NCBI RefSeq assembly: GCF_026262505.1 | Contig: NC_067207.1 | Span: 26,814,082 to 26,878,081, forward strand | DNA from: Trichomonas vaginalis G3 | Lineage: Eukaryota > Parabasalia > Trichomonadida > Trichomonadidae | Direction: 5' to 3' | DNA length: 64,000 bases | Shown: positions 1 to 64,000 of the stretch, piece after piece | Layout: the number at the start of each line of letters is the position of its first letter | Numbering within the stretch: position 1 is the stretch's first letter | Made by a program: the position numbers and the translations under genes | The notes under the pieces: model-generated | Seen by the model: the letters and a program-made list of their open reading frames with translations, nothing else | The model's database searches: none | Told to the model about the DNA's origin: nothing

Positions 1-266
1 TTGATATAAATTAACACATGTGAATAGGGTGAAGTGTTAGCAATAATGATAATTTGTTTTAATATCGTTAATGTTTTACCTTTATTTTGTTTACCAATTG
101 CTGCAGTGATTGAATTTAAGTAACATTCAGAATATGGAATTTTCATTAATTTTTCCTTAGATAGAGCATTTCTATTATCACTCAATGCTTCATTAATCAT
201 ATCATCTACGTATGTATTATATACTCCTGCTAATTCTTCATAAGGGGTGGATGAATTTAAATCCAT
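1..266 (-). CDS. Putative packaging ATPase, N-terminal part (runs off the window)
   Basis: Only the first 88 or so codons are in the window. The start ATG is at 266 and is shared exactly with the second copy (48749). Around residues 55-65 the protein reads AAIGKQNKGKTLTIL, a Walker A-like P-loop (GxxxxGKT), followed by an aliphatic strand. An A32/FtsK-type genome-packaging ATPase is a hallmark gene of Polintons and related viruses, and its place next to the capsid gene supports that reading. Walker B and arginine-finger regions lie outside the window, so the family call is inference. In the second copy this gene is cut off just before the P-loop by a deletion. Confidence 0.6.
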   Translation of the reverse strand, partial: MDLNSSTPYEELAGVYNTYVDDMINEALSDNRNALSKEKLMKIPYSECYLNSITAAIGKQNKGKTLTILKQIIIIANTSPYSHVLIYI

Positions 267-290
267 TTAATCAAAAATAAATTTATAATT

Positions 291-1928
291 TTAAACATTT
301 CTATTCATCAATATTTCATCATATGAACTTCTATACTGCGGTGGTGTACCTGTTGGATGATATTTCAAACCTTCATCCGGTGTCCATGTCCAATATGTAG
401 TCCTAGTAAACCAAACCTGAGGAGGATTTGTCACTTTTGAACAGTAAGTGTCATTTTCACCCTGAATGATTGGATAAGCTTTCACTTGTACTGTAACTTG
501 TGAGTTGAAAGTTTCTAATCCATCAAAGAATATACCCGCTCCATCACGTTGAACTGGAATAGTGCATAAGAATGAAGTTTGGTCTTTCCATGTTCTAGCT
601 AATGGGTGCCATTCATCATTCAGTGGTCTAGTTAATGAGTCCTCGTATTCTTCTGTGCATTCATTCACTCCATCTAAATCAGAAGCTTGAAGCATACGTG
701 TAAAGAATATGTCACCCACTGTGGTCATCGCTTGATCGGGGAAGTTTCTGGAATCTATAGTGACCTGAAGACCTCGAAGCATTGGATTTTCTAAAACCGT
801 TCTTTGCATTGCATTCTTCGGAAATGTTAACACAACATCTGTAACATTATGAAGAGCGTATGAGAAATCTGAGCTAATACCTTCAGGAGTGATGCAACCT
901 CCATTTAGTGAACGAACGTCAATATGTTGAGCTGGAATCATGAATGGATCTTCCTTACTAAATAAACGTGGTATTGCTTTAACTGATTCTTCAATTAAAC
1001 CGTATCCTGGTGTAATGCATTTATCCTCTAAAACTTCCATCTTTGTGCATGAAATAATAACGTCTTCAACTGTTGCGTCAGCAGATGTAGCGGCTAAGCT
1101 TGTAATTAATTTGGCAGGAAGTCCGATTTGTTGGAATTTGCGATCATATTTATAAACATGATTCATAATCTTTTCATAATTTTCATCAGTTATCTTTTCA
1201 TAAACGTAATTTTGTAAATCAGCAACTCTTAACGGGTCAACCTGACAAAATACTAAAGTATCCCTGAAAACATAATATTTAAGAATGATTTCACCAAATG
1301 ATTTAGGATAATCATCGAACGCCTGAAATGCTAACAAATCATTTACCGGAATAATCATATCAAAAGTGACATCAACTTCTTCATTTGCTTTCTTGAAAAC
1401 TTCTGAAGGGTCAATATATTTACCACATACTGAGTTATCATATTTTTGAACATTATTATATAACGAATGAACAAACTTTTTAACTTTCCTTTCTGATTTT
1501 GGTTTATATGTTGCAAATGCGAAAGATTCACGGGCGCAATCCATCTGAAGATAACCAGCATCACCTCTTTCGGTTTCTACTTCTAATTGCTTAAAGCTTT
1601 GATTTGATGATTTATAACCAACGAATAAACGCATGCATTTAAAAGCGGCATCACATGTGAAAGCTTTATTTGAAACTAGAGTTGCTTTAACTTTGCGTTT
1701 AATATATGTGTCACCTAATTGGTTCACATCATGAGCCGGATTTGTAATTCTTAAATGAGTTTGTTTATCATCAAAATATGGAGCATCAGAGTCATAGCAT
1801 GAACTTTCAAGTTCTCTATAATATCTTCTACCGTCATTCTTTGCGAATATTTCATTTATCTTTTCGAATGAATGAAATACATTTCCATTAATCGGTTTAG
1901 TGTTTGGCACTAAATAGTTAGTCGTCAT
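291..1928 (-). CDS. Major capsid-like protein (double jelly-roll type), intact copy
   Basis: The protein has 545 residues and an uninterrupted frame. It has no signal peptide or membrane segment and is rich in beta-forming stretches. In its second half the run VVLTFPKNAMQRTVLENPML, then RNFPDQAMTT, resembles the start of the second barrel of double jelly-roll capsid proteins in Polintons and polinton-like viruses. The same spacing of an NP pair and a (N/Y)(F/Y)P motif recurs in the capsid-like gene at 32937-34540, supporting a capsid role for both. Length fits Polinton capsids (roughly 500-650 residues). It shares a short spacer with the divergent amphipathic-peptide gene at 1998. The homologue at 48774-50420 is nearly identical but frameshifted. 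The assignment is by motif and context, not by search. Confidence 0.7.
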   Translation of the reverse strand: MTTNYLVPNTKPINGNVFHSFEKINEIFAKNDGRRYYRELESSCYDSDAPYFDDKQTHLRITNPAHDVNQLGDTYIKRKVKATLVSNKAFTCDAAFKCMRLFVGYKSSNQSFKQLEVETERGDAGYLQMDCARESFAFATYKPKSERKVKKFVHSLYNNVQKYDNSVCGKYIDPSEVFKKANEEVDVTFDMIIPVNDLLAFQAFDDYPKSFGEIILKYYVFRDTLVFCQVDPLRVADLQNYVYEKITDENYEKIMNHVYKYDRKFQQIGLPAKLITSLAATSADATVEDVIISCTKMEVLEDKCITPGYGLIEESVKAIPRLFSKEDPFMIPAQHIDVRSLNGGCITPEGISSDFSYALHNVTDVVLTFPKNAMQRTVLENPMLRGLQVTIDSRNFPDQAMTTVGDIFFTRMLQASDLDGVNECTEEYEDSLTRPLNDEWHPLARTWKDQTSFLCTIPVQRDGAGIFFDGLETFNSQVTVQVKAYPIIQGENDTYCSKVTNPPQVWFTRTTYWTWTPDEGLKYHPTGTPPQYRSSYDEILMNRNV

Positions 1929-1997
1929 TTATTATTAAATAAAAAATCAAAATTAAAAGATGAAAATGAATTTTTAATTTTAATGAAATAATCAACT

Positions 1998-2210
1998 ATG
2001 GCTGCAGGATTCTTTAAGAAACTGTGGGATAAAGTAAAAAGAGGAGCGCATAAAGTTTGGGAAGGGATTAAGAAAGGAGCAAATTGGATATTTAAGAATA
2101 AAGAAGCAATTAGTGACGTTGCTGAACAAATAGCACCTAATGTTCCGGTAAGGGAAGTATTAAATAAAGGAGATAAGGTTTATCGTCGACTACAACCGAT
2201 ACTAAGATAA
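1998..2210 (+). CDS. Small amphipathic basic peptide (pVI/pX-like), paralogue 1
   Basis: A 70-residue protein beginning MAAGFFKKLWDKVKRGAHKV, followed by further Trp/Lys-rich amphipathic helix and a mixed C-terminus. The first ten residues are identical to those of the minus-strand gene ending at 2470, so the two are paralogues facing each other. Short, Trp- and Lys-rich amphipathic proteins sit beside capsid genes in adenoviruses and polinton-like viruses, where they act as membrane-active or core proteins. That role is inference here. An initiator-like ATCAACTATGG covers the start. The second element has the same gene at 50490-50705 with a diverged C-terminal half. Confidence 0.65.
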   Translation: MAAGFFKKLWDKVKRGAHKVWEGIKKGANWIFKNKEAISDVAEQIAPNVPVREVLNKGDKVYRRLQPILR

Positions 2211-2470
2211 AAATAATATTTATTTATTTTTCCACTATCTACCCCTATTTTATTAAGTATTCCTTCAGCAATTCCACCAACTGCGTTACCTGCTTGTGCT
2301 CCCATCGCCGGATTACCTGCTTTAGCACCTAATACTCCTCCTATGATAGTTCCTGCCGTTTTCGCTACTGGTGCCAAAAAGTTTGCAACGGGTTTAATAA
2401 TCTTTTGATGAACCCAACTTGCAGCTTTCTTAATTCCTTCCCATAATTTTTTAAAGAATCCTGCCGCCAT
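2180..2470 (-). CDS. Small amphipathic glycine/alanine-rich peptide, paralogue 2 (3' end frameshifted)
   Basis: Starts MAAGFFKKLWEGIKKAASWV, then a basic helix, then a hydrophobic Gly/Ala-rich stretch (about residues 35-70) that could insert in membranes. The other copy (50734-50970) stops shortly after NKIGG. Here a one-base difference near 2242-2246 (CTACCCC instead of CTACCTCC) shifts the frame, removes that stop and adds about 20 unrelated residues that run into the 3' end of the convergent gene. The true product probably ends near residue 77. A minor structural or membrane-penetration role is inferred from its position next to the capsid gene. Confidence 0.6.
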   Translation of the reverse strand: MAAGFFKKLWEGIKKAASWVHQKIIKPVANFLAPVAKTAGTIIGGVLGAKAGNPAMGAQAGNAVGGIAEGILNKIGVDSGKINKYYFYLSIGCSRR

Positions 2471-2537
2471 CTCTGATTTAATATTAATTAAAAAATATAT
2501 TTCATCACTTATATTCTAATTTTTTATTTAATGATAA

Positions 2538-2945
2538 ATGAAACCGATTTTAAAAATAAATGAAACAGAGGAGGAAGAAATAAATGAAAGTGAAAATGTT
2601 CAACAAAAAATAAACGTTGTTAAACCAATTACTGAAATAAAAATTTTTTCATCTGTTGATGAATTTAATGACTATTATGCTAATAATAAAAAATTATTTG
2701 AAGAATTGACAACATGTAAATTGAATAAAATGTTTAAAGTTGAGGACAGAGTCCAAGACCCGGAGGGTCATGGATTCAAAATTTCAAAAATAAAAGGTGT
2801 TGTTAGTTTAAAATCTATTCCTCAATCAAGAATCACCTCATTAATGAAAATTGATGATTTAACAAAAAGAATAGAAATTATTGAAGAGCGAATAAATCAA
2901 ATTATTGATTTCATAAATCATGACTCGTTGAGCCCGGGTCCTTAA
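2538..2945 (+). CDS. Small acidic coiled protein of unknown function
   Basis: 135 residues, not recognised. The N-terminus is Glu-rich and the C-terminus is a predicted helix (IDDLTKRIEIIEERINQIID) with heptad-like spacing, so it may form a coiled coil. The homologue in the second element (51038-51406, 122 residues) shows two differences that are both hairpin DNA. The 27-bp block at 2744-2770 adds nine codons in frame, and the last residues here come from a hairpin cluster starting near 2921. It therefore tolerates insertions, or is not under strong constraint. Confidence 0.6.
   Translation: MKPILKINETEEEEINESENVQQKINVVKPITEIKIFSSVDEFNDYYANNKKLFEELTTCKLNKMFKVEDRVQDPEGHGFKISKIKGVVSLKSIPQSRITSLMKIDDLTKRIEIIEERINQIIDFINHDSLSPGP
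2744..2770. repeat. 27-bp double-hairpin insertion inside a gene
   Basis: Absent from the homologous gene at 51240. The insert is two short hairpins with three-base loops, GGAC-AGA-GTCC and GACCC-GGA-GGGTC, separated by AA. It is GC-rich in an AT-rich gene and keeps the reading frame (27 = 9 codons). The form resembles the double-hairpin elements known from some organellar genomes. Confidence 0.8.
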
Positions 2946-2980
2946 AGCTCAAGGCACAAAGTGCCCAGGACTTAAAGTCC
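2923..2980. repeat. Cluster of short triloop hairpins
   Basis: Contains CTC-GTT-GAG, a GAGC...GCTC stem (2930-2950) holding CCCGGG, GGCAC-AAA-GTGCC (2953-2965) and GGACTT-A-AAGTCC (2968-2980). The second copy has plain AT-rich sequence here. The cluster supplies the last codons of the upstream gene and touches the 3' end of the convergent gene at 2972, and may have been inserted between the two. Confidence 0.65.
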
Positions 2981-3457
2981 ATCACTGAGTTCAAGGTTAT
3001 ATTCATCAAATATTTCATTATTAAATGCAACTTCTGCTAGTTTATTTATTTTTTCAATACGATCATTTGAAAGTCTATCGTTTAATTTTTTCTGAAGTTT
3101 TTCATTTTCTAGTTCTGAAACTTTATTTGGATGATATTTAAACCCGTTAAATTCTTTTTCCTCAGTTTTGATCATTAATTTACAAAGAACTTTTGTGGTT
3201 GAAATTCGTTTAAACCATTTATCATTAATATTTGTTATAAATTCAATATCTGGAATTAATTCCCAAATTTTTGCATTTTCAATTAATTTATTATCAAATG
3301 CAAAAGCAATAGGTTTAATATTAAACTTACCTTTATAATATATACTTTCTACATAATCATCGAAATAAACATCTACTTGTTTAACATTTTCAAGAATTGG
3401 TGAAAGAACATCCATTAATTGATTGACGGTTACGAATCTTGATCCACTCATTTTCAT
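2972..3457 (-). CDS. Accessory protein of unknown function
   Basis: 161 residues, not recognised. It is charged, mixed alpha/beta by composition, and has a Lys/Glu-rich helical C-terminal third (ELENEKLQKKLNDRLSNDR). No membrane segment or cysteine motif. It sits between the small acidic gene and the 195-residue gene, near the element end, and is missing from the second copy, where only sequence resembling the gene edges remains. The MKM start at 3457 gives an ATG immediately after an AT-rich promoter-like repeat; MSGSR (3451) is an alternative start. Confidence 0.5.
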   Translation of the reverse strand: MKMSGSRFVTVNQLMDVLSPILENVKQVDVYFDDYVESIYYKGKFNIKPIAFAFDNKLIENAKIWELIPDIEFITNINDKWFKRISTTKVLCKLMIKTEEKEFNGFKYHPNKVSELENEKLQKKLNDRLSNDRIEKINKLAEVAFNNEIFDEYNLELSDGL

Positions 3458-3568
3458 ACGAATTAAAAAAATAAATTATTCAAAAAATGTAAGACATGAA
3501 TTTTTAAAATTGGTTTCATACAAAATAAAAATAAATTATTCATAAATGTAAGACATGAATTTTTAAAG
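3453..3568. repeat. Tandem promoter-region duplication
   Basis: Two copies of about 55 bp, period about 62, each reading roughly TTCATAC, AT run, AATAAATTATTC and GTAAGACATGAATTTTTAAA. One copy lies just upstream of the 161-residue gene and the other just 3' of the 195-residue gene. A related block in opposite orientation precedes the gene at 43285, so it probably holds a shared promoter. Confidence 0.55.
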
Positions 3569-3580
3569 TTTATTTTTCAT

Positions 3581-4168
3581 TCATGAATGATAATTATATC
3601 TAATTTCTTTTACTCTCTCGTATATACTAGATTTAAAGAATTCAGAACTTTTACCATAATCTCCTAAATGTTTTCTAATCCCTAACGTGTGCCAGTTATT
3701 ATATGAAACTGTATAAACTTTATCTTTATCTTTACATCTTTCATCACTTCCAATATATTTATATCTCAGTTTTGATTTTGCATTTTCATAATCATTAACG
3801 TTTAATAATTCACAGTCTTCCTTTTTAAATAAATGTTTAAGATATTCAGGATTTAATACTCTACGTTTATATGCTCCTAACTTAGTTCTAAAGGTTTTTC
3901 TACAAAATTTAGGAATTCCATCCTCTTTAATGTCATCAATGATTTCCATTTCATTATTTTCAATTTCTTCTTCTCGTTTATGAGGTCTTTGATTATGACT
4001 CCATTGATTCCATGAAATTAAATATTCTTTATCATTATATTTATACCTCATTAGCTTATTTTGGCTTTCATATTCATTTAATAATTCACAATCTTCATTT
4101 TTAAATTGAAGTTTAACCCATTCAGGATTTAAACAATGTTTAATTAATCGCGGAATATCTGACATCAT
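3581..4168 (-). CDS. Two-repeat DNA-binding-like protein starting in the terminal repeat
   Basis: 195 residues with an internal duplication. Both halves carry LNPE, then K.EDCELLN, then a basic strand ending in a W-rich SWNQW or SYNNW turn (residues about 12-58 and 106-165). This layout recalls the small Trp/Cys nucleic-acid-binding repeats found beside homing endonucleases of phages and large viruses; that link is weak inference. The first 17 codons lie inside the element terminal repeat and recur at 43076-43123 and 51637-51686, where the rest of the gene has been deleted. Its start may therefore be carried at both ends of the family. Confidence 0.5.
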   Translation of the reverse strand: MMSDIPRLIKHCLNPEWVKLQFKNEDCELLNEYESQNKLMRYKYNDKEYLISWNQWSHNQRPHKREEEIENNEMEIIDDIKEDGIPKFCRKTFRTKLGAYKRRVLNPEYLKHLFKKEDCELLNVNDYENAKSKLRYKYIGSDERCKDKDKVYTVSYNNWHTLGIRKHLGDYGKSSEFFKSSIYERVKEIRYNYHS

Positions 4169-4320
4169 CTATATATAGCTTCTTTTATAAAAGATAAAAA
4201 AATAAATTATTTTAAAATTAATGTTAATTTTTTAATGATTTATAAATAAATATATTTTAATGCATCGTCTATATATAGATGTAACAAAAAAAGTCACACA
4301 ACCCGCACTCATCTACTACT
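4121..4320. repeat. Right terminal inverted-repeat region of copy A
   Basis: From the start of the 195-residue gene (ATCATCTATATATAGCTTC) to 4320 the sequence resembles the right end of the second element (51640-51958), but the middle has a large deletion. Only the last 30 or so bases, AAAAAAGTCACACAACCC to CTACTACT, match at the very end. The left partner is outside the window. Confidence 0.7.
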
Positions 4321-6136
4321 TTAGAGAATACCAGTGCCTTTACTCTGAAAAAAAACTAAAGAAATTATCGTAATTCTATTTCAAAAGGTGTATTTTTGTG
4401 AAATAACACTTGAAAGAATTTCAATGTACCCACAAAAATATACGTTTTGTACCCAGATTTTCCTTACTTTTACCACTCCCCATGTAATTTCTGGGGAAAA
4501 CGATAATTCATTTTTTTTATGGATGAATAGATCGTTTTCCTAGAAAGGACCTCATATCTCTGGCTAAAAAGAGTGTCAGATCCTAAATAGATTATTGATC
4601 TAGTGTACAAATCCAATAAAAAGCCTATTTTTTGGCTTTTTTGGTGCTCATTTTTTCGAAGATCTACATGAATATGGGGAAACCATCGGATTTTTTTGGT
4701 TAACCCACATCTTCATGTAGTCTGGACTATCTTTCCTCGAAGGACCTCTTTACGGGTGTAAAAACTCATAAAGTTCTCAAAAGATTCATTCTCGATCTCC
4801 ATGCTGAAAGAATTTACAATAAAAACGAGATCTACGCATCAAACTGCAGCCATAAATGAACTGAACCCCTAAAACTCAGCTCTTAGTTTATCAAAAACGT
4901 CGAAATCCTTCTCATTGCAATCAAAATTTCTCAATAACTCATAAGAAAAATCGAATTTTGATTAAGCCGATGTTATAGGTATCACAAATACTACAAACTT
5001 GAGCAATATCGAAATTGCCAGCAAAAGTTTGAAATTGCATTGCTCATATTTGTTTTGTAAACTAAAAATCTGCTTATATTATTCATTAATTTTTTATATA
5101 TTATTCATATACTTTAATAAAAACAATACTATTTCACCTTAAAAATGAATTTCATAAGTCAATATTATTTTTTTGAAAATGTATCAATTTTCGATTAAAA
5201 CAACATGAGAATAAAATTTACGCAAAATTATGTTAAAAAATGGTTTTAAAAATTTACAATTGATGAAGAATAAGATTGCAAGAAGTTTTGAAGTTTAATT
5301 TTAAGAAAAAAAATTCGGATATTATTCATGGATCTAAGTAATCTGATATTTGAGTATCGGCACTATGCATAAAACATATATTTATAGTTTTTTTGGAGTT
5401 TTATGATTTTAAATATATTCAATTTTGGCAATCCAATAGATTTTTAAAAAATAGGTAAATAAAAATAGATTACATATGCAGCAGATTTAGAACATGAAAC
5501 AAATCTTATAGTGACCCAAAAAAAATTCATGATCCAAAAAAGAAAAAATTTGGCTAAATGAAAATCAAACCTTGGCATAATGAATCATTATGTCGGATGT
5601 TTCCACTACACTACACCTGCAGTTCGAAAAATATCCTTGGTGGTTCTATTTAATAGCTACTCCCAACGATAGGCGGTGTCCCCAGCTTTAGAGAGGTGGT
5701 AAAAGTAAGGCAAATCTGGGTAATAAAATTCTTTCATTATTCAGTATTCAAAGCTCATAAAATTTAAATTAGAATGATTGAAACATAAAGAAATCGAAAT
5801 TTTTTGCCGAATCTTGGCGGATTCGCGTGGATAGGTTTTGAGAAATTGTATCTTTCATAAAAATGAAAAAGAATGAAATTAGTTTTTCATAATATTGTGA
5901 TTAGTCCTTCTGCAATCAGAATTTAAAAATTTTTCTCACCGATGTAAATATGTCAATTTTTTCCAAATTATGTATTTATTCAATTTGAGTGCTACCAATA
6001 GATCAGGTGTCTGTTCATTCCAAAAGCAAACCTATGAGGCTGCAAGTGTGCTTTGAGGCATAATCTTAATTGAATGCCCTCTCAAAATTGAGGGGATGAA
6101 CGTGGAGCCCAAAAAAAGTTAATTAAAATATTTTAA
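4321..6136. other. Gene-free AT-rich stretch
   Basis: No open frame of note. It contains the TA-flanked inverted-repeat unit at 4450-5722, described separately; the remaining sequence is AT-rich. A short AGATCTACATGAATATGGGG and an inverted partner ACATCTTCATGTAG (near 4660-4720) give one extra hairpin. Confidence 0.6.
4450..5722. mobile_element. Possible non-autonomous element with 27-bp inverted ends (TA target)
   Basis: The left arm at 4450-4476 (TACCCAGATTT, then CCTTACTTTTACCAC) and the right arm at 5696-5722 are reverse complements with one mismatch in 27. Each arm begins or ends with TA, the target of Tc1/mariner-type insertions. The interior (about 1.2 kb) has no coding capacity. Such an arrangement fits a MITE-like derivative, but a second copy would be needed to confirm it. 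Confidence 0.5.
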
Positions 6137-9100
6137 TTAAACTTCATTTGAATCTTTGTCTGATTCGATATCTTCGATGTCTTCTGCGTCATTTTTACTA
6201 TTTTCATTATTATTTTGCTTTCTTTTATAAAGGATGAATAACGCGACTGCAACTCCAACAACTACCAGTATTCCAATGACGACACCTGCAACAATACCAC
6301 CGGTATTATTTTTTCCTCCATTTCCTCCTTTAGAACCATCTTCATCACTTGGAGATTCTTGAGGTTTTTCATGTTCTGGTGATGGATCAGTATCTGGTTT
6401 AGGATTAGGATTTGGATTAGGATCTGGATTAGGATCTGGATTAGGATTTGGATTTGGATCTGGATCTGGATCAGGATTTGTTTGATCTGGATCAGGATTT
6501 GGATTTGGATCTGGGTCAGGATCTGGTACTTCTTCTGTATATCCAACTCTACTGACATCAGTGCCAGTGAAAACATTTTCATCAAGTCCAAATGCTTCGC
6601 CAAGTACAGAACTAGACTTAACTCTTTTAGCACCAGATGCCGGCACAAAATTAATTATATTAGTTGTCTTAAATTTGATAGCAATATCCTCATCCGAAGG
6701 ATCACCAACTTCATATTCAATCTCCTTTGTTTGATCAATAGCTTTTAGATGTAATTCGTTCAACAATTCAGATAATCTGAAATTGATAAAGTATTGAGAA
6801 ATTGGAAGATATAATGAACCTAATTTGGCTTTAATGATGAAAAATTCATTAGTTTTTTCAATTGAAATTTCTAATGGTGATTCACCCTTTGGTATATTTA
6901 TTCTTTCAACAGTTCCTATCCATGACTTATAAAATGCAATTTGAGATGTTTTATAGAATATTTCTTTTTTGACGTTTATGGAATATGATTTTCTAATATC
7001 TACAGGTAAAATGCCATTCTTATTGGTATACTTTAACATTACTGGTTGGTCATTTGATATTGTAATTAAATTGGCACATTTATCACCTGAAATATATTCA
7101 CATTTTCTATACACTGTGTACACATTTTGACCATTCAGATGTAGGAAATTGCCCTCAATTGTGTGTTCTTCTATGGTACGAAGCTGATGATTATATACGA
7201 TGACATGTTCTTGAAAGTCTTTACGATAAGGCATAACAAAGAAAGAAATGTCTATTTGTCCATTATATATACTGTCACTCAAATCAATTCTCTTTGATGT
7301 TTCATCTTCTTTCAAAATATATCTAACATCAATGAATTGAATCGGATATTGTGTATCTGTCTTAATTCCAACAAGAACTTTTGTAGGTGCATTATCGTAT
7401 TGTAATTTGAAAATTTTACTATTATCGAGTTGCCCATTTTGTTGCACACAAATATAGTAAGAATTGAAGTCACCAATAAAAGCATAAGGGCAAGATGAGC
7501 TTGAACCAGGGTAATAATTTTTCATATCATAAAACTCTTTTCCTGAGATCATCTGTATAGGTTGTTCATAAATGTAAAGGTTTGGCTCAATATTGGACTC
7601 GCAGGCTCTGAGTAAAATGTAATTAGAATATTTTTTGAGTTCAGATACAGGAATTAAATATAAATGAGTTTCAATTGGAACATAATCCAAAATCGGAACA
7701 TATTTATAGGAAGCAAGATAAATAAATGCATTATCATCTAGATTTTCAATATTAATTGGGCAATGAATCGTGAAATAATTTCCTGATAATTCATCAACAG
7801 AATACCAAAATTGGTAAAAACCTTTAACTCTATTTAAATATTCGAATACACGAGTAGGCATATATTTGGTATTAGAATCAACCTGGAATACAATTCTAGA
7901 CAATTTTTCGGTTGGTAAAAAACCTAATCTATGTTGCGCACAATTGATATTTTTATAATTGCCATTGATAGGGAATACGGCATTAAGTGTTTCATGCATA
8001 AATTCTCCATCAATAATTGAATCTTGATTGAAAGTTATTGTACGGTCACTTGATGTGATGAATTGTGAAGTTTGAGAATCTATTGAAGGATCTAAATCAG
8101 TGTAAAATGTATAACTTGACACTCCATTACTTTGCTTTGGAATAAAAATTCCTTGATAAATTTCACTTCCTTTCGAAAAAGATAAATAAACATTATTAGT
8201 CAATGCAACAACATCTTGATTTGGATTTACAAATTGTAATTGTAAGTTTGTATGCTTATCTGATGTTGAAGTAAGATCCCAAATTTTAATTTGATCAAGA
8301 TTTGATAAATCCGATGGGATTTTTGTATCATAAAATGACGAATAAGAAGTAAGAGACCATTTATCATTTACAATTTTCCAAACACAATATTTGCCTTTTC
8401 TGTTTGGTTCAAACATCATATATTTATCTGTTGATTTTGATGTCGATATTTTCCCTAAAGCCAGTTTTGAAAGTCCTTTTGTTTCAATTTTAACTGAAAT
8501 TTTATCATTAGAAAAATATCCATCATCAATCATTATTTCTTTTAATGATGAAATTGTATTTAATCCACAATCAACATTTCCCATTGCTTCTTTTGCAGAA
8601 TTTGTAAGTGCATTAATTTCGAATCTGTATGGAACTGAAACATCCAATGAAATAAATGGCGATAATGTTGTAAGGGATTTTGAGTAATAGTTTAATGGAT
8701 AAACTTTTGATGCAATATATTTGCTATTTGATTTAACAGAAACGCTAAGAACTTTATTTGTACTTGTGTAATCATTGTATATATAAGGTATAACCAAAAA
8801 TGAACTCTTAGGATCCTGGAAATATGACTCACTATTTCCGTCACCGGCTTTATTATAATCAATGAAGCAATGTTCATAAGGTTCAAACCGATATAATTCC
8901 GAATCATTTGATTTTTTTGCAAATTTTGGAGCAAAACCAAGAAGCTTAAATCCATCAAATACATAATTCCAAAACACTGATGGTTCAATATTAATATTAA
9001 TATAAGGGAATGGACATTTTGATTTATCAAGATTAAAAACGACGGGAACTTTGATACCGCCAGAAATCAAAACTCCTGTGCTAATAAGTTTAATTATTTC

Positions 9101-10228
9101 TACAGTTACATTCACTCCCATTGAAAATTTGAATGGAAATTCTAAAGAAAAATCACTGATTGATGGATTAGAAGGCATTACTGGTTTTTCAACATATGGA
9201 ACAAATTTGAATGATCTATCTCCTAGATTGATGCCATTTGAACCAAATTCAGCTTTTTGTGTAAAATACAATGTGTATTTTCTGAAATATGTTATTTCAA
9301 ATGGAATATGAAGTGTGACATCTTCAAGTGCAGCCTTTAAATTTGCTTTAAGGTGTATAATAAGTGGAATGGGGCCTATCATTACTGGAATATCACGAAT
9401 TGGAATATTTTTATCTATGAAATCAAATCCAGGAAATGTAACATCTCCTAAAACACCAAACAAAACACCTCCACAGACTTGAATATCTAGTTCAACTTTG
9501 TTTTGAGAGTTAGAACCGGATTTTTCACATTGAAGAGAAACTGTTCCTTGTATATATCCACCTACATTAACACGAGCCGCCATATTTAAATTTTCGAGGA
9601 CAACTCGTCTTAACCAATTACTATCCTTTTTCTCACTTGTATCTTCTATCGTTGAATCTGAATTATCTGTTGTCGAATCTGATTCATCTTCTTCTTTCTT
9701 TTTCTTTAACAATTCAAGAAGGTTATAGTCTGGTTTTCCGCTCTCTAATTTTCCATCATCACCTTCAGTCCAATAGAATTCTTTTCCGACAGAGTGCGAA
9801 GAACTATCTTCATCTCTGTAAATTTTTTGTACTATAGATAAACTATAATGCGGTATTAATTCGGATTCATTTATTCTTATGGTTTTGTAAACTTTAACAT
9901 TGTTTGATGTTTCTGCACATTCACATATTTTGTAAAATTTACCATTGTATTCAGTATGAAATACATAATCTGAAAAGTCTTTGTTATCCATTTGTGCAAG
10001 AGCAAGAACATGTTTTGCTTTTGCAAACCCTTGAATTGCAGATGATTGGTCACCAATGATATTGTATGCGAATGTAAATGTGCCCTCTGGGATTGTATGA
10101 ACTCCTGCTTCCCAATCTGTTTTGATATTTGTTTTGGGTTTTCTGCTTTTGCTAGATAAAATTGCTTGGTCAATAAGAAATTGATACTGACTTATTGATC
10201 TAGAGTGGATCAATAAGGTAAAGAACAT
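6137..10228 (-). CDS. Large type I surface protein with Pro-Asp/Asn stalk
   Basis: 1363 residues. A short hydrophobic N-terminus (MFFTLLIHSRSIS) may act as a signal peptide. A long beta-rich ectodomain of no recognised family follows. Near residues 1228-1285 is a low-complexity stalk of alternating Pro with Asp or Asn, then a Gly-rich hinge, one membrane helix (IVAGVVIGILVVVGVAVALF) and a short acidic cytoplasmic tail with a KRK stop-transfer signal. This architecture is common among trichomonad surface proteins. The start is supported by TCATTTTTAACAATG, where TCATTT matches the trichomonad initiator and lies 12 bases before the ATG. The 5' end and promoter are partly duplicated upstream (10728-10805). 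Confidence 0.8.
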   Translation of the reverse strand: MFFTLLIHSRSISQYQFLIDQAILSSKSRKPKTNIKTDWEAGVHTIPEGTFTFAYNIIGDQSSAIQGFAKAKHVLALAQMDNKDFSDYVFHTEYNGKFYKICECAETSNNVKVYKTIRINESELIPHYSLSIVQKIYRDEDSSSHSVGKEFYWTEGDDGKLESGKPDYNLLELLKKKKEEDESDSTTDNSDSTIEDTSEKKDSNWLRRVVLENLNMAARVNVGGYIQGTVSLQCEKSGSNSQNKVELDIQVCGGVLFGVLGDVTFPGFDFIDKNIPIRDIPVMIGPIPLIIHLKANLKAALEDVTLHIPFEITYFRKYTLYFTQKAEFGSNGINLGDRSFKFVPYVEKPVMPSNPSISDFSLEFPFKFSMGVNVTVEIIKLISTGVLISGGIKVPVVFNLDKSKCPFPYININIEPSVFWNYVFDGFKLLGFAPKFAKKSNDSELYRFEPYEHCFIDYNKAGDGNSESYFQDPKSSFLVIPYIYNDYTSTNKVLSVSVKSNSKYIASKVYPLNYYSKSLTTLSPFISLDVSVPYRFEINALTNSAKEAMGNVDCGLNTISSLKEIMIDDGYFSNDKISVKIETKGLSKLALGKISTSKSTDKYMMFEPNRKGKYCVWKIVNDKWSLTSYSSFYDTKIPSDLSNLDQIKIWDLTSTSDKHTNLQLQFVNPNQDVVALTNNVYLSFSKGSEIYQGIFIPKQSNGVSSYTFYTDLDPSIDSQTSQFITSSDRTITFNQDSIIDGEFMHETLNAVFPINGNYKNINCAQHRLGFLPTEKLSRIVFQVDSNTKYMPTRVFEYLNRVKGFYQFWYSVDELSGNYFTIHCPINIENLDDNAFIYLASYKYVPILDYVPIETHLYLIPVSELKKYSNYILLRACESNIEPNLYIYEQPIQMISGKEFYDMKNYYPGSSSSCPYAFIGDFNSYYICVQQNGQLDNSKIFKLQYDNAPTKVLVGIKTDTQYPIQFIDVRYILKEDETSKRIDLSDSIYNGQIDISFFVMPYRKDFQEHVIVYNHQLRTIEEHTIEGNFLHLNGQNVYTVYRKCEYISGDKCANLITISNDQPVMLKYTNKNGILPVDIRKSYSINVKKEIFYKTSQIAFYKSWIGTVERINIPKGESPLEISIEKTNEFFIIKAKLGSLYLPISQYFINFRLSELLNELHLKAIDQTKEIEYEVGDPSDEDIAIKFKTTNIINFVPASGAKRVKSSSVLGEAFGLDENVFTGTDVSRVGYTEEVPDPDPDPNPNPDPDQTNPDPDPDPNPNPNPDPNPDPNPNPNPKPDTDPSPEHEKPQESPSDEDGSKGGNGGKNNTGGIVAGVVIGILVVVGVAVALFILYKRKQNNNENSKNDAEDIEDIESDKDSNEV
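6384..6530. repeat. Hexamer-like coding minisatellite
   Basis: Degenerate GGATTT/GGATCT/GGATTA hexamers that encode the Pro-Asp/Pro-Asn stalk of the surface protein on the minus strand. Such tracts vary in length by slippage. Confidence 0.85.
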
Positions 10229-10805
10229 TGTTAAAAATGAAAAACTTTTTCAAAAAAAATTGAGTAAAAAAATCTTGACTAGTCAAAGTTTCAAAATCCC
10301 TAGTGTAAAAACCGTTAACAAAACAAAGTTACAATCTCTCAGATATGATAACTAATGTCAAAAATTAAACCCATTTTCTTACGTATAGTTTCGCTATCGT
10401 TTTTTTGCGTCAATATTGATTGGACCTCTATCGGATATATAATAGACTTTACGAAGGAAAAGGAGTTTAGGAAACCTTTTCAAATTTGTAAATGATATTG
10501 AATTATTTAAATTTGAAATTCTCCTCTCAATTTATGTAATACAATTTCAATACAAGGCGCATCTCAATTTTGAGACACTACTGAATTTTTAATGAGTCAA
10601 CTCAAAAAGATTGGATTCATTCAATTTAAAAGAGGCTAAAAATTGAAAATTCAGAACATACTCCATCATATCTCGGAAATTGAGTGAGATATGATAGTTA
10701 TCGGAAATGAAATTGAAAAGCTAAAATTGCTTGATCAAAAGGAAATTGATCTAGAATTAAAGAACATTGTTAAAAATGAAAATCATTGTAAAAAAATCTT
10801 GACTA
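10165..10805. repeat. Duplicated 5' end of the surface-protein gene
   Basis: About 10170-10280 (first codons, ATG and initiator region, minus strand) recurs at about 10728-10805. Shared blocks include AAAGAACATTGTTAAAAATG and AAAAAAATCTTGACTA. Both copies keep the TCATTTTTAACAATG start context, but the outer copy is not followed by an open frame, so it is a stranded promoter plus start codon. Confidence 0.65.
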
Positions 10806-11970
10806 AGTTACCTCAATTTCTATCGTCCGAATTTGTAAACTTTTTTTACAAAAAGTTGACCTCTAGTTGATTTTCCTCAAATTAATACAAGCAGTATTGA
10901 CTATCACAAAGGAAAGTTTTATATGGTAGTTGTTACGGCTAAATTTATTGTTCATTAACTTATCATATTTAACAATTAAAATCAACATACTTATTTTATA
11001 ATATTAACAATATGTACTCGCTTATACTCGAAGAAACATTGAGGTATTCGCCATAAAATCAAGTTTTCGGATTTGAATTATCTAATATCTTCAACTCAGA
11101 GGCTCTTCCATCGAAAATTGCAACGATAGATTTGATGTCATACGTGAAACAACTAATATACCTTAAATCCAGGTTCCTGCTATCGGCCAATTTTTTTTAT
11201 AAATTTAATAAAATTACATTCTCTTTCAAAATTTATTAAGAGTATGATATTTAAGAAATATCAGCGAAAGAAACAATCTTCACTATTCGAATTTTGCCAA
11301 AATCGATCTATATGAAATTACCAATTATTTGATGTTTGAGATTATCATAATTATAGCTTTCTTGGATTAACATGAGTTATTTCAAGCATAATTTAAACAC
11401 AAATTATAGTATTTTTTCTTGATTTATTATGGAAATATTATAAACTAAGGCATTTTTTATTAACGCATTCGTTATTGAATATCTTATCCTACACATGTAT
11501 AATATAGGGACATATTCCGACAAAATATTATATTCTTGAAAATCTCATTTTCAAAGCTTGAAAGCATATGTAAAGATACAGTCCAATGAACTTAAGTTAG
11601 TTGTACATATCTTATTTTATCCTTTATAATATCTTATTTCCAGCCATTTTTTTAAAAATTGAGACCTTACAGGGCCTCTATCAGTAACAAATCACTAAAG
11701 TTACTTTTTTCATATGCCAAAATTGATTTTTTTTTTATAAATAACTGTAAATATAACATTGATCATATTTTATCTTTTCACTTTTTCCAAATCTAAAAAA
11801 GATCTCAAGAAGAAGACTCAAGGATGTGATTCCTTCAGCACTCATTAATGAATAATGATTTAGATTTCTTTTTTGATTTCAAAATTTATCATGAAATTAG
11901 AAAACAAAGCATAATAAACAATATTTATTCTTTAAAAACAGATATATTATAAATTGAAAAGTTGATTTTG
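10229..11970. other. Gene-free AT-rich stretch
   Basis: Apart from the stranded promoter copy near 10728-10805 I see no gene, RNA or clear repeat. The sequence around 10430-10900 looks like older debris of the same upstream region. Confidence 0.5.
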
Positions 11971-13323
11971 TTATTTGAGTGAATTAATATCTAATTCTCT
12001 GATGTAATCAATGGCAGATACAAAAAGATTACGAGCAAAATCCAAACCAGATGGAAATGAAATTTTTGTAATACATTTCAATAGCAACGCTGGTGAAATA
12101 GGATCTGCAATTGGATACAAACAAATTAATGGCCAAAAAAGTGAAAATATGTCATCAAATGCCATAAGTTCGTTCTTCTTCCGCTTCACAGTTCCGTTAG
12201 ATTCGTATGTTGCTCGTTCAATGTAATGTAACGACTTTGCAGTGAGCCAAGCAATAGTAAGAGGGTCTGTATGGAACTGTATGTACGAAAGTAAGTCTAA
12301 TGATTCTTTGTAGTACTTTGAAATCTCGATAAATTTCTTATTTGTCGAATTTGGTGGTAAAATTTTGTCGCTGATCTTTAATGATGCACAATCTAGTTGT
12401 GGAATATCAATACAACGAGAGTAGAATTGGGATTTGTCAACGTTGGCGTTCAAATATGGAAAAGCTAAATATAATCTGTCAAAAAAGAAGCGAATTACAG
12501 TATATTTCATAACCGTTTCTTGAAGAGGATTCGTTGGGTTGATAAGGCTTTTCAAACCTTCGTAAATGAAGCCGACTCCGGAAAAATCAATTGGCGGAAT
12601 ATTAAATTTGTTAGTACTGTTATTATTTTTGCTGATGATAGTCTTATTTAGTTCTTTAACGATATTTCGGACTTGTTCATCGAATAATGGGACTAAATTA
12701 GCTGAATTAATATAACAATAAAAAATGTCGTCAAATTCTGAATATGGACAGTAGTCAGACTTCGATTCAATCAACGTTTGAAAGTTGACAAGTCCATCAT
12801 GTATTTGTTTCTCTGATATTTGAGGATATAACGTTTGATCTTTTATTTTTAGTGCGTAATTATCAAGAGAGAGAATATTATGGAGTAATGAGATTCTCTC
12901 CTTTGATGAATTAAATTTGCTATCAATAAATAATCTATATTCGGAACAACGGAAAATGACTAAAGTATTTGAATCTTTGCAGTCTTTGATAAAACAAATG
13001 AGCTGTGATAAAGTAGATGCTTCTGCTAGATAGAAATTAGAGTAAAAACCTTGATATTTGCTCTGTAGTTTTGTCAACTTTTTAGAAATAAAAATTTGCT
13101 CTGGAGTAACGAGTTCATTATTTGGCAATCGGAATTTAAACAGACATTCAGGTGCATTCTGGGATAATGCGTAAATTTCGTTAAAAAGAAGATTTGTTCT
13201 GTCGACGTTATTTTGATAATTTTTCTTTGTGATTCCACGAATGGTACGACCATATTTAATATATCGAAGGCAATCTTTTCCTTCAAGTTGTTTAGGGAAG
13301 ACAAGCTTCCCTTCCTCATTCAT
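11971..13323 (-). CDS. Possible VPS9-domain-like protein
   Basis: About 450 residues from the preferred start at 13323 (MNEEGKLVFPKQ); the open frame extends 21 codons further upstream but that part is Phe/Lys-rich and unlike a protein start. The protein is alpha-helical and soluble. Near residues 385-415 is LMAFDDIFSLFWPLICLYPI, which in placement resembles the core helix of VPS9 domains (guanine-nucleotide exchange for Rab5-type GTPases), a family that trichomonads carry in many copies. The match is weak and I could not see the diagnostic Asp/Tyr residues clearly. Otherwise it is a conserved-looking protein of unknown function. Confidence 0.5.
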   Translation of the reverse strand: MNEEGKLVFPKQLEGKDCLRYIKYGRTIRGITKKNYQNNVDRTNLLFNEIYALSQNAPECLFKFRLPNNELVTPEQIFISKKLTKLQSKYQGFYSNFYLAEASTLSQLICFIKDCKDSNTLVIFRCSEYRLFIDSKFNSSKERISLLHNILSLDNYALKIKDQTLYPQISEKQIHDGLVNFQTLIESKSDYCPYSEFDDIFYCYINSANLVPLFDEQVRNIVKELNKTIISKNNNSTNKFNIPPIDFSGVGFIYEGLKSLINPTNPLQETVMKYTVIRFFFDRLYLAFPYLNANVDKSQFYSRCIDIPQLDCASLKISDKILPPNSTNKKFIEISKYYKESLDLLSYIQFHTDPLTIAWLTAKSLHYIERATYESNGTVKRKKNELMAFDDIFSLFWPLICLYPIADPISPALLLKCITKISFPSGLDFARNLFVSAIDYIRELDINSLK

Positions 13324-13386
13324 TTTCTTAGACTTGAAAAAGGAAAAGATAAAAAATCTCTGATTCAGAGATTTTATCCCAAGCAT

Positions 13387-16300
13387 ATGGGGATTCTAAA
13401 TTTTTGTCCCTATCGTTATCCCAATTGAATTTTTTTTTGGAATTTAAAAATTTTTTTTCTCCATGTAAACTTAAATTTTAATTTTTACCACTAAAATGCA
13501 ATATTTCAACAAATTAATGAGTAATAATATTTTAATTTATAATAAATATTATAAATCTCCTCAATTTAATGTAATTATTGTATTAATTTTTGTTGAAAAT
13601 ATAAAATCTTCAAGTAAATGATGTGAATTTAATATTTTTAGAATGTTGTTTAATTGTACTATATTATGCATGTAAAATTTTGTTACAATACATTTTATAT
13701 GGGATCCCCATTGCCCAATTGAGAGAAAATTGAGAGGTGGGATTGGGCTAGCCCAATTCAAAATATCCCAGGTGGAAATAAAAAAATTAACAATTCAACA
13801 TAAAAAAGCATCTTAAATAATAATGATAAAAAGAAATTTTGTATGAATTTCAATCAAATTTGTTTTTATTCAACTTAAGAAATCACTTCATTAATGAAAG
13901 AAGTCGGGTTCACAACATATCCCGATCTTGAAACGAAACAACATGTTTTTTTGATGCCCTAAACGGGGGGGTCGCCAGCAAAAAAAAAGATGTCAAAATT
14001 TATCCCAAAAATTTAAAAAAAATCGAAGAAAGTGCATCCCAGGGATTATAAAATTTAAGTTTTCACATCTCTATCTCTGAAATTAGGCCAAATCAAGTTT
14101 TATCGATTTATTATTGCCATTGAGTGATATTAAGGGTGCACCCGTATGTACGTTTATTTGAGAGGAGGAGGATTACCCTCTCAATTTTGAGGGGTTCGTT
14201 AGTTTATTTTCTCGATGAATATGCAATAAAATTTGATTTTTACCTTATCAATATACTTCATATAATATACACATGTTCATGTAAAAACTTTTTTCCAAAA
14301 TCCTCAGGAATTAAGGGATTTTTGAATTTAAAGAATTTTTTTCGAATTTTTTCGAAAAAAAAATATTTTCAGAACAGCTTTAACGGCTAAGATTTAGGAT
14401 AGGGTTGTTAGATTCCCGACGATAGGTGTCTTGGAAGATTTGCCTGGTGTCATCATAGTGTCTTTAAATCAAAAATTTTATTTTGGAGTTAGTTTTATTG
14501 ATTTTTCAATAAAAAACATTTCTAAAACAAGAAAATAAAACGATAAAATATTTATATTTTATATAAGGATCTTATATATTTAAAATAAATATCATTTTAT
14601 TTTTTTCATTGGTGTCTGTCAAACCATAATACACTATTCAAAAATTCAATGTGTCTTGCGGTTTCAAAAGACACCTTCAAATTGAACGATAGCACAGACA
14701 CTATTGAATTTTACCCATTTTATTTAGTTTTTACCCTTTTTATTTTTAAGAATTAATGACTGAAACAGCCGTTTTGCTATGACCTCAATCACTTTTATTT
14801 ATTATTTTAAATATTATTTAATTTTATTATTTGAATAGGCCAACTTATATTTGAGAAGCTCAATTTGAGACCACTTAATACATTGAAATATCATAAATAT
14901 TGAAATATTAAAAAGTGTATTTCAAAATATTGAAATTATAAAAATTTATAATACTGAAATTGAGACAAATTAATAAATTCAATGTGTTTTTTTTGAAATA
15001 ACTCTCAAATATTATTTTTTTGTTTATTTAATGATGAATAAATATGATTGCTTTAGTCAATCATAAAAACTAATTTAAGTTTAAAATAATGAAAGGATAA
15101 TTTGATCGTTTTTTAAAATACAATTATTTTTGATGATTTGCAAGAATCTTTGAAAAGAATATAATATAGGTTCTATTTTTGTAAAATTTATCCAAATCAT
15201 GTATTACGAAAGAACCAAAAAGTGTGTTTTGTGTTTTGTTGTTGCGTGTTGGATGCGGGATCCTGTTATTTCCGAAATCGACAAAAAATTTGGAAATTTA
15301 ATTTCTGAAATCGAAATTATATTAATGTTTTTAATATTCTTATATCAAAAGGATTAAAGTTCATTAAGAGAAAAACAATTCTTCTTCTTCAATCTATTGG
15401 CGCATTTATTTCTACACGCCAATAAGGAAGGGAAAATTATAAGACACCATGGTGTCTTCAAAACGCTAATTTTTGATATTTTTAACAACCCTAATTTAGG
15501 AACAATGTTAAGTATCAAAAAGAAAGGAGGTCTGATATAGACAACATATATCGTTGAAGGTTGAAAAAATCTCTAATATTTGAGCCCAAAATTTCAAATT
15601 TTAATTTTTTGAAAAAAGAGGCCACCTGTATGTACGTTTATTTGAGAGGAGGAGGATTATATTTTTGAAAGGGTGAAACATTATGAATATGTTAATTATA
15701 TAATAATATGTATTATTATAAAAAGAAAAAATAAAGCACGTTAAAATTTTTCTTTCTTGATTTTTTACAAAATCTACTTAGAATTATGCAAAATATGACT
15801 AAATAATTATAAATTTCAAGTTAAATTTTAATTTTGATAAATAATTTAAATTTCAAAATATCAAGTTCAGTTCGACTATGTATGTAGTAATTCCTCAATA
15901 AAGTGCCAAAACCCTATTAAAATATATGAACATTTTCAACATTTTAATGTTTTTATTTAAAAATTTGATGGAATATGAGCTTCAAACAATTATTATGTAA
16001 ATAAAAATAATTAAATATATGTATTTATTCGTATTACAACCGTAGTAAGTCGATTCTTCCTTTCTTCTACTGAGGTTTGAATTTGATTTCGAATTGTAAA
16101 GAGATTCAAAGGGAAAATACTAGCGGATAAAAACTACCTCCATGAAAGGGTCATAATGGAGTCAAGTTGTATTTTTTGATATTTTTTGCTTTTCGAGCCT
16201 AAATAGGTAGCCAAGATAATGCCTAAAAATAAGGTTCTAAATTCTGAAGTTTACATGATCCTCTCGTGTGCACCCTTAAAACTAAATTTGATTTTTCGTA

Positions 16301-17000
16301 AAATTTTTTCAAAATTCATCACTTTTTGAATGAACCGATTTTTCAATTGTTCATTTTATTCAAGAGAATTGTTTTACTCAAGAATGTAAAATAAAATCTA
16401 GAAAAGTGACGGGATTATTCTGTCATCGAAAATCTTTTCTTTGATTCTTGTATTTACCCAACATCTATGTTAGTATTTATTCCTATAGTAGCAAGAGTTT
16501 ATGATGTTGTATTATTCAGTTCATTGGTTCTATGTTTCATGTGATATCTTTATATTTTTTAATTGATTTGAAAATGAGTATTATTGGCGTTTGGATGAGA
16601 TCCTGTCACATATTACTCCCTTTAAATATATAATAAGATTTTTTTTTAATATCGTGTCTTTGAAATTCAGGATTCCATATCCTAAACAAACATTATATAG
16701 ATATCATGGTTGCAATGACAACACAGCAATAAGCATATAAATAATTTTATTGAAAATTATTTTTATGAGAATTTTAGATTGATCGTCTTTCTATTGATTT
16801 CTGAACTATTAGTAAAAATTCTTGTCTAATTACAGACTTCTAAACTAAAGTTCCAACAATTTTTTTCGGCAAAGGTTTGTTATCGACTAAGATTTTCAAT
16901 ATATTTTGATTCTATACAGGTATATAAGAATAAATTTTTAAAACGGTGAAAATTATAAAAATTTGGATTTTCCGGTGATGAGAAAAAATTTGACATTCAA
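13387..17000. other. Long gene-free region with palindromes and repeats
   Basis: No credible gene. Contents: a perfect 16-bp palindrome ATTGGGCTAGCCCAAT (13742-13757); a perfect 18-bp palindrome AAGACACCATGGTGTCTT (15441-15458); several GTGTCTT/AAGACAC motifs in both orientations between 14420 and 14710; and a 35-bp direct repeat at about 14142-14177 and 15625-15659 (TGTATGTACGTTTATTTGAG, then AGGAGGAGGATTA). All but the first palindrome lie within the candidate element 14130-16279. Confidence 0.6.
14130..16279. mobile_element. Possible 2.1-kb TA-flanked inverted-repeat element
   Basis: TTAAGGGTGCACCCG at 14130 and its near reverse complement CGTGTGCACCCTTAA at 16265-16279 form about 15-bp inverted ends; with TA as target the ends read AGGGTGCAC. 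Related GCACCCTTAA ends occur at about 25846 and 47993, hinting at a dispersed family. There is no coding capacity inside. The arms are short, so chance is possible. Confidence 0.35.
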
Positions 17001-17381
17001 ATGATTCAAGCAGCTCCATACATCGCGCTTGGTGTATTTCTTGCAATAGAACTTGCCTTAGTTATTATCAGTTGCGTTCTTGATAAAAATGCTTACGCCT
17101 TAATCATTATTGTACCGTTATGTTTCGCAATAATTTGCCAGTTCCTTGCAGATTCATATAGTGACGGATATCATGAGGAAGGGCTTCTTACAGTTGATAC
17201 AATCAATTGGTTCTTCGGTGTTGCCTTTGCAGCAAGCATTGGAATTCCACTTATGTTATGGCACGATAAACTCATTAAGGATATAGGATTAGGTTTAACC
17301 CTTGGTGCAGTTGTTATTCAGCTCATTTCATACTGGGTTTTCAACTGCTTGAAGAAGAAAACTGATGAGGATGGATTTTGA
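17001..17381 (+). CDS. Small four-pass membrane protein
   Basis: 126 residues with four hydrophobic segments (about 4-25, 31-51, 68-88 and 94-116) and a Lys/Asp-rich C-terminal tail (KKKTDEDGF). No family recognised. Charged residues between helices 2 and 3 (DSYSDGYHEEG) would form the main loop. The start has a TTCAAATGA context like other short-leader trichomonad genes. It stands alone, so context gives no hint of function. Confidence 0.65.
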   Translation: MIQAAPYIALGVFLAIELALVIISCVLDKNAYALIIIVPLCFAIICQFLADSYSDGYHEEGLLTVDTINWFFGVAFAASIGIPLMLWHDKLIKDIGLGLTLGAVVIQLISYWVFNCLKKKTDEDGF

Positions 17382-17818
17382 ACTCCTTTGAGTTATTAAT
17401 TTTATTGTTTCTTTCTTCTAAAAATGTATTTCATACTTAATATCTATAGTTTTCAATACTTAAATCGTTCTACTTTAAAACGATAAAAATATCAGATAAA
17501 ATTATTTACTGTTGAGCAAATTATTGATTCAGATCATAGTGCATGAATAGGTGAATACGTAATGTTGCAGAAAATAGTTAAAATGAATATTCGGAAAATA
17601 TATATCACAAATAGCAAATCAAAATCTTTAAAACTACCAAAATAGTTATTTTTGAAATATTGTATATTACCATTGACTTAATATTCAAACAAATTTTTCA
17701 AAGGATTTAATATATCATGAAGCATGTGATATTTACTTGATTTCGTGAACATTTGTAGATTAAAATATCATATTTTATTCAAATAATAAAATAACAATAA
17801 TAAAAGTTTTAAATAACA
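17382..17818. other. Gene-free spacer
   Basis: An AT-rich 3' flank shared by the converging membrane-protein and CEP164-like genes. Nothing else seen. Confidence 0.6.
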
Positions 17819-20512
17819 TTATATCCGCTTTGTCATTCTAGTTTTTGGTTCATACATGAATGCACCATCTGACGAATCACTTTCTAATGCACTTTCTGTT
17901 GATTCATCTTGAAACTCGCTGTCACGTTGGTATCTAATTAAATTTCTTCTTCCGATTTTTCCGAAATTAGTTCCAGCAGATACTGGTGGAGCAATTACTT
18001 GATGTGTATGAGCAGTTGATAGCTGGGAAACAGCATCTCTAAAACTACTCTCGATCTGTGATAATGAACCTGATATAGCCCTGGAAATTGATGCTGATTG
18101 TTGTTGGAAATCCATCGATAATCTACTCATTTCACGATTTTGATCTGAAACTAAATTCTTGAATCCTTGTGTAATATTCATGATATCATTTGATTGTAGT
18201 TGCATTTTATCAATAATTTGGTTGCATGTGTTGTCAAATTGGTCAGAAGTCTTTGATGCTTTGGATTTTGACTTAGATATTCTTGATGAAATTGCGGGGG
18301 ATGATATGACATCCATTGGAGATCCTGGATATAAAGGATCTGTCCTCTGATATGGCATTCCAAGCGCAGATTGCGAGATTTGCAATGGTGTTGGTCTATC
18401 CTGCATTCTCGATGATATAGGAGCAGGTGGAATGGATAATGGTATGGAATCTGGAAGGTCAGATGTGTTTCTAGGTATTGCTGAGAAAATAATTTTTTCA
18501 TCAAATGAATAAAAGGGAATTCTGTTATTTGAACACGCGCAAACGAGATCACTAATAATAAGATTATTAGATCTTGATGTTGGCCATTGAGAAAAGCAAA
18601 CTGTTGAATATTTATAATAATTTCTATTTGTGATTGGCTTAATGTTAGTATTTGAATTTGTATAACTATTCTCTGCTTTTTGTTGTATTGACATTAATTG
18701 TTTTTCAAATTCTTCTTTTTGACGATCTATTTCTTTAGTATTCTTTTGCTTCATTTTATCAAGTTGTTTTCGATGATCTTCTTCCAATTTTTCAATCTCT
18801 TCTTCGTGTTCTTCTTTAATTGAATTAATTTGTTCTTGATTTTGTTTCTTCAGTTTTGTCACCATCTTCTTATGCTTTGTCATCAACTGATCCAACATTT
18901 CTTTGTTTTGCATTTCTTGTTCGGATTTAAGATTTTCAAACTCTTCATTAAGATTATTGAGCTTTTCTGTCATTTCAGCATTTTTCTGTTGGATTATTCG
19001 TTGATTTTGTCTCTTAAGTTTATTAATTTCTTGTTGATGCTGAAGGTTAATTGATTGAATTTCTTCTTCAAATTGGTCTTCAAGATCTCTTTTATTTTGG
19101 TCATGACTATCTGATAGAGCTTTGATTTGACGTGATTCATTGGCCTTTGAATTCATTTTCTTCTTTAATAATTTAATTTGTTCTTCGTATTTCATTTTCA
19201 TTTCAAGAATTTGATCTTCATATTGCTGTCTAATATCATCTGTAGTTTCTGTTGATGTTAATGATGATTCTTGGTCAAATTTGTGTTTTTGGGATTCAAA
19301 TTTATTGTTTTCTTCCTTTAAAGCATTTTCATGGTCAGAAGTTAATTTCTTGATTTCGGAGTCAAACTTTTCTTTGAGTTGTTTAATATCGTTATTGTTT
19401 TGGTCAGTTAATTTCTTTTTCTCTGAATCATGTTCCTTTTTAAGATTTTGGAGTTCGTTTTCATGCTTATTCTTCATATCTGTTATCTCATTTACAAATG
19501 ATAGTATCAAATTGCTTTTCTCTTTCTCATGTTCAGCTTTAATTTTATTAATTTCATCTGTTTGCATTGATAATAGCTTCTTCTTGGAAATTTCATGCTG
19601 CTCATTTAATTTTTGTATTTCTTGTGATTGTTGTGATTTAATTACTGCAGAATTGTTTTGATCTTCCTTTAATTTATTTAATTCTTTAGTAAATTGTGAT
19701 TTTTGAGCATTCAATTGCTTTTGGAAATTGTCATTTTCTTCTTTTAATGCTTTTTCATGATCAGATTTCAGTTGAGCGATTTGTTTTGAATTTTCTTCTT
19801 TAATTGTATTTATTTGTTTTTGAATTCGTTCTTTTTCAGCTTGTAATTGAGCTATTTGACCATTTAGTTCATTTTGTTCTGCAGCTTGCTGTTCCCTTAT
19901 CTTATTAATATTATTTTGATGATTTTCAATGAGTTCTTTCATTTCTTTGAGTTGTTTTTCTTGTACATTATTGATTTCTTTATTGTTTGTATTATCTTTG
20001 TTGAGTTCATCGAGATTTGATTCAAATTCAAATTCAGCGCCAGATTCCTCTTCCTCTTCATAATCTTCGTCTGTAGGAGATAATCCAAGTGATGTCGGTG
20101 GTAAGTCTTGTTTTACTGGGGACTTTTCTTTCTTAGTTTCTTCGTTATTTTCTGAAATTGCTTTTCCTAAAGCAGCAGTTGGACGGAAAGTTTGAGGTGA
20201 TGATTTTAATGCTTCTTTTTTAGCTTTTTCCTTGATAAACAATTGTTTAAACTGCTCATCGAGAGGATGATCCCATAAAGATTCACCAGTTCGAGAATTA
20301 AAATAGAAAGGATCACCCGTTCCATCTTTGCGCTGGTAAATTTTCCATCCAGCAGGAAGAGGAACTGTCAAAGCTTCACGAGCAATCCAATATAAATCTT
20401 GATCAGTTTCTGGATCAGCTCCGAGCCACTGAGCATATTCAGCAATCTCTTCATCTGTCGGATTATTGCCTAAATTAGGATCCTTCATTTCAATAAACTC
20501 AGAAGAATCCAT
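17819..20512 (-). CDS. CEP164-like WW-domain coiled-coil protein
   Basis: 897 residues. Residues about 20-95 hold a helical segment (EEIAEYAQWLGADPETDQDL, then WIAREAL), then a WW domain (PLPAGWKIYQ, YYFNS-like YFNSRTGESLWDHP), followed by FKQLFIKEK. This helix-WW-helix order is the signature of the CEP164 N-terminus, a distal-appendage protein of centrioles and basal bodies. An acidic linker (150-175) and a Lys/Glu/Gln-rich coiled coil of about 450 residues follow, then a less ordered C-terminal third. Trichomonads have four to six basal bodies, so a role there is a sensible inference. The start has TTCACATCTAAATATGG, with an initiator-like TCAC. It could also be another WW coiled-coil protein. 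Confidence 0.7.
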   Translation of the reverse strand: MDSSEFIEMKDPNLGNNPTDEEIAEYAQWLGADPETDQDLYWIAREALTVPLPAGWKIYQRKDGTGDPFYFNSRTGESLWDHPLDEQFKQLFIKEKAKKEALKSSPQTFRPTAALGKAISENNEETKKEKSPVKQDLPPTSLGLSPTDEDYEEEEESGAEFEFESNLDELNKDNTNNKEINNVQEKQLKEMKELIENHQNNINKIREQQAAEQNELNGQIAQLQAEKERIQKQINTIKEENSKQIAQLKSDHEKALKEENDNFQKQLNAQKSQFTKELNKLKEDQNNSAVIKSQQSQEIQKLNEQHEISKKKLLSMQTDEINKIKAEHEKEKSNLILSFVNEITDMKNKHENELQNLKKEHDSEKKKLTDQNNNDIKQLKEKFDSEIKKLTSDHENALKEENNKFESQKHKFDQESSLTSTETTDDIRQQYEDQILEMKMKYEEQIKLLKKKMNSKANESRQIKALSDSHDQNKRDLEDQFEEEIQSINLQHQQEINKLKRQNQRIIQQKNAEMTEKLNNLNEEFENLKSEQEMQNKEMLDQLMTKHKKMVTKLKKQNQEQINSIKEEHEEEIEKLEEDHRKQLDKMKQKNTKEIDRQKEEFEKQLMSIQQKAENSYTNSNTNIKPITNRNYYKYSTVCFSQWPTSRSNNLIISDLVCACSNNRIPFYSFDEKIIFSAIPRNTSDLPDSIPLSIPPAPISSRMQDRPTPLQISQSALGMPYQRTDPLYPGSPMDVISSPAISSRISKSKSKASKTSDQFDNTCNQIIDKMQLQSNDIMNITQGFKNLVSDQNREMSRLSMDFQQQSASISRAISGSLSQIESSFRDAVSQLSTAHTHQVIAPPVSAGTNFGKIGRRNLIRYQRDSEFQDESTESALESDSSDGAFMYEPKTRMTKRI

Positions 20513-20573
20513 ATTTAGATGTGAAAAAAAATTATACGTTTATTTTGTGATAGGATTTTATATACAAAGGTGC

Positions 20574-20905
20574 CTATAGATTGCTACTAAAAGAATATAG
20601 ATCGATTCTTCCATTTTTGCCTTCTGTCTTGATGGATACATCATTTGAAAGCAGAATTTCCGCAATTAACTTCTTTTTCATTCAAGGCATAATGGTGTAC
20701 ATCTTCTCCATATTTTCCCTCTGTATTTATATATGCATCACTTGATTGTAAATGAAAAGGCTGCAATTCAAAGAGCAGTATCTCCATTTCAATCTTTGTG
20801 ATGATATATGTGTCATGTGTAATACAAATTGCCATAATTCCTTGTGAACTTTCACATTTGGCAATTCTGGTAGTCGTTTTCCCGTCTGTATTATTTGAAT
20901 TCCTT
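20574..20905 (-). pseudogene. Degenerate ankyrin-repeat-like fragment
   Basis: Two frames on the minus strand together show ankyrin-like units: one with INTEGKYGEDVHHYALNEK and, after a shift near 20680, IAEILLSNDVSIKTEGKNGR. Helix-loop spacing and the IAEILLS core resemble the large trichomonad ankyrin families. No start codon and at least one frameshift. The remaining sequence up to 21239 shows no gene. Confidence 0.4.
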
Positions 20906-21239
20906 TATAAACTATTAAAAACTCTTAACAATTACTATAATCGCAGTAACATTCTATTTATCAAATGTATTGAAGCTTTCAAATAACTTTTCCCATTATG
21001 GTATCATATTTTTTGAAAATTGAACTAATTTGAGCATACAAAACTATGAGATTCATAATATCCAAAGCAATATTAATCAAATGAATAGAGAATTGCTATT
21101 AGAAAAGAAAATTGATTCAAAATGATAGCAACATATATTCTTTATTAAATAAAAACAAAACAAATAATATTATTAACAAAAACAAATCTATATTAATAGT
21201 TTCTATAATTAAAATGAAGATTTAAATTTTCTTTCTTTT

Positions 21240-22616
21240 TCATTTCAAACCATAAAGGATTTTCTTAGCTCCGAAGCATTTGTCAGCAATAGCAAAATAA
21301 GGATTTGGATATTGCGACATAACTTTCAGATGATAGTCTCCAAACTTCTTCACGCGTTTATATTCACTGGTCTTACGCTTGAACAGTTTAAAATTCTTGG
21401 CCGAGTCATAAATGGAAGAGTCGAATAAAAATCTTGCACGTTTTTCAATATCATTCCTCCATTTTCCGTTTTCAGCAACATATACTACTTCTGATATGGC
21501 CACCTTAAACGAATCTAGAGATATGTTCTTTACATCTTCATGAATTTCATTATTATTAATTGAAAAGATGAAAACGCCTAAAGAGAAAGCAGCAGCAATG
21601 GCTGGGTTATCAGGCTTCTTTCTACTAAAGAAAGCAACAACAGAATTAGGCTGCATGTAAATTACATTGAAACATGAGGAACCTGGAGCTGAAACATATA
21701 CTTTTGATGATGCAAGAAGCCTAGAAACTCCTTCTAAATCTAATAAAGTGTCAGGAGGATACTCTCTCCAGTCATATTGCGGATATGTTAATTTTGTATA
21801 GTTAACTAGCTCTTCTAAGTTTAATACACAACCCCAATTGCCTTTTGGCTTATTGATAATTGTGTAAAGAGTAGGTTTTATCGAGGAATAATTGTATTTT
21901 TTGTAAATAATGTTGTGGAGATCAATCCACGATGCAAATAGTGAGTTAATTCCGAAATCACTAACAACAAGGTGTAAGTCTTTCACGTAAATCCACTCGT
22001 TAGTGAAGGAATGAACATGGTCAGGGTCAAATCCGATGAATTTAAAGAAATTTTTGGCTTGCTTCTCTCCAAAATTGACGAATATCTCTGCATCTTTGAA
22101 ATATTCGCTTGGTAATGATATAATTCCGCAAATCATATCTTGAAGAAAGTGGCCGAATTGAGAATGATAGGAAAATCCTGCAATCACCTTATCGTATTGT
22201 ATGAAGGAATGATTTTTAGGACCTGGTTTGCCCCAATAAGCGAACTTTCTGTTAGGTTCAACGAAATATCCATGGCAATTAAAGCCATCTCTCGTAATAT
22301 CAACATCTCTAAAGTGGTAGTGAATTGCTTCTTGTAATCCAAGCGAATATTTATCCATATAATTTCCAACGTCATATTTACCGGCATTTCGAGTAATTAC
22401 GGCTCTTAAATAGTAATTGTTTTCTTTAAGCATTGTGTAGTTATGAAATATTTCTAAATTTCTTATTAAATGAAATGGAGATATTGCACTAGCGTGTGCC
22501 ATCCATGCTTGAAAGTAAATATTGAAAGCAAATGGTTCGAACAATGAAAATGTGATAATTGAAAGCATTAAAATTATGGCTTGGACATGAGATGATGAAG
22601 ATCCGTTGAATTTCAT
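21240..22616 (-). CDS. Glycosyltransferase family 61-like type II membrane protein
   Basis: 458 residues. One hydrophobic segment near the N-terminus (AIILMLSIITFSLFEPFAF, about 12-30) fits a Golgi signal anchor, with the rest lumenal. The motifs GFSYHSQFGHFLQDMICGI (about 148-166), the region YDWREYPPDTLLDLEGVSRL and the segment VYVSAPGSSCFNVIYMQP (about 308-325) match the layout of the DUF563/GT61 glycosyltransferases. Those enzymes transfer sugars such as xylose or GlcNAc onto glycans. Trichomonads carry related genes in their surface-glycan machinery. The donor and acceptor cannot be read from the sequence. The start context is CGCTCAATGAA. Confidence 0.65.
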   Translation of the reverse strand: MKFNGSSSSHVQAIILMLSIITFSLFEPFAFNIYFQAWMAHASAISPFHLIRNLEIFHNYTMLKENNYYLRAVITRNAGKYDVGNYMDKYSLGLQEAIHYHFRDVDITRDGFNCHGYFVEPNRKFAYWGKPGPKNHSFIQYDKVIAGFSYHSQFGHFLQDMICGIISLPSEYFKDAEIFVNFGEKQAKNFFKFIGFDPDHVHSFTNEWIYVKDLHLVVSDFGINSLFASWIDLHNIIYKKYNYSSIKPTLYTIINKPKGNWGCVLNLEELVNYTKLTYPQYDWREYPPDTLLDLEGVSRLLASSKVYVSAPGSSCFNVIYMQPNSVVAFFSRKKPDNPAIAAAFSLGVFIFSINNNEIHEDVKNISLDSFKVAISEVVYVAENGKWRNDIEKRARFLFDSSIYDSAKNFKLFKRKTSEYKRVKKFGDYHLKVMSQYPNPYFAIADKCFGAKKILYGLK

Positions 22617-23174
22617 TGAGCGACCGGATAAGGCGTATCGTCAAAATTTAAATTTTTAGTAAAAATTTTGGAATCATTTTATGGTATCTTGATAACCTTA
22701 TCGAAAAAATACCTTTTTGTTGTATAAAAGTCAATGGAATCGATTGAAGGATCAATATCGTAAGATTTGATTCATTTCTGAAGTTATTTATATACAAAAA
22801 TATACCCGTATAGATATAATTGTCATGAAATTTAAATATTTGATGATTTCTAGGAAACACAAATTAAAATCCATATTTTTTGGATCATACTTTCACAAAT
22901 GAGATATCTGTGTAACAAAAATGCCTATGTGCACGGAAATTTATATGATTTTATTGTAAATGGCCATCATACTCCTTGCGATATGATGATTCATTGTGTT
23001 TATCTGCTATGCGAAGAATTTTTCACATTAAAATAATGTTTTATTTATGTTTATGCCAGCAGTGAAGATTAAACTCGGAAAAAATGTTTTCTCGGAGTTA
23101 GTATTTCTTTCAAAATTTGAGGACTTTTGATAATTCAGTTTCTGTAGAATTTCTGAAGTTGTAAATTGGCTCAA
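22617..23174. other. Intergenic region between divergent genes
   Basis: Holds the promoters of the glycosyltransferase (minus) and the Rab (plus). TTGGCTCAAATGG at the Rab start has the initiator-like TCA just before the ATG. No other gene seen. Confidence 0.55.
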
Positions 23175-23765
23175 ATGGAAGGAGGAAGAAAGAACGCATC
23201 ATTTAAACTTATTGTGCTTGGTGATAGTGGTGTTGGTAAAACATCTCTAGTAATTAAGCAATGCCAAGAAACTTTTAGTTATCAGCGCGCTCCTACAATC
23301 GGAACCACACATATTAAAACCGTAATTCAAATTGACGACTATGATGTAGAGCTTAAAATTTGGGATACTGCAGGTCAAGAGCAATTTGCTGCTTTAGTAC
23401 CGATGTATGCAAGAGGAGCTCAAGTTTGCATCTTTGTAGCCTCTCTTGTTGATCCTGCATCCATTAAACATATAGAAAACTGGCACGAAAGACTTAATAC
23501 AGCTGGAGAAAATCCTCCTTTTATTGTCGCAATAAATAAGATTGATATCCCTACAGATGCTTCAACAACCATCGACCAAGTTAGAGAGGAATATTCTGAA
23601 AAGTATCCGAACATGTACTTTGTCTCAGCAAGAACAGGAGACTGCGTACACGAACTTTTCGCAGGTGCTGCACAAGAAGCTCTGAAAACTCTTAAATTAA
23701 AAGAAGAAGATGTTAGTGTTAACATTGCTGAAAATCAAAAGCCAGCAAACAAAGGCTGCTGTTAA
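23175..23765 (+). CDS. Rab family small GTPase
   Basis: 196 residues from the ATG at 23175; an in-frame TTG three codons upstream is not needed. All G-box motifs are present: GDSGVGKTSL (P-loop), TIGTTHIKT (switch I), WDTAGQEQF (switch II), NKID, and SAR in the last box. The C-terminus ends KGCC, a dual geranylgeranylation signal for membrane attachment. The switch regions resemble the Rab5/Rab22 group, which acts in early endocytic traffic, but the subfamily is not certain. A single, intact copy with GC-richer codon use than its surroundings, consistent with an expressed host gene. Confidence 0.93.
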   Translation: MEGGRKNASFKLIVLGDSGVGKTSLVIKQCQETFSYQRAPTIGTTHIKTVIQIDDYDVELKIWDTAGQEQFAALVPMYARGAQVCIFVASLVDPASIKHIENWHERLNTAGENPPFIVAINKIDIPTDASTTIDQVREEYSEKYPNMYFVSARTGDCVHELFAGAAQEALKTLKLKEEDVSVNIAENQKPANKGCC

Positions 23766-24404
23766 TGATATTTTTTTGTCCTATTTATTTGTTCATTTAT
23801 ATTGATAAATTATTACATCTATTGTTTTATATAAATAGTTAAATTCTAGAAACAAAAAAGAACAAAAATTGATCTGAAATATTGGTTTTCCATAAACAGA
23901 AGCGGTTTTTAATTAATGATTTGCATTTTCTATGATATAAATATGTTAAATATGTGAATTTTTAATCCGAAATTTTTATGAGTTTTTTTTTTATCATCAG
24001 ATATTATTTTGCATTCATAAACTCTATCGCCACTGAATGTCTCCCAGAATGGAACAAAGTTCCCAAGTCAGAATGTGATTGCAGAACTTTGACCGAAAAA
24101 CTGCAGCAGTGGAAATATGGTCATGAAATTGGGTCTTTCTCATAACATAACCATCTTCATTTACAGTAGCATAGTATTAATTAATGATTGTCCGATAAAG
24201 TGCGTATCCCATCTTGTTATACATGGTTTGAGATGGCCTGTCGAATAAATCAACAAATTTTGATTTAAAACATTCATCAGATGGGTATTAGCTCACCTTT
24301 GAATCCAATACTAGTGTATTTGTGACAATAGAAACTAGTATAATCTCTAATATGTGAATGATTGAAAGCATTATGTAGAAAAGATACTCTTTACCTCAAT
24401 TAGT
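23766..24404. other. Spacer with possible older pseudogene sequence
   Basis: AT-rich 3' flank of the Rab gene. About 24010-24130 reads in pieces like coding sequence on the plus strand and may be a lost upstream part of the kinase pseudogene that follows; this is a guess. Confidence 0.35.
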
Positions 24405-25231
24405 ATGCTGATTTTCAACTCTCTTCTTAGCCCTATATCTCCACCAGACTTGAGTAGCCAAACTGAATTTGCGAGAATTGTCATTTTCCCACCGCAATCA
24501 GCTCATCCTTCAACAATTTTCCGCCAAGAAAATCTCATGCTATCACCAAAGAGCAATAATTCTTCGTTAAATCCATGCCAAAGGCTTTACCACGATCCTG
24601 CCCATTCACAAGGTCCTGCTAAGTCATCATTCCTCAAAGAATTGAATGTTACAGAGACTCTTAATAAAATCAAAGCAATTTCTCCACTTATGGAGCTTCT
24701 AACCATTCAAAAAAAAGCATTTATATAATAATTATTATCATTGTCTCACAGATCCAGGTCTTATGCCCGCATTGTTCAGATCTGTCAACTTGGAGTCAGA
24801 TGAAGAATCTCGTGATATCGTAAATGCCTCAAAACACGAAATCCGTTCGATGTTGAATATGCCAGTTCATAAATAACTCCGATAAAAAACCTATTGATCC
24901 TAAAATTGAATTGTTTTCAGAGTTCCTTACCGCTTATTCCATCATGACGTACCTTTTGAAGTTCGGAGATAGGCATGACAACAACATTATTGTTATTAGA
25001 GATGGTCATTTATTGCATATTGACTACGGATTCATCTTAGGTGATGTTAATAAGTCTTTTACGCCACCAGTGAAATTATTCAGAGAAATGGTGGACATAA
25101 TTGATCCGGAAAATGGTTTACAGGAGATTTGTGATTGGATTTGCTCCACTTTCAACTCATTAAGAAACAGAGCAAGACTAATTTTAGTTCTTATCGAATT
25201 GATGTTCACTGCTCCTCTTGAGTGCTTCTAA
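24405..25231 (+). pseudogene. Phosphatidylinositol 3-kinase (Vps34-like) pseudogene
   Basis: The most conserved part is intact at 24911-25231: YLLKFGDRHDNN (catalytic loop), HIDYGFILGDVNKSFTPPVK (metal-binding Asp in a DYG version of DFG, then the activation loop), REMVD and a C-terminal helix with LRNRARLILVLIELM. These match class III PI 3-kinases. Upstream (24405-24728) an open frame resembles the N-lobe edge, but the rest of the N-lobe and its ATP-binding Lys are missing, and stops separate the pieces (around 24730-24900). The reading frame is broken and short, so it is a relic. The functional paralogue must lie elsewhere. Confidence 0.75.
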
Positions 25232-25277
25232 CAGAATCCAATGCGTAGATTATCACAAGTTGAGAACTCTCTGTTGC

Positions 25278-25668
25278 TTAGCTGCAGTAAAGAAATAATT
25301 TAATGTCGTCTGCACCGACGATTGATGATGTTAGGTCTGTATGTTTTCCAATCTTTTTATAGCTTCGAGCTTCACATAAATAAGGAGAATATAAATTATG
25401 AAGATTTATTTCTGTCATTTTCTTTGAAATCTGAATATAATTTCCATTCATTTCGAATGTATTATCTTCAAAATGGCATTCATTTGCAGTAGGTGATCCT
25501 GAATTAATATTAAATAAATTAGATGCTTTGTTTCCTTTGAAGAAACATTGACTTACTGAAAGTTTAACAGAATCAGCAAGAAAGAAAATTCCACCATTTG
25601 AAACTTTGTTATCAATAACATTACAAAAATAGAAATTTTGTGTTTTTAAAATTAAGATAAGCTTTATT
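25278..25668 (-). pseudogene. Beta-helix surface-protein fragment (Pmp-like)
   Basis: About 125 codons open on the minus strand with no start codon, ending at a TAA at 25278-25280. The translation shows repeats of NVIDNKVSNGGIFFLADSVK and SQCFFKGNKASN type, with Cys-Phe and GG-hydrophobic turns typical of right-handed beta-helix surface proteins abundant in trichomonads. It abuts the kinase pseudogene, so two unrelated gene fragments lie side by side. Confidence 0.55.
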
Positions 25669-26987
25669 TATCTCCTTAAATATTCATCTTTTTGAGATTT
25701 TCATATATCAATATATTTAGCTATAATATAATCTATCTACCTGATTTGGAATATCCAAAAAAGGTTAAGGATTCGTTGATTTTGAAATTTTTTCATTTTT
25801 TTTTTCGAATTTTTTTTTTGAAGGAGGTCTATCGTCTTTAGGGCACCCTTAACCTTTACTGCCATTTTTTTATGTTATCAAAATAACAATGAAAATTAAT
25901 TAAATTTCTTGTATGGCTTGGGAATTAATTAAACCAGTAGTGGTTCCACACGGGATATTGAGTGTTAATCAATGGAACAAGTAGAGAAAAATGCATACTA
26001 GTGTGACTCACTGAAGCCGCGATTAAATCCAGAATTAGCCTAAGTTGTATGAATATCATAATCTAATTTTGATGATAGTATAATATTATTAATATTTAGA
26101 GTATAAATCATTATATACTATCTGTATTACAATATGTTTGATCTATAATTCACAATAATGTTTAATATTAGGAGAATTCAATTGAAAATCTTATTATATA
26201 AATACAATTTTTCGTATTAAAGATTATACACATGTATATTTCACATTACTATAATCAAACATATCACTAATTTGCCTTTAGCAATAGTTTAACATAAGGA
26301 TATAAAATATTAGATGTTTCAATCCCCAAGGAATACGAAAACTGCTTTTAATATTTTAAGATAACAAATGTAGATAAAAGCTTCAATGTTTCAAAAAAAT
26401 TAACATATTGAGTGAGATTGCATCGAAAAATGATGCATATAGCTGCTCATATCTCAATATAATTGATAAGGTAAGTATTAATGTAGACTTCATATGTGAT
26501 TTTAGTTCTCTAATGAGGATATACGTTTTCATTTATAACCAAAGCTGGTATTATTGCTGATTTAATAAAGTAAATATTTGTAATATGTATGTTTAGGGTG
26601 TTAAGAAACTAGCAATCATACTTTCACGATAAAATAATATTTCAAATAATAAAAATGAATTTAAGAATTTTATATAAATGCATATGAATATATATTAAAA
26701 ATAACGACTTTTGACCGATTTATAAAAAAAATCCTAAAATTTCAATAATATCATTTTTCTGCTTTAAATACATGCTTTATAGCACTTTAAATAGATTTTA
26801 TTGGCATTTAATTCTTAAATTATTCTCATTTCGCCATAATCTTCCTTGTTTTTCAAATTGTAATTCTAATTTCCCCAGAAATTAACTAACAGTCTTACAC
26901 ACACCTTCCATTCCATTTACAAACGACCAACTTATTAAAAATTGTAGGTTTTCGTAAATAATTTGGGAAATTTTTTGTGAATTTGAA
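25669..26987. other. Gene-free AT-rich stretch
   Basis: One feature stands out: AAAGGTTAAGG (about 25760) and its complement CCTTAACCTTT (about 25848) bound a 100-bp block, a possible small MITE whose right end also carries GCACCCTTAA. Nothing else recognised. Confidence 0.5.
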
Positions 26988-27914
26988 TCAAAGAGGAGAG
27001 AAATTATTGAATACTGTATCGTAAAGTGTATCTTCCCATGTTTTTGGTCTAAATTTTGTAATTTGGATCTCTGTTGGAGAAATAACTTCAAGAGCAGCTC
27101 CTTCGTGGAATCCGCCCACATAACTGGGCGCAGAGAATATAGTAAGGACTCGTTTATCATGGTTCCACTTAAATCCCGAGTTGACCGCTTCGTGTCCTCG
27201 AACAACAAATTTGAGATTATTTTTCTCAATAAACTTGGCAGATATATCAGGTCCCCAGCATTTTCCACCTTCTCTTATAGCTGGCTGAATACCTGGCGCC
27301 TCAGATGGATCGTTCCACATGATTTCTTTCAAAATAGGAAATTGTGTTGGAGGAGCAGAGCCTGTATCGGGTATTGTTCGTGTAAGTTGGTCTAGTTGCT
27401 CAATTGTTTCGAGAAATGGCGTTAATCCGCCGTGAACGCCTAAAATATTGTTATCAATTAAGATCGCAATAGGAATTGCCATAAAAACATCAATGAAAAC
27501 ACGCCAAATGTTGTAATCTCCGTAGCGTCGTAAAATTTCATCGTAAAATCCGTATGTTGCAGTCATATTGTAACCTTCGTGATTTCCACGAACAAGATAG
27601 AACGTTTCTGGGAATTTAATCTTGTATGCAAATAGTAATACTATTGTATGAACTGATTTATCACCTCTATCGACAAAATCACCAACAAAGCAATATTTTC
27701 CATCTGTTGGATATCCAAATATATTGAAAATCTCGAGTACATCATCAAAATCGCCGTGTACATCTCCTAAAAGAGTCATAGGTGATGTTGTTCTGAGAAC
27801 ATTTGGTTCATGCTTTAATATAGGATATACTTTGGAGCATACGAGATTTACATCCTCTACAGTAGGATCTTGACCTTCTAAAATTCTTTGAATAATAGAA
27901 TCTATTTCATTCAT
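26988..27914 (-). CDS. PPP-family serine/threonine phosphatase
   Basis: 308 residues, the normal length of a PP1/PP2A/PP6-type catalytic core without extensions. Metal-binding and catalytic motifs are all visible: GDVHGDF (about 50-56), GDFVDRGD (78-85), LVRGNHEG (111-118), the HGG of LGVHGGL (about 163) and RGHEAV (about 238), then IFSAPSYVGG. PSY replaces the usual PNY of many family members. It removes phosphate from Ser/Thr in proteins; the regulatory partner is unknown. It is arranged head to head with the Rad23-like gene, sharing an 85-bp spacer. The start has AATTCATGAATG. Confidence 0.92.
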   Translation of the reverse strand: MNEIDSIIQRILEGQDPTVEDVNLVCSKVYPILKHEPNVLRTTSPMTLLGDVHGDFDDVLEIFNIFGYPTDGKYCFVGDFVDRGDKSVHTIVLLFAYKIKFPETFYLVRGNHEGYNMTATYGFYDEILRRYGDYNIWRVFIDVFMAIPIAILIDNNILGVHGGLTPFLETIEQLDQLTRTIPDTGSAPPTQFPILKEIMWNDPSEAPGIQPAIREGGKCWGPDISAKFIEKNNLKFVVRGHEAVNSGFKWNHDKRVLTIFSAPSYVGGFHEGAALEVISPTEIQITKFRPKTWEDTLYDTVFNNFSPL

Positions 27915-27999
27915 GAATTTTTTTTACAAAATTTTTCGACGATTATTGTAAAGTACCATATATTTTTTTTCTTATTCTTGAGAAAAAAAAATTTAAAAA
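27915..27999. promoter_or_regulatory. Shared divergent promoter region
   Basis: Only 85 bp separate two ATGs on opposite strands, so both promoters must lie here. On the minus strand TTCATGAATG is initiator-like; on the plus strand no clear TCA element is visible, only an A-rich run before the ATG. Confidence 0.6.
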
Positions 28000-28710
28000 A
28001 TGCAAGGTAACCTTGAAATTAGATCTATAACGGGCAATAAGTTTGTTTTCAAAGCTAACATGAAACATACCGTTCATGCTCTTAAAAAGGTGTTATCTGC
28101 TAAGCTCCAAGTTGATCAAAAAAATTTACATTTTATTTTTCATAAAAAAGAACTTCCCGATAATACGACTGTAGAAAAAATTGATATTAAACCTGATAGC
28201 TACATTATATACTACGAATCTCCAAAATCAAAGGATGATATTGTTAAATCTCAACCCCCAACTCCACCGCAGCCAATTGTTGAAGAACCTGCCCAAGAAG
28301 AAATGATTAAAATTGATAATCTAGAAATTGAACGCTCAAGATTCGACGATTACGTGGCCTTTTTACATAATATGGGATTTCAAAAGAATCAGTGCGTTAG
28401 TGCGCTTAAATTTACTCATTTTCAACTAGCATATGCTGCTGATATCCTTTGTACTGGAAATATTCCAAAAGAATTTTCGAATAGTGAATTTGAAAAGAAA
28501 TTTTCTGTTATTCTTGACAAGCTACGCTCTAAAAAACTTAACCAAGAAAGGATTGATCTTATTTCTTCCAAATTCACACAAGATGAAAAGAAATCTATCA
28601 GAAACTTGATTGAACTCGGAATTAGCGAAGATCAAGCTATTCAGGCATTTATTGCATTAGACAGAAACGAAGCAGTTGCTACAAACTTATTAATTTCTAT
28701 GTTAGAATAA
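28000..28710 (+). CDS. Rad23/Dsk2-like ubiquitin-receptor protein (UBL-UBA-UBA)
   Basis: 236 residues. Residues 1-75 form a ubiquitin-like fold (MQGNLEIRSITGNKFVFKAN, then LKKVLSAKL and IIYYES). A Pro-rich linker follows, a first UBA domain (about 110-150, FLHNMGFQKNQCVSALK), and a C-terminal UBA (about 200-236, LIELGISEDQAIQAFIALDR). This is the layout of shuttle factors that carry ubiquitinated proteins to the proteasome. A clear XPC-binding/STI1 domain is not obvious between the UBAs; about 50 charged residues take its place, so the protein is shorter than typical Rad23. Both UBA domains keep the hydrophobic pattern. Confidence 0.8.
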   Translation: MQGNLEIRSITGNKFVFKANMKHTVHALKKVLSAKLQVDQKNLHFIFHKKELPDNTTVEKIDIKPDSYIIYYESPKSKDDIVKSQPPTPPQPIVEEPAQEEMIKIDNLEIERSRFDDYVAFLHNMGFQKNQCVSALKFTHFQLAYAADILCTGNIPKEFSNSEFEKKFSVILDKLRSKKLNQERIDLISSKFTQDEKKSIRNLIELGISEDQAIQAFIALDRNEAVATNLLISMLE

Positions 28711-29035
28711 AAATTGTATATTTGTTTATGAAATCATTCATAATATCATAATTTTAGTTACATACAAAATCATTGTATGAATATGAGATTGATTGTTTCA
28801 TTGGAGTCTGTTTACTGATTCAGAATTTCTGAATTTCTGCTTAGTTGATTTTATCTCGAAATATGATTACAATGATCCATAATTATTTCTTTGTTGCTGC
28901 GTGCAATATATTCTTTCCCTTATATAAAATCATTTCATGGCCAAACTAGAGATGAAAGCTTTTTATTCACCTTTTGGACCTGAAAAAAGAGTTAAAACTC
29001 TTTTACTGTATGGTATTCAAGTTTTATCTCGTGAC
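28711..29035. other. Spacer before the virus-like insertion
   Basis: AT-rich 3' flank of the Rad23-like gene. No gene seen. It ends with the left target duplication TTGCTT. Confidence 0.6.
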
Positions 29036-29041
29036 TTGCTT
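29036..29041. repeat. Left 6-bp target-site duplication (TTGCTT)
   Basis: Directly repeated at 51959-51964 on the far side of the outer element. Six-base duplications are characteristic of Polinton/Maverick insertion. Confidence 0.85.
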
Positions 29042-29251
29042 AGTAGTATGATAGGGAGGGTTGTGTGACTTTTTTTGTAAACGTAAGAATTCATGCAATA
29101 TCGAGTGATTTTGTATCATTTTTTTTAACATATGAAGTAAAAAATGTATGATTCTTACGGTTTTTATTCTTACGTTTTTGAATAAATCAAGATTTAAAAA
29201 ATTTTCAAAATTGTAAGACATTTACACTCAGCCCAAACATAATGAAATAAA
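29042..29251. repeat. Outer element left terminal repeat, first part
   Basis: Inverted match to 51748-51958, nearly perfect. The repeat resumes after the inner element at 43004 and continues to about 43235, giving roughly 440 bp in all. A 60-odd-codon open frame exists in both arms (29024-29221 minus, 51779-51967 plus) but has no start signal or family and is probably chance. Confidence 0.9.
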
Positions 29252-29320
29252 AAAAAAAAAAAAAGGTAGTGGGGCCTCCAGGCACTTCGTGCCCTCTAGC
29301 CCTGAAGATGTTTAGTATAA
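29252..29320. repeat. Inner element left terminal inverted repeat
   Basis: 69 bp: A tract, GGTAGTGGGGC, a hairpin GGCAC-TTC-GTGCC (29281-29293), then CTCTAGCCCTGAAGATG and TTTAGTATAA. Matches the complement of 42931-42997 except in the hairpin, where the stem is changed on both sides, and at one other base. Confidence 0.9.
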
Positions 29321-29531
29321 CTTTGTCCGGACAAGTAAGGGTCTATCGTCGCTACAGGAAAAGTTACAGGCGTTCCAAGGAAGTATACTTTGAGAAGCCT
29401 TTCCCCGTTATAGAATGAGATAGGACGGTTATTTTACAAAACTGACAACACTTTGACCGAGTAGTTTTTTGTGCTGAACAAAAAGTGTCATATAAACATC
29501 TGCCAAAAACCGCTTTTTAACTTCACTTAAA
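29321..29531. other. Inner element left leader region
   Basis: Non-coding 211 bp after the terminal repeat. The last bases, TTAACTTCACTTAAAATG, carry a TCACTT initiator 9 bases before the first ATG, matching the trichomonad consensus, so the viral gene appears to use host-type promoters. Confidence 0.6.
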
Positions 29532-31344
29532 ATGCCACGTAAGCTACGTAAGAATATACGTAAGAGGAAGAGAGCATTGAAACATCCAATAGTAAAACTG
29601 ACACCACAACAACAGTTGCAACAACAAATGATGAATGACCCCACTATGTTGCAACAAATGTCAAGCAACCCTATGCTTTTAAACCGAGTTATTGGTGCAC
29701 AGAGTGGAGGTTTAAGAGCGGCACTTTTAGCGAAAATGGCAGGCTATGGTGGAGCTGCAGACGGAACAGCTTATAACCCTCAAAGTCAAATGAATTTGAG
29801 TTCACTCAAAAATCAAATAACAGATGTCAAAAAGTCAAACATAGACATACAGAAACAAAATAAGTGAAAACGAAAAGAAACTAGAATATGACAGACACAC
29901 AAAGAAACTCAATGAGTTAAACGTAGAGAAAAAGAAGAAAGAAGAACAACTGAAAGAACTAAGTACAGAGGAATATGCGAAAAAAGTGTCAGAAAAAGCA
30001 GCAGAAGTAGCAAAAATGGAACAAGATGTTATAAATTTGAAAAACCATACTACTCAATATAAAGTACTGAAAGATGAAGAGATAAAACAAAAAGCCCTGA
30101 AGACATATATGGATAGCGATGAGTATAAAAAAGAAGTTGAAGCAAATGTAAAGGCAGAAAAACTTTTACAGTTGCAAAACCAAACCGTACAGTATGAAAA
30201 CTTAGCACAAGAAAATAAAAATAACGACGCAGCCATGCAAAAGGCAATGAAAAGCGCAGAATATATAAAAGCTAATAATGACTGGTTAGATGCCCAAGCC
30301 AACGCCAAAGCAGCCCAACTTATAGGGTCAATAAGGACAAAAATACAAGCGGATGAAGACAGTTCAAATGAAGCTTTAATGAATGCTGACTTTAAGAACG
30401 CCTTCGAAGCTCTTCATAGTAAGGTGAAACTAGTGAACGACTTCTCATCTGGAAAGAAACTGAAGTCTGAAGGTTTCGACAAAGAGTTAAGAGAAGTAGC
30501 ACAAAATATGACGAAAATAACAGATGCAGCAACGAGACAGGCAGTTCAAAGTGCCTATGACGCCGTTAGAGCAACTGTTGTGGAAAGTCAAGAAAAAGAG
30601 TTACAACAGACCAAAACAGACCTAGTAAATGCTTTCTTAAAAACGAAAAGTCAGGTAGGACATTATGCTGCAGATGGAACATATGTGCCAGCTGGTGGAA
30701 CTTATATACCAGCTGGTGGAACTTATATACTAGCTAGTGGAACTTATATACCACCAAACCCTCCAAGAGAAGCACCTGCACCAGGACTACCTAAAACATT
30801 TACATCGTCACATGGACACAGACACAGGCATGCACCAAAACCAACACAACAACCAACACAACAACCAACAGTTCAAAACACTGCACCACAACCAACAGTT
30901 CAAAACACTGCACCACAACCAACAGTTCAAAACACTGCACCACAACCAATAGTTCAAAACACTGCACAGCAACAACCACAAACAGAGCAAGGACATAAAA
31001 GAAGTAGAGAACAAGGAAACCAAGAATTCTTAAAAATGCTTAAGGAAAATTATGGTTACCCAGATACTCTTGACTTTAGTGACAGATATAAAGAAGCTAT
31101 TAGAAAGTTCAAGGAAGGAAATACTGACCCGAACCTATTTAGCTTTATGGTTCAGCACCAAATGGGATATAATTTCAAACCTGGAAAATACAAGCTCGCT
31201 AAGGGATATGATTTAATAGCATATCATCCAAATGACATGACTGAATTTACTCCGAGATATTTGGTGTCAGAGCTAAATGATAATTCAACTCTCTTCATGA
31301 AACGCGTAAAAATAGAGACGGAACGAAAGAAGAAAGGTTTATGA
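29532..31344 (+). CDS. Long structural-like protein, frameshifted once
   Basis: A first frame (29532-29867, 111 residues) starts with a very basic tail (MPRKLRKNIRKRKRALKHP) and a Gln/Met-rich part. A second frame (about 29868-31344) continues in a -1/+2 register at about 29860-29868, so the intact protein would be near 600 residues. The second part is Lys/Glu-rich coiled coil, then four near-repeats of GTYIPAGG-type (about 30670-30755), a Pro-rich and QPTVQNTAP repeat region (30840-30965), and a globular end. It is the first gene of the plus-strand block leading to the capsid gene. A minor virion or scaffold role is inference; no family recognised. Confidence 0.6.
30838..30968. repeat. Short tandem coding repeat in the inner element
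   Basis: Repeats of AACCAACAGTTCAAAACACT then GCACCAC (27 bp), about four units, encoding QPTVQNTAP, preceded by ACACAACAACCA repeats. These are likely slippage-derived. Confidence 0.85.
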
Positions 31345-31724
31345 GTCCGGATGACTTAGATAGGGAACTTTTTAAAAACGGTCTCGGAATATATGAAATG
31401 CCAGCAGATGAGGTACAAGAAACTCCACAGGAAGAAGTTCAGATACAACCAGACATGGAAGAAATAGTTCAGCAACAACAGCTAGAAGAGCCTGAAGGAA
31501 ACGAACAAGTCCCTCCTTTGGAAACTAACTTCACAGAACTAGATGAAGATTTGGAACAGCCGAAAAATCTTGACCCTCAACAAGTGTATGCGGGGAATAT
31601 GGAATCTTTCCAAGAGTCTAAGAAAAATTCGGCTGACATAGTAGAAGAATATCGAAAAATGTTCGCCGACATACAAAAGACTCCAACATCAGATGAAAAT
31701 ATCAGCATAGAATGGAAGTACTGA
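31341..31724 (+). CDS. Small acidic inner-element protein
   Basis: 127 residues, very acidic and Gln/Pro-rich (EVQETPQEEVQ, EEIVQQQQLEEPEGNEQ). Its ATG overlaps the stop of the previous gene in an ATGA configuration, and only six bases separate its stop from the next ATG. Such packing is typical of compact viral genomes and unusual beside the spaced host genes here. Function unknown; low-complexity acid proteins of this type are often scaffolds or chaperones of assembly, which is speculation. Confidence 0.55.
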   Translation: MSPDDLDRELFKNGLGIYEMPADEVQETPQEEVQIQPDMEEIVQQQQLEEPEGNEQVPPLETNFTELDEDLEQPKNLDPQQVYAGNMESFQESKKNSADIVEEYRKMFADIQKTPTSDENISIEWKY

Positions 31725-31730
31725 AAGAAA

Positions 31731-32783
31731 ATGTACGCAAATACAAACAATCCTTTTTACTTACGACCATATAACGTTCAATCTTTGGCTGAACTCGGTG
31801 AAAATAAAAGGTTAAATTTCACCAAAACATATAGAAATGAAACATTGTTTAAAGTTCATTCAGAACCTAGCCAATATGGAAACAAACCTACTTTTGTTTC
31901 TGCAGACTATGGAACTACAATGAGATGGGGTCATAAAGCTAATCCGGATAGGTGGTTCATAAACTTACAACCACAATTCCAAGAAGTTGTAGACGCAATG
32001 GAAGTGAATGGTGAACCAGATATAGCTGGTATTTTCAGCGCGGCTTTAATGCCATTGAAAGATATGAAAGATGCAGATATTTTGAACCAGTATGAAATGA
32101 ACATGGCTGATGGAAATATAACACCTGACGTTCTAAAACATTTATCTCAAAGAACTACACAGAACCATAAAGATGGTATATTTGGTGAAGAGTTTAGAAA
32201 GAAAGTTAGGGAGAGAGAAGGAAGAGAACCTATTGTACATGACCTTGCAAACGAAAGTTTGCAAAATGTCATAAAAACTTACTTTGCAGACAATGAACCG
32301 AGAAGGGATGAATATTTAAGAAAACTCAAATGGACAGTACCAAATGAAATGTTAGTATTGAAAAACATGTTCCATGACAAAATAAAACCAACTACAGAAA
32401 TAAATGACGCAAGACTGAAACGTTGGGTAAAAGCTTTCCCATTCACAAAAGATATTATTGGTAACATGGAAAGAAAACCAGAATGGCTACAAAAACATAT
32501 ATTTGGAAACGAGCTTATTCCATATGGACAAGCTCTGTTTGAAGAGCTTGAACCGGAAACTCAGGAAAGAGTCATGCAAACAATACGCGAAGACTCAAAT
32601 ACAAACTATGACAAAATCTTTCTAGGATATAGGTTACCTGAGATGGGCGACCAGAGCCCAAAGGCAAAAAGGACATGGGAAATTTACAACATACTAGGTG
32701 AACATGAGGCAAAGATGCAACAACTTGAAGCAGAGGGCAAGTTACCAAAAGCGACACCAAAGAAGAAGAGTAGAACAAAGTGA
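31731..32783 (+). CDS. Inner-element protein of unknown function before the capsid gene
   Basis: 350 residues, soluble, mixed composition; not recognised. The frame ends in KKKSRTK. A +1 frame continues to 32904 with a Ser/Glu block followed by a basic block (SESSEEVTSSSESS, then RRVKNSVRKKVK), so the real C-terminus may have been longer and lost by a frameshift near 32770. It lies directly upstream of the capsid gene, where polinton-like viruses often place a protease or minor capsid gene; I see no Cys-His catalytic pair to support a protease. Confidence 0.55.
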   Translation: MYANTNNPFYLRPYNVQSLAELGENKRLNFTKTYRNETLFKVHSEPSQYGNKPTFVSADYGTTMRWGHKANPDRWFINLQPQFQEVVDAMEVNGEPDIAGIFSAALMPLKDMKDADILNQYEMNMADGNITPDVLKHLSQRTTQNHKDGIFGEEFRKKVREREGREPIVHDLANESLQNVIKTYFADNEPRRDEYLRKLKWTVPNEMLVLKNMFHDKIKPTTEINDARLKRWVKAFPFTKDIIGNMERKPEWLQKHIFGNELIPYGQALFEELEPETQERVMQTIREDSNTNYDKIFLGYRLPEMGDQSPKAKRTWEIYNILGEHEAKMQQLEAEGKLPKATPKKKSRTK

Positions 32784-32936
32784 AAGTAGTGAAGAAGTAA
32801 CTTCATCTAGTGAAAGTAGTGGCAATGAAGGAAAAAGAAGAGTTAAAAACTCAGTCAGGAAGAAAGTAAAGCTTGGTACGAGTGGGTTCTATTATGATAT
32901 ATAAATCCAACTATTCTATATTTTTACCCATATGAA

Positions 32937-34540
32937 ATGTACGCCGCTCAGAATATAACGCCAACAGTTTTGGATGCCATGAACGGAAATGTTTCCGAAT
33001 GGTATAACGAATGCGACAATGCCATTAGAAGGTCAGAAATAGTTCCTGGAACTTACGAATATACAACTGCTGTTTCTTATGGAAATGTAGGTGAGTTTGG
33101 AGAAGGTTCTTCAACAACAGTAGATATTGCTTGCGACAGGTTTCATATTATTTCTATTGACAACTCATTCTTATACGTGGAACAAGACATTGAAATAAAA
33201 CCTTCTGCCAAGTTGTCTGACAAGAAAGGTTGCAATGGAATTTTCTATGTCGGATACCAATATGCTCCAGAAGTTTTCATGGATATAAGATATATTCTAA
33301 CTCTGACTTAGTTCAAACAGTAACATGGGCAAACTATGAATGGTTCGCTTTGAGAAACTCAGTACAACCACAAGCTAGAGAACAAACAGACCAGTATGCA
33401 AATATTGAGAAAATAAGAAGACTTGACCCTAACGTTCCAGGAGTTTATGTTAACCTTTCTGGTTCAGATGGAAATGCTGCCACTAAAGTAAAACTGAAAC
33501 TTAGAGTTCCTTTGTCATCTTTCCTCATCTTCAGGTTTTTAAGATACTTGCCAAACTGGGCAGGAAAAATTTCTATTGAACTTACTCCAAGCAAAAATAA
33601 CTTAGTCATTGCACCAACACAAGACCCATTCAGCATTACTGTAGCTGGAACTGGTGGAGCCAAGTTCTGTGACTTTTGCAAAGACAAAGTTGACTTAGAC
33701 TTTGGTTTCTCAAACTTCAACAATGAAGTAAACTATTATTTCAATGCTGCTGGAACTGCTTGGGACCCAGTTAAGTTTACATGCGAAAAATTTGAATGCA
33801 AGAGAATAGAAAGCAGACTTGCAGTCTATATGTTGGACCCAGATATTTCAAATGCTTTAGCTGCCAAATATATTGCAGTTCCACTTATGTTCCCTATACA
33901 CCAAATATCTGTCAAAGACTTTGCAGGTGAAGTTGGAAACCAAAGTGCTGACCCAGGTGCAAGAACAGATATTGCTTTAACAACTGCAATGAAACATGCA
34001 GATACTATGTTTGTACTGTTCAGACGAACTATAAATGACTATTCTTGTTTCTACAACCCCGGTATTAAATATCATATAAACATAGATGGCAAATATTATC
34101 CAAGAGAAGAATATTCTACAGTTGAGGATATGAGGTCATACAACTTGACATTAGATGCTATGAACTTTAACAACAACTTCACAACAACCATTAACCCTGA
34201 AATGCAAAGTTCTATTATGCCATATGTGAAAGTATGGACTCATACAGGAGGTCAAAAAACTCAATATACAAATGGAGACCGTTCAAACTTTTGGCTTGGC
34301 ATTCCATTTGCTGACTCAGAAGACTTTATGGGTGGTATTTCAACTGTTGGTACTGTACAAATACAATATACTGGTGACAGAGACGGTCCAGATGAACTGA
34401 GAGCAAAGAAGTTTACAAAACCAATAGCACTTTTCACGGAAGATGCTCTTTTGAAGATTCGTTCGATGAAACCTGCTGGGGCTCCTCAGATTGGCATAAC
34501 GACAGCTTCCATCGAGCAGATTTTGGCAGCAGGTCAGTAA
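32937..34540 (+). pseudogene. Major capsid-like protein of the inner element, one frameshift
   Basis: Two frames join near 33285: 32937-33311 and about 33290-34540. Together they give about 535 residues, close to the outer-element capsid (545). The second half has MFVLFRRTINDYSC, then YNPGIKYH, then GKYYPREEYST, which lines up with the outer capsid VVLTFPKNAMQ, ENPMLRG and RNFPDQAMTT (aromatic/aliphatic strand, NP pair, (F/Y)P motif, T.. D). This is the expected conserved strand pattern of the second jelly-roll. A single missing base interrupts the gene, so this copy is non-functional or misassembled. The capsid call is by comparison within the window. Confidence 0.7.
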
Positions 34541-34852
34541 GTTGTTCTTGAACTGACTTCTCTCCGTCAAATATTGACAGTACGCCAGTTTTGACATAAT
34601 ATTGTAAGATAAACTTACCTTTAGAAATATCTGTAAGTTTTGAAGTTATATTTTTGTCTGCTTCAAGAACTTTCACCATTTCAGTTATACCAACTTTCTT
34701 TGCTTTATGGAAATATTTTGGTTCAGCAAATATTGCTATTCTATAACATTTTCCATTGTTTGTATAAAGAACTATTCTGTCAATGTATTTGTATTGTTTG
34801 TGTGTGTAAACTTGTTCTGCTTCAATTCAAAGAGATATCCGAATACGTCCAT
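34434..34852 (-). pseudogene. Small minus-strand inner-element gene, frameshifted
   Basis: The start ATG is at 34852 (MDVFGYLFELKQNK). After about 17 codons the frame shifts by one base near 34800 and then continues as a conserved-looking protein (IVLYTNNGKCYRIAIFAEPK, later KGKFILQYYVKTG). It runs into the 3' end of the capsid gene, overlapping about 100 bp on the opposite strand. It shares an 18-bp promoter gap with the gene starting at 34871. Function unknown. Confidence 0.45.
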
Positions 34853-34870
34853 CTTTTTATTCTAAGTAAA

Positions 34871-35370
34871 ATGTCATTTCCGAAAAAATAGAAGCGTGAG
34901 TGTTTCAAAAGGTTTAATGGCGGTGGCAGATGTGAAGTTAAATTCACCAACTCAAAAAACAGTCAAAGTGTTGTTGTCAATGTCAAAGACAGAGATGTTG
35001 AAGTGGGGAAACCATACGAGGACGAAGATGGTATAACAATTGTTCCTGTAAAAGAAAACCAACATATCCTGAAATTAGCAGAGACTTAAGTTCTGTTGCA
35101 GATATTCGAAACGACTACCAACAACTGAAAGACAAACTTCAAACTCAGGAGAAGATTTGTCAAGCTTTAAGTATAATGTTAAACTTGGTCGAACACAACC
35201 CTGTAAAAGTGAACTCATATGTCATTGCACCTCATGAAGTTTTGAAAGAACTATTGAAACTTTTGACAGAGGCAGACGATATAAACATCAAAGAAATAGA
35301 ACCCGACATTAGTTGCTGTGGTGTTTCATATAATGTCATTGACAAGATATTACGTTATGAAAGGAGGTGA
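34871..35370 (+). pseudogene. Coiled-coil inner-element protein, broken
   Basis: The ATG at 34871 opens a very basic N-terminus; an in-frame stop follows (FPKK, then TAG). The rest reads through two register changes: a small beta-rich segment (VVVNVKDRDVEVGKPYEDED) and, from about 35080, a helical C-terminus (RNDYQQLKDKLQTQEKICQA, then YVIAPHEVLKELLKLLTEAD). About 160 residues if intact. It has a Cys-Cys pair (ISCCGVSYN). Unknown function. Confidence 0.4.
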
Positions 35371-35698
35371 AACGTTGAACTTAAAATATAGTTTCCCAGA
35401 CGTCATAAAAATATTTGACGACCACAACATTTCATTAAAGTTTATTTGCTAAGTAAAAATGTCAAAACTTCTTGAAAGATGTTTGAAGAAAAATAATAGA
35501 CTTTATTTCATTGTAAAGGACTTTACACACTTTTGAACGATATGAAAGACCCTGTTTTGTTTGTTCGTGTAGACAAAGGAAAGTTTCTATGTCTTTACAA
35601 AATATTTGAACTTCTTAGACAGAGAACTTCAAGAAACGTCATGTGAAAGTTTAGATGAATTCTTCTCCACTTTCAGAAAAACTTTTAAATATATATAA
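35371..35698 (+). pseudogene. Unassigned degraded coding region
   Basis: Short overlapping frames in all plus registers (for example an ATG at 35460 starting MSKLLERCLKKNNRLYFIVK, soon shifted) with inner-element codon use. Probably one or two small genes broken by indels; no function visible. Confidence 0.3.
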
Positions 35699-36489
35699 AT
35701 GGCAGAAGATATAATGGTTTATACTATTACGACTAAAAACCCTGAGTCATATAATTCTATAACAACAAACTTACAAAGTCCTCAAGGACGATATTGTAAA
35801 CTAACCTTAAACACAATGACGACTAAAGCCTGTTTTGCTCTTTTGACACCAGAAGACTTTATTGTTGTGAATGGTAAAAATACTCCTTTGAAGATACTTA
35901 CTCAGATATACCACCAACAGGTTTTGTGACTTATTTAATACTTTAAGTACAGGTGTAACATGTGCTGCAACTAGAGCAGGTTTCATTATGTTTGGATGTC
36001 CGACTGAGTTTACTATAAACGATATGAGTATAATACAAAACTATTTCTGGTTTTTACTACCAACAGTTTCCTATAACAGGAAAAGGTGTCATACAAGGAA
36101 TGTCTATTCCATTGACATTAAGCACACCAATCTTATATTGTTTCAAACTTAGGTTCAAAGTGTTATTCGAATGTCGACAGAAACTATTTATGACCAAAAG
36201 ATACTTATGCGTATAAACAATACTTTCTCTGCTGGTTTGCCTATTGTTCATTCGAATGCAGAATTTTCAACCTTAGTGAACTCAAACACTTTGGCAAGTA
36301 TAACGTTGACATTAGTTGACGCAAACTTGTTCCTGTAAAACTTTATGTCCTATGTATTTGTCAATGACGGCAGAAAGTTCGAATTGGAAGATGCAACTGG
36401 GTGAAAGTATTGTATTACAAGAACAACTTCAACAACAAATAGCTCAAGAACAACAAATGCAACAAATGCAACAACAAAGTCAAGAATAA
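35699..36489 (+). pseudogene. Probable penton/minor capsid protein of the inner element, frameshifted
   Basis: The ATG at 35699 starts MAEDIMVYTITTKNPESYNS. The frame breaks near 35890, 36040 and later, but the shifted pieces together make a beta-rich protein of about 260 residues (e.g. GVTCAATRAGFIMFGCPTEF and IPLTLSTPILYCF) ending in a Gln-rich tail (QQIAQEQQMQQMQQQ). Length, strand content and position downstream of the capsid gene fit a single jelly-roll penton protein; the call is inference from context, not motif. Confidence 0.4.
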
Positions 36490-36518
36490 AAAAAAATATT
36501 TTTTTTATTTTTATAAAA

Positions 36519-38208
36519 ATGTACAGAATAGATGTTTCAGATTTTTATGACTTCCAAGCATCAGAAATATGTGTCCATTTCGAGACTATAACAAAGCAGT
36601 CGAGAATTTGAAACGTTTAGTCATTTATGTCGACTCTGCCCCAGAATGTTATGTTATGAAAGAATGGGATGTAGTCTTTAACAAACCTAAAGCGACAATA
36701 GTTTCAGAACAAGAATGTAGACAGAAACTTAAGAAAATAAAAGTCGTACAAGTTGGCATGAAGATGTTAGATGCTTGGGATATCTTATTGTCAAAGTTAG
36801 AAGATTTTTTCAGTTCGAGGTATAAAGTTCTATACACCTTCTCCAAACTTCTATTCTATCTTCACTGGATATAAATACGAACAAGTAGAATGGAAAGAAA
36901 ATATTATAGAAGCTTGGTTAGACCATGTCAAAGAAATTATATGCAATGGAAACGAAAGAGTCTATGAGTATATCTTATGTTGGTTTGCAAACATCTTACA
37001 ACATCCAAGTGCTAAAAATGAAACTGCTCTCATTATTAATTGGAAAACAAGGAACTGGTAAGAACACATTCTTTACAGATATTTTGTGCAAACTGTTAGA
37101 GGGCTATTCGAACCGAATATGACAAACATAGAAAACATCTGCGGTAAATTTAACTCCTCAATAGAGAATATGAAACTTATAGTTTGCAATGACTTCAAAG
37201 TATAGATACAACAAAAGTTTTAAACTCAGATGCTTTGAAGAGTCTTATAACAGACAAAGTTGGAGTTGTTGAAAGAAAATATAAAGACCAAAGAGTTTGT
37301 GAAAATGTTGCAAACTTCATTATGGTTTCAAACAATGCTGTTCCGATGAAGTTAGAAAGTTCTGACAGAAGATATGTAGTTGTCAGAACGTCAGATTCTC
37401 ATATGCAAGATACAGAATATTTTGACGACTTAGCAGAAACTTTGACATCTGACTTTTACAACCACTTGTTCTCATATTTCATGACATTAGATATTTCTAA
37501 GTTCAATCCAAGACAAATTCCACATACCGAAGAGAGACAAACATTGTTAGAAGCAAACAAGAGTGTATATGAACTGTTCATAGATGAAACTGACTTTGTG
37601 TCATTAGATGAAAGGTCATTGTACGATTCGTATAAACAATATTGTCAAGAATATGGTTATATGACAGCTTCTAAACGAACATTCTTGGCAAATGTCAAAA
37701 GTCTTTTAGACGTACAGAATGGTGTATATACAGAAAAAATTTTTCTGAGTAAATTTTTAAAAAAAAATATTTTTTTATCCGATAGAAAAGATGACAAAAT
37801 TCATCTCAGTAAACAAGTACATGTCAGGACTAAAGAAGAACTAGACCCATTCACATATTTGAATGTTTACTTCTACCATTTTGAAAAGTCTTCATTCAGC
37901 AAAGTTTGGAACATCGAACCAGTTAAGTTTGCTATTGTGACTAAAAATGGTGCGAAATTTGAAGACTTAGACATAGAAGGTTTGTTAGCAGTCAAAGAAA
38001 GTTTTGACAGAAGGTTCTCAAACCTTAAAGAAGCAAAGCATACAAACTTGTTATACCTATATGAACCAAAGAAAGCAGACGACTATGAATATTATGAGTC
38101 TAAAGTTGTAGAAGTTCAAGGTAAATTGGGTAAAAAGATTTTAGAGTCTAAGCCAGTGTTACTCCTAAAGAGGAAGAGAACATTGACATTGACCCAGAAA
38201 TGTTCTAA
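36519..38208 (+). pseudogene. D5-like superfamily 3 helicase of the inner element, frameshifted
   Basis: Pieces in different frames (start at 36519; 36570-36830; 36850-37030; 37030-37110; 37125-37200; 37205-38150; end at 38208) form one protein of about 560 residues. Helicase signs: WFANILQHPSAKNETALII, the Walker A GKQGTGKNTFFTDI (about 37043-37085), LIVCNDF (Walker B-like), then SLITDKVGVVERKYKD and NFIMVSNNAVPM with the sensor Asn and SSDRRYVVV arginine region. This is the core of D5/phage-primase-type helicases that unwind replicating viral DNA. At least six indels break it. No complete primase or polymerase domain is visible N-terminal to it. Confidence 0.75.
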
Positions 38209-38226
38209 AAATAAAATTTTATTTTT
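38207..38226. terminator. 20-bp palindrome with back-to-back AATAAA signals
   Basis: AAAAATAAAATTTTATTTTT is a perfect palindrome between the convergent helicase gene (stop 38206-38208) and the minus-strand gene (stop 38225-38227). It carries AATAAA on both strands and could serve as a two-way polyadenylation signal. Confidence 0.6.
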
Positions 38227-38685
38227 ACATGTCAAATTTCTTTTTCTCTGGAACTGGTTCAGGTTCTTTCTTCTTCTTCTTCTACTTTCTTTTCTTTCTT
38301 TTCTCTCTTCTTCTTTTCTGGTGGAGTTATGTCAAATTTGGCGCAACCATATTTATGTAAAAGTTCTTTGTCCTTTAATAGCTCATCTATTCTGTTTTCT
38401 ATTTCATCTTCAAGAACAGCGCATGTGTCTTCTTTGCATTCTAAGAAGTTTTGTTGGACTTCATCTCTCCAAGAGGCGTCACCTCTGTCAACAAGTCTGT
38501 CATTGACAAATTTTAAGACTGCTCTGCTTAATGTTTTATGGTTCTTGTCATATTCCCAGAAACAGAACTTTTAGAACAAATTCACCTTTCTTGTTTACAC
38601 TATGTAAGATTTTATGGTCGACCAGAACAGATGTTGTTGCTGTCGAAAGCTTGTCTCGAATATAGATAGCGAAATCGCTAGACAT
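38225..38685 (-). pseudogene. Small charged inner-element protein, frameshifted
   Basis: The ATG at 38685 starts MSSDFAIYIRDKLSTATTSV. A shift near 38570 and another near 38280 are needed to read through WRDEVQQNFLECKEDTCAVL, a Lys/Glu tail and a stop at 38225. About 150 residues. No recognised family. An AGATAAAAT promoter-like motif lies between this ATG and the next plus-strand ATG at 38721. Confidence 0.45.
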
Positions 38686-38720
38686 TTTCTAAAAGATAAA
38701 ATTTTAATTTTTCTAAAAAT

Positions 38721-39362
38721 ATGTTAGAAAAAAAGTTTGCTGACATTGACAAGAAATTTGAGAATGTTTAAAACAAGAAAAGAGGAAGTTAGAAAATGCT
38801 AGATAAAACCTATACATGAAAAGTTCTTAATTTGCTCAGAAATGGTATAACAGGTTCTAATTGCACCACCTGGGTCGGGTAAGACTTTCACTTATCTTAA
38901 ATGGCTGCACAACAACAAAGAACTAGATGAGAAGAACCCATTCTATGAGTTAGGTTGTTTATTTGTAGTACTTCTGGTCAATTTGACCAAAACGTCAATT
39001 CGTTCAAAGATATTATAAAGAAGTCTAAGTTAGTATGTATAAAAGACTGCTGAGTTGTTAGATTGGAATAAGAAGTACCAAAGAAGAGTTTTGAAGTATA
39101 ATGCTATAAATGAGTATATAAATTCTAAGTTTTAAAGACCCAAATGAGGAAATGCAGAGAATATTAGAGAAGAAACACTTCAGAAACAAAACAGAAAAGA
39201 GATAGAATACATTTCGAAGAATTGCAATCTTACGATTGGAAGACATACCCTCATAGATGTTCTTCTTATCTTAGATGACTTTTGCTTCTCATCCTTTGCT
39301 TAAGAATAGAGAACAAGGCATGTGTCGAATTCTTAAGAAGCTCGACACTTTAACATCTCAGT
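38721..39362 (+). pseudogene. A32/FtsK-like packaging ATPase of the inner element, broken and ending in a gap
   Basis: The start MLEKKFADIDKKFENV opens a helical N-terminus. After register changes the ATPase core appears: VLIAPPGSGKTFTYLKWL (Walker A GSGKT, near 38855-38910), STSGQFDQN, a Lys-rich helical insert, and a hydrophobic strand LLILDDF (Walker B, about 39265-39285) with HPLLKN after it. This order is that of viral DNA-packaging ATPases related to poxvirus A32 and Polintons. At least five indels break the frame, and the 3' end is lost in the N run, so the arginine finger cannot be checked. Confidence 0.7.
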
Positions 39363-39387
39363 NNNNNNNNNNNNNNNNNNNNNNNNN
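39363..39387. other. Assembly gap (25 N)
   Basis: The gap joins the ATPase gene to the fibre-like gene in opposite orientation. Its true length is unknown, and the C-terminus of both genes may be missing. Confidence 0.98.
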
Positions 39388-40278
39388 AGTTCATATGCTT
39401 CAAAGTTTCTGGCATGACTTTCAATGTTCCTGCAACTGTTATCTAAATTGTTTAGTGTATCTTTTACGCTTGTACTTGGATTCTCTAAAGGTGCACTTGA
39501 ACCAAGGTCAAAGTTCAATATTATGTCGTCTGCTGTAAAAGTTGTAAAACTTGTATGTGTATGAGTCTTATTTGCTTTCTTCTCTAACTCATCGTTAACA
39601 TAAGTTTTATCTGCTTTAAGGTCTAAACATCCTGAAACCCATCCTGTATCGGCTTTAGTTTTTAAAATCTTCGATGTCCATTCATGATACCATTCAGCCC
39701 TTTCTATAATTTCATTATCTTTTTCATCCACATATTCCTTATCTGCTTCTTCTCTAACTTACTAGCCACATATTCCTTTCTGCTTTATTTTCAAGGCTAA
39801 CGTTTAAGTCTGTTATTTCAGATATAGAATGTGTATGAGTCTTTTTAGAATATTCGTTTTCAGCTCTTGTCACTTCAACTTGACATTTTATTGTCAACAT
39901 ATTTTTTGTCTGCTAGTTCAGGATGAGTATGTTCTTTTGTTGCATAAGCATTGTTAGCTCTTTCTTCTTCTTTTGCTATTGCATCGTCTACATATTCTTT
40001 GTCAGCTTTGTTGTCAACATCTGCTTTCAAAAGAAGTTCATTTATAGGTTTCTCGTTTAAAGTTCCTTTTGTTGGATTTATACAGACAGTATGGTTCTTA
40101 TTGTCTTGAAACAGAAACTCATCTGTCATTGGGTTTAATGTCAGTTTTAAGTTTCCTTCTTTCAATGACTCAGATATCTTAGAATAGTTTGAAAAGTTTG
40201 TTGTTTCTTATTTAGAGCTTGCACAATGAGTTGTCGGTTGTGTTGTATTTCTCTCATGGAAGCAATATCTTTCGACAT
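39388..40278 (-). pseudogene. Phage-tail-fibre-like protein of the inner element, frameshifted, C-terminus in gap
   Basis: Starts at 40278 (MSKDIASMREIQHNRQL). After register changes, a beta-rich head domain (NLKLTLNPMTDEFLFQDNK) is followed by repeats of the kind KADKEYVDDAI, TKEHTHPELADKKYVDN, KADKTYVNDELEKKANKTHT. These A-D-K-x-Y-V-(D/N) and H-T-H units are typical of trimeric fibre shafts in bacteriophages. In the virus the fibre would project from the capsid and touch the host. Frame changes occur near 40165, 39890 and 39740. Its location beside capsid and ATPase genes supports a virion role. The distal receptor-binding tip, if any, lies past the gap. Confidence 0.6.
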
Positions 40279-40297
40279 TTTTTATTCTAGATAAAAT

Positions 40298-41141
40298 ATG
40301 CTTTCAATAGAAAAAGAAAATTCAAGAGTTGCTACAACTAAACCATTAGATGAACTTTTTACTAATGTCGGTCAAAAGTTTGAGACAGAGACCGTAAGCA
40401 TGAAGGCTATCGTTTTGACTACCATTAAGATGGTTAAGAGACCCATCTGTCACAAAAGCTATTGGCTTTCGTAGAATGAAGTTCATTTCAGAAGCCATAC
40501 ATGGTTTCCCATTTACGGTCGGTTTTGAAGTTCGATACTATAACAAAGAAAAACGTATGTATGAGAAATTTGAACAGGGAAAACTTTTACAAGTTAGTTT
40601 GCTTGTAAATTTAGAAACAACTCTTCAAGCTTTTCAAGAAAAAATAAACGATATCTATATCGAATATGCAAACCAGTATAACATTGACGAAGGAGAATAC
40701 CATCTCGATATTATTTATGACAGGAAAATGCAACTTTAAATCAATAAAATAGAAGACCTTGGAGAAAACGTTTATATTTCTACAAAATATAACAACTTGG
40801 CATGGTATAGATTTATGAGGATGTTAAATCAGCCTGCAGCATATCCAGTACACCCAGACTTTTATGAAGTCGAAAACCCTAATGGAACATATGAAAATGT
40901 TTTCGACCAAGATGCTATTATTGTTCATGCTTCATTTCTGGCGCCCAAAACTCTTTCTTATGCTTGGCAAATGACTTTTACGAAAAACCTACAAAGTTAT
41001 ACGAACCACCAAGTGGAAGTATTTCAGACTTTCAAGTATGGTTTTACTACAGATGGAAGAAAAAGAATAATTCCATTATACCATGCGTTTTACTTAGAAC
41101 TTAGTTTCATATACAACTACTATCGAACGGTAAAAATATAA
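40298..41141 (+). pseudogene. Inner-element protein of unknown function, frameshifted
   Basis: The ATG at 40298 (MLSIEKENSRVATTKPLDEL) follows TCTAGATAAAATATG, a motif seen before other inner-element genes. Frames change near 40440 and 40740. The joined protein would be about 280 residues, beta-rich in its second half (AYPVHPDFYEVENPNGTYEN). No family recognised. Confidence 0.45.
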
Positions 41142-41145
41142 TTTT

Positions 41146-41388
41146 TTAATACGGTTGAGGTGTTGGATTTGGTTGCCAACTAGACTGTGGTGCAGGTTCA
41201 GGCTGTTGTATAACAGGAGCTTGTTCTTCTGGTTCAGGGTCTTTAGGTATAATACCAACAAACTGACCTACTCTTTTACCAATATTTTTGACACCGTTCC
41301 AAATTCCTCTTCCTACGGTTTTTATTCCATTCCATATACCTCTTCCAACTCTTCTGAAGAAGTTTCCAATACTACTGAAGAAACCCAT
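41146..41388 (-). CDS. Amphipathic basic peptide of the inner element
   Basis: 80 residues: MGFFSSIGNFFRRVGRGIWN, then a near-repeat GRGIWNGV, KNIGKRVGQFVG, and a Pro/Gln-rich tail. Trp, Phe, Lys and Arg on a helix give a cationic membrane-active face. The Gly-Phe-Phe start and Trp/Lys helices recall the MAAGFFKKLW peptides of the outer element, and adenovirus pVI/pX in general. A capsid-entry or core role is inferred only from this likeness. Confidence 0.6.
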   Translation of the reverse strand: MGFFSSIGNFFRRVGRGIWNGIKTVGRGIWNGVKNIGKRVGQFVGIIPKDPEPEEQAPVIQQPEPAPQSSWQPNPTPQPY

Positions 41389-41406
41389 TTTACTATATGT
41401 AAAAAT

Positions 41407-41768
41407 CTAATGTCCGCCTAGTCTTTTACGTTTCCTTCTGAGTTCCATAGCATTCTTTAACTGGAGCTCATACATTCTGTTTCTCCTCTGGTAGAAAACA
41501 TATTCTGGGTCAACTCCTGTGTTCGCGTCATCTGCATAAAGTTGTTTATATCCCACTTCAGGGTTTGTATAAAACTCTTTCCATCTCATATTTGCATACC
41601 ATGGTGGCAAACCTAACGCAGCGTCATTTGACATGGCAGTTTGCATTTGTACATCTGTTGGCACTTGACCATAGTTTGCCATTGCAGTTTGTTTCTAACT
41701 TCATTTGGAATATTCTCTGGGTTTGGTTGTCCAGGTTGCTGTGCATTCGCTAAGTTCTGTGCGTCCAT
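41407..41768 (-). pseudogene. Small inner-element protein, frameshifted
   Basis: The ATG at 41768 (MDAQNLANAQQPGQPNPENI) runs about 30 codons, then the frame shifts near 41680 to the longer reading (QVPTDVQMQTAMSNDAALGL) ending in a basic tail RRKRKRLGGH. About 115 residues if whole. The arginine/lysine tail could bind DNA or act in capsid assembly. Confidence 0.45.
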
Positions 41769-41790
41769 TTAATATTAGATAAAATATCTC

Positions 41791-41922
41791 TTACGAGTAC
41801 ATATACTGAACATTTGCAGGCATTGGTTCATCTTCATATTCTCTATATCTTTCTGCCACGTCAAAGAAATAAATGACACAATGGAAAAAACCTAAAACAA
41901 GTATAGCTATTTCAAACCACAT
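41791..41922 (-). CDS. 43-residue single-pass membrane protein
   Basis: Starts MWFEIAILVLGFFHCVIYFF at 41922, one clean hydrophobic helix, then a short acidic cytoplasmic-type tail (DVAERYREYEDEPM). The ATG overlaps the last 16 bases of the methyltransferase gene on the same strand, and the gene sits between two virion-type genes. Small membrane proteins of this size are common in compact viruses. Intact in this copy. Confidence 0.5.
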   Translation of the reverse strand: MWFEIAILVLGFFHCVIYFFDVAERYREYEDEPMPANVQYMYS

Positions 41923-42726
41923 TTACTTACTAATAAAATTTCTTTGTTATGACACTTTCTCCGGTTTATAGGACCTCTCTCATATTCTATCTTGTCATAT
42001 CTAAACTCATAGTCATGTATGTCCTCTAACCATCTCATAACGGTTTCCAAACCACTTTTATCGGATGTAAAGTAAAAGCATGGATGGTTATGTATAACGT
42101 CTAAAGTTTCTAAAGAGTCTCTCAAAGTCCAGTCTACTTGGTATTGAAAATCCCATGTGTTATAGAACAGCGGGTCCACTATAAAGAAAACATTTTCCTT
42201 GTCTTTATATTTTTCATACAACTCTGTCCAATGACATCTCACAAACTCTATACCCTCAATATATTTTTCTATGTCCTCTTTGAAAACATTTGTATAGTTA
42301 AGATATAAAACTTTTGACATAAGTGTTTCAATGTCATGAACTCTTATAGAACCACTATATAATAGTCTAGCAGATATACTATTCCAGTCTATATATTCTG
42401 CTTTTTTTCAAAAACCTCTCTCACAATATTTTTCTTATCTAATGGTATACGTTCCATCTTACTATAGGTATCTTTTCTTTTAACTCTTTCAATATATTGT
42501 TTGTGTCTGGTATATGTTTGAGACGGTCCATATAGTTGTCGAAGTCATTGCATATAATCTTTGAGTCTGGGAATATTGTATGGCACAAATGGGATATATA
42601 GAAACTTCCACCGAACAAATCTACAAATGTTAGACCATTCGGTAGTTTCTTAAGTTCTCTCAATATAATATCTTTACATTTACTCTTATTTCCAAAGAAC
42701 GGTAACGGAGGTTTTGTAAAATTCAT
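41907..42726 (-). pseudogene. D12-class DNA adenine methyltransferase of the inner element, frameshifted
   Basis: The N-terminal frame (42726-42439) has PFFGNKSKCKDIIL and FVDLFGGSFYISHL, the SAM-binding motif of Dam-type enzymes (usually DLF.GgG), then IICNDFDNY (motif II/III region). A shift near 42440 and another before 42320 lead to the C-terminal frame (to 41907), which carries NVFFIVDPLFYNTW, the catalytic motif, normally DPPY, here DPLF. About 270 residues overall, the right size for this family. Such enzymes methylate N6 of adenine at short DNA sites and may protect viral DNA from host or competitor nucleases. Confidence 0.7.
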
Positions 42727-42930
42727 TTATATATAATAATAAAAATGTTTTTACCCGAAAAGTGACAGAAAAGTGACAAAACATGAAAACATATATAATT
42801 TGTGAAAAGCGACACATTATATAATGTTTTCGACCCAGAAGAAGGCTTCTTCCCAGAAGCAATGGAGGAAGAAGAAGAGTCCTCCGAATTCACACCAGAA
42901 GACTAACAATTTTCCGAATAAAAACTTCAT
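42727..42930. other. Inner element right leader region
   Basis: Contains short repeats AAAAGTGACA/GAAAAGTGACA (about 42758-42782 and GAAAAGCGACAC near 42805) and, at 42823, an ATG opening 43 basic codons (MFSTQKKASSQKQWRKKKSP) that overlap an acidic reading frame. It is not clear that either is real. A replication or promoter role for the repeats is possible. Confidence 0.35.
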
Positions 42931-42997
42931 TTATACTAAACATCTTCAGGGCTAGAGGGCGCAACGCGCCTGGAAGCCCCACTACCTTTTTTTTTTT
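42931..42997. repeat. Inner element right terminal inverted repeat
   Basis: Complement of 29252-29320. The hairpin here is GGCGC-AAC-GCGCC (42958-42970), compared with GGCAC-TTC-GTGCC at the left. Both stem strands have changed together, so the fold is kept. Confidence 0.9.
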
Positions 42998-43003
42998 AAT
43001 AAA
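42998..43003. repeat. Right 6-bp duplication of the inner element (AATAAA)
   Basis: Same as 29246-29251. The bases AATAAACGCATT continue the outer terminal repeat, as in the uninterrupted opposite arm. Confidence 0.85.
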
Positions 43004-43235
43004 CGCATTAAAAAATTAACATTAATTTTAAAATAATTTATTTTTTATCTTTTATAAAAGAAGCTATATATAGATGATGTCAGATATTCCGCGATTAATT
43101 AAACATTGTTTAAATCCTGAATGGAATCAATAAAGTCATAATCAAAGACCTCATAAACGAGTAAAAGAAATTAGAAATAATTATTTTCATGAATGAAAGA
43201 TTCACTACCATAATAAAATAAAAAAAATAAACTTT
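43004..43235. repeat. Outer element left terminal repeat, second part
   Basis: Inverted match to about 51520-51740. It contains the first codons of the accessory gene seen whole at 3581-4168, cut off by a deletion (GAATGG joined to AATCAATAAAGTCA). Confidence 0.85.
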
Positions 43236-43284
43236 AAAATTAATGTCTTACATTTTTGAATAATTTATTTTTATTTTTAATGAA

Positions 43285-44391
43285 ATGAGCGTCAAGACTA
43301 ACGACGTGAAAAAATTGGGATTCACAAATGAGGAAATAAAGGATATATTAGAGGAGGCGGGTTATGAGGTTGATAAATATTATTTTAGAAATTGTCAAAA
43401 ATTCGCGGAGTTTTTAAATGAGTTTGATTATGATGGAAAAATGAATAAAGATGATGTTATAAATTTCTTATATCCCACATCTAAAAAGGGAAAAACTAAA
43501 GAACCTGATGTTTTCCCTGAATATTATGAAGAACGGATTAAAGATGATGAATATGATGAAATTGAAAGACTGGAAAAAATAAGAGATGAAATAGATGAAA
43601 AAATTAAGGAATTAAGAGAAGTTGAAAAATATAATGAAAATGAAGTAGAGGGTTTAATGAATATCCCAGCTTCAGAATCAGCAGTTCAGAAATCTCATGA
43701 AGAAAGATATAAAAATTATGTCTCAGAATCAACACAAAATTTATTAGATGGTGAAATAGATGAAACACTTTCAGAAGAAGGTACTAAATTTATTCGTAAA
43801 CATAAGTTACAATTTATTGATAATGAAAAATACCCTTGGATCTTACTTTCACCCCCTCTCGATTCTGAGAAATTCAAAAAAGCTCTTAAAAACGTGACAT
43901 ATGCAACTAATACGATTAAGAAAGAAGATCATGATATTTACACAAATTATTATTTAAATAAATGCACAGGTGTTGATAAAGTTTTTGATTTATTAGATAA
44001 AATATCAAAAGAAACCATTGGAACATATAAAATTTTGTGTGATTGTGGTTTCATTATTGAAGATACCAATAATGTTTCATATGAAAGAACAGCACCGAAG
44101 GAAGATGAAGTGGAAAGGTCTATACCATTCGTTATTAAGAATATAAAAGATATGAAAACGTATAAGCATTATATTTATTCATTTATTTCAGAAAAAATGG
44201 AAGCAACCCATAAAACATCTTCTCATCATTTTATAGCTATTCATACATTCCTTTTCAAAGTTGTGAAATTAAATAAGACAGGAATTAGATTTAATGTGTC
44301 AGGATATGCATTCTTGAGTAAATTAAAATGTATTCGTCACGTCGCAGATGATAAAAATTTATGTGTTCTTAATTCATTTTATGGGCTTTAA
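43285..44391 (+). CDS. Outer-element protein of unknown function upstream of the polymerase
   Basis: 368 residues, intact. The N-terminus is helical and charged (KLGFTNEEIKDILEEAG), a Glu/Lys coiled stretch spans about 90-125, and the C-terminal part is globular with a Cys-containing strand (ILCDCGFIIED) and ends NLCVLNSFYGL. It ends 40 bases before the polymerase start and is transcribed the same way, so a role with the polymerase, for example as a source of the terminal protein, is tempting but unsupported by motif. Not recognised otherwise. Confidence 0.55.
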   Translation: MSVKTNDVKKLGFTNEEIKDILEEAGYEVDKYYFRNCQKFAEFLNEFDYDGKMNKDDVINFLYPTSKKGKTKEPDVFPEYYEERIKDDEYDEIERLEKIRDEIDEKIKELREVEKYNENEVEGLMNIPASESAVQKSHEERYKNYVSESTQNLLDGEIDETLSEEGTKFIRKHKLQFIDNEKYPWILLSPPLDSEKFKKALKNVTYATNTIKKEDHDIYTNYYLNKCTGVDKVFDLLDKISKETIGTYKILCDCGFIIEDTNNVSYERTAPKEDEVERSIPFVIKNIKDMKTYKHYIYSFISEKMEATHKTSSHHFIAIHTFLFKVVKLNKTGIRFNVSGYAFLSKLKCIRHVADDKNLCVLNSFYGL

Positions 44392-44431
44392 AAAATAAAC
44401 TTTATTTTTTAATTTTTTTATTCTTACATAA

Positions 44432-47400
44432 ATGAACAAAAACGGAACAGCTAAAATGAATGATAATCAAATTAGAGCAGAAGGTAGAAGGTTATTTAAA
44501 CGCTTCTATAACATTCCTGATGGTGCTAATCTTAAAACTCGTAGAAGCTATTTAAATGAAGCAATAGATGCATATGAAGGGTTTGATATTTCATCAGAAA
44601 GTGAGAGATTAGCGAGAATGTTAAATGTTAATATTGATTTCTATTATTGTGATCCTCAACCAGAAGACGTGGACATAAATAAGGTAGACTTTCCATTAGT
44701 GGAATCAATAATGATAGATCCAGAATTTGAAACAGTAAATATTTTATTAACACAGAGTCCATGTGGAAAACTTCACGCTGACAGAATAACAGACGTTGAA
44801 GCACTCACCGGCTATAGAGTTTGTCCATATTGTAAAGAAGAAGTTTATTCTATCCGTGATGATCCAGAAAGGAAAAACCAAAGAAGATTTTTAAAGCATT
44901 GTGAGAAATGTAAAGAAAATAATGGAAGATTAATTCAAGACGTTCAATTGCAAAAGACACAGCAACCATATGCACCACATATTACGAAACAGAAGATATA
45001 TCAGTGGTTATTAGCTCATAATTTGCAGGAATATTATCAACCGACAAGATATTATATTACTTTTGACTTCGAAACATTAGAGACTAAAGAAGAATTACAA
45101 CTTTCTGAGTGTGCAACTTTGAACGCTTACTTAAAACCATTCATGGTATCATCAACGGTTAAATTAAATGATAAAACATATACGAGGAATTTTTGCTTAA
45201 CTTCGAGTGATTCTTTTATTTCTGATTGGATTGAGTTTTTATTTTCAACCTGTTCATTAGTTGCTAAATCAAATATTGAACAATATGAAGAATTAATGAA
45301 GTCGCAAACGGACCAAACGGCGGGGACTTTGTCTCAAACATTAAATGAAAAACAGAAGGAAGCATTTAAAGAACTTCTAGATGAGGAATTCAATAAAGTG
45401 AATATCATAGGTTTTAATTCGGGAAAGTTTGATTTAAATTTAATTCTTCGTGATTTAAACACTGCAAAATGGAAAATAAAATCAATGCTGGGTTCATCTT
45501 CACAATTTAAGCAAATCATTGTAAAGAAAACAAACGCTCCATATGAATTGAGATTTATTGACATCAGAAATTATATAGCGGGTGGGACATTAGACCAATT
45601 CACTCAAGATTTTGGAAACAATAAATCACGTGTTAAATCCTTTTTCCCTTATCAATTCATCACATGGGAAAATTACGAAGAAGAATTATATAAAGAGGAA
45701 CCATTCACGAAAGATTCATTTTATTCAGCATTAACTCAAGAAACTATATCAGATAGTGATTATCAAATATATCTCAATGATGCTAAAAATTTTAAGAATA
45801 GATTAGAATATTTTATTCATTATTGCAATAAAGATGTTGAAATTATGATTGACCCAATCGATAAAATTATTGAAGAAACATTTGTTTATAAAATTGATAT
45901 GCTTCATAATCTTTCTTTATCATCGAATGCTTCAATGATTCGTTACGCTTTAGCATATAAAGACTTTAATCCTAATGAAAAATATCCTGAGGAAGAGATA
46001 GAATCAAGTTTTGAATTAACGAAAAAGTATTGGAAATATAAAATTGAATCATATAAGAAACAAGATGAAAAAGCAGAAAGGGATACTAAAAATAATGTTT
46101 CAATGGATGATTTTCAATACTATCACGATTTAATCCTTTCATCTAAATGCAAAATGTGTGGTAAAGCGTTTACATATGCAAATAAACCAACATTGGATAG
46201 AATCGATAATGAAAAACCACATACCAAAGAAAATTGTCAGTTAATGTGTTGTTATTGCAATGTCGTAAAATCAAATAAAGATGAAGATGTTCAACGTTTA
46301 AGAATCAATTTAAGAAATTACGCATTAAAAAATAATTTACCAATGACTTTAGATTCAGTTGAAGCTTATCACATTCTCCGTAATGGAATTACTGGTGGTT
46401 TATCAAATGTTCAACATCGTTAATCTTAAAGGAATCACACATTAATAAACTTTCATATAATCCAGAAACTAAAACTGTATCAAATGAGGACACTTCCAAC
46501 ATTATGACTCATTTCGTTGGAGTTGACTTTAATTCATTATATCCTTCATCATTTTCATCTAATCCTCATGATTTCATTCAATATACTGACCATAAAATGT
46601 ATATGCCGGGAAGATTGAATGGTGTTATCATTTGTGATACAGCAACAAAGAAAGCAAAAGCACTGGGAATAATTAAGAAGAAAAATACTTTATTCGTTGC
46701 TGAAGTAAAGGGTCACATTGATGAAAAATACATTAATGATTACATAAACTTTTTACCGATAATAAGAAACTTAGATATTATCACAGATGAAAAAACAATT
46801 GGTGGTTTTATGTATAATTACATGAAATCAAACAATCTACCAGTTGACCAGAAACAAAGAAAATTAACTCAGTTAGCATCAACACACAACCAATATCAAC
46901 CATTTTCTTCTTATTATCTATGGTATCTAATAGATAGATTTCATTTTATCATTGATGATATTCAATCAATTTTAACATTTACTAAAAACACTTGTTTTAA
47001 TGAATTTGCGAACAAATTTATGAACGAAAGACAAAAGGCTGAATTAGAAGGAAATAAAGGAAAAAGTTTATTTTGTAAGATTTCGCTTAATGGATCATAT
47101 GGTTACGATGCAATGAATACACAAAATTACGCAAGGACTAAAATAATGAATGCACAGAAGGCACGCGTTGCATGTATGTCAAATAAGTTTAAAAACATAA
47201 GAGAAATAGGTGAAGATACATATCAAGTGATGCTTAAAGATAGATTTTATAGATGTGATACATGTTTACAAGAGGCATTCTTCACTTTAGATAATGCTAA
47301 ATACTGGTATTTGGTTTTCATTTATGATTTTATGTATAAATGCATGGATGTTAATCGTTTTCATTTCATTGAAGGTGATACTGATTCATCTTATTGGGCT

Positions 47401-47904
47401 ATTGCTGGCGACCCAAATCTTCCTAACACTCAAGCATTTCAAGCAATTGTTACCGATAAAAAATTTTATGATAAAAACATTTTCAAATTCGCACCATTTG
47501 ATTTCTTTTGTTTTGATGAGAAATTTAAACCTAAATTAAAGAATAAAGCTGAAGAAAAAGCACATGAGAAGAAGTTATTGGGTTTAGCAATTGAGAAACA
47601 AGGTGATAACATGGTTGCTTTATGCCCTAAATGTTATACATCATTCAACGGTTCAATTGATGGAAGTGATTTTAAAAAGATTGCACAAAAAATGAAGGGT
47701 GTTAGTTTAAGACAAAATAAGCAATTAACACCTAAAAAATATTTGGATATAATAAATGATAAAGTGATATTTGATGGTCAAAATATTAATTTACAACTTA
47801 AAAACGGGTCAATGACTCGCTTAACAATTGGTAAGACTGCATTAACAGGAGCACACACTAAGGCTGTATGTTGTGAAAATGGATGTTGTATGCCATTTAT
47901 TTAA
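44432..47904 (+). pseudogene. Protein-primed family B DNA polymerase, frameshifted in the middle
   Basis: First frame 44432-46423: zinc-ribbon CPYCKEEV...CEKCKENN (about 131-160); Exo I ITFDFETLET (about 210); Exo II GFNSGKFDLNL (about 330); Exo III YCNKDVEIM (about 465); then an HNH-like insert (CKMCGKAFT, TLDRIDNEKPHTKENCQLMC, CYCNVVKSN; about 571-615). Indels at 46423-46450 break the gene. Second frame 46504-47904: motif A GVDFNSLYPSSF, motif B KISLNGSYGYD, motif C EGDTDSSYWA. Total about 1150 residues, as expected of Polinton polymerases. It copies the element from a protein primer at the ends. The two indels close together suggest decay or sequence error in one small spot. Confidence 0.88.
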
Positions 47905-47933
47905 TACAATTTAAAATTTTATTTTTAATGAAA

Positions 47934-48005
47934 TGCCACAGAAGAGACAAAAGGAACCGTTAATGATGGTTTTGATTCTTGATCAAAGAGGTGGGCACCC
48001 TTAAA
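47934..48005 (+). pseudogene. Possible stranded gene start
   Basis: The ATG at 47934 after TTTTATTTTTAATGAA, the usual outer-element promoter form, opens only 23 codons (MPQKRQKEPLMMVLILDQRG, then stop). The stop lies in GCACCCTTAA, the same ten bases seen at the ends of the candidate elements at 16279 and 25855. It may be the remains of a gene lost in the internal deletion. Confidence 0.3.
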
Positions 48006-48027
48006 CATTTATTTTATTTTTATATAA

Positions 48028-48606
48028 ATGAATAACACAGATTTAAAAATTTTAATTGATGATTTAATATTTAATCAAAATTTTCTTAGTTATTGTGATT
48101 TAAAAGCATATCTCCAAGACTATGATAACAATATAACGGATGATGATATGGAATATTATTATTCATATTATGATAATGAATTTTTGAAATATCATGATAG
48201 AATAATTTCTAAAATTAAAGACAAAATTAAAAATAATGAATATACAAAGGGAAAAACTAAATCACAACTTAAACAATTGAAAGATTTCAAAAATAAAGTA
48301 TTAACAGAAGAAGATATTGATGAATTATATAATTTATATAATCCTGAGCCGCAAAAACAAAAGGAACAAAACGCCCAGGTCCTTCAGACCATAAATGATG
48401 CACAAGCTTTAATTTATGATTCATTAGTTAAACCATATTCAGCCCGGCTTTTAAATGAAGATCAACTTTTGGAATTCATCCTTCAACATAAACTCGAAGC
48501 GGGAAAGTATATCAAACCTTTATATACAGCATATTTAAAACAAATGAATAGAATACATCATCCAAAATTCTGTTTACCAATTGCTGCAGTGATTGAATTT
48601 AAGTAA
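48028..48606 (+). CDS. Outer-element protein with chimeric C-terminus
   Basis: 192 residues, Asp/Tyr/Lys-rich (DDDMEYYYSYYDNEF) with a helical second half (RLLNEDQLLEFILQHKL). Not recognised. The last dozen residues (LPIAAVIEFK) are read from the antisense of the ATPase gene, because a deletion fuses this gene to it at about 48570. The original protein must have ended differently. A short GC-rich hairpin, GGTC-CTTCA-GACC, occurs inside the gene near 48378. Confidence 0.55.
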   Translation: MNNTDLKILIDDLIFNQNFLSYCDLKAYLQDYDNNITDDDMEYYYSYYDNEFLKYHDRIISKIKDKIKNNEYTKGKTKSQLKQLKDFKNKVLTEEDIDELYNLYNPEPQKQKEQNAQVLQTINDAQALIYDSLVKPYSARLLNEDQLLEFILQHKLEAGKYIKPLYTAYLKQMNRIHHPKFCLPIAAVIEFK

Positions 48607-48749
48607 CATTCAGAATATGGAATTTTCATTAATTTTTCCTTAGATAGAGCATTTCTATTATCACTCAATGCTTCATTAATCATATCATCTATGTATGTAT
48701 TATATACTCCTGCTAATTCTTCATAAGGGGTGGATGAATTTAAATCCAT
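48558..48749 (-). pseudogene. Truncated packaging ATPase (outer element)
   Basis: 63 codons identical in start and nearly so in sequence to 266-80 of copy A, up to AAIGKQN. At about 48570 the sequence leaves the ATPase and enters the 192-residue gene, so the P-loop lysine-threonine and all later motifs are gone. Confidence 0.85.
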
Positions 48750-48773
48750 TTAATCAAAAATAAATTTATAATT

Positions 48774-50420
48774 TTAAACATTTCTATTCATCAATATTTC
48801 ATCATATGAACTTCTATACTGTGGTGGTGTACCTGTTGGATGATATTTCAAACCTTCGTCCGGTGTCCATGTCCAATATGTAGTCCTAGTAAACCAAACC
48901 TGAGGAGGATTTGTCACCTTTGAACAGTAAGTGTCATTTTCACCCTGAATGATTGGATAAGCTTTCACTTGTACTGTAACTTGTGAGTTGAAAGTTTCTA
49001 ATCCATCAAAGAATATACCCGCTCCATCACGTTGAACTGGAATAGTGCATAAGAATGAAGTTTTGGTCTTGGTTTTCCATGTTCTAGCTAAGGCGTGCCA
49101 TCATCTGCATTCAGTGGTCTAGTTAATGAGTCCTCGTATTCTTTCCGTGCATTCATTCACTCCATCTAAATCAGAAGCTTGAAGCATACGTGTAAAGAAT
49201 ATGTCACCCACTGTGGTCATCGCTTGATCGGGGAAGTTTCTGGAATCTATAGTGACCTGAAGACCTCGAAGCATTGGATTTTCTAAAACTGTTCTTTGCA
49301 TTGCATTCTTCGGAAATGTTAACACAACATCTGTAACATTATGAAGAGCGTATGAGAAATCTGAGCTAATACCTTCAGGAGTGATGCAACCTCCATTTAG
49401 TGAACGAACGTCAATATGTTGAGCTGGAATCATGAATGGATCTTCCTTACTGAATAAACGTGGTATTGCTTTAACTGATTCTTCAATTAAACTGTATCCT
49501 GGTGTAATGCATTTATCCTCTAAAACTTCCATCTTTGTGCATGAAATAATAACGTCTTCAACTGTTGCCTCAGCAGATGTAGCGGCTAAGCTTGTAATTA
49601 ATTTGGCAGGAAGTCCGATTTGTTGGAATTTGCGATCATATTTATAAACATGATTCATAATCTTTTCATAATTTTCATCAGTTATCTTTTCATAAACGTA
49701 ATTTTGTAAATCAGCAACTCTTAACGGGTCAACCTGACAAAATACTAAAGTATCCCTGAAAACATAATATTTAAGAATGATATCACCAAATGATTTAGGA
49801 TAATCATCGAACGCCTGAAATGCTAACAAATCATTTACCGGAATAATCATATCAAAAGTGACATCAACTTCTTCATTTGCTTTCTTGAAAACTTCTGAAG
49901 GGTCAATATATTTACCACATACTGAGTTATCATATTTTTGAACATTATTATATAACGAATGAACAAACTTTTTAACTTTCCTTTCTGATTTTGGTTTATA
50001 TGTTGCAAATGCGAAAGATTCACGGGCGCAATCCATCTGAAGATAACCGGCATCACCTCTTTCGGTTTCTACTCCTAATTGTTTAAAGCTTTGATTTGAT
50101 GATTTGTAACCAACGAATAAACGCATGCATTTAAAAGCGGCATCACATGTGAAAGGTTTATTTGAAACTAGAGTTGCTTTAACTTTGCGTTTAATATATG
50201 TGTCACCTAATTGGTTCACATCATGAGCCGGATTTGTAATTCTTAAATGAGTTTGTTTATCATCAAAATATGGAGCATCAGAGTCATAGCATGAACTTTC
50301 AAGTTCTCTATAATATCTTCTACCATCATTCTTTGCGAATATTTCATTTATCTTTTCGAATGAATGAAACACATTTCCATTAATCGGTTTAGTGTTTGGC
50401 ACCAAATAGTTAGTCGTCAT
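48774..50420 (-). pseudogene. Major capsid-like gene of the outer element, frameshifted
   Basis: Nearly identical to 291-1928, starting at the same ATG (MTTNYLVPN). Several single-base changes in 49062-49145 (extra bases around TTTTGGTCTTGGTTTTCC, a lost base in CATCATCTGCATT, an extra base in TTCTTTCCG) break the frame after about residue 430; the last 64 residues are read in another frame (48774-48968). The concentration of indels in 80 bases is notable. Confidence 0.85.
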
Positions 50421-50489
50421 TTATTATTAAATAAAAAATCAAAATTAAAAGATGAAAATGAATTTTTAATTTTAATGAAATAATCAACT

Positions 50490-50705
50490 ATGGCTGCAGG
50501 ATTCTTTAAGAAACTGTGGGATAAAGTAAAAAGAGGAGCGCATAAAGTTTGGGAAACATTGAAGAAGGGAGCAAATTGGATATTTAAGAATAAAGAAGCA
50601 ATTAGTGACGTTGCTGAATCAATAACACCAAAAGCTGCCCCAATAAGAGAAATATTAAATAAAGGAGAAAAAGTTTATCAAAGACTTCAACCGATACTAA
50701 GATAA
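50490..50705 (+). CDS. Small amphipathic basic peptide, paralogue 1 (outer element)
   Basis: 71 residues, counterpart of 1998-2210. The first 23 residues match exactly; then TLKKGAN replaces GIKKGAN, and the C-terminal half differs (ITPKAAPIREILNKGEKV). Intact. Same membrane-active or core-protein inference as in copy A. Confidence 0.65.
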   Translation: MAAGFFKKLWDKVKRGAHKVWETLKKGANWIFKNKEAISDVAESITPKAAPIREILNKGEKVYQRLQPILR

Positions 50706-50733
50706 AAATAATATTTATTTATTTATTTTTCCA

Positions 50734-50970
50734 CTATCTACCTCCTATTTTATTAAGTATTCCTTCAGCTATTCCACCAATTGCGTTACCTGCTTGTGCT
50801 CCCATCGCCGGATTACCTGCTTTAGTACCTAATACTCCACCTATGATAGTTCCTGCCGTTTTCGCTACTGGTGCCAAAAAGTTTGCAATGGGTTTAATAA
50901 TCTTTTTATGAACCCAACCCGCAGCTTTCTTAATTCCATCCCATAATTTTTTAAAGAATCCTGCCGCCAT
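50734..50970 (-). CDS. Small amphipathic Gly/Ala-rich peptide, paralogue 2 (outer element)
   Basis: 78 residues from MAAGFFKKLWDGIKKAAGWV, the start that matches copy A; an upstream in-frame ATG at 51009 is less likely because it covers the promoter. It ends NKIGGR, showing the original stop that copy A has lost. Hydrophobic Gly/Ala segment about 33-70. Confidence 0.65.
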   Translation of the reverse strand: MAAGFFKKLWDGIKKAAGWVHKKIIKPIANFLAPVAKTAGTIIGGVLGTKAGNPAMGAQAGNAIGGIAEGILNKIGGR

Positions 50971-51037
50971 TTCTGATTTAATATTAATTAAAAATATATA
51001 TTTCATCACTTATATTCTAATTTTTATTTAATGATAA

Positions 51038-51406
51038 ATGAAACCAATTTTAAAAATAAATGAAACAGAGGAGGGAGAAATAAATGAAAGTGAAAATGTT
51101 CAACAAAAAATAAACGTTGTTAAACCAATTACTGAAATAAAAATTTTTTCATCTGTTGAAGAATTTAATGACTATTATGCCAATAATAAAAAATTATTTG
51201 AAGAATTGACAACATGTAAATTGAATAAAATGTTTAAAGTTGATGGATTCAAAATTTCAAAAATAAAGGGGGTGGTTAGTTTGAAATCTATTCCTCAATC
51301 AAGAATCACCTCATTAATGAAAATTGATGATTTAACAAAAAGAATAGAAGAGATTGAAGAAAGAATGAATCAAATAATTGATTTCATAAATTCAAATAAT
51401 CATTAG
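51038..51406 (+). CDS. Small acidic coiled protein (outer element)
   Basis: 122 residues, counterpart of 2538-2945 without the nine-codon hairpin insert and with a plain C-terminus (DFINSNNH). It probably represents the ancestral form. Unknown function. Confidence 0.6.
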   Translation: MKPILKINETEEGEINESENVQQKINVVKPITEIKIFSSVEEFNDYYANNKKLFEELTTCKLNKMFKVDGFKISKIKGVVSLKSIPQSRITSLMKIDDLTKRIEEIEERMNQIIDFINSNNH

Positions 51407-51520
51407 TTTCTTAAAGTTCTATGTTGAACTCATCAAATTTCTTTTTCTCGTTTATGAGGTCTTTGATTATGGTAGTGAATCTTTTATTCATGAAAATAAT
51501 TATTTCTAATTTCTTTTTAA
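51407..51520. other. Remains of deleted accessory genes
   Basis: Where copy A has the 161- and 195-residue genes, only short edges remain, including one copy of a repeated block (GGTAGTGAATCTTTTATTC, about 51473-51525) that occurs again at 51543-51595. Confidence 0.6.
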
Positions 51521-51958
51521 AGTTTATTTTTTATTTCATTATGGTAGTGAATCTTTTATTCATGAAAATAATTATTTCTAATTTCTTTTACTCGTTTATG
51601 AGGTCTTTGATTATGACTTTATTGATTCCATTCAGGATTTAAACAATGTTTAATTAATCGCGGAATATCTGACATCATCTATATATAGCTTCTTTTATAA
51701 AAGATAAAAAATAAATTATTTTAAAATTAATGTTAATTTTTTAATGCGTTTATTTCATTATGTTTGGGCTGAGTGTAAATGTCTTACAATTTTGAAAATT
51801 TTTTAAATCTTGATTTATTCAAAAACGTAAGAATAAAAACCGTAAGAATCATACATTTTTTACTTCATATGTTAAAAAAAATGATACAAAATCACTCGAT
51901 ATTGCATGAATTCTTACGTTTACAAAAAAAGTCACACAACCCTCCCTATCATACTACT
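51521..51958. repeat. Outer element right terminal inverted repeat
   Basis: About 440 bp, the inverted partner of 29042-29251 plus 43004-43235. It contains the first codons of the accessory gene (51637-51686) and ends CTCCCTATCATACTACT. The region 51735-51765 shows the uninterrupted insertion site of the inner element. Confidence 0.88.
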
Positions 51959-51964
51959 TTGCTT
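51959..51964. repeat. Right 6-bp target-site duplication (TTGCTT)
   Basis: Matches 29036-29041. Confidence 0.85.
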
Positions 51965-52225
51965 TGACTAAATTTTTGATAATCTGTATGATTAAAGCTT
52001 CTTATGTATAGACTGTGATAGATTTAATCAATCTGTAATTTCATCAAAAATATTGCATGAATTTTGCTATAATCTAATTTAGATTTTAACTTAGATAAAA
52101 AAGAGCAAACATTATGTATAGAGATATTCATAACTAAACTGTTGTAGTTACTATTATGAACAACAAAGTTAAGTTACCTTTATTGAGAGTAGATTCACTT
52201 CACTTTGAAAATTAACTCCACTCAA

Positions 52226-52515
52226 GGGTGTCAGTGGATCTACTCCGCTAATTGGTGCATCGGATATTGATAACCTTAAAGCTGTTAAATATCTTATTTG
52301 TATTGGAGCTAATATAGAAGCAAAAAATGATAATGGAGAAACTTCGCTCCATTAAGCATCATTTTTTGGCAATCTCGAAGTTGTTAAATATCTTGTTTCT
52401 GTCGGAGCTAATATAGAAGCAAAAGATGTTCATGGGTGCACTCCTTTCCTTTATTGAAAAGTTTAAATATCTTATCTCTGCTGGAGCTGAATTTGATAAG
52501 ATAAATACGGAAAAA
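52226..52515 (+). pseudogene. Ankyrin-repeat pseudogene
   Basis: Three ankyrin units are readable with stops and shifts: GSTPLIGASDIDNLKAVKYL, ICIGANIEAKNDNGETSLH (then TAA), FFGNLEVVKYLVSVGANIEA, DVHGCTPFLY and a broken third. The consensus is that of the large ankyrin families of trichomonads. No start codon and at least two stops. The rest of 51965-52836 shows no gene. Confidence 0.8.
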
Positions 52516-52836
52516 CCGTTCTACAATTAACAGTTCATAAGATTCAAAATTATATACTTTCACTTGCACAAAATTCATCAGAGCATGCTTGAGAAATCAT
52601 GTTTTGCAATTCAAAAACACTTTATGTATGAATTGACACTTTACATGTTCCCCAGAGTTCGAAAAATATTTGTTCGAGTCCCCAAATGTCCACCAAGCGA
52701 CATCCTTAAAATGAGTTTATTGGGATCACTTAGTGAACTGTACTTGTCTTGAAAATACTCAAAATTTTGAGAATGTTTATTTCTCAAAGATTGGCAATTT
52801 TTTTATCTTTAAAAATGTCACTTTTTTATCAAAAAA

Positions 52837-55737
52837 ATGTTTTTCTATCTTTTCCTCATTATATTAGTAATCCTCTTATATATTATTGCAAGGAGGCTTT
52901 ATTACTATGTGATGAAGAAGATATTAGTTAACTTTTTTGATGCAGATGTTTCATTTTCTGCTGGTTACAATTTCTTCTCCATTTCCAATCTGAAAATCGA
53001 AAATAACATTGGTAGGCTTACGTGCAAGTACGTTTCAGTTAATTTGTTCGACAGAAAACTTTTGATTTTTTCACAAGTTGAAACTAACTTTGATTACGAA
53101 GTTATCCGGAAAGCATTTAACATTATTCAACGCGCAATAATACATAAAGACTCTGGATTATCATTTTTCTACAATTGGAGTGTTATTATCAACGGAATGA
53201 CGATTAAAGGCGAACGCAAGCTTGAAATTACTAAAGCAGCATTCAAACTCTCTTCTTCTAAATTTGATTTCCAAATCGAGAACTTTAATTACGAAGATGA
53301 ACAGCTTTTCCTCAAAATTCCAAAATTATCTCAAGCATTCCATTATTTTGGCCATATCCCAAAGCTAATATCATTCTTACGTCCCAAAGTTGAAGTAATA
53401 ATCAACAAAAATGTAATTCAAGCAAAAGTTTATTCATTAAAAGCTTATTCACAGAAATCTCCCATTTGGAGGTTCACATCCGACGAATGCGATGCAGAGA
53501 TTACATTTCGACAAAAAGAAACCATCGGTACCTCAACAAATACCTCAATAACTTTTTCATTTCCTCTTAATTTGAATATTTCTCTTGTTGAGAGTAATTT
53601 TATTATGACAATCCCTTGTCTTCTTGGAACATCAGGTAACAGCATCCTCGACATGAAGATTACTGCTTTAGAATTGAAAACAGGAATAATAAGTGCGAAA
53701 ACCTTTGATGTTACGATACATACATCGATATTACCAATGATAATTCATCCAATACTATTCGACAACACTAAATTTTCGTTCGAAGACTTTAATGTCAAAG
53801 CAGAATTAAATCAAAATTCATTTTTCAAGATAATTTCGAAGAATTATGAACAATGCCAGCGTACATTCAAGTCAACTAAGACTCAGCTTGAGTTTGATCT
53901 ATCTCATAGCCGCCCATTGTTTGTAGAAGTTGAAGATATAAATTTAGATATGCACCAGCTTATTCAAATGAACACTTTCCATCTCAAATACGCATTCTTG
54001 ACCGATATAATGGAAGTTCTCAAGCTTATTAATAACTCAAGTTACTTTTCTAATAATTATAAAATTATTACTAAAAAAGGAACAGTTGAGAACGTTTCCA
54101 TATTGAATGCCACCTCTATCTCAGACGCTACGATCAACGTAAACAAGAAACCGAACGCTACAATCGAGAGATCTCGAAATATGGTCGACTCCATCTTCCC
54201 AGGGGCCATCAATATCAGCCACGTGGTCGGTGTTCAGGAATATTCTATAACATGTAAAGCCGGTGAATTGGTGTCTTCTACGATAGATGTGGCCGATTTC
54301 GAAATTGAGGGTATGGTCTATCTTTTGTTGCTGGCAGGAGAGATCAAACAACTTGAATTTTGCGGTATGATTGATATTATCGCAAAATCTGCCCACGTTT
54401 CCATGAAAAATGTCCAAATTCCTCCACTTTGGATGATTTCAATGGACATTGGAGAGGCAGGAATACTCCTAGGCAAAGAAGCAATCACGGCTTATAACGT
54501 AATCGGCGATTTAACTGATTTTAAGTTCGAAACAATTTCGACATCTCAAGGAATTGTTGGAAAAATCGGAAATGTCATACCTCAGAAGGATGGCCGTGCA
54601 AAGATATCTTTGGAAGAACTGAATAATAACGGTTTTGTACTAAAAGTCGTGAATTTATTCTTCCAAAACCAAAAGCCAACGAAAATATCGGCAGAAGAGG
54701 TCACATTCGGTAATTGTGTAGCAAGAGATTATAGATACGACTTCATTCGTAATGAAATGAAGTCTTCTTTCGTTAATCTTGATTTAGATCACATGAAAGT
54801 CGATTTCGCATCATCATACTTCTCTTACGCATCCATTGACCAACTGAATGTTGGTAATTACTCGTTAACCAGCGTAGAGATCGTTGTTTCGACCAGTTTC
54901 AAAATTAATGCGAAATCTTTTTCATGTATCAGCCGTCCTGGACTTACAATCAACGCAGAAAACATTGGTGTTGATGTAACAGACGTAATTGATATAACAT
55001 CTACTAATGTTGATGTTCAATTATGGATGAAATTCGATTTTCATCAAATCTTTAATTTAATTCAAGGAAAATCCATTTGTTTGAACTTGGATAAGATCTC
55101 AATCAAGTTTACAGACGGAAGAATGCCTGTTAACCTTGCTGAATTGAAGAGATTCATCTTTTCTTTCACAAATACGAAATCTGAAAATAATTTCACAACT
55201 TGTGGAAGATTTACAGCAGAATCATTTGATTTTTATGATATAATAGTCGAACCAAGACTCATTATGTACATTTCTCCTTGCGAAAACTGTATTTCTTTCT
55301 TAATTTCGATATCCAACTACAAAACAATCGAAAAATGTTCATTAAAGATCGTGGATTGTTATATAAACTCCAAGAAAGATGATATCGCAAGAATGTCCAG
55401 TGTTTTCTCTCCAATTATCCCTGAATTATCTAATTCACCTCCAATTTTCTCTGAAATCCTTTCAATTGAAGAACTAGACATCGGAGGATTCCCTCTTTCA
55501 CTCAGTTATCTTGATAATACATCTTATTTGTTCGGATCAGAAAGAATTTTCCAATTTGCCATGCCGCCGATGATTATTAACAAGAGGACAATGTCATTTG
55601 GTGGTCTTATTTACTATGTGTTGATGGAAAGAAAGAGACAGATTGTTTCAATGACAGAAAACACGATTCAAAAGGAAAGTGACAACAAAGATCAGAATAA
55701 CTCATCAGGAAAGAACAAATCAGGTGGAAAGAAGTAA
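52837..55737 (+). CDS. Long membrane-anchored beta-rich protein (possible bridge-like lipid transfer protein)
   Basis: 966 residues. An N-terminal membrane helix (FFYLFLIILVILLYIIA, about 2-18) is followed by a very long beta-rich body with no low-complexity linkers and a Lys/Asn/Gly-rich end. Such an N-anchored extended beta protein fits the bridge-like lipid-transfer (VPS13/SABRE-type) architecture, which moves lipids between membranes at contact sites. It is much shorter than typical members and I see no signature motif, so this is a structural guess. The start is supported by TGTCACTTTTTTATC, with TCACTT about 20 bases upstream. Codon use is GC-richer and host-like. Confidence 0.5.
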   Translation: MFFYLFLIILVILLYIIARRLYYYVMKKILVNFFDADVSFSAGYNFFSISNLKIENNIGRLTCKYVSVNLFDRKLLIFSQVETNFDYEVIRKAFNIIQRAIIHKDSGLSFFYNWSVIINGMTIKGERKLEITKAAFKLSSSKFDFQIENFNYEDEQLFLKIPKLSQAFHYFGHIPKLISFLRPKVEVIINKNVIQAKVYSLKAYSQKSPIWRFTSDECDAEITFRQKETIGTSTNTSITFSFPLNLNISLVESNFIMTIPCLLGTSGNSILDMKITALELKTGIISAKTFDVTIHTSILPMIIHPILFDNTKFSFEDFNVKAELNQNSFFKIISKNYEQCQRTFKSTKTQLEFDLSHSRPLFVEVEDINLDMHQLIQMNTFHLKYAFLTDIMEVLKLINNSSYFSNNYKIITKKGTVENVSILNATSISDATINVNKKPNATIERSRNMVDSIFPGAINISHVVGVQEYSITCKAGELVSSTIDVADFEIEGMVYLLLLAGEIKQLEFCGMIDIIAKSAHVSMKNVQIPPLWMISMDIGEAGILLGKEAITAYNVIGDLTDFKFETISTSQGIVGKIGNVIPQKDGRAKISLEELNNNGFVLKVVNLFFQNQKPTKISAEEVTFGNCVARDYRYDFIRNEMKSSFVNLDLDHMKVDFASSYFSYASIDQLNVGNYSLTSVEIVVSTSFKINAKSFSCISRPGLTINAENIGVDVTDVIDITSTNVDVQLWMKFDFHQIFNLIQGKSICLNLDKISIKFTDGRMPVNLAELKRFIFSFTNTKSENNFTTCGRFTAESFDFYDIIVEPRLIMYISPCENCISFLISISNYKTIEKCSLKIVDCYINSKKDDIARMSSVFSPIIPELSNSPPIFSEILSIEELDIGGFPLSLSYLDNTSYLFGSERIFQFAMPPMIINKRTMSFGGLIYYVLMERKRQIVSMTENTIQKESDNKDQNNSSGKNKSGGKK

Positions 55738-56366
55738 TTCTATATATATATATTTTTGTTTTGTTTGTATTTAAAATATAAAAATTTGCGAAATTTTTAT
55801 GAAAATTTTAATTAATAAACCCACTATCGTGGCTTAGACCTCTACAACTTACACTCCCACGATTCCTGTGAAAAAAAAACTATTTAAAAAATATATTTGG
55901 AGTAAAATGTTTTGAATATATGTTTCTTCTGATATAAAATCTATTTATTTTATCAATTCCAGTCATTGTGTGAGATTGAACTATTTCAAATTTACTTAGA
56001 TCTATGAGAGGAGTTAATCCATCATTATTCTTTTTCGTATTTTTCTGCTTCTACTAAGAAAAAATATATAATTACTCCAAGTTAATCTCTGGATGATTCC
56101 CTCATGACTTGAATTCAATACCTAATATCCAGAGGGTCTATATATGATACAGCTGAAATAAGTACTCCTACAAGATAATCTAATGATAGTTCTAATATGA
56201 GCAGTGTAGATCCATATTTGGGTGAAATTTTGAAATGATGGAATAGGAATTAGTCATTCATAAGCGATGTCTTTTTGTAATGGCTTCATGTGCGATATAC
56301 AGGATCCAAAATAATCATGGCTAGATATTCGATCAAAATAAAAAAAATTGACAATTTTCCAAAAAA
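55738..56366. other. Gene-free spacer
   Basis: AT-rich; a TA dinucleotide run right after the stop (55742-55755). No gene seen. Confidence 0.6.
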
Positions 56367-57011
56367 ATGGATTCACAACTTGATTTACTTGAGCAACATA
56401 TTGCCCAACTCGAGCAAATTGTCTACAAGGAAAAGGTTATCTATCCAGATCCACCAGTTCGTGAGGAAGACCACATTGACCCAGAATTAATCAAAATGAT
56501 GAAAGATAAAAACCTCTGGAGCTATTCAGGTGTTCGTCGTGTTCCAGCAGACTACTACCAGAAGCCTCTTGATTATCGTATGCAATGCGTTGGCTGCCAA
56601 AAGATAGAACAACTCTGCAAGTGCGTTCTTTTTGAAGTTAAGGATGCTCCAGATAAAAATAAGAGATTTGTTTGCCTTTGCATTCAATACGTTGACAGCT
56701 TCAGCTCCAGTAAGTTGCAAGCCGTCATTTCAAAATTACTTGGCAAGAACGTTACAGATATCGGTTTAGCAGATGAAAATATTGCTACAGAACTCACTGG
56801 ATCTAAGCATAACGCTATGACACCAGTTTTTATGCGACCATCTAAAAAATACGAAACATATGAAGTTCCTATCATCCTTTCTGAGAAAATTGCAGCCCTC
56901 GACCCACACTTCTTCTGGCTAGGTGGTGGAGAAATCGATACAAAGTTCGGAATTGAAACTCGCAAGTTTATTACAACTTTCAAGCCATATATCGCAGACA
57001 TCTCTGCCTAA
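56367..57011 (+). CDS. YbaK/aminoacyl-tRNA deacylase-domain protein
   Basis: 214 residues. The first 100 form a helical, Cys-containing lead (MQCVGCQKIEQLCKCVLFEV) of unknown role. From about residue 110 the YbaK/ProX fold is recognisable: KLQAVISKLLGKNVTDIGLA, ELTGSKHNAMTPVFM with the conserved G..x.G.xxP-like loop, VPIILSEKIAAL, and FFWLGGGEIDTKFGIET, the conserved glycine-rich strand near the end. Members remove mischarged amino acids from tRNA (for instance Ala or Cys from tRNA-Pro). The Cys pair pattern at the front could bind a metal. Intact, host-like codon use. Confidence 0.8.
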   Translation: MDSQLDLLEQHIAQLEQIVYKEKVIYPDPPVREEDHIDPELIKMMKDKNLWSYSGVRRVPADYYQKPLDYRMQCVGCQKIEQLCKCVLFEVKDAPDKNKRFVCLCIQYVDSFSSSKLQAVISKLLGKNVTDIGLADENIATELTGSKHNAMTPVFMRPSKKYETYEVPIILSEKIAALDPHFFWLGGGEIDTKFGIETRKFITTFKPYIADISA

Positions 57012-57477
57012 ATTTACATCAGAGAGATATAAAATATAATACTACCAACATATTGTGCTATTATTTTTATAATTTTAAATTTTTTTGTTTATTAGGTTTT
57101 CTCTTTGTAAGTAATGACAACTCTTGAACTTTTGTTGAATATATTAACAAAGAAAATGATAAAAGAAGTAAATTAATAACAACAAATGAAAATAATAAGT
57201 TTCGCATATATTATCTATAGATACATGTAGTTATATTTATGTATAAGGCTTACATCCAAATTTTTTGGTTTCAATAATCAAGATGTCTATGGATCCTAAG
57301 TGGGTGTTCTTTTTATATTGGATATGAGTGGATTGTCCTTTTCTTGAGGGATCACTACCTTAATTATCAAATAGAAAACAGGATGATCAATAAGTCTATA
57401 AACTTTTGATCCTGATTCAAACATTTTCTTGGATCAATAATAAGAATGATTACATTAGAAATAATAATAAATATAGT
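57012..57477. other. Gene-free spacer
   Basis: 3' flanks of the converging YbaK and Hsp70 genes. No other feature seen. Confidence 0.6.
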
Positions 57478-58547
57478 TTAGTGACATAAATCTCGATATT
57501 GTCGTTCAAATGATATCAATGACTGTTTGATTTTGTCTGCATACTTTTTCATAGAATCTTCATCTTCTGCAACAAAAGCTTCCTCAATTAAATTAAGATT
57601 TTCTTTGCAAATTTCGATAGCTTTAGTATTCGATTGATTTTTGGCTTTTTTGAGGTATTTCTTAAAACTATCTTCTAATTCTCCAAGTTCTTCATCAAGA
57701 TTTCTTTGGTTAACGCCAATCCTCGCTCTGCTTTCTTCAATCTGCTCTGGAGTCATATTTGTCAATTTGTTCTCAGCTTCAACACGTGGAAGAAATTTTG
57801 AGACATCGAGATCCATTGTCTGCACCTTTCCTCCTTCAACATCTAATAATTCGAATGTCATGTGCAAACAGTTTTGTTCATCAACTTGGAAAGTAACCCT
57901 GACACTTTCTTCTCTTGCCTTCATTTTCCCTGTTAATCCAGTGATAATATATCTGCCTATTTCTTTAGAATCTTCATAACTTTCTCCTTGTAAAACAGCC
58001 ATCAATATTTCCTTTTGATTGTCAAACTGGGTAGTTGCAATATTTATGACTGGTTCTGTTGGAAGTTTTGATCCTTTCTTAATCATTGGATAATAAGAAT
58101 ATTCGTTCAATAAATTTTCATAACAAAGGTATCCATATGTAATTGATACAGATTCAATCATTTGTTTCGGGAAACTTTTAGGGATAATTCTTCTAGTCTC
58201 CGTGTTGTGTTTCACAAATTCGAAGAATGATTTTTGAGATGCGCCAATACAAACAGCGGTGAGTGGATCAACTGAGTTAAGAACTTTGATATTGTCGTTT
58301 GAAAATTCGTCTTCAAGACATTCTTTGACACGGTAGATAAGAGATGAACCACCAACTAAAAGTATGTATTCGACTTTGATATCATTGTGTTCTTTAAGAA
58401 GTTTACGAACAATATCAATAGTTCGTGAGATAAGAGGGTCAACTATGTTTTCGAATATCTTCCTAGTGACGGTGTATTCGATAAGATTTCCATTGATTTG
58501 AAGAGAGATTTTATCTTGTCTGCGTGTGCTAGAGATGTGTTGTATCA

Positions 58548-58549
58548 TA
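58548..58549. repeat. TA target duplication (left)
   Basis: TA here and at 60684-60685 flank the inverted ends AGACRARTTACGG, as in Tc1/mariner elements. Confidence 0.6.
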
Positions 58550-58873
58550 AGACAAATTACGGAAAGTGAACTCAAACAAAAAGTGACACAATGCATTTGC
58601 CAACCAAATAACTTTACAAAGCAAAAACTTAAATTACTTGTCAAGCTTACTATTCTTATTTTAACAATTAAAAAATTAAATTTTATTTTTTATTTAAAAA
58701 AATCATCTTATATCATCTGATATATATATATAACAGCATTAATATTTCAATGATTCACAAATCAACTTTTTCATTATTTTAAATAATTATAGAATATATA
58801 CCGACTTTTTGTACATAAATATTTTTAGATTCAATAATGATTTACGGTTTTTTTCAAAACTTATAATTTTCAA

Positions 58874-59104
58874 ATGAGTGGTAGAATCTTCGATTTAATT
58901 GATTTAGAATGGTTAAATCAAGCTAATCAACAAATTCAAAGCGGTATTAACGTCGAAACCGTTCTCCAAAATGTCCCTTTAACAGATGGAAGAATTCTTC
59001 CCACAATATCACATAAAACTTTTAAAAACGCTCTTAATTTCAATCAAATTGAAATTCCAAAATTACGTACAGGTCCAAAACCAAAAGATCCACCACAATG
59101 TTAA
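58874..59104 (+). pseudogene. Transposase-like N-terminal fragment
   Basis: 76 codons (MSGRIFDLIDLEWLNQANQQ, later KLRTGPKPKDPPQC) that end where the palindrome array begins. The size, helical content and terminal KPKDP would suit the helix-turn-helix part of a mariner-type transposase, consistent with the TA ends. The DDE catalytic domain is missing. The start context is TTTTCAAATGAG. Confidence 0.5.
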
Positions 59105-60528
59105 ACTATTCAGACAAAGTTTCCCGCTGTTTGCGAAGGAATTGTTGGCTATGATGTACTGATTCATGATCAGTGCATCATAGCCAACAATTCCTTATAC
59201 AAAGTTCAAAAACTTGGGTGCAATCAGTTCTGATTGCACCCAAGTTTTTGAACTTTCTCGAGGGAATGAAAGGGTAAGAGGTATACATTATGAATATATA
59301 CCTCTTACCCTTCCATTCCCTCTCTGACAGCGGGAAACTTTGTCTGAATGTTAAACTATTCAGACAAAGGTTTCCCGCTGTTTGCGAAGGAATTGTTGGC
59401 TATGATGTACTGATTCATGATCAGTGCATCATAGCCAACAATTCCTTATACAAAGTTCAAAAACTTGGGTGCAATCAGTTCTGATTGCACCCAAGTTTTG
59501 AACTTTCTCGAGGAATGAAAGGGTAAGAGGTATACATTATGAATATATACCTCTTACCCTTCCATTCCCTCTCTGACAGCGGGAAACTTTGTCTGAATGT
59601 TAAACTATTCAGACAAAGTTTCCCGCTGTTTGCGAAGGAATTGTTGGCTATGATGTACTGATTCATGATCAGTGCATCATAGCCAACAATTCCTTATACA
59701 AAGTTCAAAAACTTGGGTGCAATCAGAACTGATTGCACCCAAGTTTTTGAACTTTCTCGAGGGAATGAAAGGGTAAGAGGTATACATTATGAATATATAC
59801 CTCTTACCCTTCCATTCCCTCTCTGACAGCGGGAAACTTTGTCTGAATGTTAAACTATTCAGACAAAGTTTCCCGCTGTTTGCGAAGGAATTGTTGGCTA
59901 TGATGTACTGATTCATGATCAGTGCATCATAGCCAACAATTCCTTATACAAAGTTCAAAAACTTGGGTGCAATCAGTTCTGATTGCACCCAAGTTTTTGA
60001 ACTTTCTCGAGGGAATGAAAGGGTAAGAGGTATACATTATGAATATATACCTCTTACCCTTCCATTCCCTCTCTGACAGCGGGAAACTTTGTCTGAATGT
60101 TAAACTATTCAGACAAAGTTTCCCGCTGTTTGCGAAGGAATTGTTGGCTATGATGTACTGATTCATGATCAGTGCATCATAGCCAACAATTCCTTATACA
60201 AAGTTCAAAAACTTGGGTGCAATCAGAACTGATTGCACCCAAGTTTTTGAACTTTCTCGAGGAATGAAAGGGTAAGAGGTATACATTATGAATATATACC
60301 TCTTACCCTTCCATTCCCTCTCTGACAGCGGGAAACTTTGTCTGAATGTTAAACTATTCAGACAAAGTTTCCCGCTGTTTGCGAAGGAATTGTTGGCTAT
60401 GATGTACTGATTCATGATCAGTGCATCATAGCCAACAATTCCTTATACAAAGTTCAAAAACTTGGGTGCAATCAGAACTGATTGCACCCAAGTTTTTGAA
60501 CTTTCTCGAGGGAATGAAAGGTAAGAGA
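59101..60528. repeat. Array of five and a partial 250-bp cloverleaf-forming palindrome units
   Basis: Units start at 59101, 59351, 59600, 59850, 60100 and 60349 (the last lacks its closing arm). Each reads: outer stem arm CAGACAAAGTTTCCCGCTGT; arm 1, GGAATTGTTGGCTATGATG with its complement around TCATGATCA; arm 2, GTTCAAAAACTTGGGTGCAA with its complement; arm 3, AAGGGTAAGAGGTATA with its complement; then the outer stem closes with ACAGCGGGAAACTTTGTCTG. Arm 2 has loop GTTC in units 1, 2, 4 and GAAC in units 3, 5, 6, that is, the arm is inverted. Small length changes (GG for GGG before GAATG in units 2 and 5; an extra G in unit 2). Confidence 0.93.
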
Positions 60529-61599
60529 TATCCATTTCCTTTCACCTTCGTTCTCAATAATTAACTTATAAATTTTTTAAAGCAAAAAAAGTCTGATTTT
60601 TTTTGACAAGTAAATATATAGGGAATTTATCCGACCAAATAAGTGTCACTTTTTCGGTTCACCTCACTTTCCGTAACTCGTCTTACAACAGTTGTTTTAC
60701 TAGTTCGGATTGGTCAACTAAGATTCCTTTGTAGCTGTCAAAGTCGAAATCTGGCTGTTTCTGTTTAAAGTATTCGATTGCAAGTTGAACAATGCCATTG
60801 TCGATATCACGACCACCTAAGTGAGTGTCGCCATCTTGGTCAATAACTTCAATTTTGTCACTAGAAATGTTGACAAGTGAAAGGTCGAATGTGCCGCCAC
60901 CAAAGTCATAGACAAGTACAGTGCGAGATTTATCCCTTGAAATATTATTAGCGAAACAAAGGGCCGCAGCAGATGGTTCTTTGAAAAGGAAGATTTTCTC
61001 TGGATTAGGGAACTGTGCAATTTTAACTGCGTTTCGAACTTCATCAAGCTGCTTCTGTGTGAAGTGAGCGGGAACTGTAACAACAACATGGTCAAGTGAG
61101 ATATTTTGTTTGACAAGTGTCTCGAATGTAGTTAAGAATCGAAGCAGAAACTTCACAAGGTTTTATTTTTGAAAGATTCTTTCCGTTATCGATAAGGATA
61201 AGTGGGTTGCCATCTTTATCTGATTCAACATCGAATGTCCAGTGTGGAATTTCTGTTTCCAAGTCTTTGTAACTTTTGACAAGCATGCGTTTGCTATCGT
61301 AAATGACATTCTTCTTGTACTCTGGAATGTTACGATTAGATTGAGCTTGATATCCGTATTGATTAGGAATGCCGTAAAAAACCATAGAAGGGATTGCATT
61401 TTTCCCATTAAATTCGACTACTTTTGCTTTTCCATTTTGAAACACTGCTACACTACAATACGTTGTACCAAGATCAATTCCAACAAATGTATCTTTGATT
61501 GCTGAAGAATCCATTAGAGGGTTCATTGTGAAATTTGAAATCCTCTGAAAATTGTAAATAATTGTTATCGCCTTTTTGCTGGATTTTTTGGTCGGATCG

Positions 61600-62564
61600 A
61601 CATCACCTCACCTAAAAGTAGTCAAATTGCGTCTCTGAGGTGAGATGGTACATTCAAATTTTCACTTCCCTTCTAACATGAATTATCTATCGGTCATCAG
61701 GAGTTTATTTCAATTTTTTGACATGCAATAAACCGGAAATATCGGTGGTTTTAAAAAAACTCGTTCCCTTCTCAATTTTTGAGTGCTCTAAAATTATCCC
61801 GCCAAAACTTAAAAAAACTTATTAAACTTTACTCAATTTATTTTTGAGTACTCTAAAATTATCCCGCCAGAACTTAAAAAACTTATTAAACTTATTATCT
61901 ATGAGAATCATTCAAATTGAAAATTGAAATAAACTACAAAAAGAGTGGGGGACAAACTCGCCCATTGTCACTTTTCATTAACCTTAAACTTGTAATTTTC
62001 ATTATTTTTAATTAACCTTATTTCTTTCCCAATTCCTGATTTATTTTATTCGAGAAAGGGACAGACTAGCCCATTGTCACTTTTTAATTTAGCAAATGAA
62101 CGCTTATGGAGTGGAGTTTTTGGGTAAATCTGATTTGCTTATAAATGAAATAAAATTAAAAGAAACCATATTGGCATTATATTATGCAAAAATAAATAAT
62201 CTTACTTAGTACTTTTAAAGTTAATTTCAGAAAAAATTTGACACAATGGTATCCGGCACATACAAGTGGTGTACAACCAAAATATAAGTTGGTTTAAACA
62301 TATATTGCTATATCTCATGATCTTACTTAGTACTTTTAAAGTTAATTTCAGAAAAAATTTGACACAATGGTATCCGGCACATACAAGTGGTGTACAACCA
62401 AAATTTCATATCCCTAGTTTTACATTTATGTTTAGTTTTATTTCACCTAATTTTCAAAGATCATAATTGAATTAGATGGCCAAGCTATTCAAAATACGAC
62501 CAAGCTTATCAAAATAAGACCAATATATTCAAAATTCTTTATTCTTTCAAATCATTTCATTTTA
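61600..62564. other. Gene-free repeats before the Mutator-like transposase
   Basis: Two direct repeats. A 55-bp block GAGTACTCTAAAATTATCCC with AACTTAAAAA occurs at about 61783-61835 and 61854-61900. An 84-bp block (CTTACTTAGTACTTTTAAAG to TGGTGTACAACCAAAAT) occurs at 62200-62283 and 62321-62404. GACAAACTCGCCCATTGTCA (about 61951) and GACAGACTAGCCCATTGTCA (about 62051) are also near-identical. These may be parts of the transposon end. Confidence 0.6.
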
Positions 62565-63826
62565 ATGCAGATCCAAGATCACGAACTCACATATATCGAG
62601 TTGCTTAAGTATCGAGTGCAACAAGAAATCCAAGCAGGTTGTAGTTATTCATATAAAACTAGGAAAGAAAGAAATCAAATCCAATTTAATTGTAAGTGGC
62701 CGAATTGTCCATGTCGCTTCCTTGTTGATACACTTCCCGATGACAAGTACCACATACGAAAATGTATTAACACCCACAATCATTCTGCCCTTTTCCAAAC
62801 AAATCACAACAAATTACATCATATTTTTATAGATCTTATTTAACAAGATATTTTGAATCAAATCAAGACCGTGTTTACGCACAATTAAGGTGTTTCAAAG
62901 ATCTTAATATCCCATTTGATAGTGGGATCATTCCGGAAATGTTTCAACAATCTACAAATGCTTTAAAAAAGTTTTCTAAACGCCTTCATGCAATCAATAC
63001 CCGTTTCTCAGCGGATGATGTTACATCTCTTGCAATTTTTGTCGACATGGTTAAGAGTCATTCTCCAGATGATCTCATCGAGTTTATTCACGAGCCAGAT
63101 CGTATGATTTTCTATTACGCCCCATTCGAAGCAAATGCTTTTTCACATCAAATACAAACTTATCACATTGATTCCACTTATAAGCTCTTGCGCTCTCGCA
63201 TACCATTTTATGCCGTCACTGGCAAATTCGCGGAATCAATTGTTTTTCCGTTTTTGTATTTTTTCGTTTGGCCCGACACAAGTGAAAATATACAAGTTTG
63301 TCTCACAGCATATTTTGGCTCCATCAATCGCGAACCATCTTATTTTTCAATGGACTGCGCACCTCAAATCACAAATGCTGTTGAAACAGCCATCCCCTTA
63401 TGCCAGATCATTTGGTGTGGCGTTCATGTGTTGCGCGCTGTCATGAGAAAGGCTGAAAAGTTTCAAGATCGTTCCAACTTCGAAACTTTCTATAACTTAA
63501 TGAAGTTATTGGTCTTTGGTTCTGAAGAGGAAGAAATTGATCCTGATGAAGTTTACAACAATTTAGAAGAAATTTTAAATGAGGAACCTGCTGCCCGTGA
63601 ATATTTTGACCGACAGTGGCGCCATCATCTTGACATGTGGATGCTTCGCTATAGAAATGAAGGAGATGGAACAAACAACATCTCGGAATCACATTTCAAG
63701 GTTTTGAAGCACCAGTACTTCCCAGAAAGGCGAAATCTTCGACTCGATGAACTTGTCATCGAGTTATATTCCAGTGTTGTTCCTTCATTCCTGATTAAGT
63801 TGCAAATTAAAGGTCTGGATAGTTAG
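62565..63826 (+). pseudogene. Mutator-like (MULE) transposase, one frameshift
   Basis: First frame 62565-62843: a FLYWCH/WRKY-GCM-like zinc finger (FNCKWPNCPCRFLVD, then HIRKCINTHNH; Cys-Cys-His-His pattern). Second frame about 62830-63826: transposase core with YHIDSTYKLL (first catalytic Asp), SMDCAPQITNAVETAIP (second Asp), CGVHVLRAV (conserved Cys-His) and NNISESHFKVLKHQYF (Asn/Ser/His with final catalytic Glu). The frames meet at about 62830 with a single-base shift. The product would cut and paste DNA. 63827-64000 holds a hairpin-like ACAAGTCTTGGGTATGGTGG with its partner near 63865-63885; the element end may be off-window. Confidence 0.8.
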
Positions 63827-64000
63827 TATACAAGTCTTGGGTATGGTGGCACTGCGTTCCACCTTACCCAATACTTGTGAATTTGACACTTTACAAAACC
63901 GTTAACGTATATTTTACAACATGAACGCAAAAACTAATTTAACCTTAAATATTTACAAAGCCGCCAACCACTTCACTAACGAACTCACTAATGTAAAAAA

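Follow-up and report, generated by a model that had tools for sequence, protein, structure and literature searches.

The locus

The window, i.e., the whole stretch of 64,000 nucleotides of Trichomonas vaginalis G3 DNA that was analysed, very probably holds two virus-like elements of the Maverick (Polinton) type, one of them nested within the terminal repeat of the other. The features, in the order of their left borders, are:

29036..29041, no strand: TTGCTT, left copy of the 6-bp target duplication of the outer element
29042-51958: outer element, with 432-bp terminal inverted repeats and flanking TTGCTT duplications
29042..29251, + strand: left outer terminal repeat, tip half (AGTAGTATGATAGGG...), complementary to 51749-51958
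29252..42997, + strand: inner element, Maverick-type, with an assembled length of 13,746 bp that includes an assembly gap; inverted ends and an AATAA(A) duplication
29254..29320, + strand: left terminal repeat of the inner element (A run, GGTAGTGGGGCC...)
30016..31344, + strand: inner gene with a Pfam DUF4106 match (E 3.8e-239)
32937..34540, + strand: inner major capsid protein gene, here in two reading frames (32937-33311, 33221-34540)
37193..38506, + strand: inner primase/helicase-like frame (DUF5906; weak D5-like; DUF4108)
39363..39387, no strand: 25-N assembly gap inside the inner element
42931..42997, - strand: inner right terminal repeat
42998..43225, + strand: the other AATAA(A) copy plus the inward half of the left outer terminal repeat
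44432..47904, + strand: DNA polymerase B of the outer element, spread over two frames that overlap, including an HNH/endonuclease VII-like stretch
48560..48567, no strand: junction of a private deletion of ~10.3 kb in the outer element
49119..50420, - strand: outer major capsid protein, 433 aa
51527..51958, - strand: outer right terminal repeat, intact, with the empty site
51959..51964, no strand: second TTGCTT, the right-hand target duplication of the outer element

The outer element

The outer inverted ends and their TTGCTT flanks, as given in the initial annotation, were confirmed in position and sequence, and the 432-bp repeat is indeed split by an insert. The tips (29042-29251 and 51749-51958) are 100% complementary over 210 bp, the inward halves (42998-43239 and 51515-51754) 98.3% complementary, and the left repeat is interrupted at about position 210. 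The AG...CT-tipped terminal inverted repeats and the 6-bp duplication place the element among the Mavericks/Polintons. Its family has AGTAGT tips with 828 tip matches in the genome, and 23 of 45 consecutive inward-facing pairs among the tips listed are spaced by 19-22 kb. Six other pairs were examined, and all five that could be read at both tips have 6-bp duplications.

A DNA polymerase B, putatively protein-primed, also fits a Maverick/Polinton. Its frames reach PF03175 in Pfam with E 1.7e-5 and 24.3 bits, the cut-off being 25.8, and match the PHROG DNA polymerase (8.9e-10) and endonuclease VII (1.2e-11).

Judged by its relatives, the window copy is a private deletion derivative of 9.2 kb instead of ~20 kb. 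Its capsid protein has 433 aa versus 545-546 aa in 70 of the 97 places found. The deletion junction pattern occurs a single time in the genome, and of 40 scored matches the one in the window is alone in spanning it; on these grounds a multi-copy, non-autonomous 9.2-kb subfamily, to which two tips 9.1 kb apart (C1:1960837-1969977) had pointed, was rejected as the explanation of the window deletion.

The inner element

The inner ends (29254-29320 and 42931-42997) form terminal inverted repeats of 67 bp and 93% identity, whose tips bear A/T runs. For the tip pattern the genome has 1,865 exact matches versus 0 for the reversed control; chance is ruled out. The left 601 bp are matched at 99-100% in 40 scored places, the window included. 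The A/T runs vary in length, from 10 to 71 on the left side of 21 copies, and 18 of 28 consecutive inward-facing pairs (100 tips listed) are spaced by 22-26 kb. The 12 inner tips matched in the fetched loci are of a single loop-and-stem type; a hairpin in the tips was discarded, as folding was barely better than that of shuffles (z -0.98 and -2.05).

Inverted ends flanked by the six bases AATAAA had been claimed for this element. The inverted ends stand, the length of the duplication does not: 5 bp fits nine of the ten copies with both flanks read. In pairs 1, 3, 4, 8 and 9 the longest flank match is exactly 5; in pairs 2, 5, 7 and 10 it is 5 plus A/T merging into the tip runs, and pair 6 is ambiguous. 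Because the family makes 5-bp duplications, the window site is best read as AATAA plus an ambiguous A. A target duplication of 5-6 bp, AATAA(A), is again what a Maverick/Polinton has.

The assembled length of the inner copy is unreliable because of the gap. A 24-kb relative (L094) has ~10 kb more where the window copy has the N gap, and the window copy may be a 24-kb element, too. A genuine short form of 13.7 kb was rejected in view of the gap. Element lengths from this assembly can mislead where gaps fall in repeats.

Capsid proteins and other genes

Capsid-type genes had been assigned to both elements, rightly so: both major capsid proteins are predicted to be of the double-jelly-roll type, the inner one from the model of a close relative (P0017), the outer one from the fold of a relative of its own (P0001). 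In the window itself the inner gene is split and the outer one shortened. Their sequences share 17% identity. A PDB sequence search with the two capsid profiles yielded one match at E 0.77 for one of them and no match for the other. The two Maverick families differ in tip sequence, duplication length (5 versus 6) and capsid sequence.

No packaging ATPase, protease or minor capsid protein was found among the frames scanned in both elements, and neither the phage DNA collection nor Rfam gave a match. An integrase is not recognisable in either window copy, of which the inner is gapped and the outer deleted. The full-length inner relative L094 has its own KilA-N, polymerase-like and rve-like frames; the polymerase-like one, of 732 aa, shows its motifs by eye and has no Pfam or PHROG match.

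In the relatives the traces of an integrase are faint and were read by eye: the rve match of L094 (E 0.0041) lies under the Pfam cut-off, and an integrase-like C-terminus in an outer relative (L093, 629-1045) is without a Pfam match.

The nested insertion

As had been noticed, the right outer repeat carries the undisturbed target sequence. The empty site is also found elsewhere: of the 40 repeats scored, all 39 others have it uninterrupted. Those scored are the best-scoring ones, a selection that favours unbroken repeats. Ends, duplications and empty site agree on a nested insertion by a Polinton-type element. We put the probability of an ordinary nested insertion, a Maverick of one family into the terminal repeat of another, at about 0.88. 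Nesting is to be expected because the genome is so rich in Mavericks.

The course of events can be pictured as follows. A Maverick of the inner family (~24 kb at full length, tips A(n)GGTAGTGGGG) would have integrated its linear DNA via a 5-bp staggered cut, presumably by means of the family's own rve-type integrase, into a resident Maverick of the other family (~20 kb at full length), within the 432-bp left terminal repeat of the latter (positions 205-210). The insertion may have preceded or followed the 10.3-kb deletion of the outer element. The outer copy is probably incapable of moving alone, since the part it lost holds, in one relative, sequence that resembles an integrase. With 210 bp intact at both tips, it could conceivably be mobilised in trans.

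A second nest, with one junction seen, lies at C4:16452248-16496858, where an outer-type element of 44.6 kb with GAAAAT on both sides has an inner-type tip ~960 bp inside its left repeat.

Chance or hot spot

By chance, 1.8 (828 ends) to 4.3 (1,945 first-look candidates) inner insertions are expected in outer repeats. A single one in an end of the outer family is what chance predicts. An overall enrichment of inner tips around outer-type DNA was not seen: in 231 kb around outer-type repeats and capsid genes there is 1 versus 2.4 expected. Two of 20 sampled inner-family sites (L006, L085) lie inside outer-type elements, whereas the outer family's share, counted by tips, is 4.6%. Another (L003) is 40 bp away from an outer-like tip, on its outside, and for the remaining 17 no recognisable outer-type sequence lies at or next to the site.

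The inner family might nevertheless prefer a short target at about positions 188-210 of the 432-bp outer repeat, be it, for instance, by tethering of the integrase, by local DNA shape or by open chromatin around a promoter within the repeat. Three further inner-type tips in other outer-type repeats lie within ~25 bp of the repeat position that is hit in the window, versus 0.13-0.6 expected: at C1:9588924 (L115) the flank ends at repeat position 203, at C6:15627101-15627247 the tip sits at position 188, and at C5:13366198-13366360 the right flank begins at the counterpart of position 205. For a 30-bp stretch, 0.13-0.30 other insertions are expected (P of at least three, 3e-4 to 4e-3), and with an assumed 4,000 repeats 0.62 (P 0.025); these figures apply to queries built on the window site, with only this part of the repeat scanned in that way, and to a number of outer repeats that is only bounded. 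Insertion points and tip letters differ among the three loci, which therefore look like separate events; composite transposition of outer plus inner element is not favoured as their source.

Against such a preference stands that each locus offers one junction, the partner junctions being absent among the matches listed, that L115 departs from the inner sequence after ~45 bp and possibly belongs to a related family, and that none of the 20 other sampled inner-family sites falls in an outer repeat. The homologous flanks of L006 and L013 end ~8 bp apart, which is expected with very many target copies. Of the suggested terminal-repeat preference, the excess of near-site tips over chance speaks in its favour, the single insertion by itself does not. 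The three loci are suggestive of a target hot spot, still unproven, and we consider the preference doubtful; that the integration machinery recognises a ~25-bp mid-repeat stretch of the other family, with repeated independent insertions as the result, is a shade more doubtful still.

Artefact or parasitism

Mis-assembled repeats could have joined two elements, and the 25-N gap inside the inner element and the uniqueness of the outer deletion junction would suit such an artefact. A mis-join, however, would not yield a target duplication at both junctions plus the precise pre-insertion sequence in the opposite arm, which makes it very improbable.

Terminal repeats of this kind are needed for protein-primed replication. 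A virophage-like role of the inner element, dependent on the outer one or harmful to it (the parasite of a parasite of the initial annotation), draws on the nesting itself and on the splitting of the terminal repeat, and is the least probable reading: both families are high-copy Mavericks, one relative of each has integrase-like sequence, the full-length inner relative brings its own set of frames, and most sampled inner sites lie away from recognisable outer-type DNA. Moreover, none of 100 inner tips listed (C1:0-12.14 Mb) falls in any of the 25 outer spans that the tip pattern picks out there (4.7% coverage), a pattern that missed the C1:9588924 case.

Known systems

Mavericks/Polintons of Trichomonas vaginalis were reportedly treated by Pritham in 2007.

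Nesting of Mavericks is nothing new in this genome, about a third of which consists of Mavericks (PMC10120064); a published annotation lists nested ones (PMC7845603). As far as these accounts go, the elements described there share with the present ones inverted ends, 5-6-bp duplications, a double-jelly-roll capsid gene, a polymerase B (here in the outer element), rve-like and KilA-N sequence (here in relatives) and very high copy number. Retrotransposons nested in Polinton-like viruses and virophages have been described as well (PMC12220804, PMC12747079), among them the Cafeteria Ngaro case, which is cited in PMC12220804, where a mobile element inside an integrated small DNA virus, the situation common to both systems, is termed hyperparasitism. 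Those cases involve a retrotransposon as the insert, whereas the one in the window is itself a Maverick that codes for a capsid and has a terminal repeat as its target. Within the portions of the literature covered by our search, no description of an insertion into a Maverick terminal repeat was found.

Implications

The nest is a clean marker for relative dating. It illustrates that capsid-coding Mavericks insert into each other's ends in a genome that is, by the account in PMC10120064, about one third Maverick. The hot spot, if true, would mean that one virus-like element targets the replication ends of another.

The nest and its empty site

The search covered 180.85 Mb in 86 contigs. In the window (G000:C5:26814082-26878081), a Maverick-type element (29252-42997) sits inside the left terminal repeat of a Maverick/Polinton-type element of another family (29042-51958), at about position 205-210 along the repeat.

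Features of the window
1-4322: right part of another outer-family Maverick, 24.7 kb left of the nest
291-1928: capsid frame of that element, whose tip is at ~4321
29042-29251 and 42998-43225: outer left terminal repeat, split by the inner element
39363-39387: 25 N inside the inner element
51527-51958: outer right terminal repeat, intact, 432 bp
59097-60536: tandem repeat, period ~250 bp; its units are also partly self-complementary (~70-78%)

As the initial annotation had it, TTGCTT is found beside both outer tips; 6-bp duplications occur in 5/5 other outer-family pairs readable at both tips (n = 6 pairs). The two portions of the split left repeat are complementary to the right one at 100% and 98.3%. 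The pre-insertion site claimed for the opposite arm is indeed there, the right repeat being uninterrupted, and it is likewise unbroken in 39/39 other repeats among 40 scored, which were the best-scoring matches and hence biased toward unbroken ones. The inner element has ends of 67 bp each. Genome-wide there are 1,865 occurrences of its tip pattern, and the reversed pattern is found not once.

A protein encoded by the outer element has matches among the TVAGG3 proteins of T. vaginalis G3. Pfam families matched in the window include DUF4106, DUF4108 and DUF7777, which are Trichomonas families. The DUF4106 model matches 30016-31344, the gene beside the inner capsid gene, whereas the database entries that carry the DUF4106 family name are homologous to the capsid frame 32937-34540. 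A mix-up of the label is possible, because model and named proteins point to different neighbouring genes.

Duplication length and tips of the inner family

The inner ends had been described as flanked by AATAAA. Flanks were compared in 10 copies of the inner family on C1 that have both tips and span 20.8-25.1 kb. A 5-bp duplication fits 9/10: the longest flank match is 5 in five copies (pairs 1, 3, 4, 8 and 9), four have additional A or T letters blending into the tip runs, and one further copy is ambiguous. Since the family duplicates 5 bp, AATAAA is AATAA plus one ambiguous A; the flanking duplication thus stands, its six-base length does not.

The inner tips themselves (e.g., 29252-29264 and 42987-42997) consist of A/T runs that differ widely in length, the left A run measuring 10-71 across 21 copies; slippage in end replication might account for this. 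Both inner ends (29272-29302 and 42949-42979) are able to form a hairpin, the stems differing by one paired change. Folding is just slightly better than in shuffles, and 12 inner tips at other loci have the left-arm hairpin type only.

Length of the two elements

As assembled, the inner element is 13.7 kb long. Among 28 consecutive inward pairs of inner-family tips on C1 (first 100 listed tips), 18 span 22-26 kb. Homology with a relative of ~24 kb (C1:983120-1007192) ends exactly at the N run on its left; on the right it resumes from 39779, ~10 kb farther along the relative, and the 390 bp that follow the gap have no match in the pieces of this relative that were compared. The 100 bp adjoining the gap have 45 matches elsewhere in the genome. 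The gap sits where the relative has ~10 kb more, so the inner copy may in fact have full length. In the relative, that stretch codes for two KilA-N proteins, one T5orf172 protein, an rve-like frame (E 0.0041, below cut-off) and a frame of 732 aa whose motifs look polymerase-like by eye and which has no match in Pfam or PHROG.

The outer copy is a private deletion derivative. Minus its insert it measures 9.2 kb, and 23/45 outer-family tip pairs on C1 span 19-22 kb. It was compared with 29 other capsid loci, one being the second copy within the window (the element at 1-4322, which shares 96% identity with 48567-51391 across 2.85 kb). Past the point where the outer copy jumps (48567), 28/29 match window 1-83; the 29th, L065, matches neither window copy there. 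In a relative on C4, ~10.3 kb lies between the two sides of the junction and includes a KilA-N domain as well as a C-terminus that is integrase-like by eye. The junction occurs once in the genome. At G000:C1:1960837-1969977 a further pair of outer-type tips also stands close together, at 9.1 kb, with a different deletion. The polymerase frame of the outer element contains an HNH/endonuclease VII-like stretch (45995-46321), with exonuclease-like motifs on one side and polymerase motifs on the other (motifs by eye).

Target preference or chance

The inner family may prefer a target stretch in the outer terminal repeat, as had been suggested. A 151-bp query over the left junction matches two other loci at full length, C1:9588805-9588957 and C6:15627101-15627247, and one over the right junction matches C5:13366198-13366360. 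Read directly, the inner-type tip follows CATAATG at repeat position 203 in the C1 locus and TTTACACTC at position 188 in the C6 locus; the right flank of the C5 locus starts ACTAAACCATT, which corresponds to AATAAACGCATT in the window (from 205). Against these three further events, the number expected within ~30 bp is 0.13-0.30 (P 3e-4 to 4e-3), or 0.62 if 4,000 outer repeats are assumed (P 0.025). However, both queries were built on the window's site and cover that part of the repeat alone; each locus displays one junction, its partner not being among the matches listed; and the C1 tip departs from the inner sequence after ~45 bp and may belong to a related family. Near outer-type repeats plus capsid genes there is no enrichment (1 inner tip versus 2.4 expected), and in a sample of 20 other inner-family sites, none falls in an outer repeat. 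Of these 20, L006 and L085 match sequence from within outer-type elements, and L003 is 40 bp outside an outer-like tip. The inner copies at L006 and L013 lie ~8 bp apart in homologous sequence; coincidences arise easily because target copies are very many. Target preference for the outer repeat stays a live but unproven lead.

Outer-type tips number 828 genome-wide by exact pattern and 426 by a stricter one. Under random insertion, outer repeats would hold 1.8 inner elements; the figure rises to 4.3 if all 1,945 first-look candidates are outer repeats. A second nest is found on C4, where GAAAAT flanks both sides of a 44.6 kb outer-type element with an inner-type tip ~960 bp inside its left repeat; it is known from one junction. 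On C1, 8/45 outer pairs span >28 kb, which would fit nests or unrelated neighbours. Nested Mavericks have already been described in this assembly by Warring and colleagues, in the methods of their paper (PMC7845603). Parasitism of one element on the other, one of the initial interpretations, finds no support; the nest itself is genuine and clearly marked, and it is ordinary for the T. vaginalis genome.
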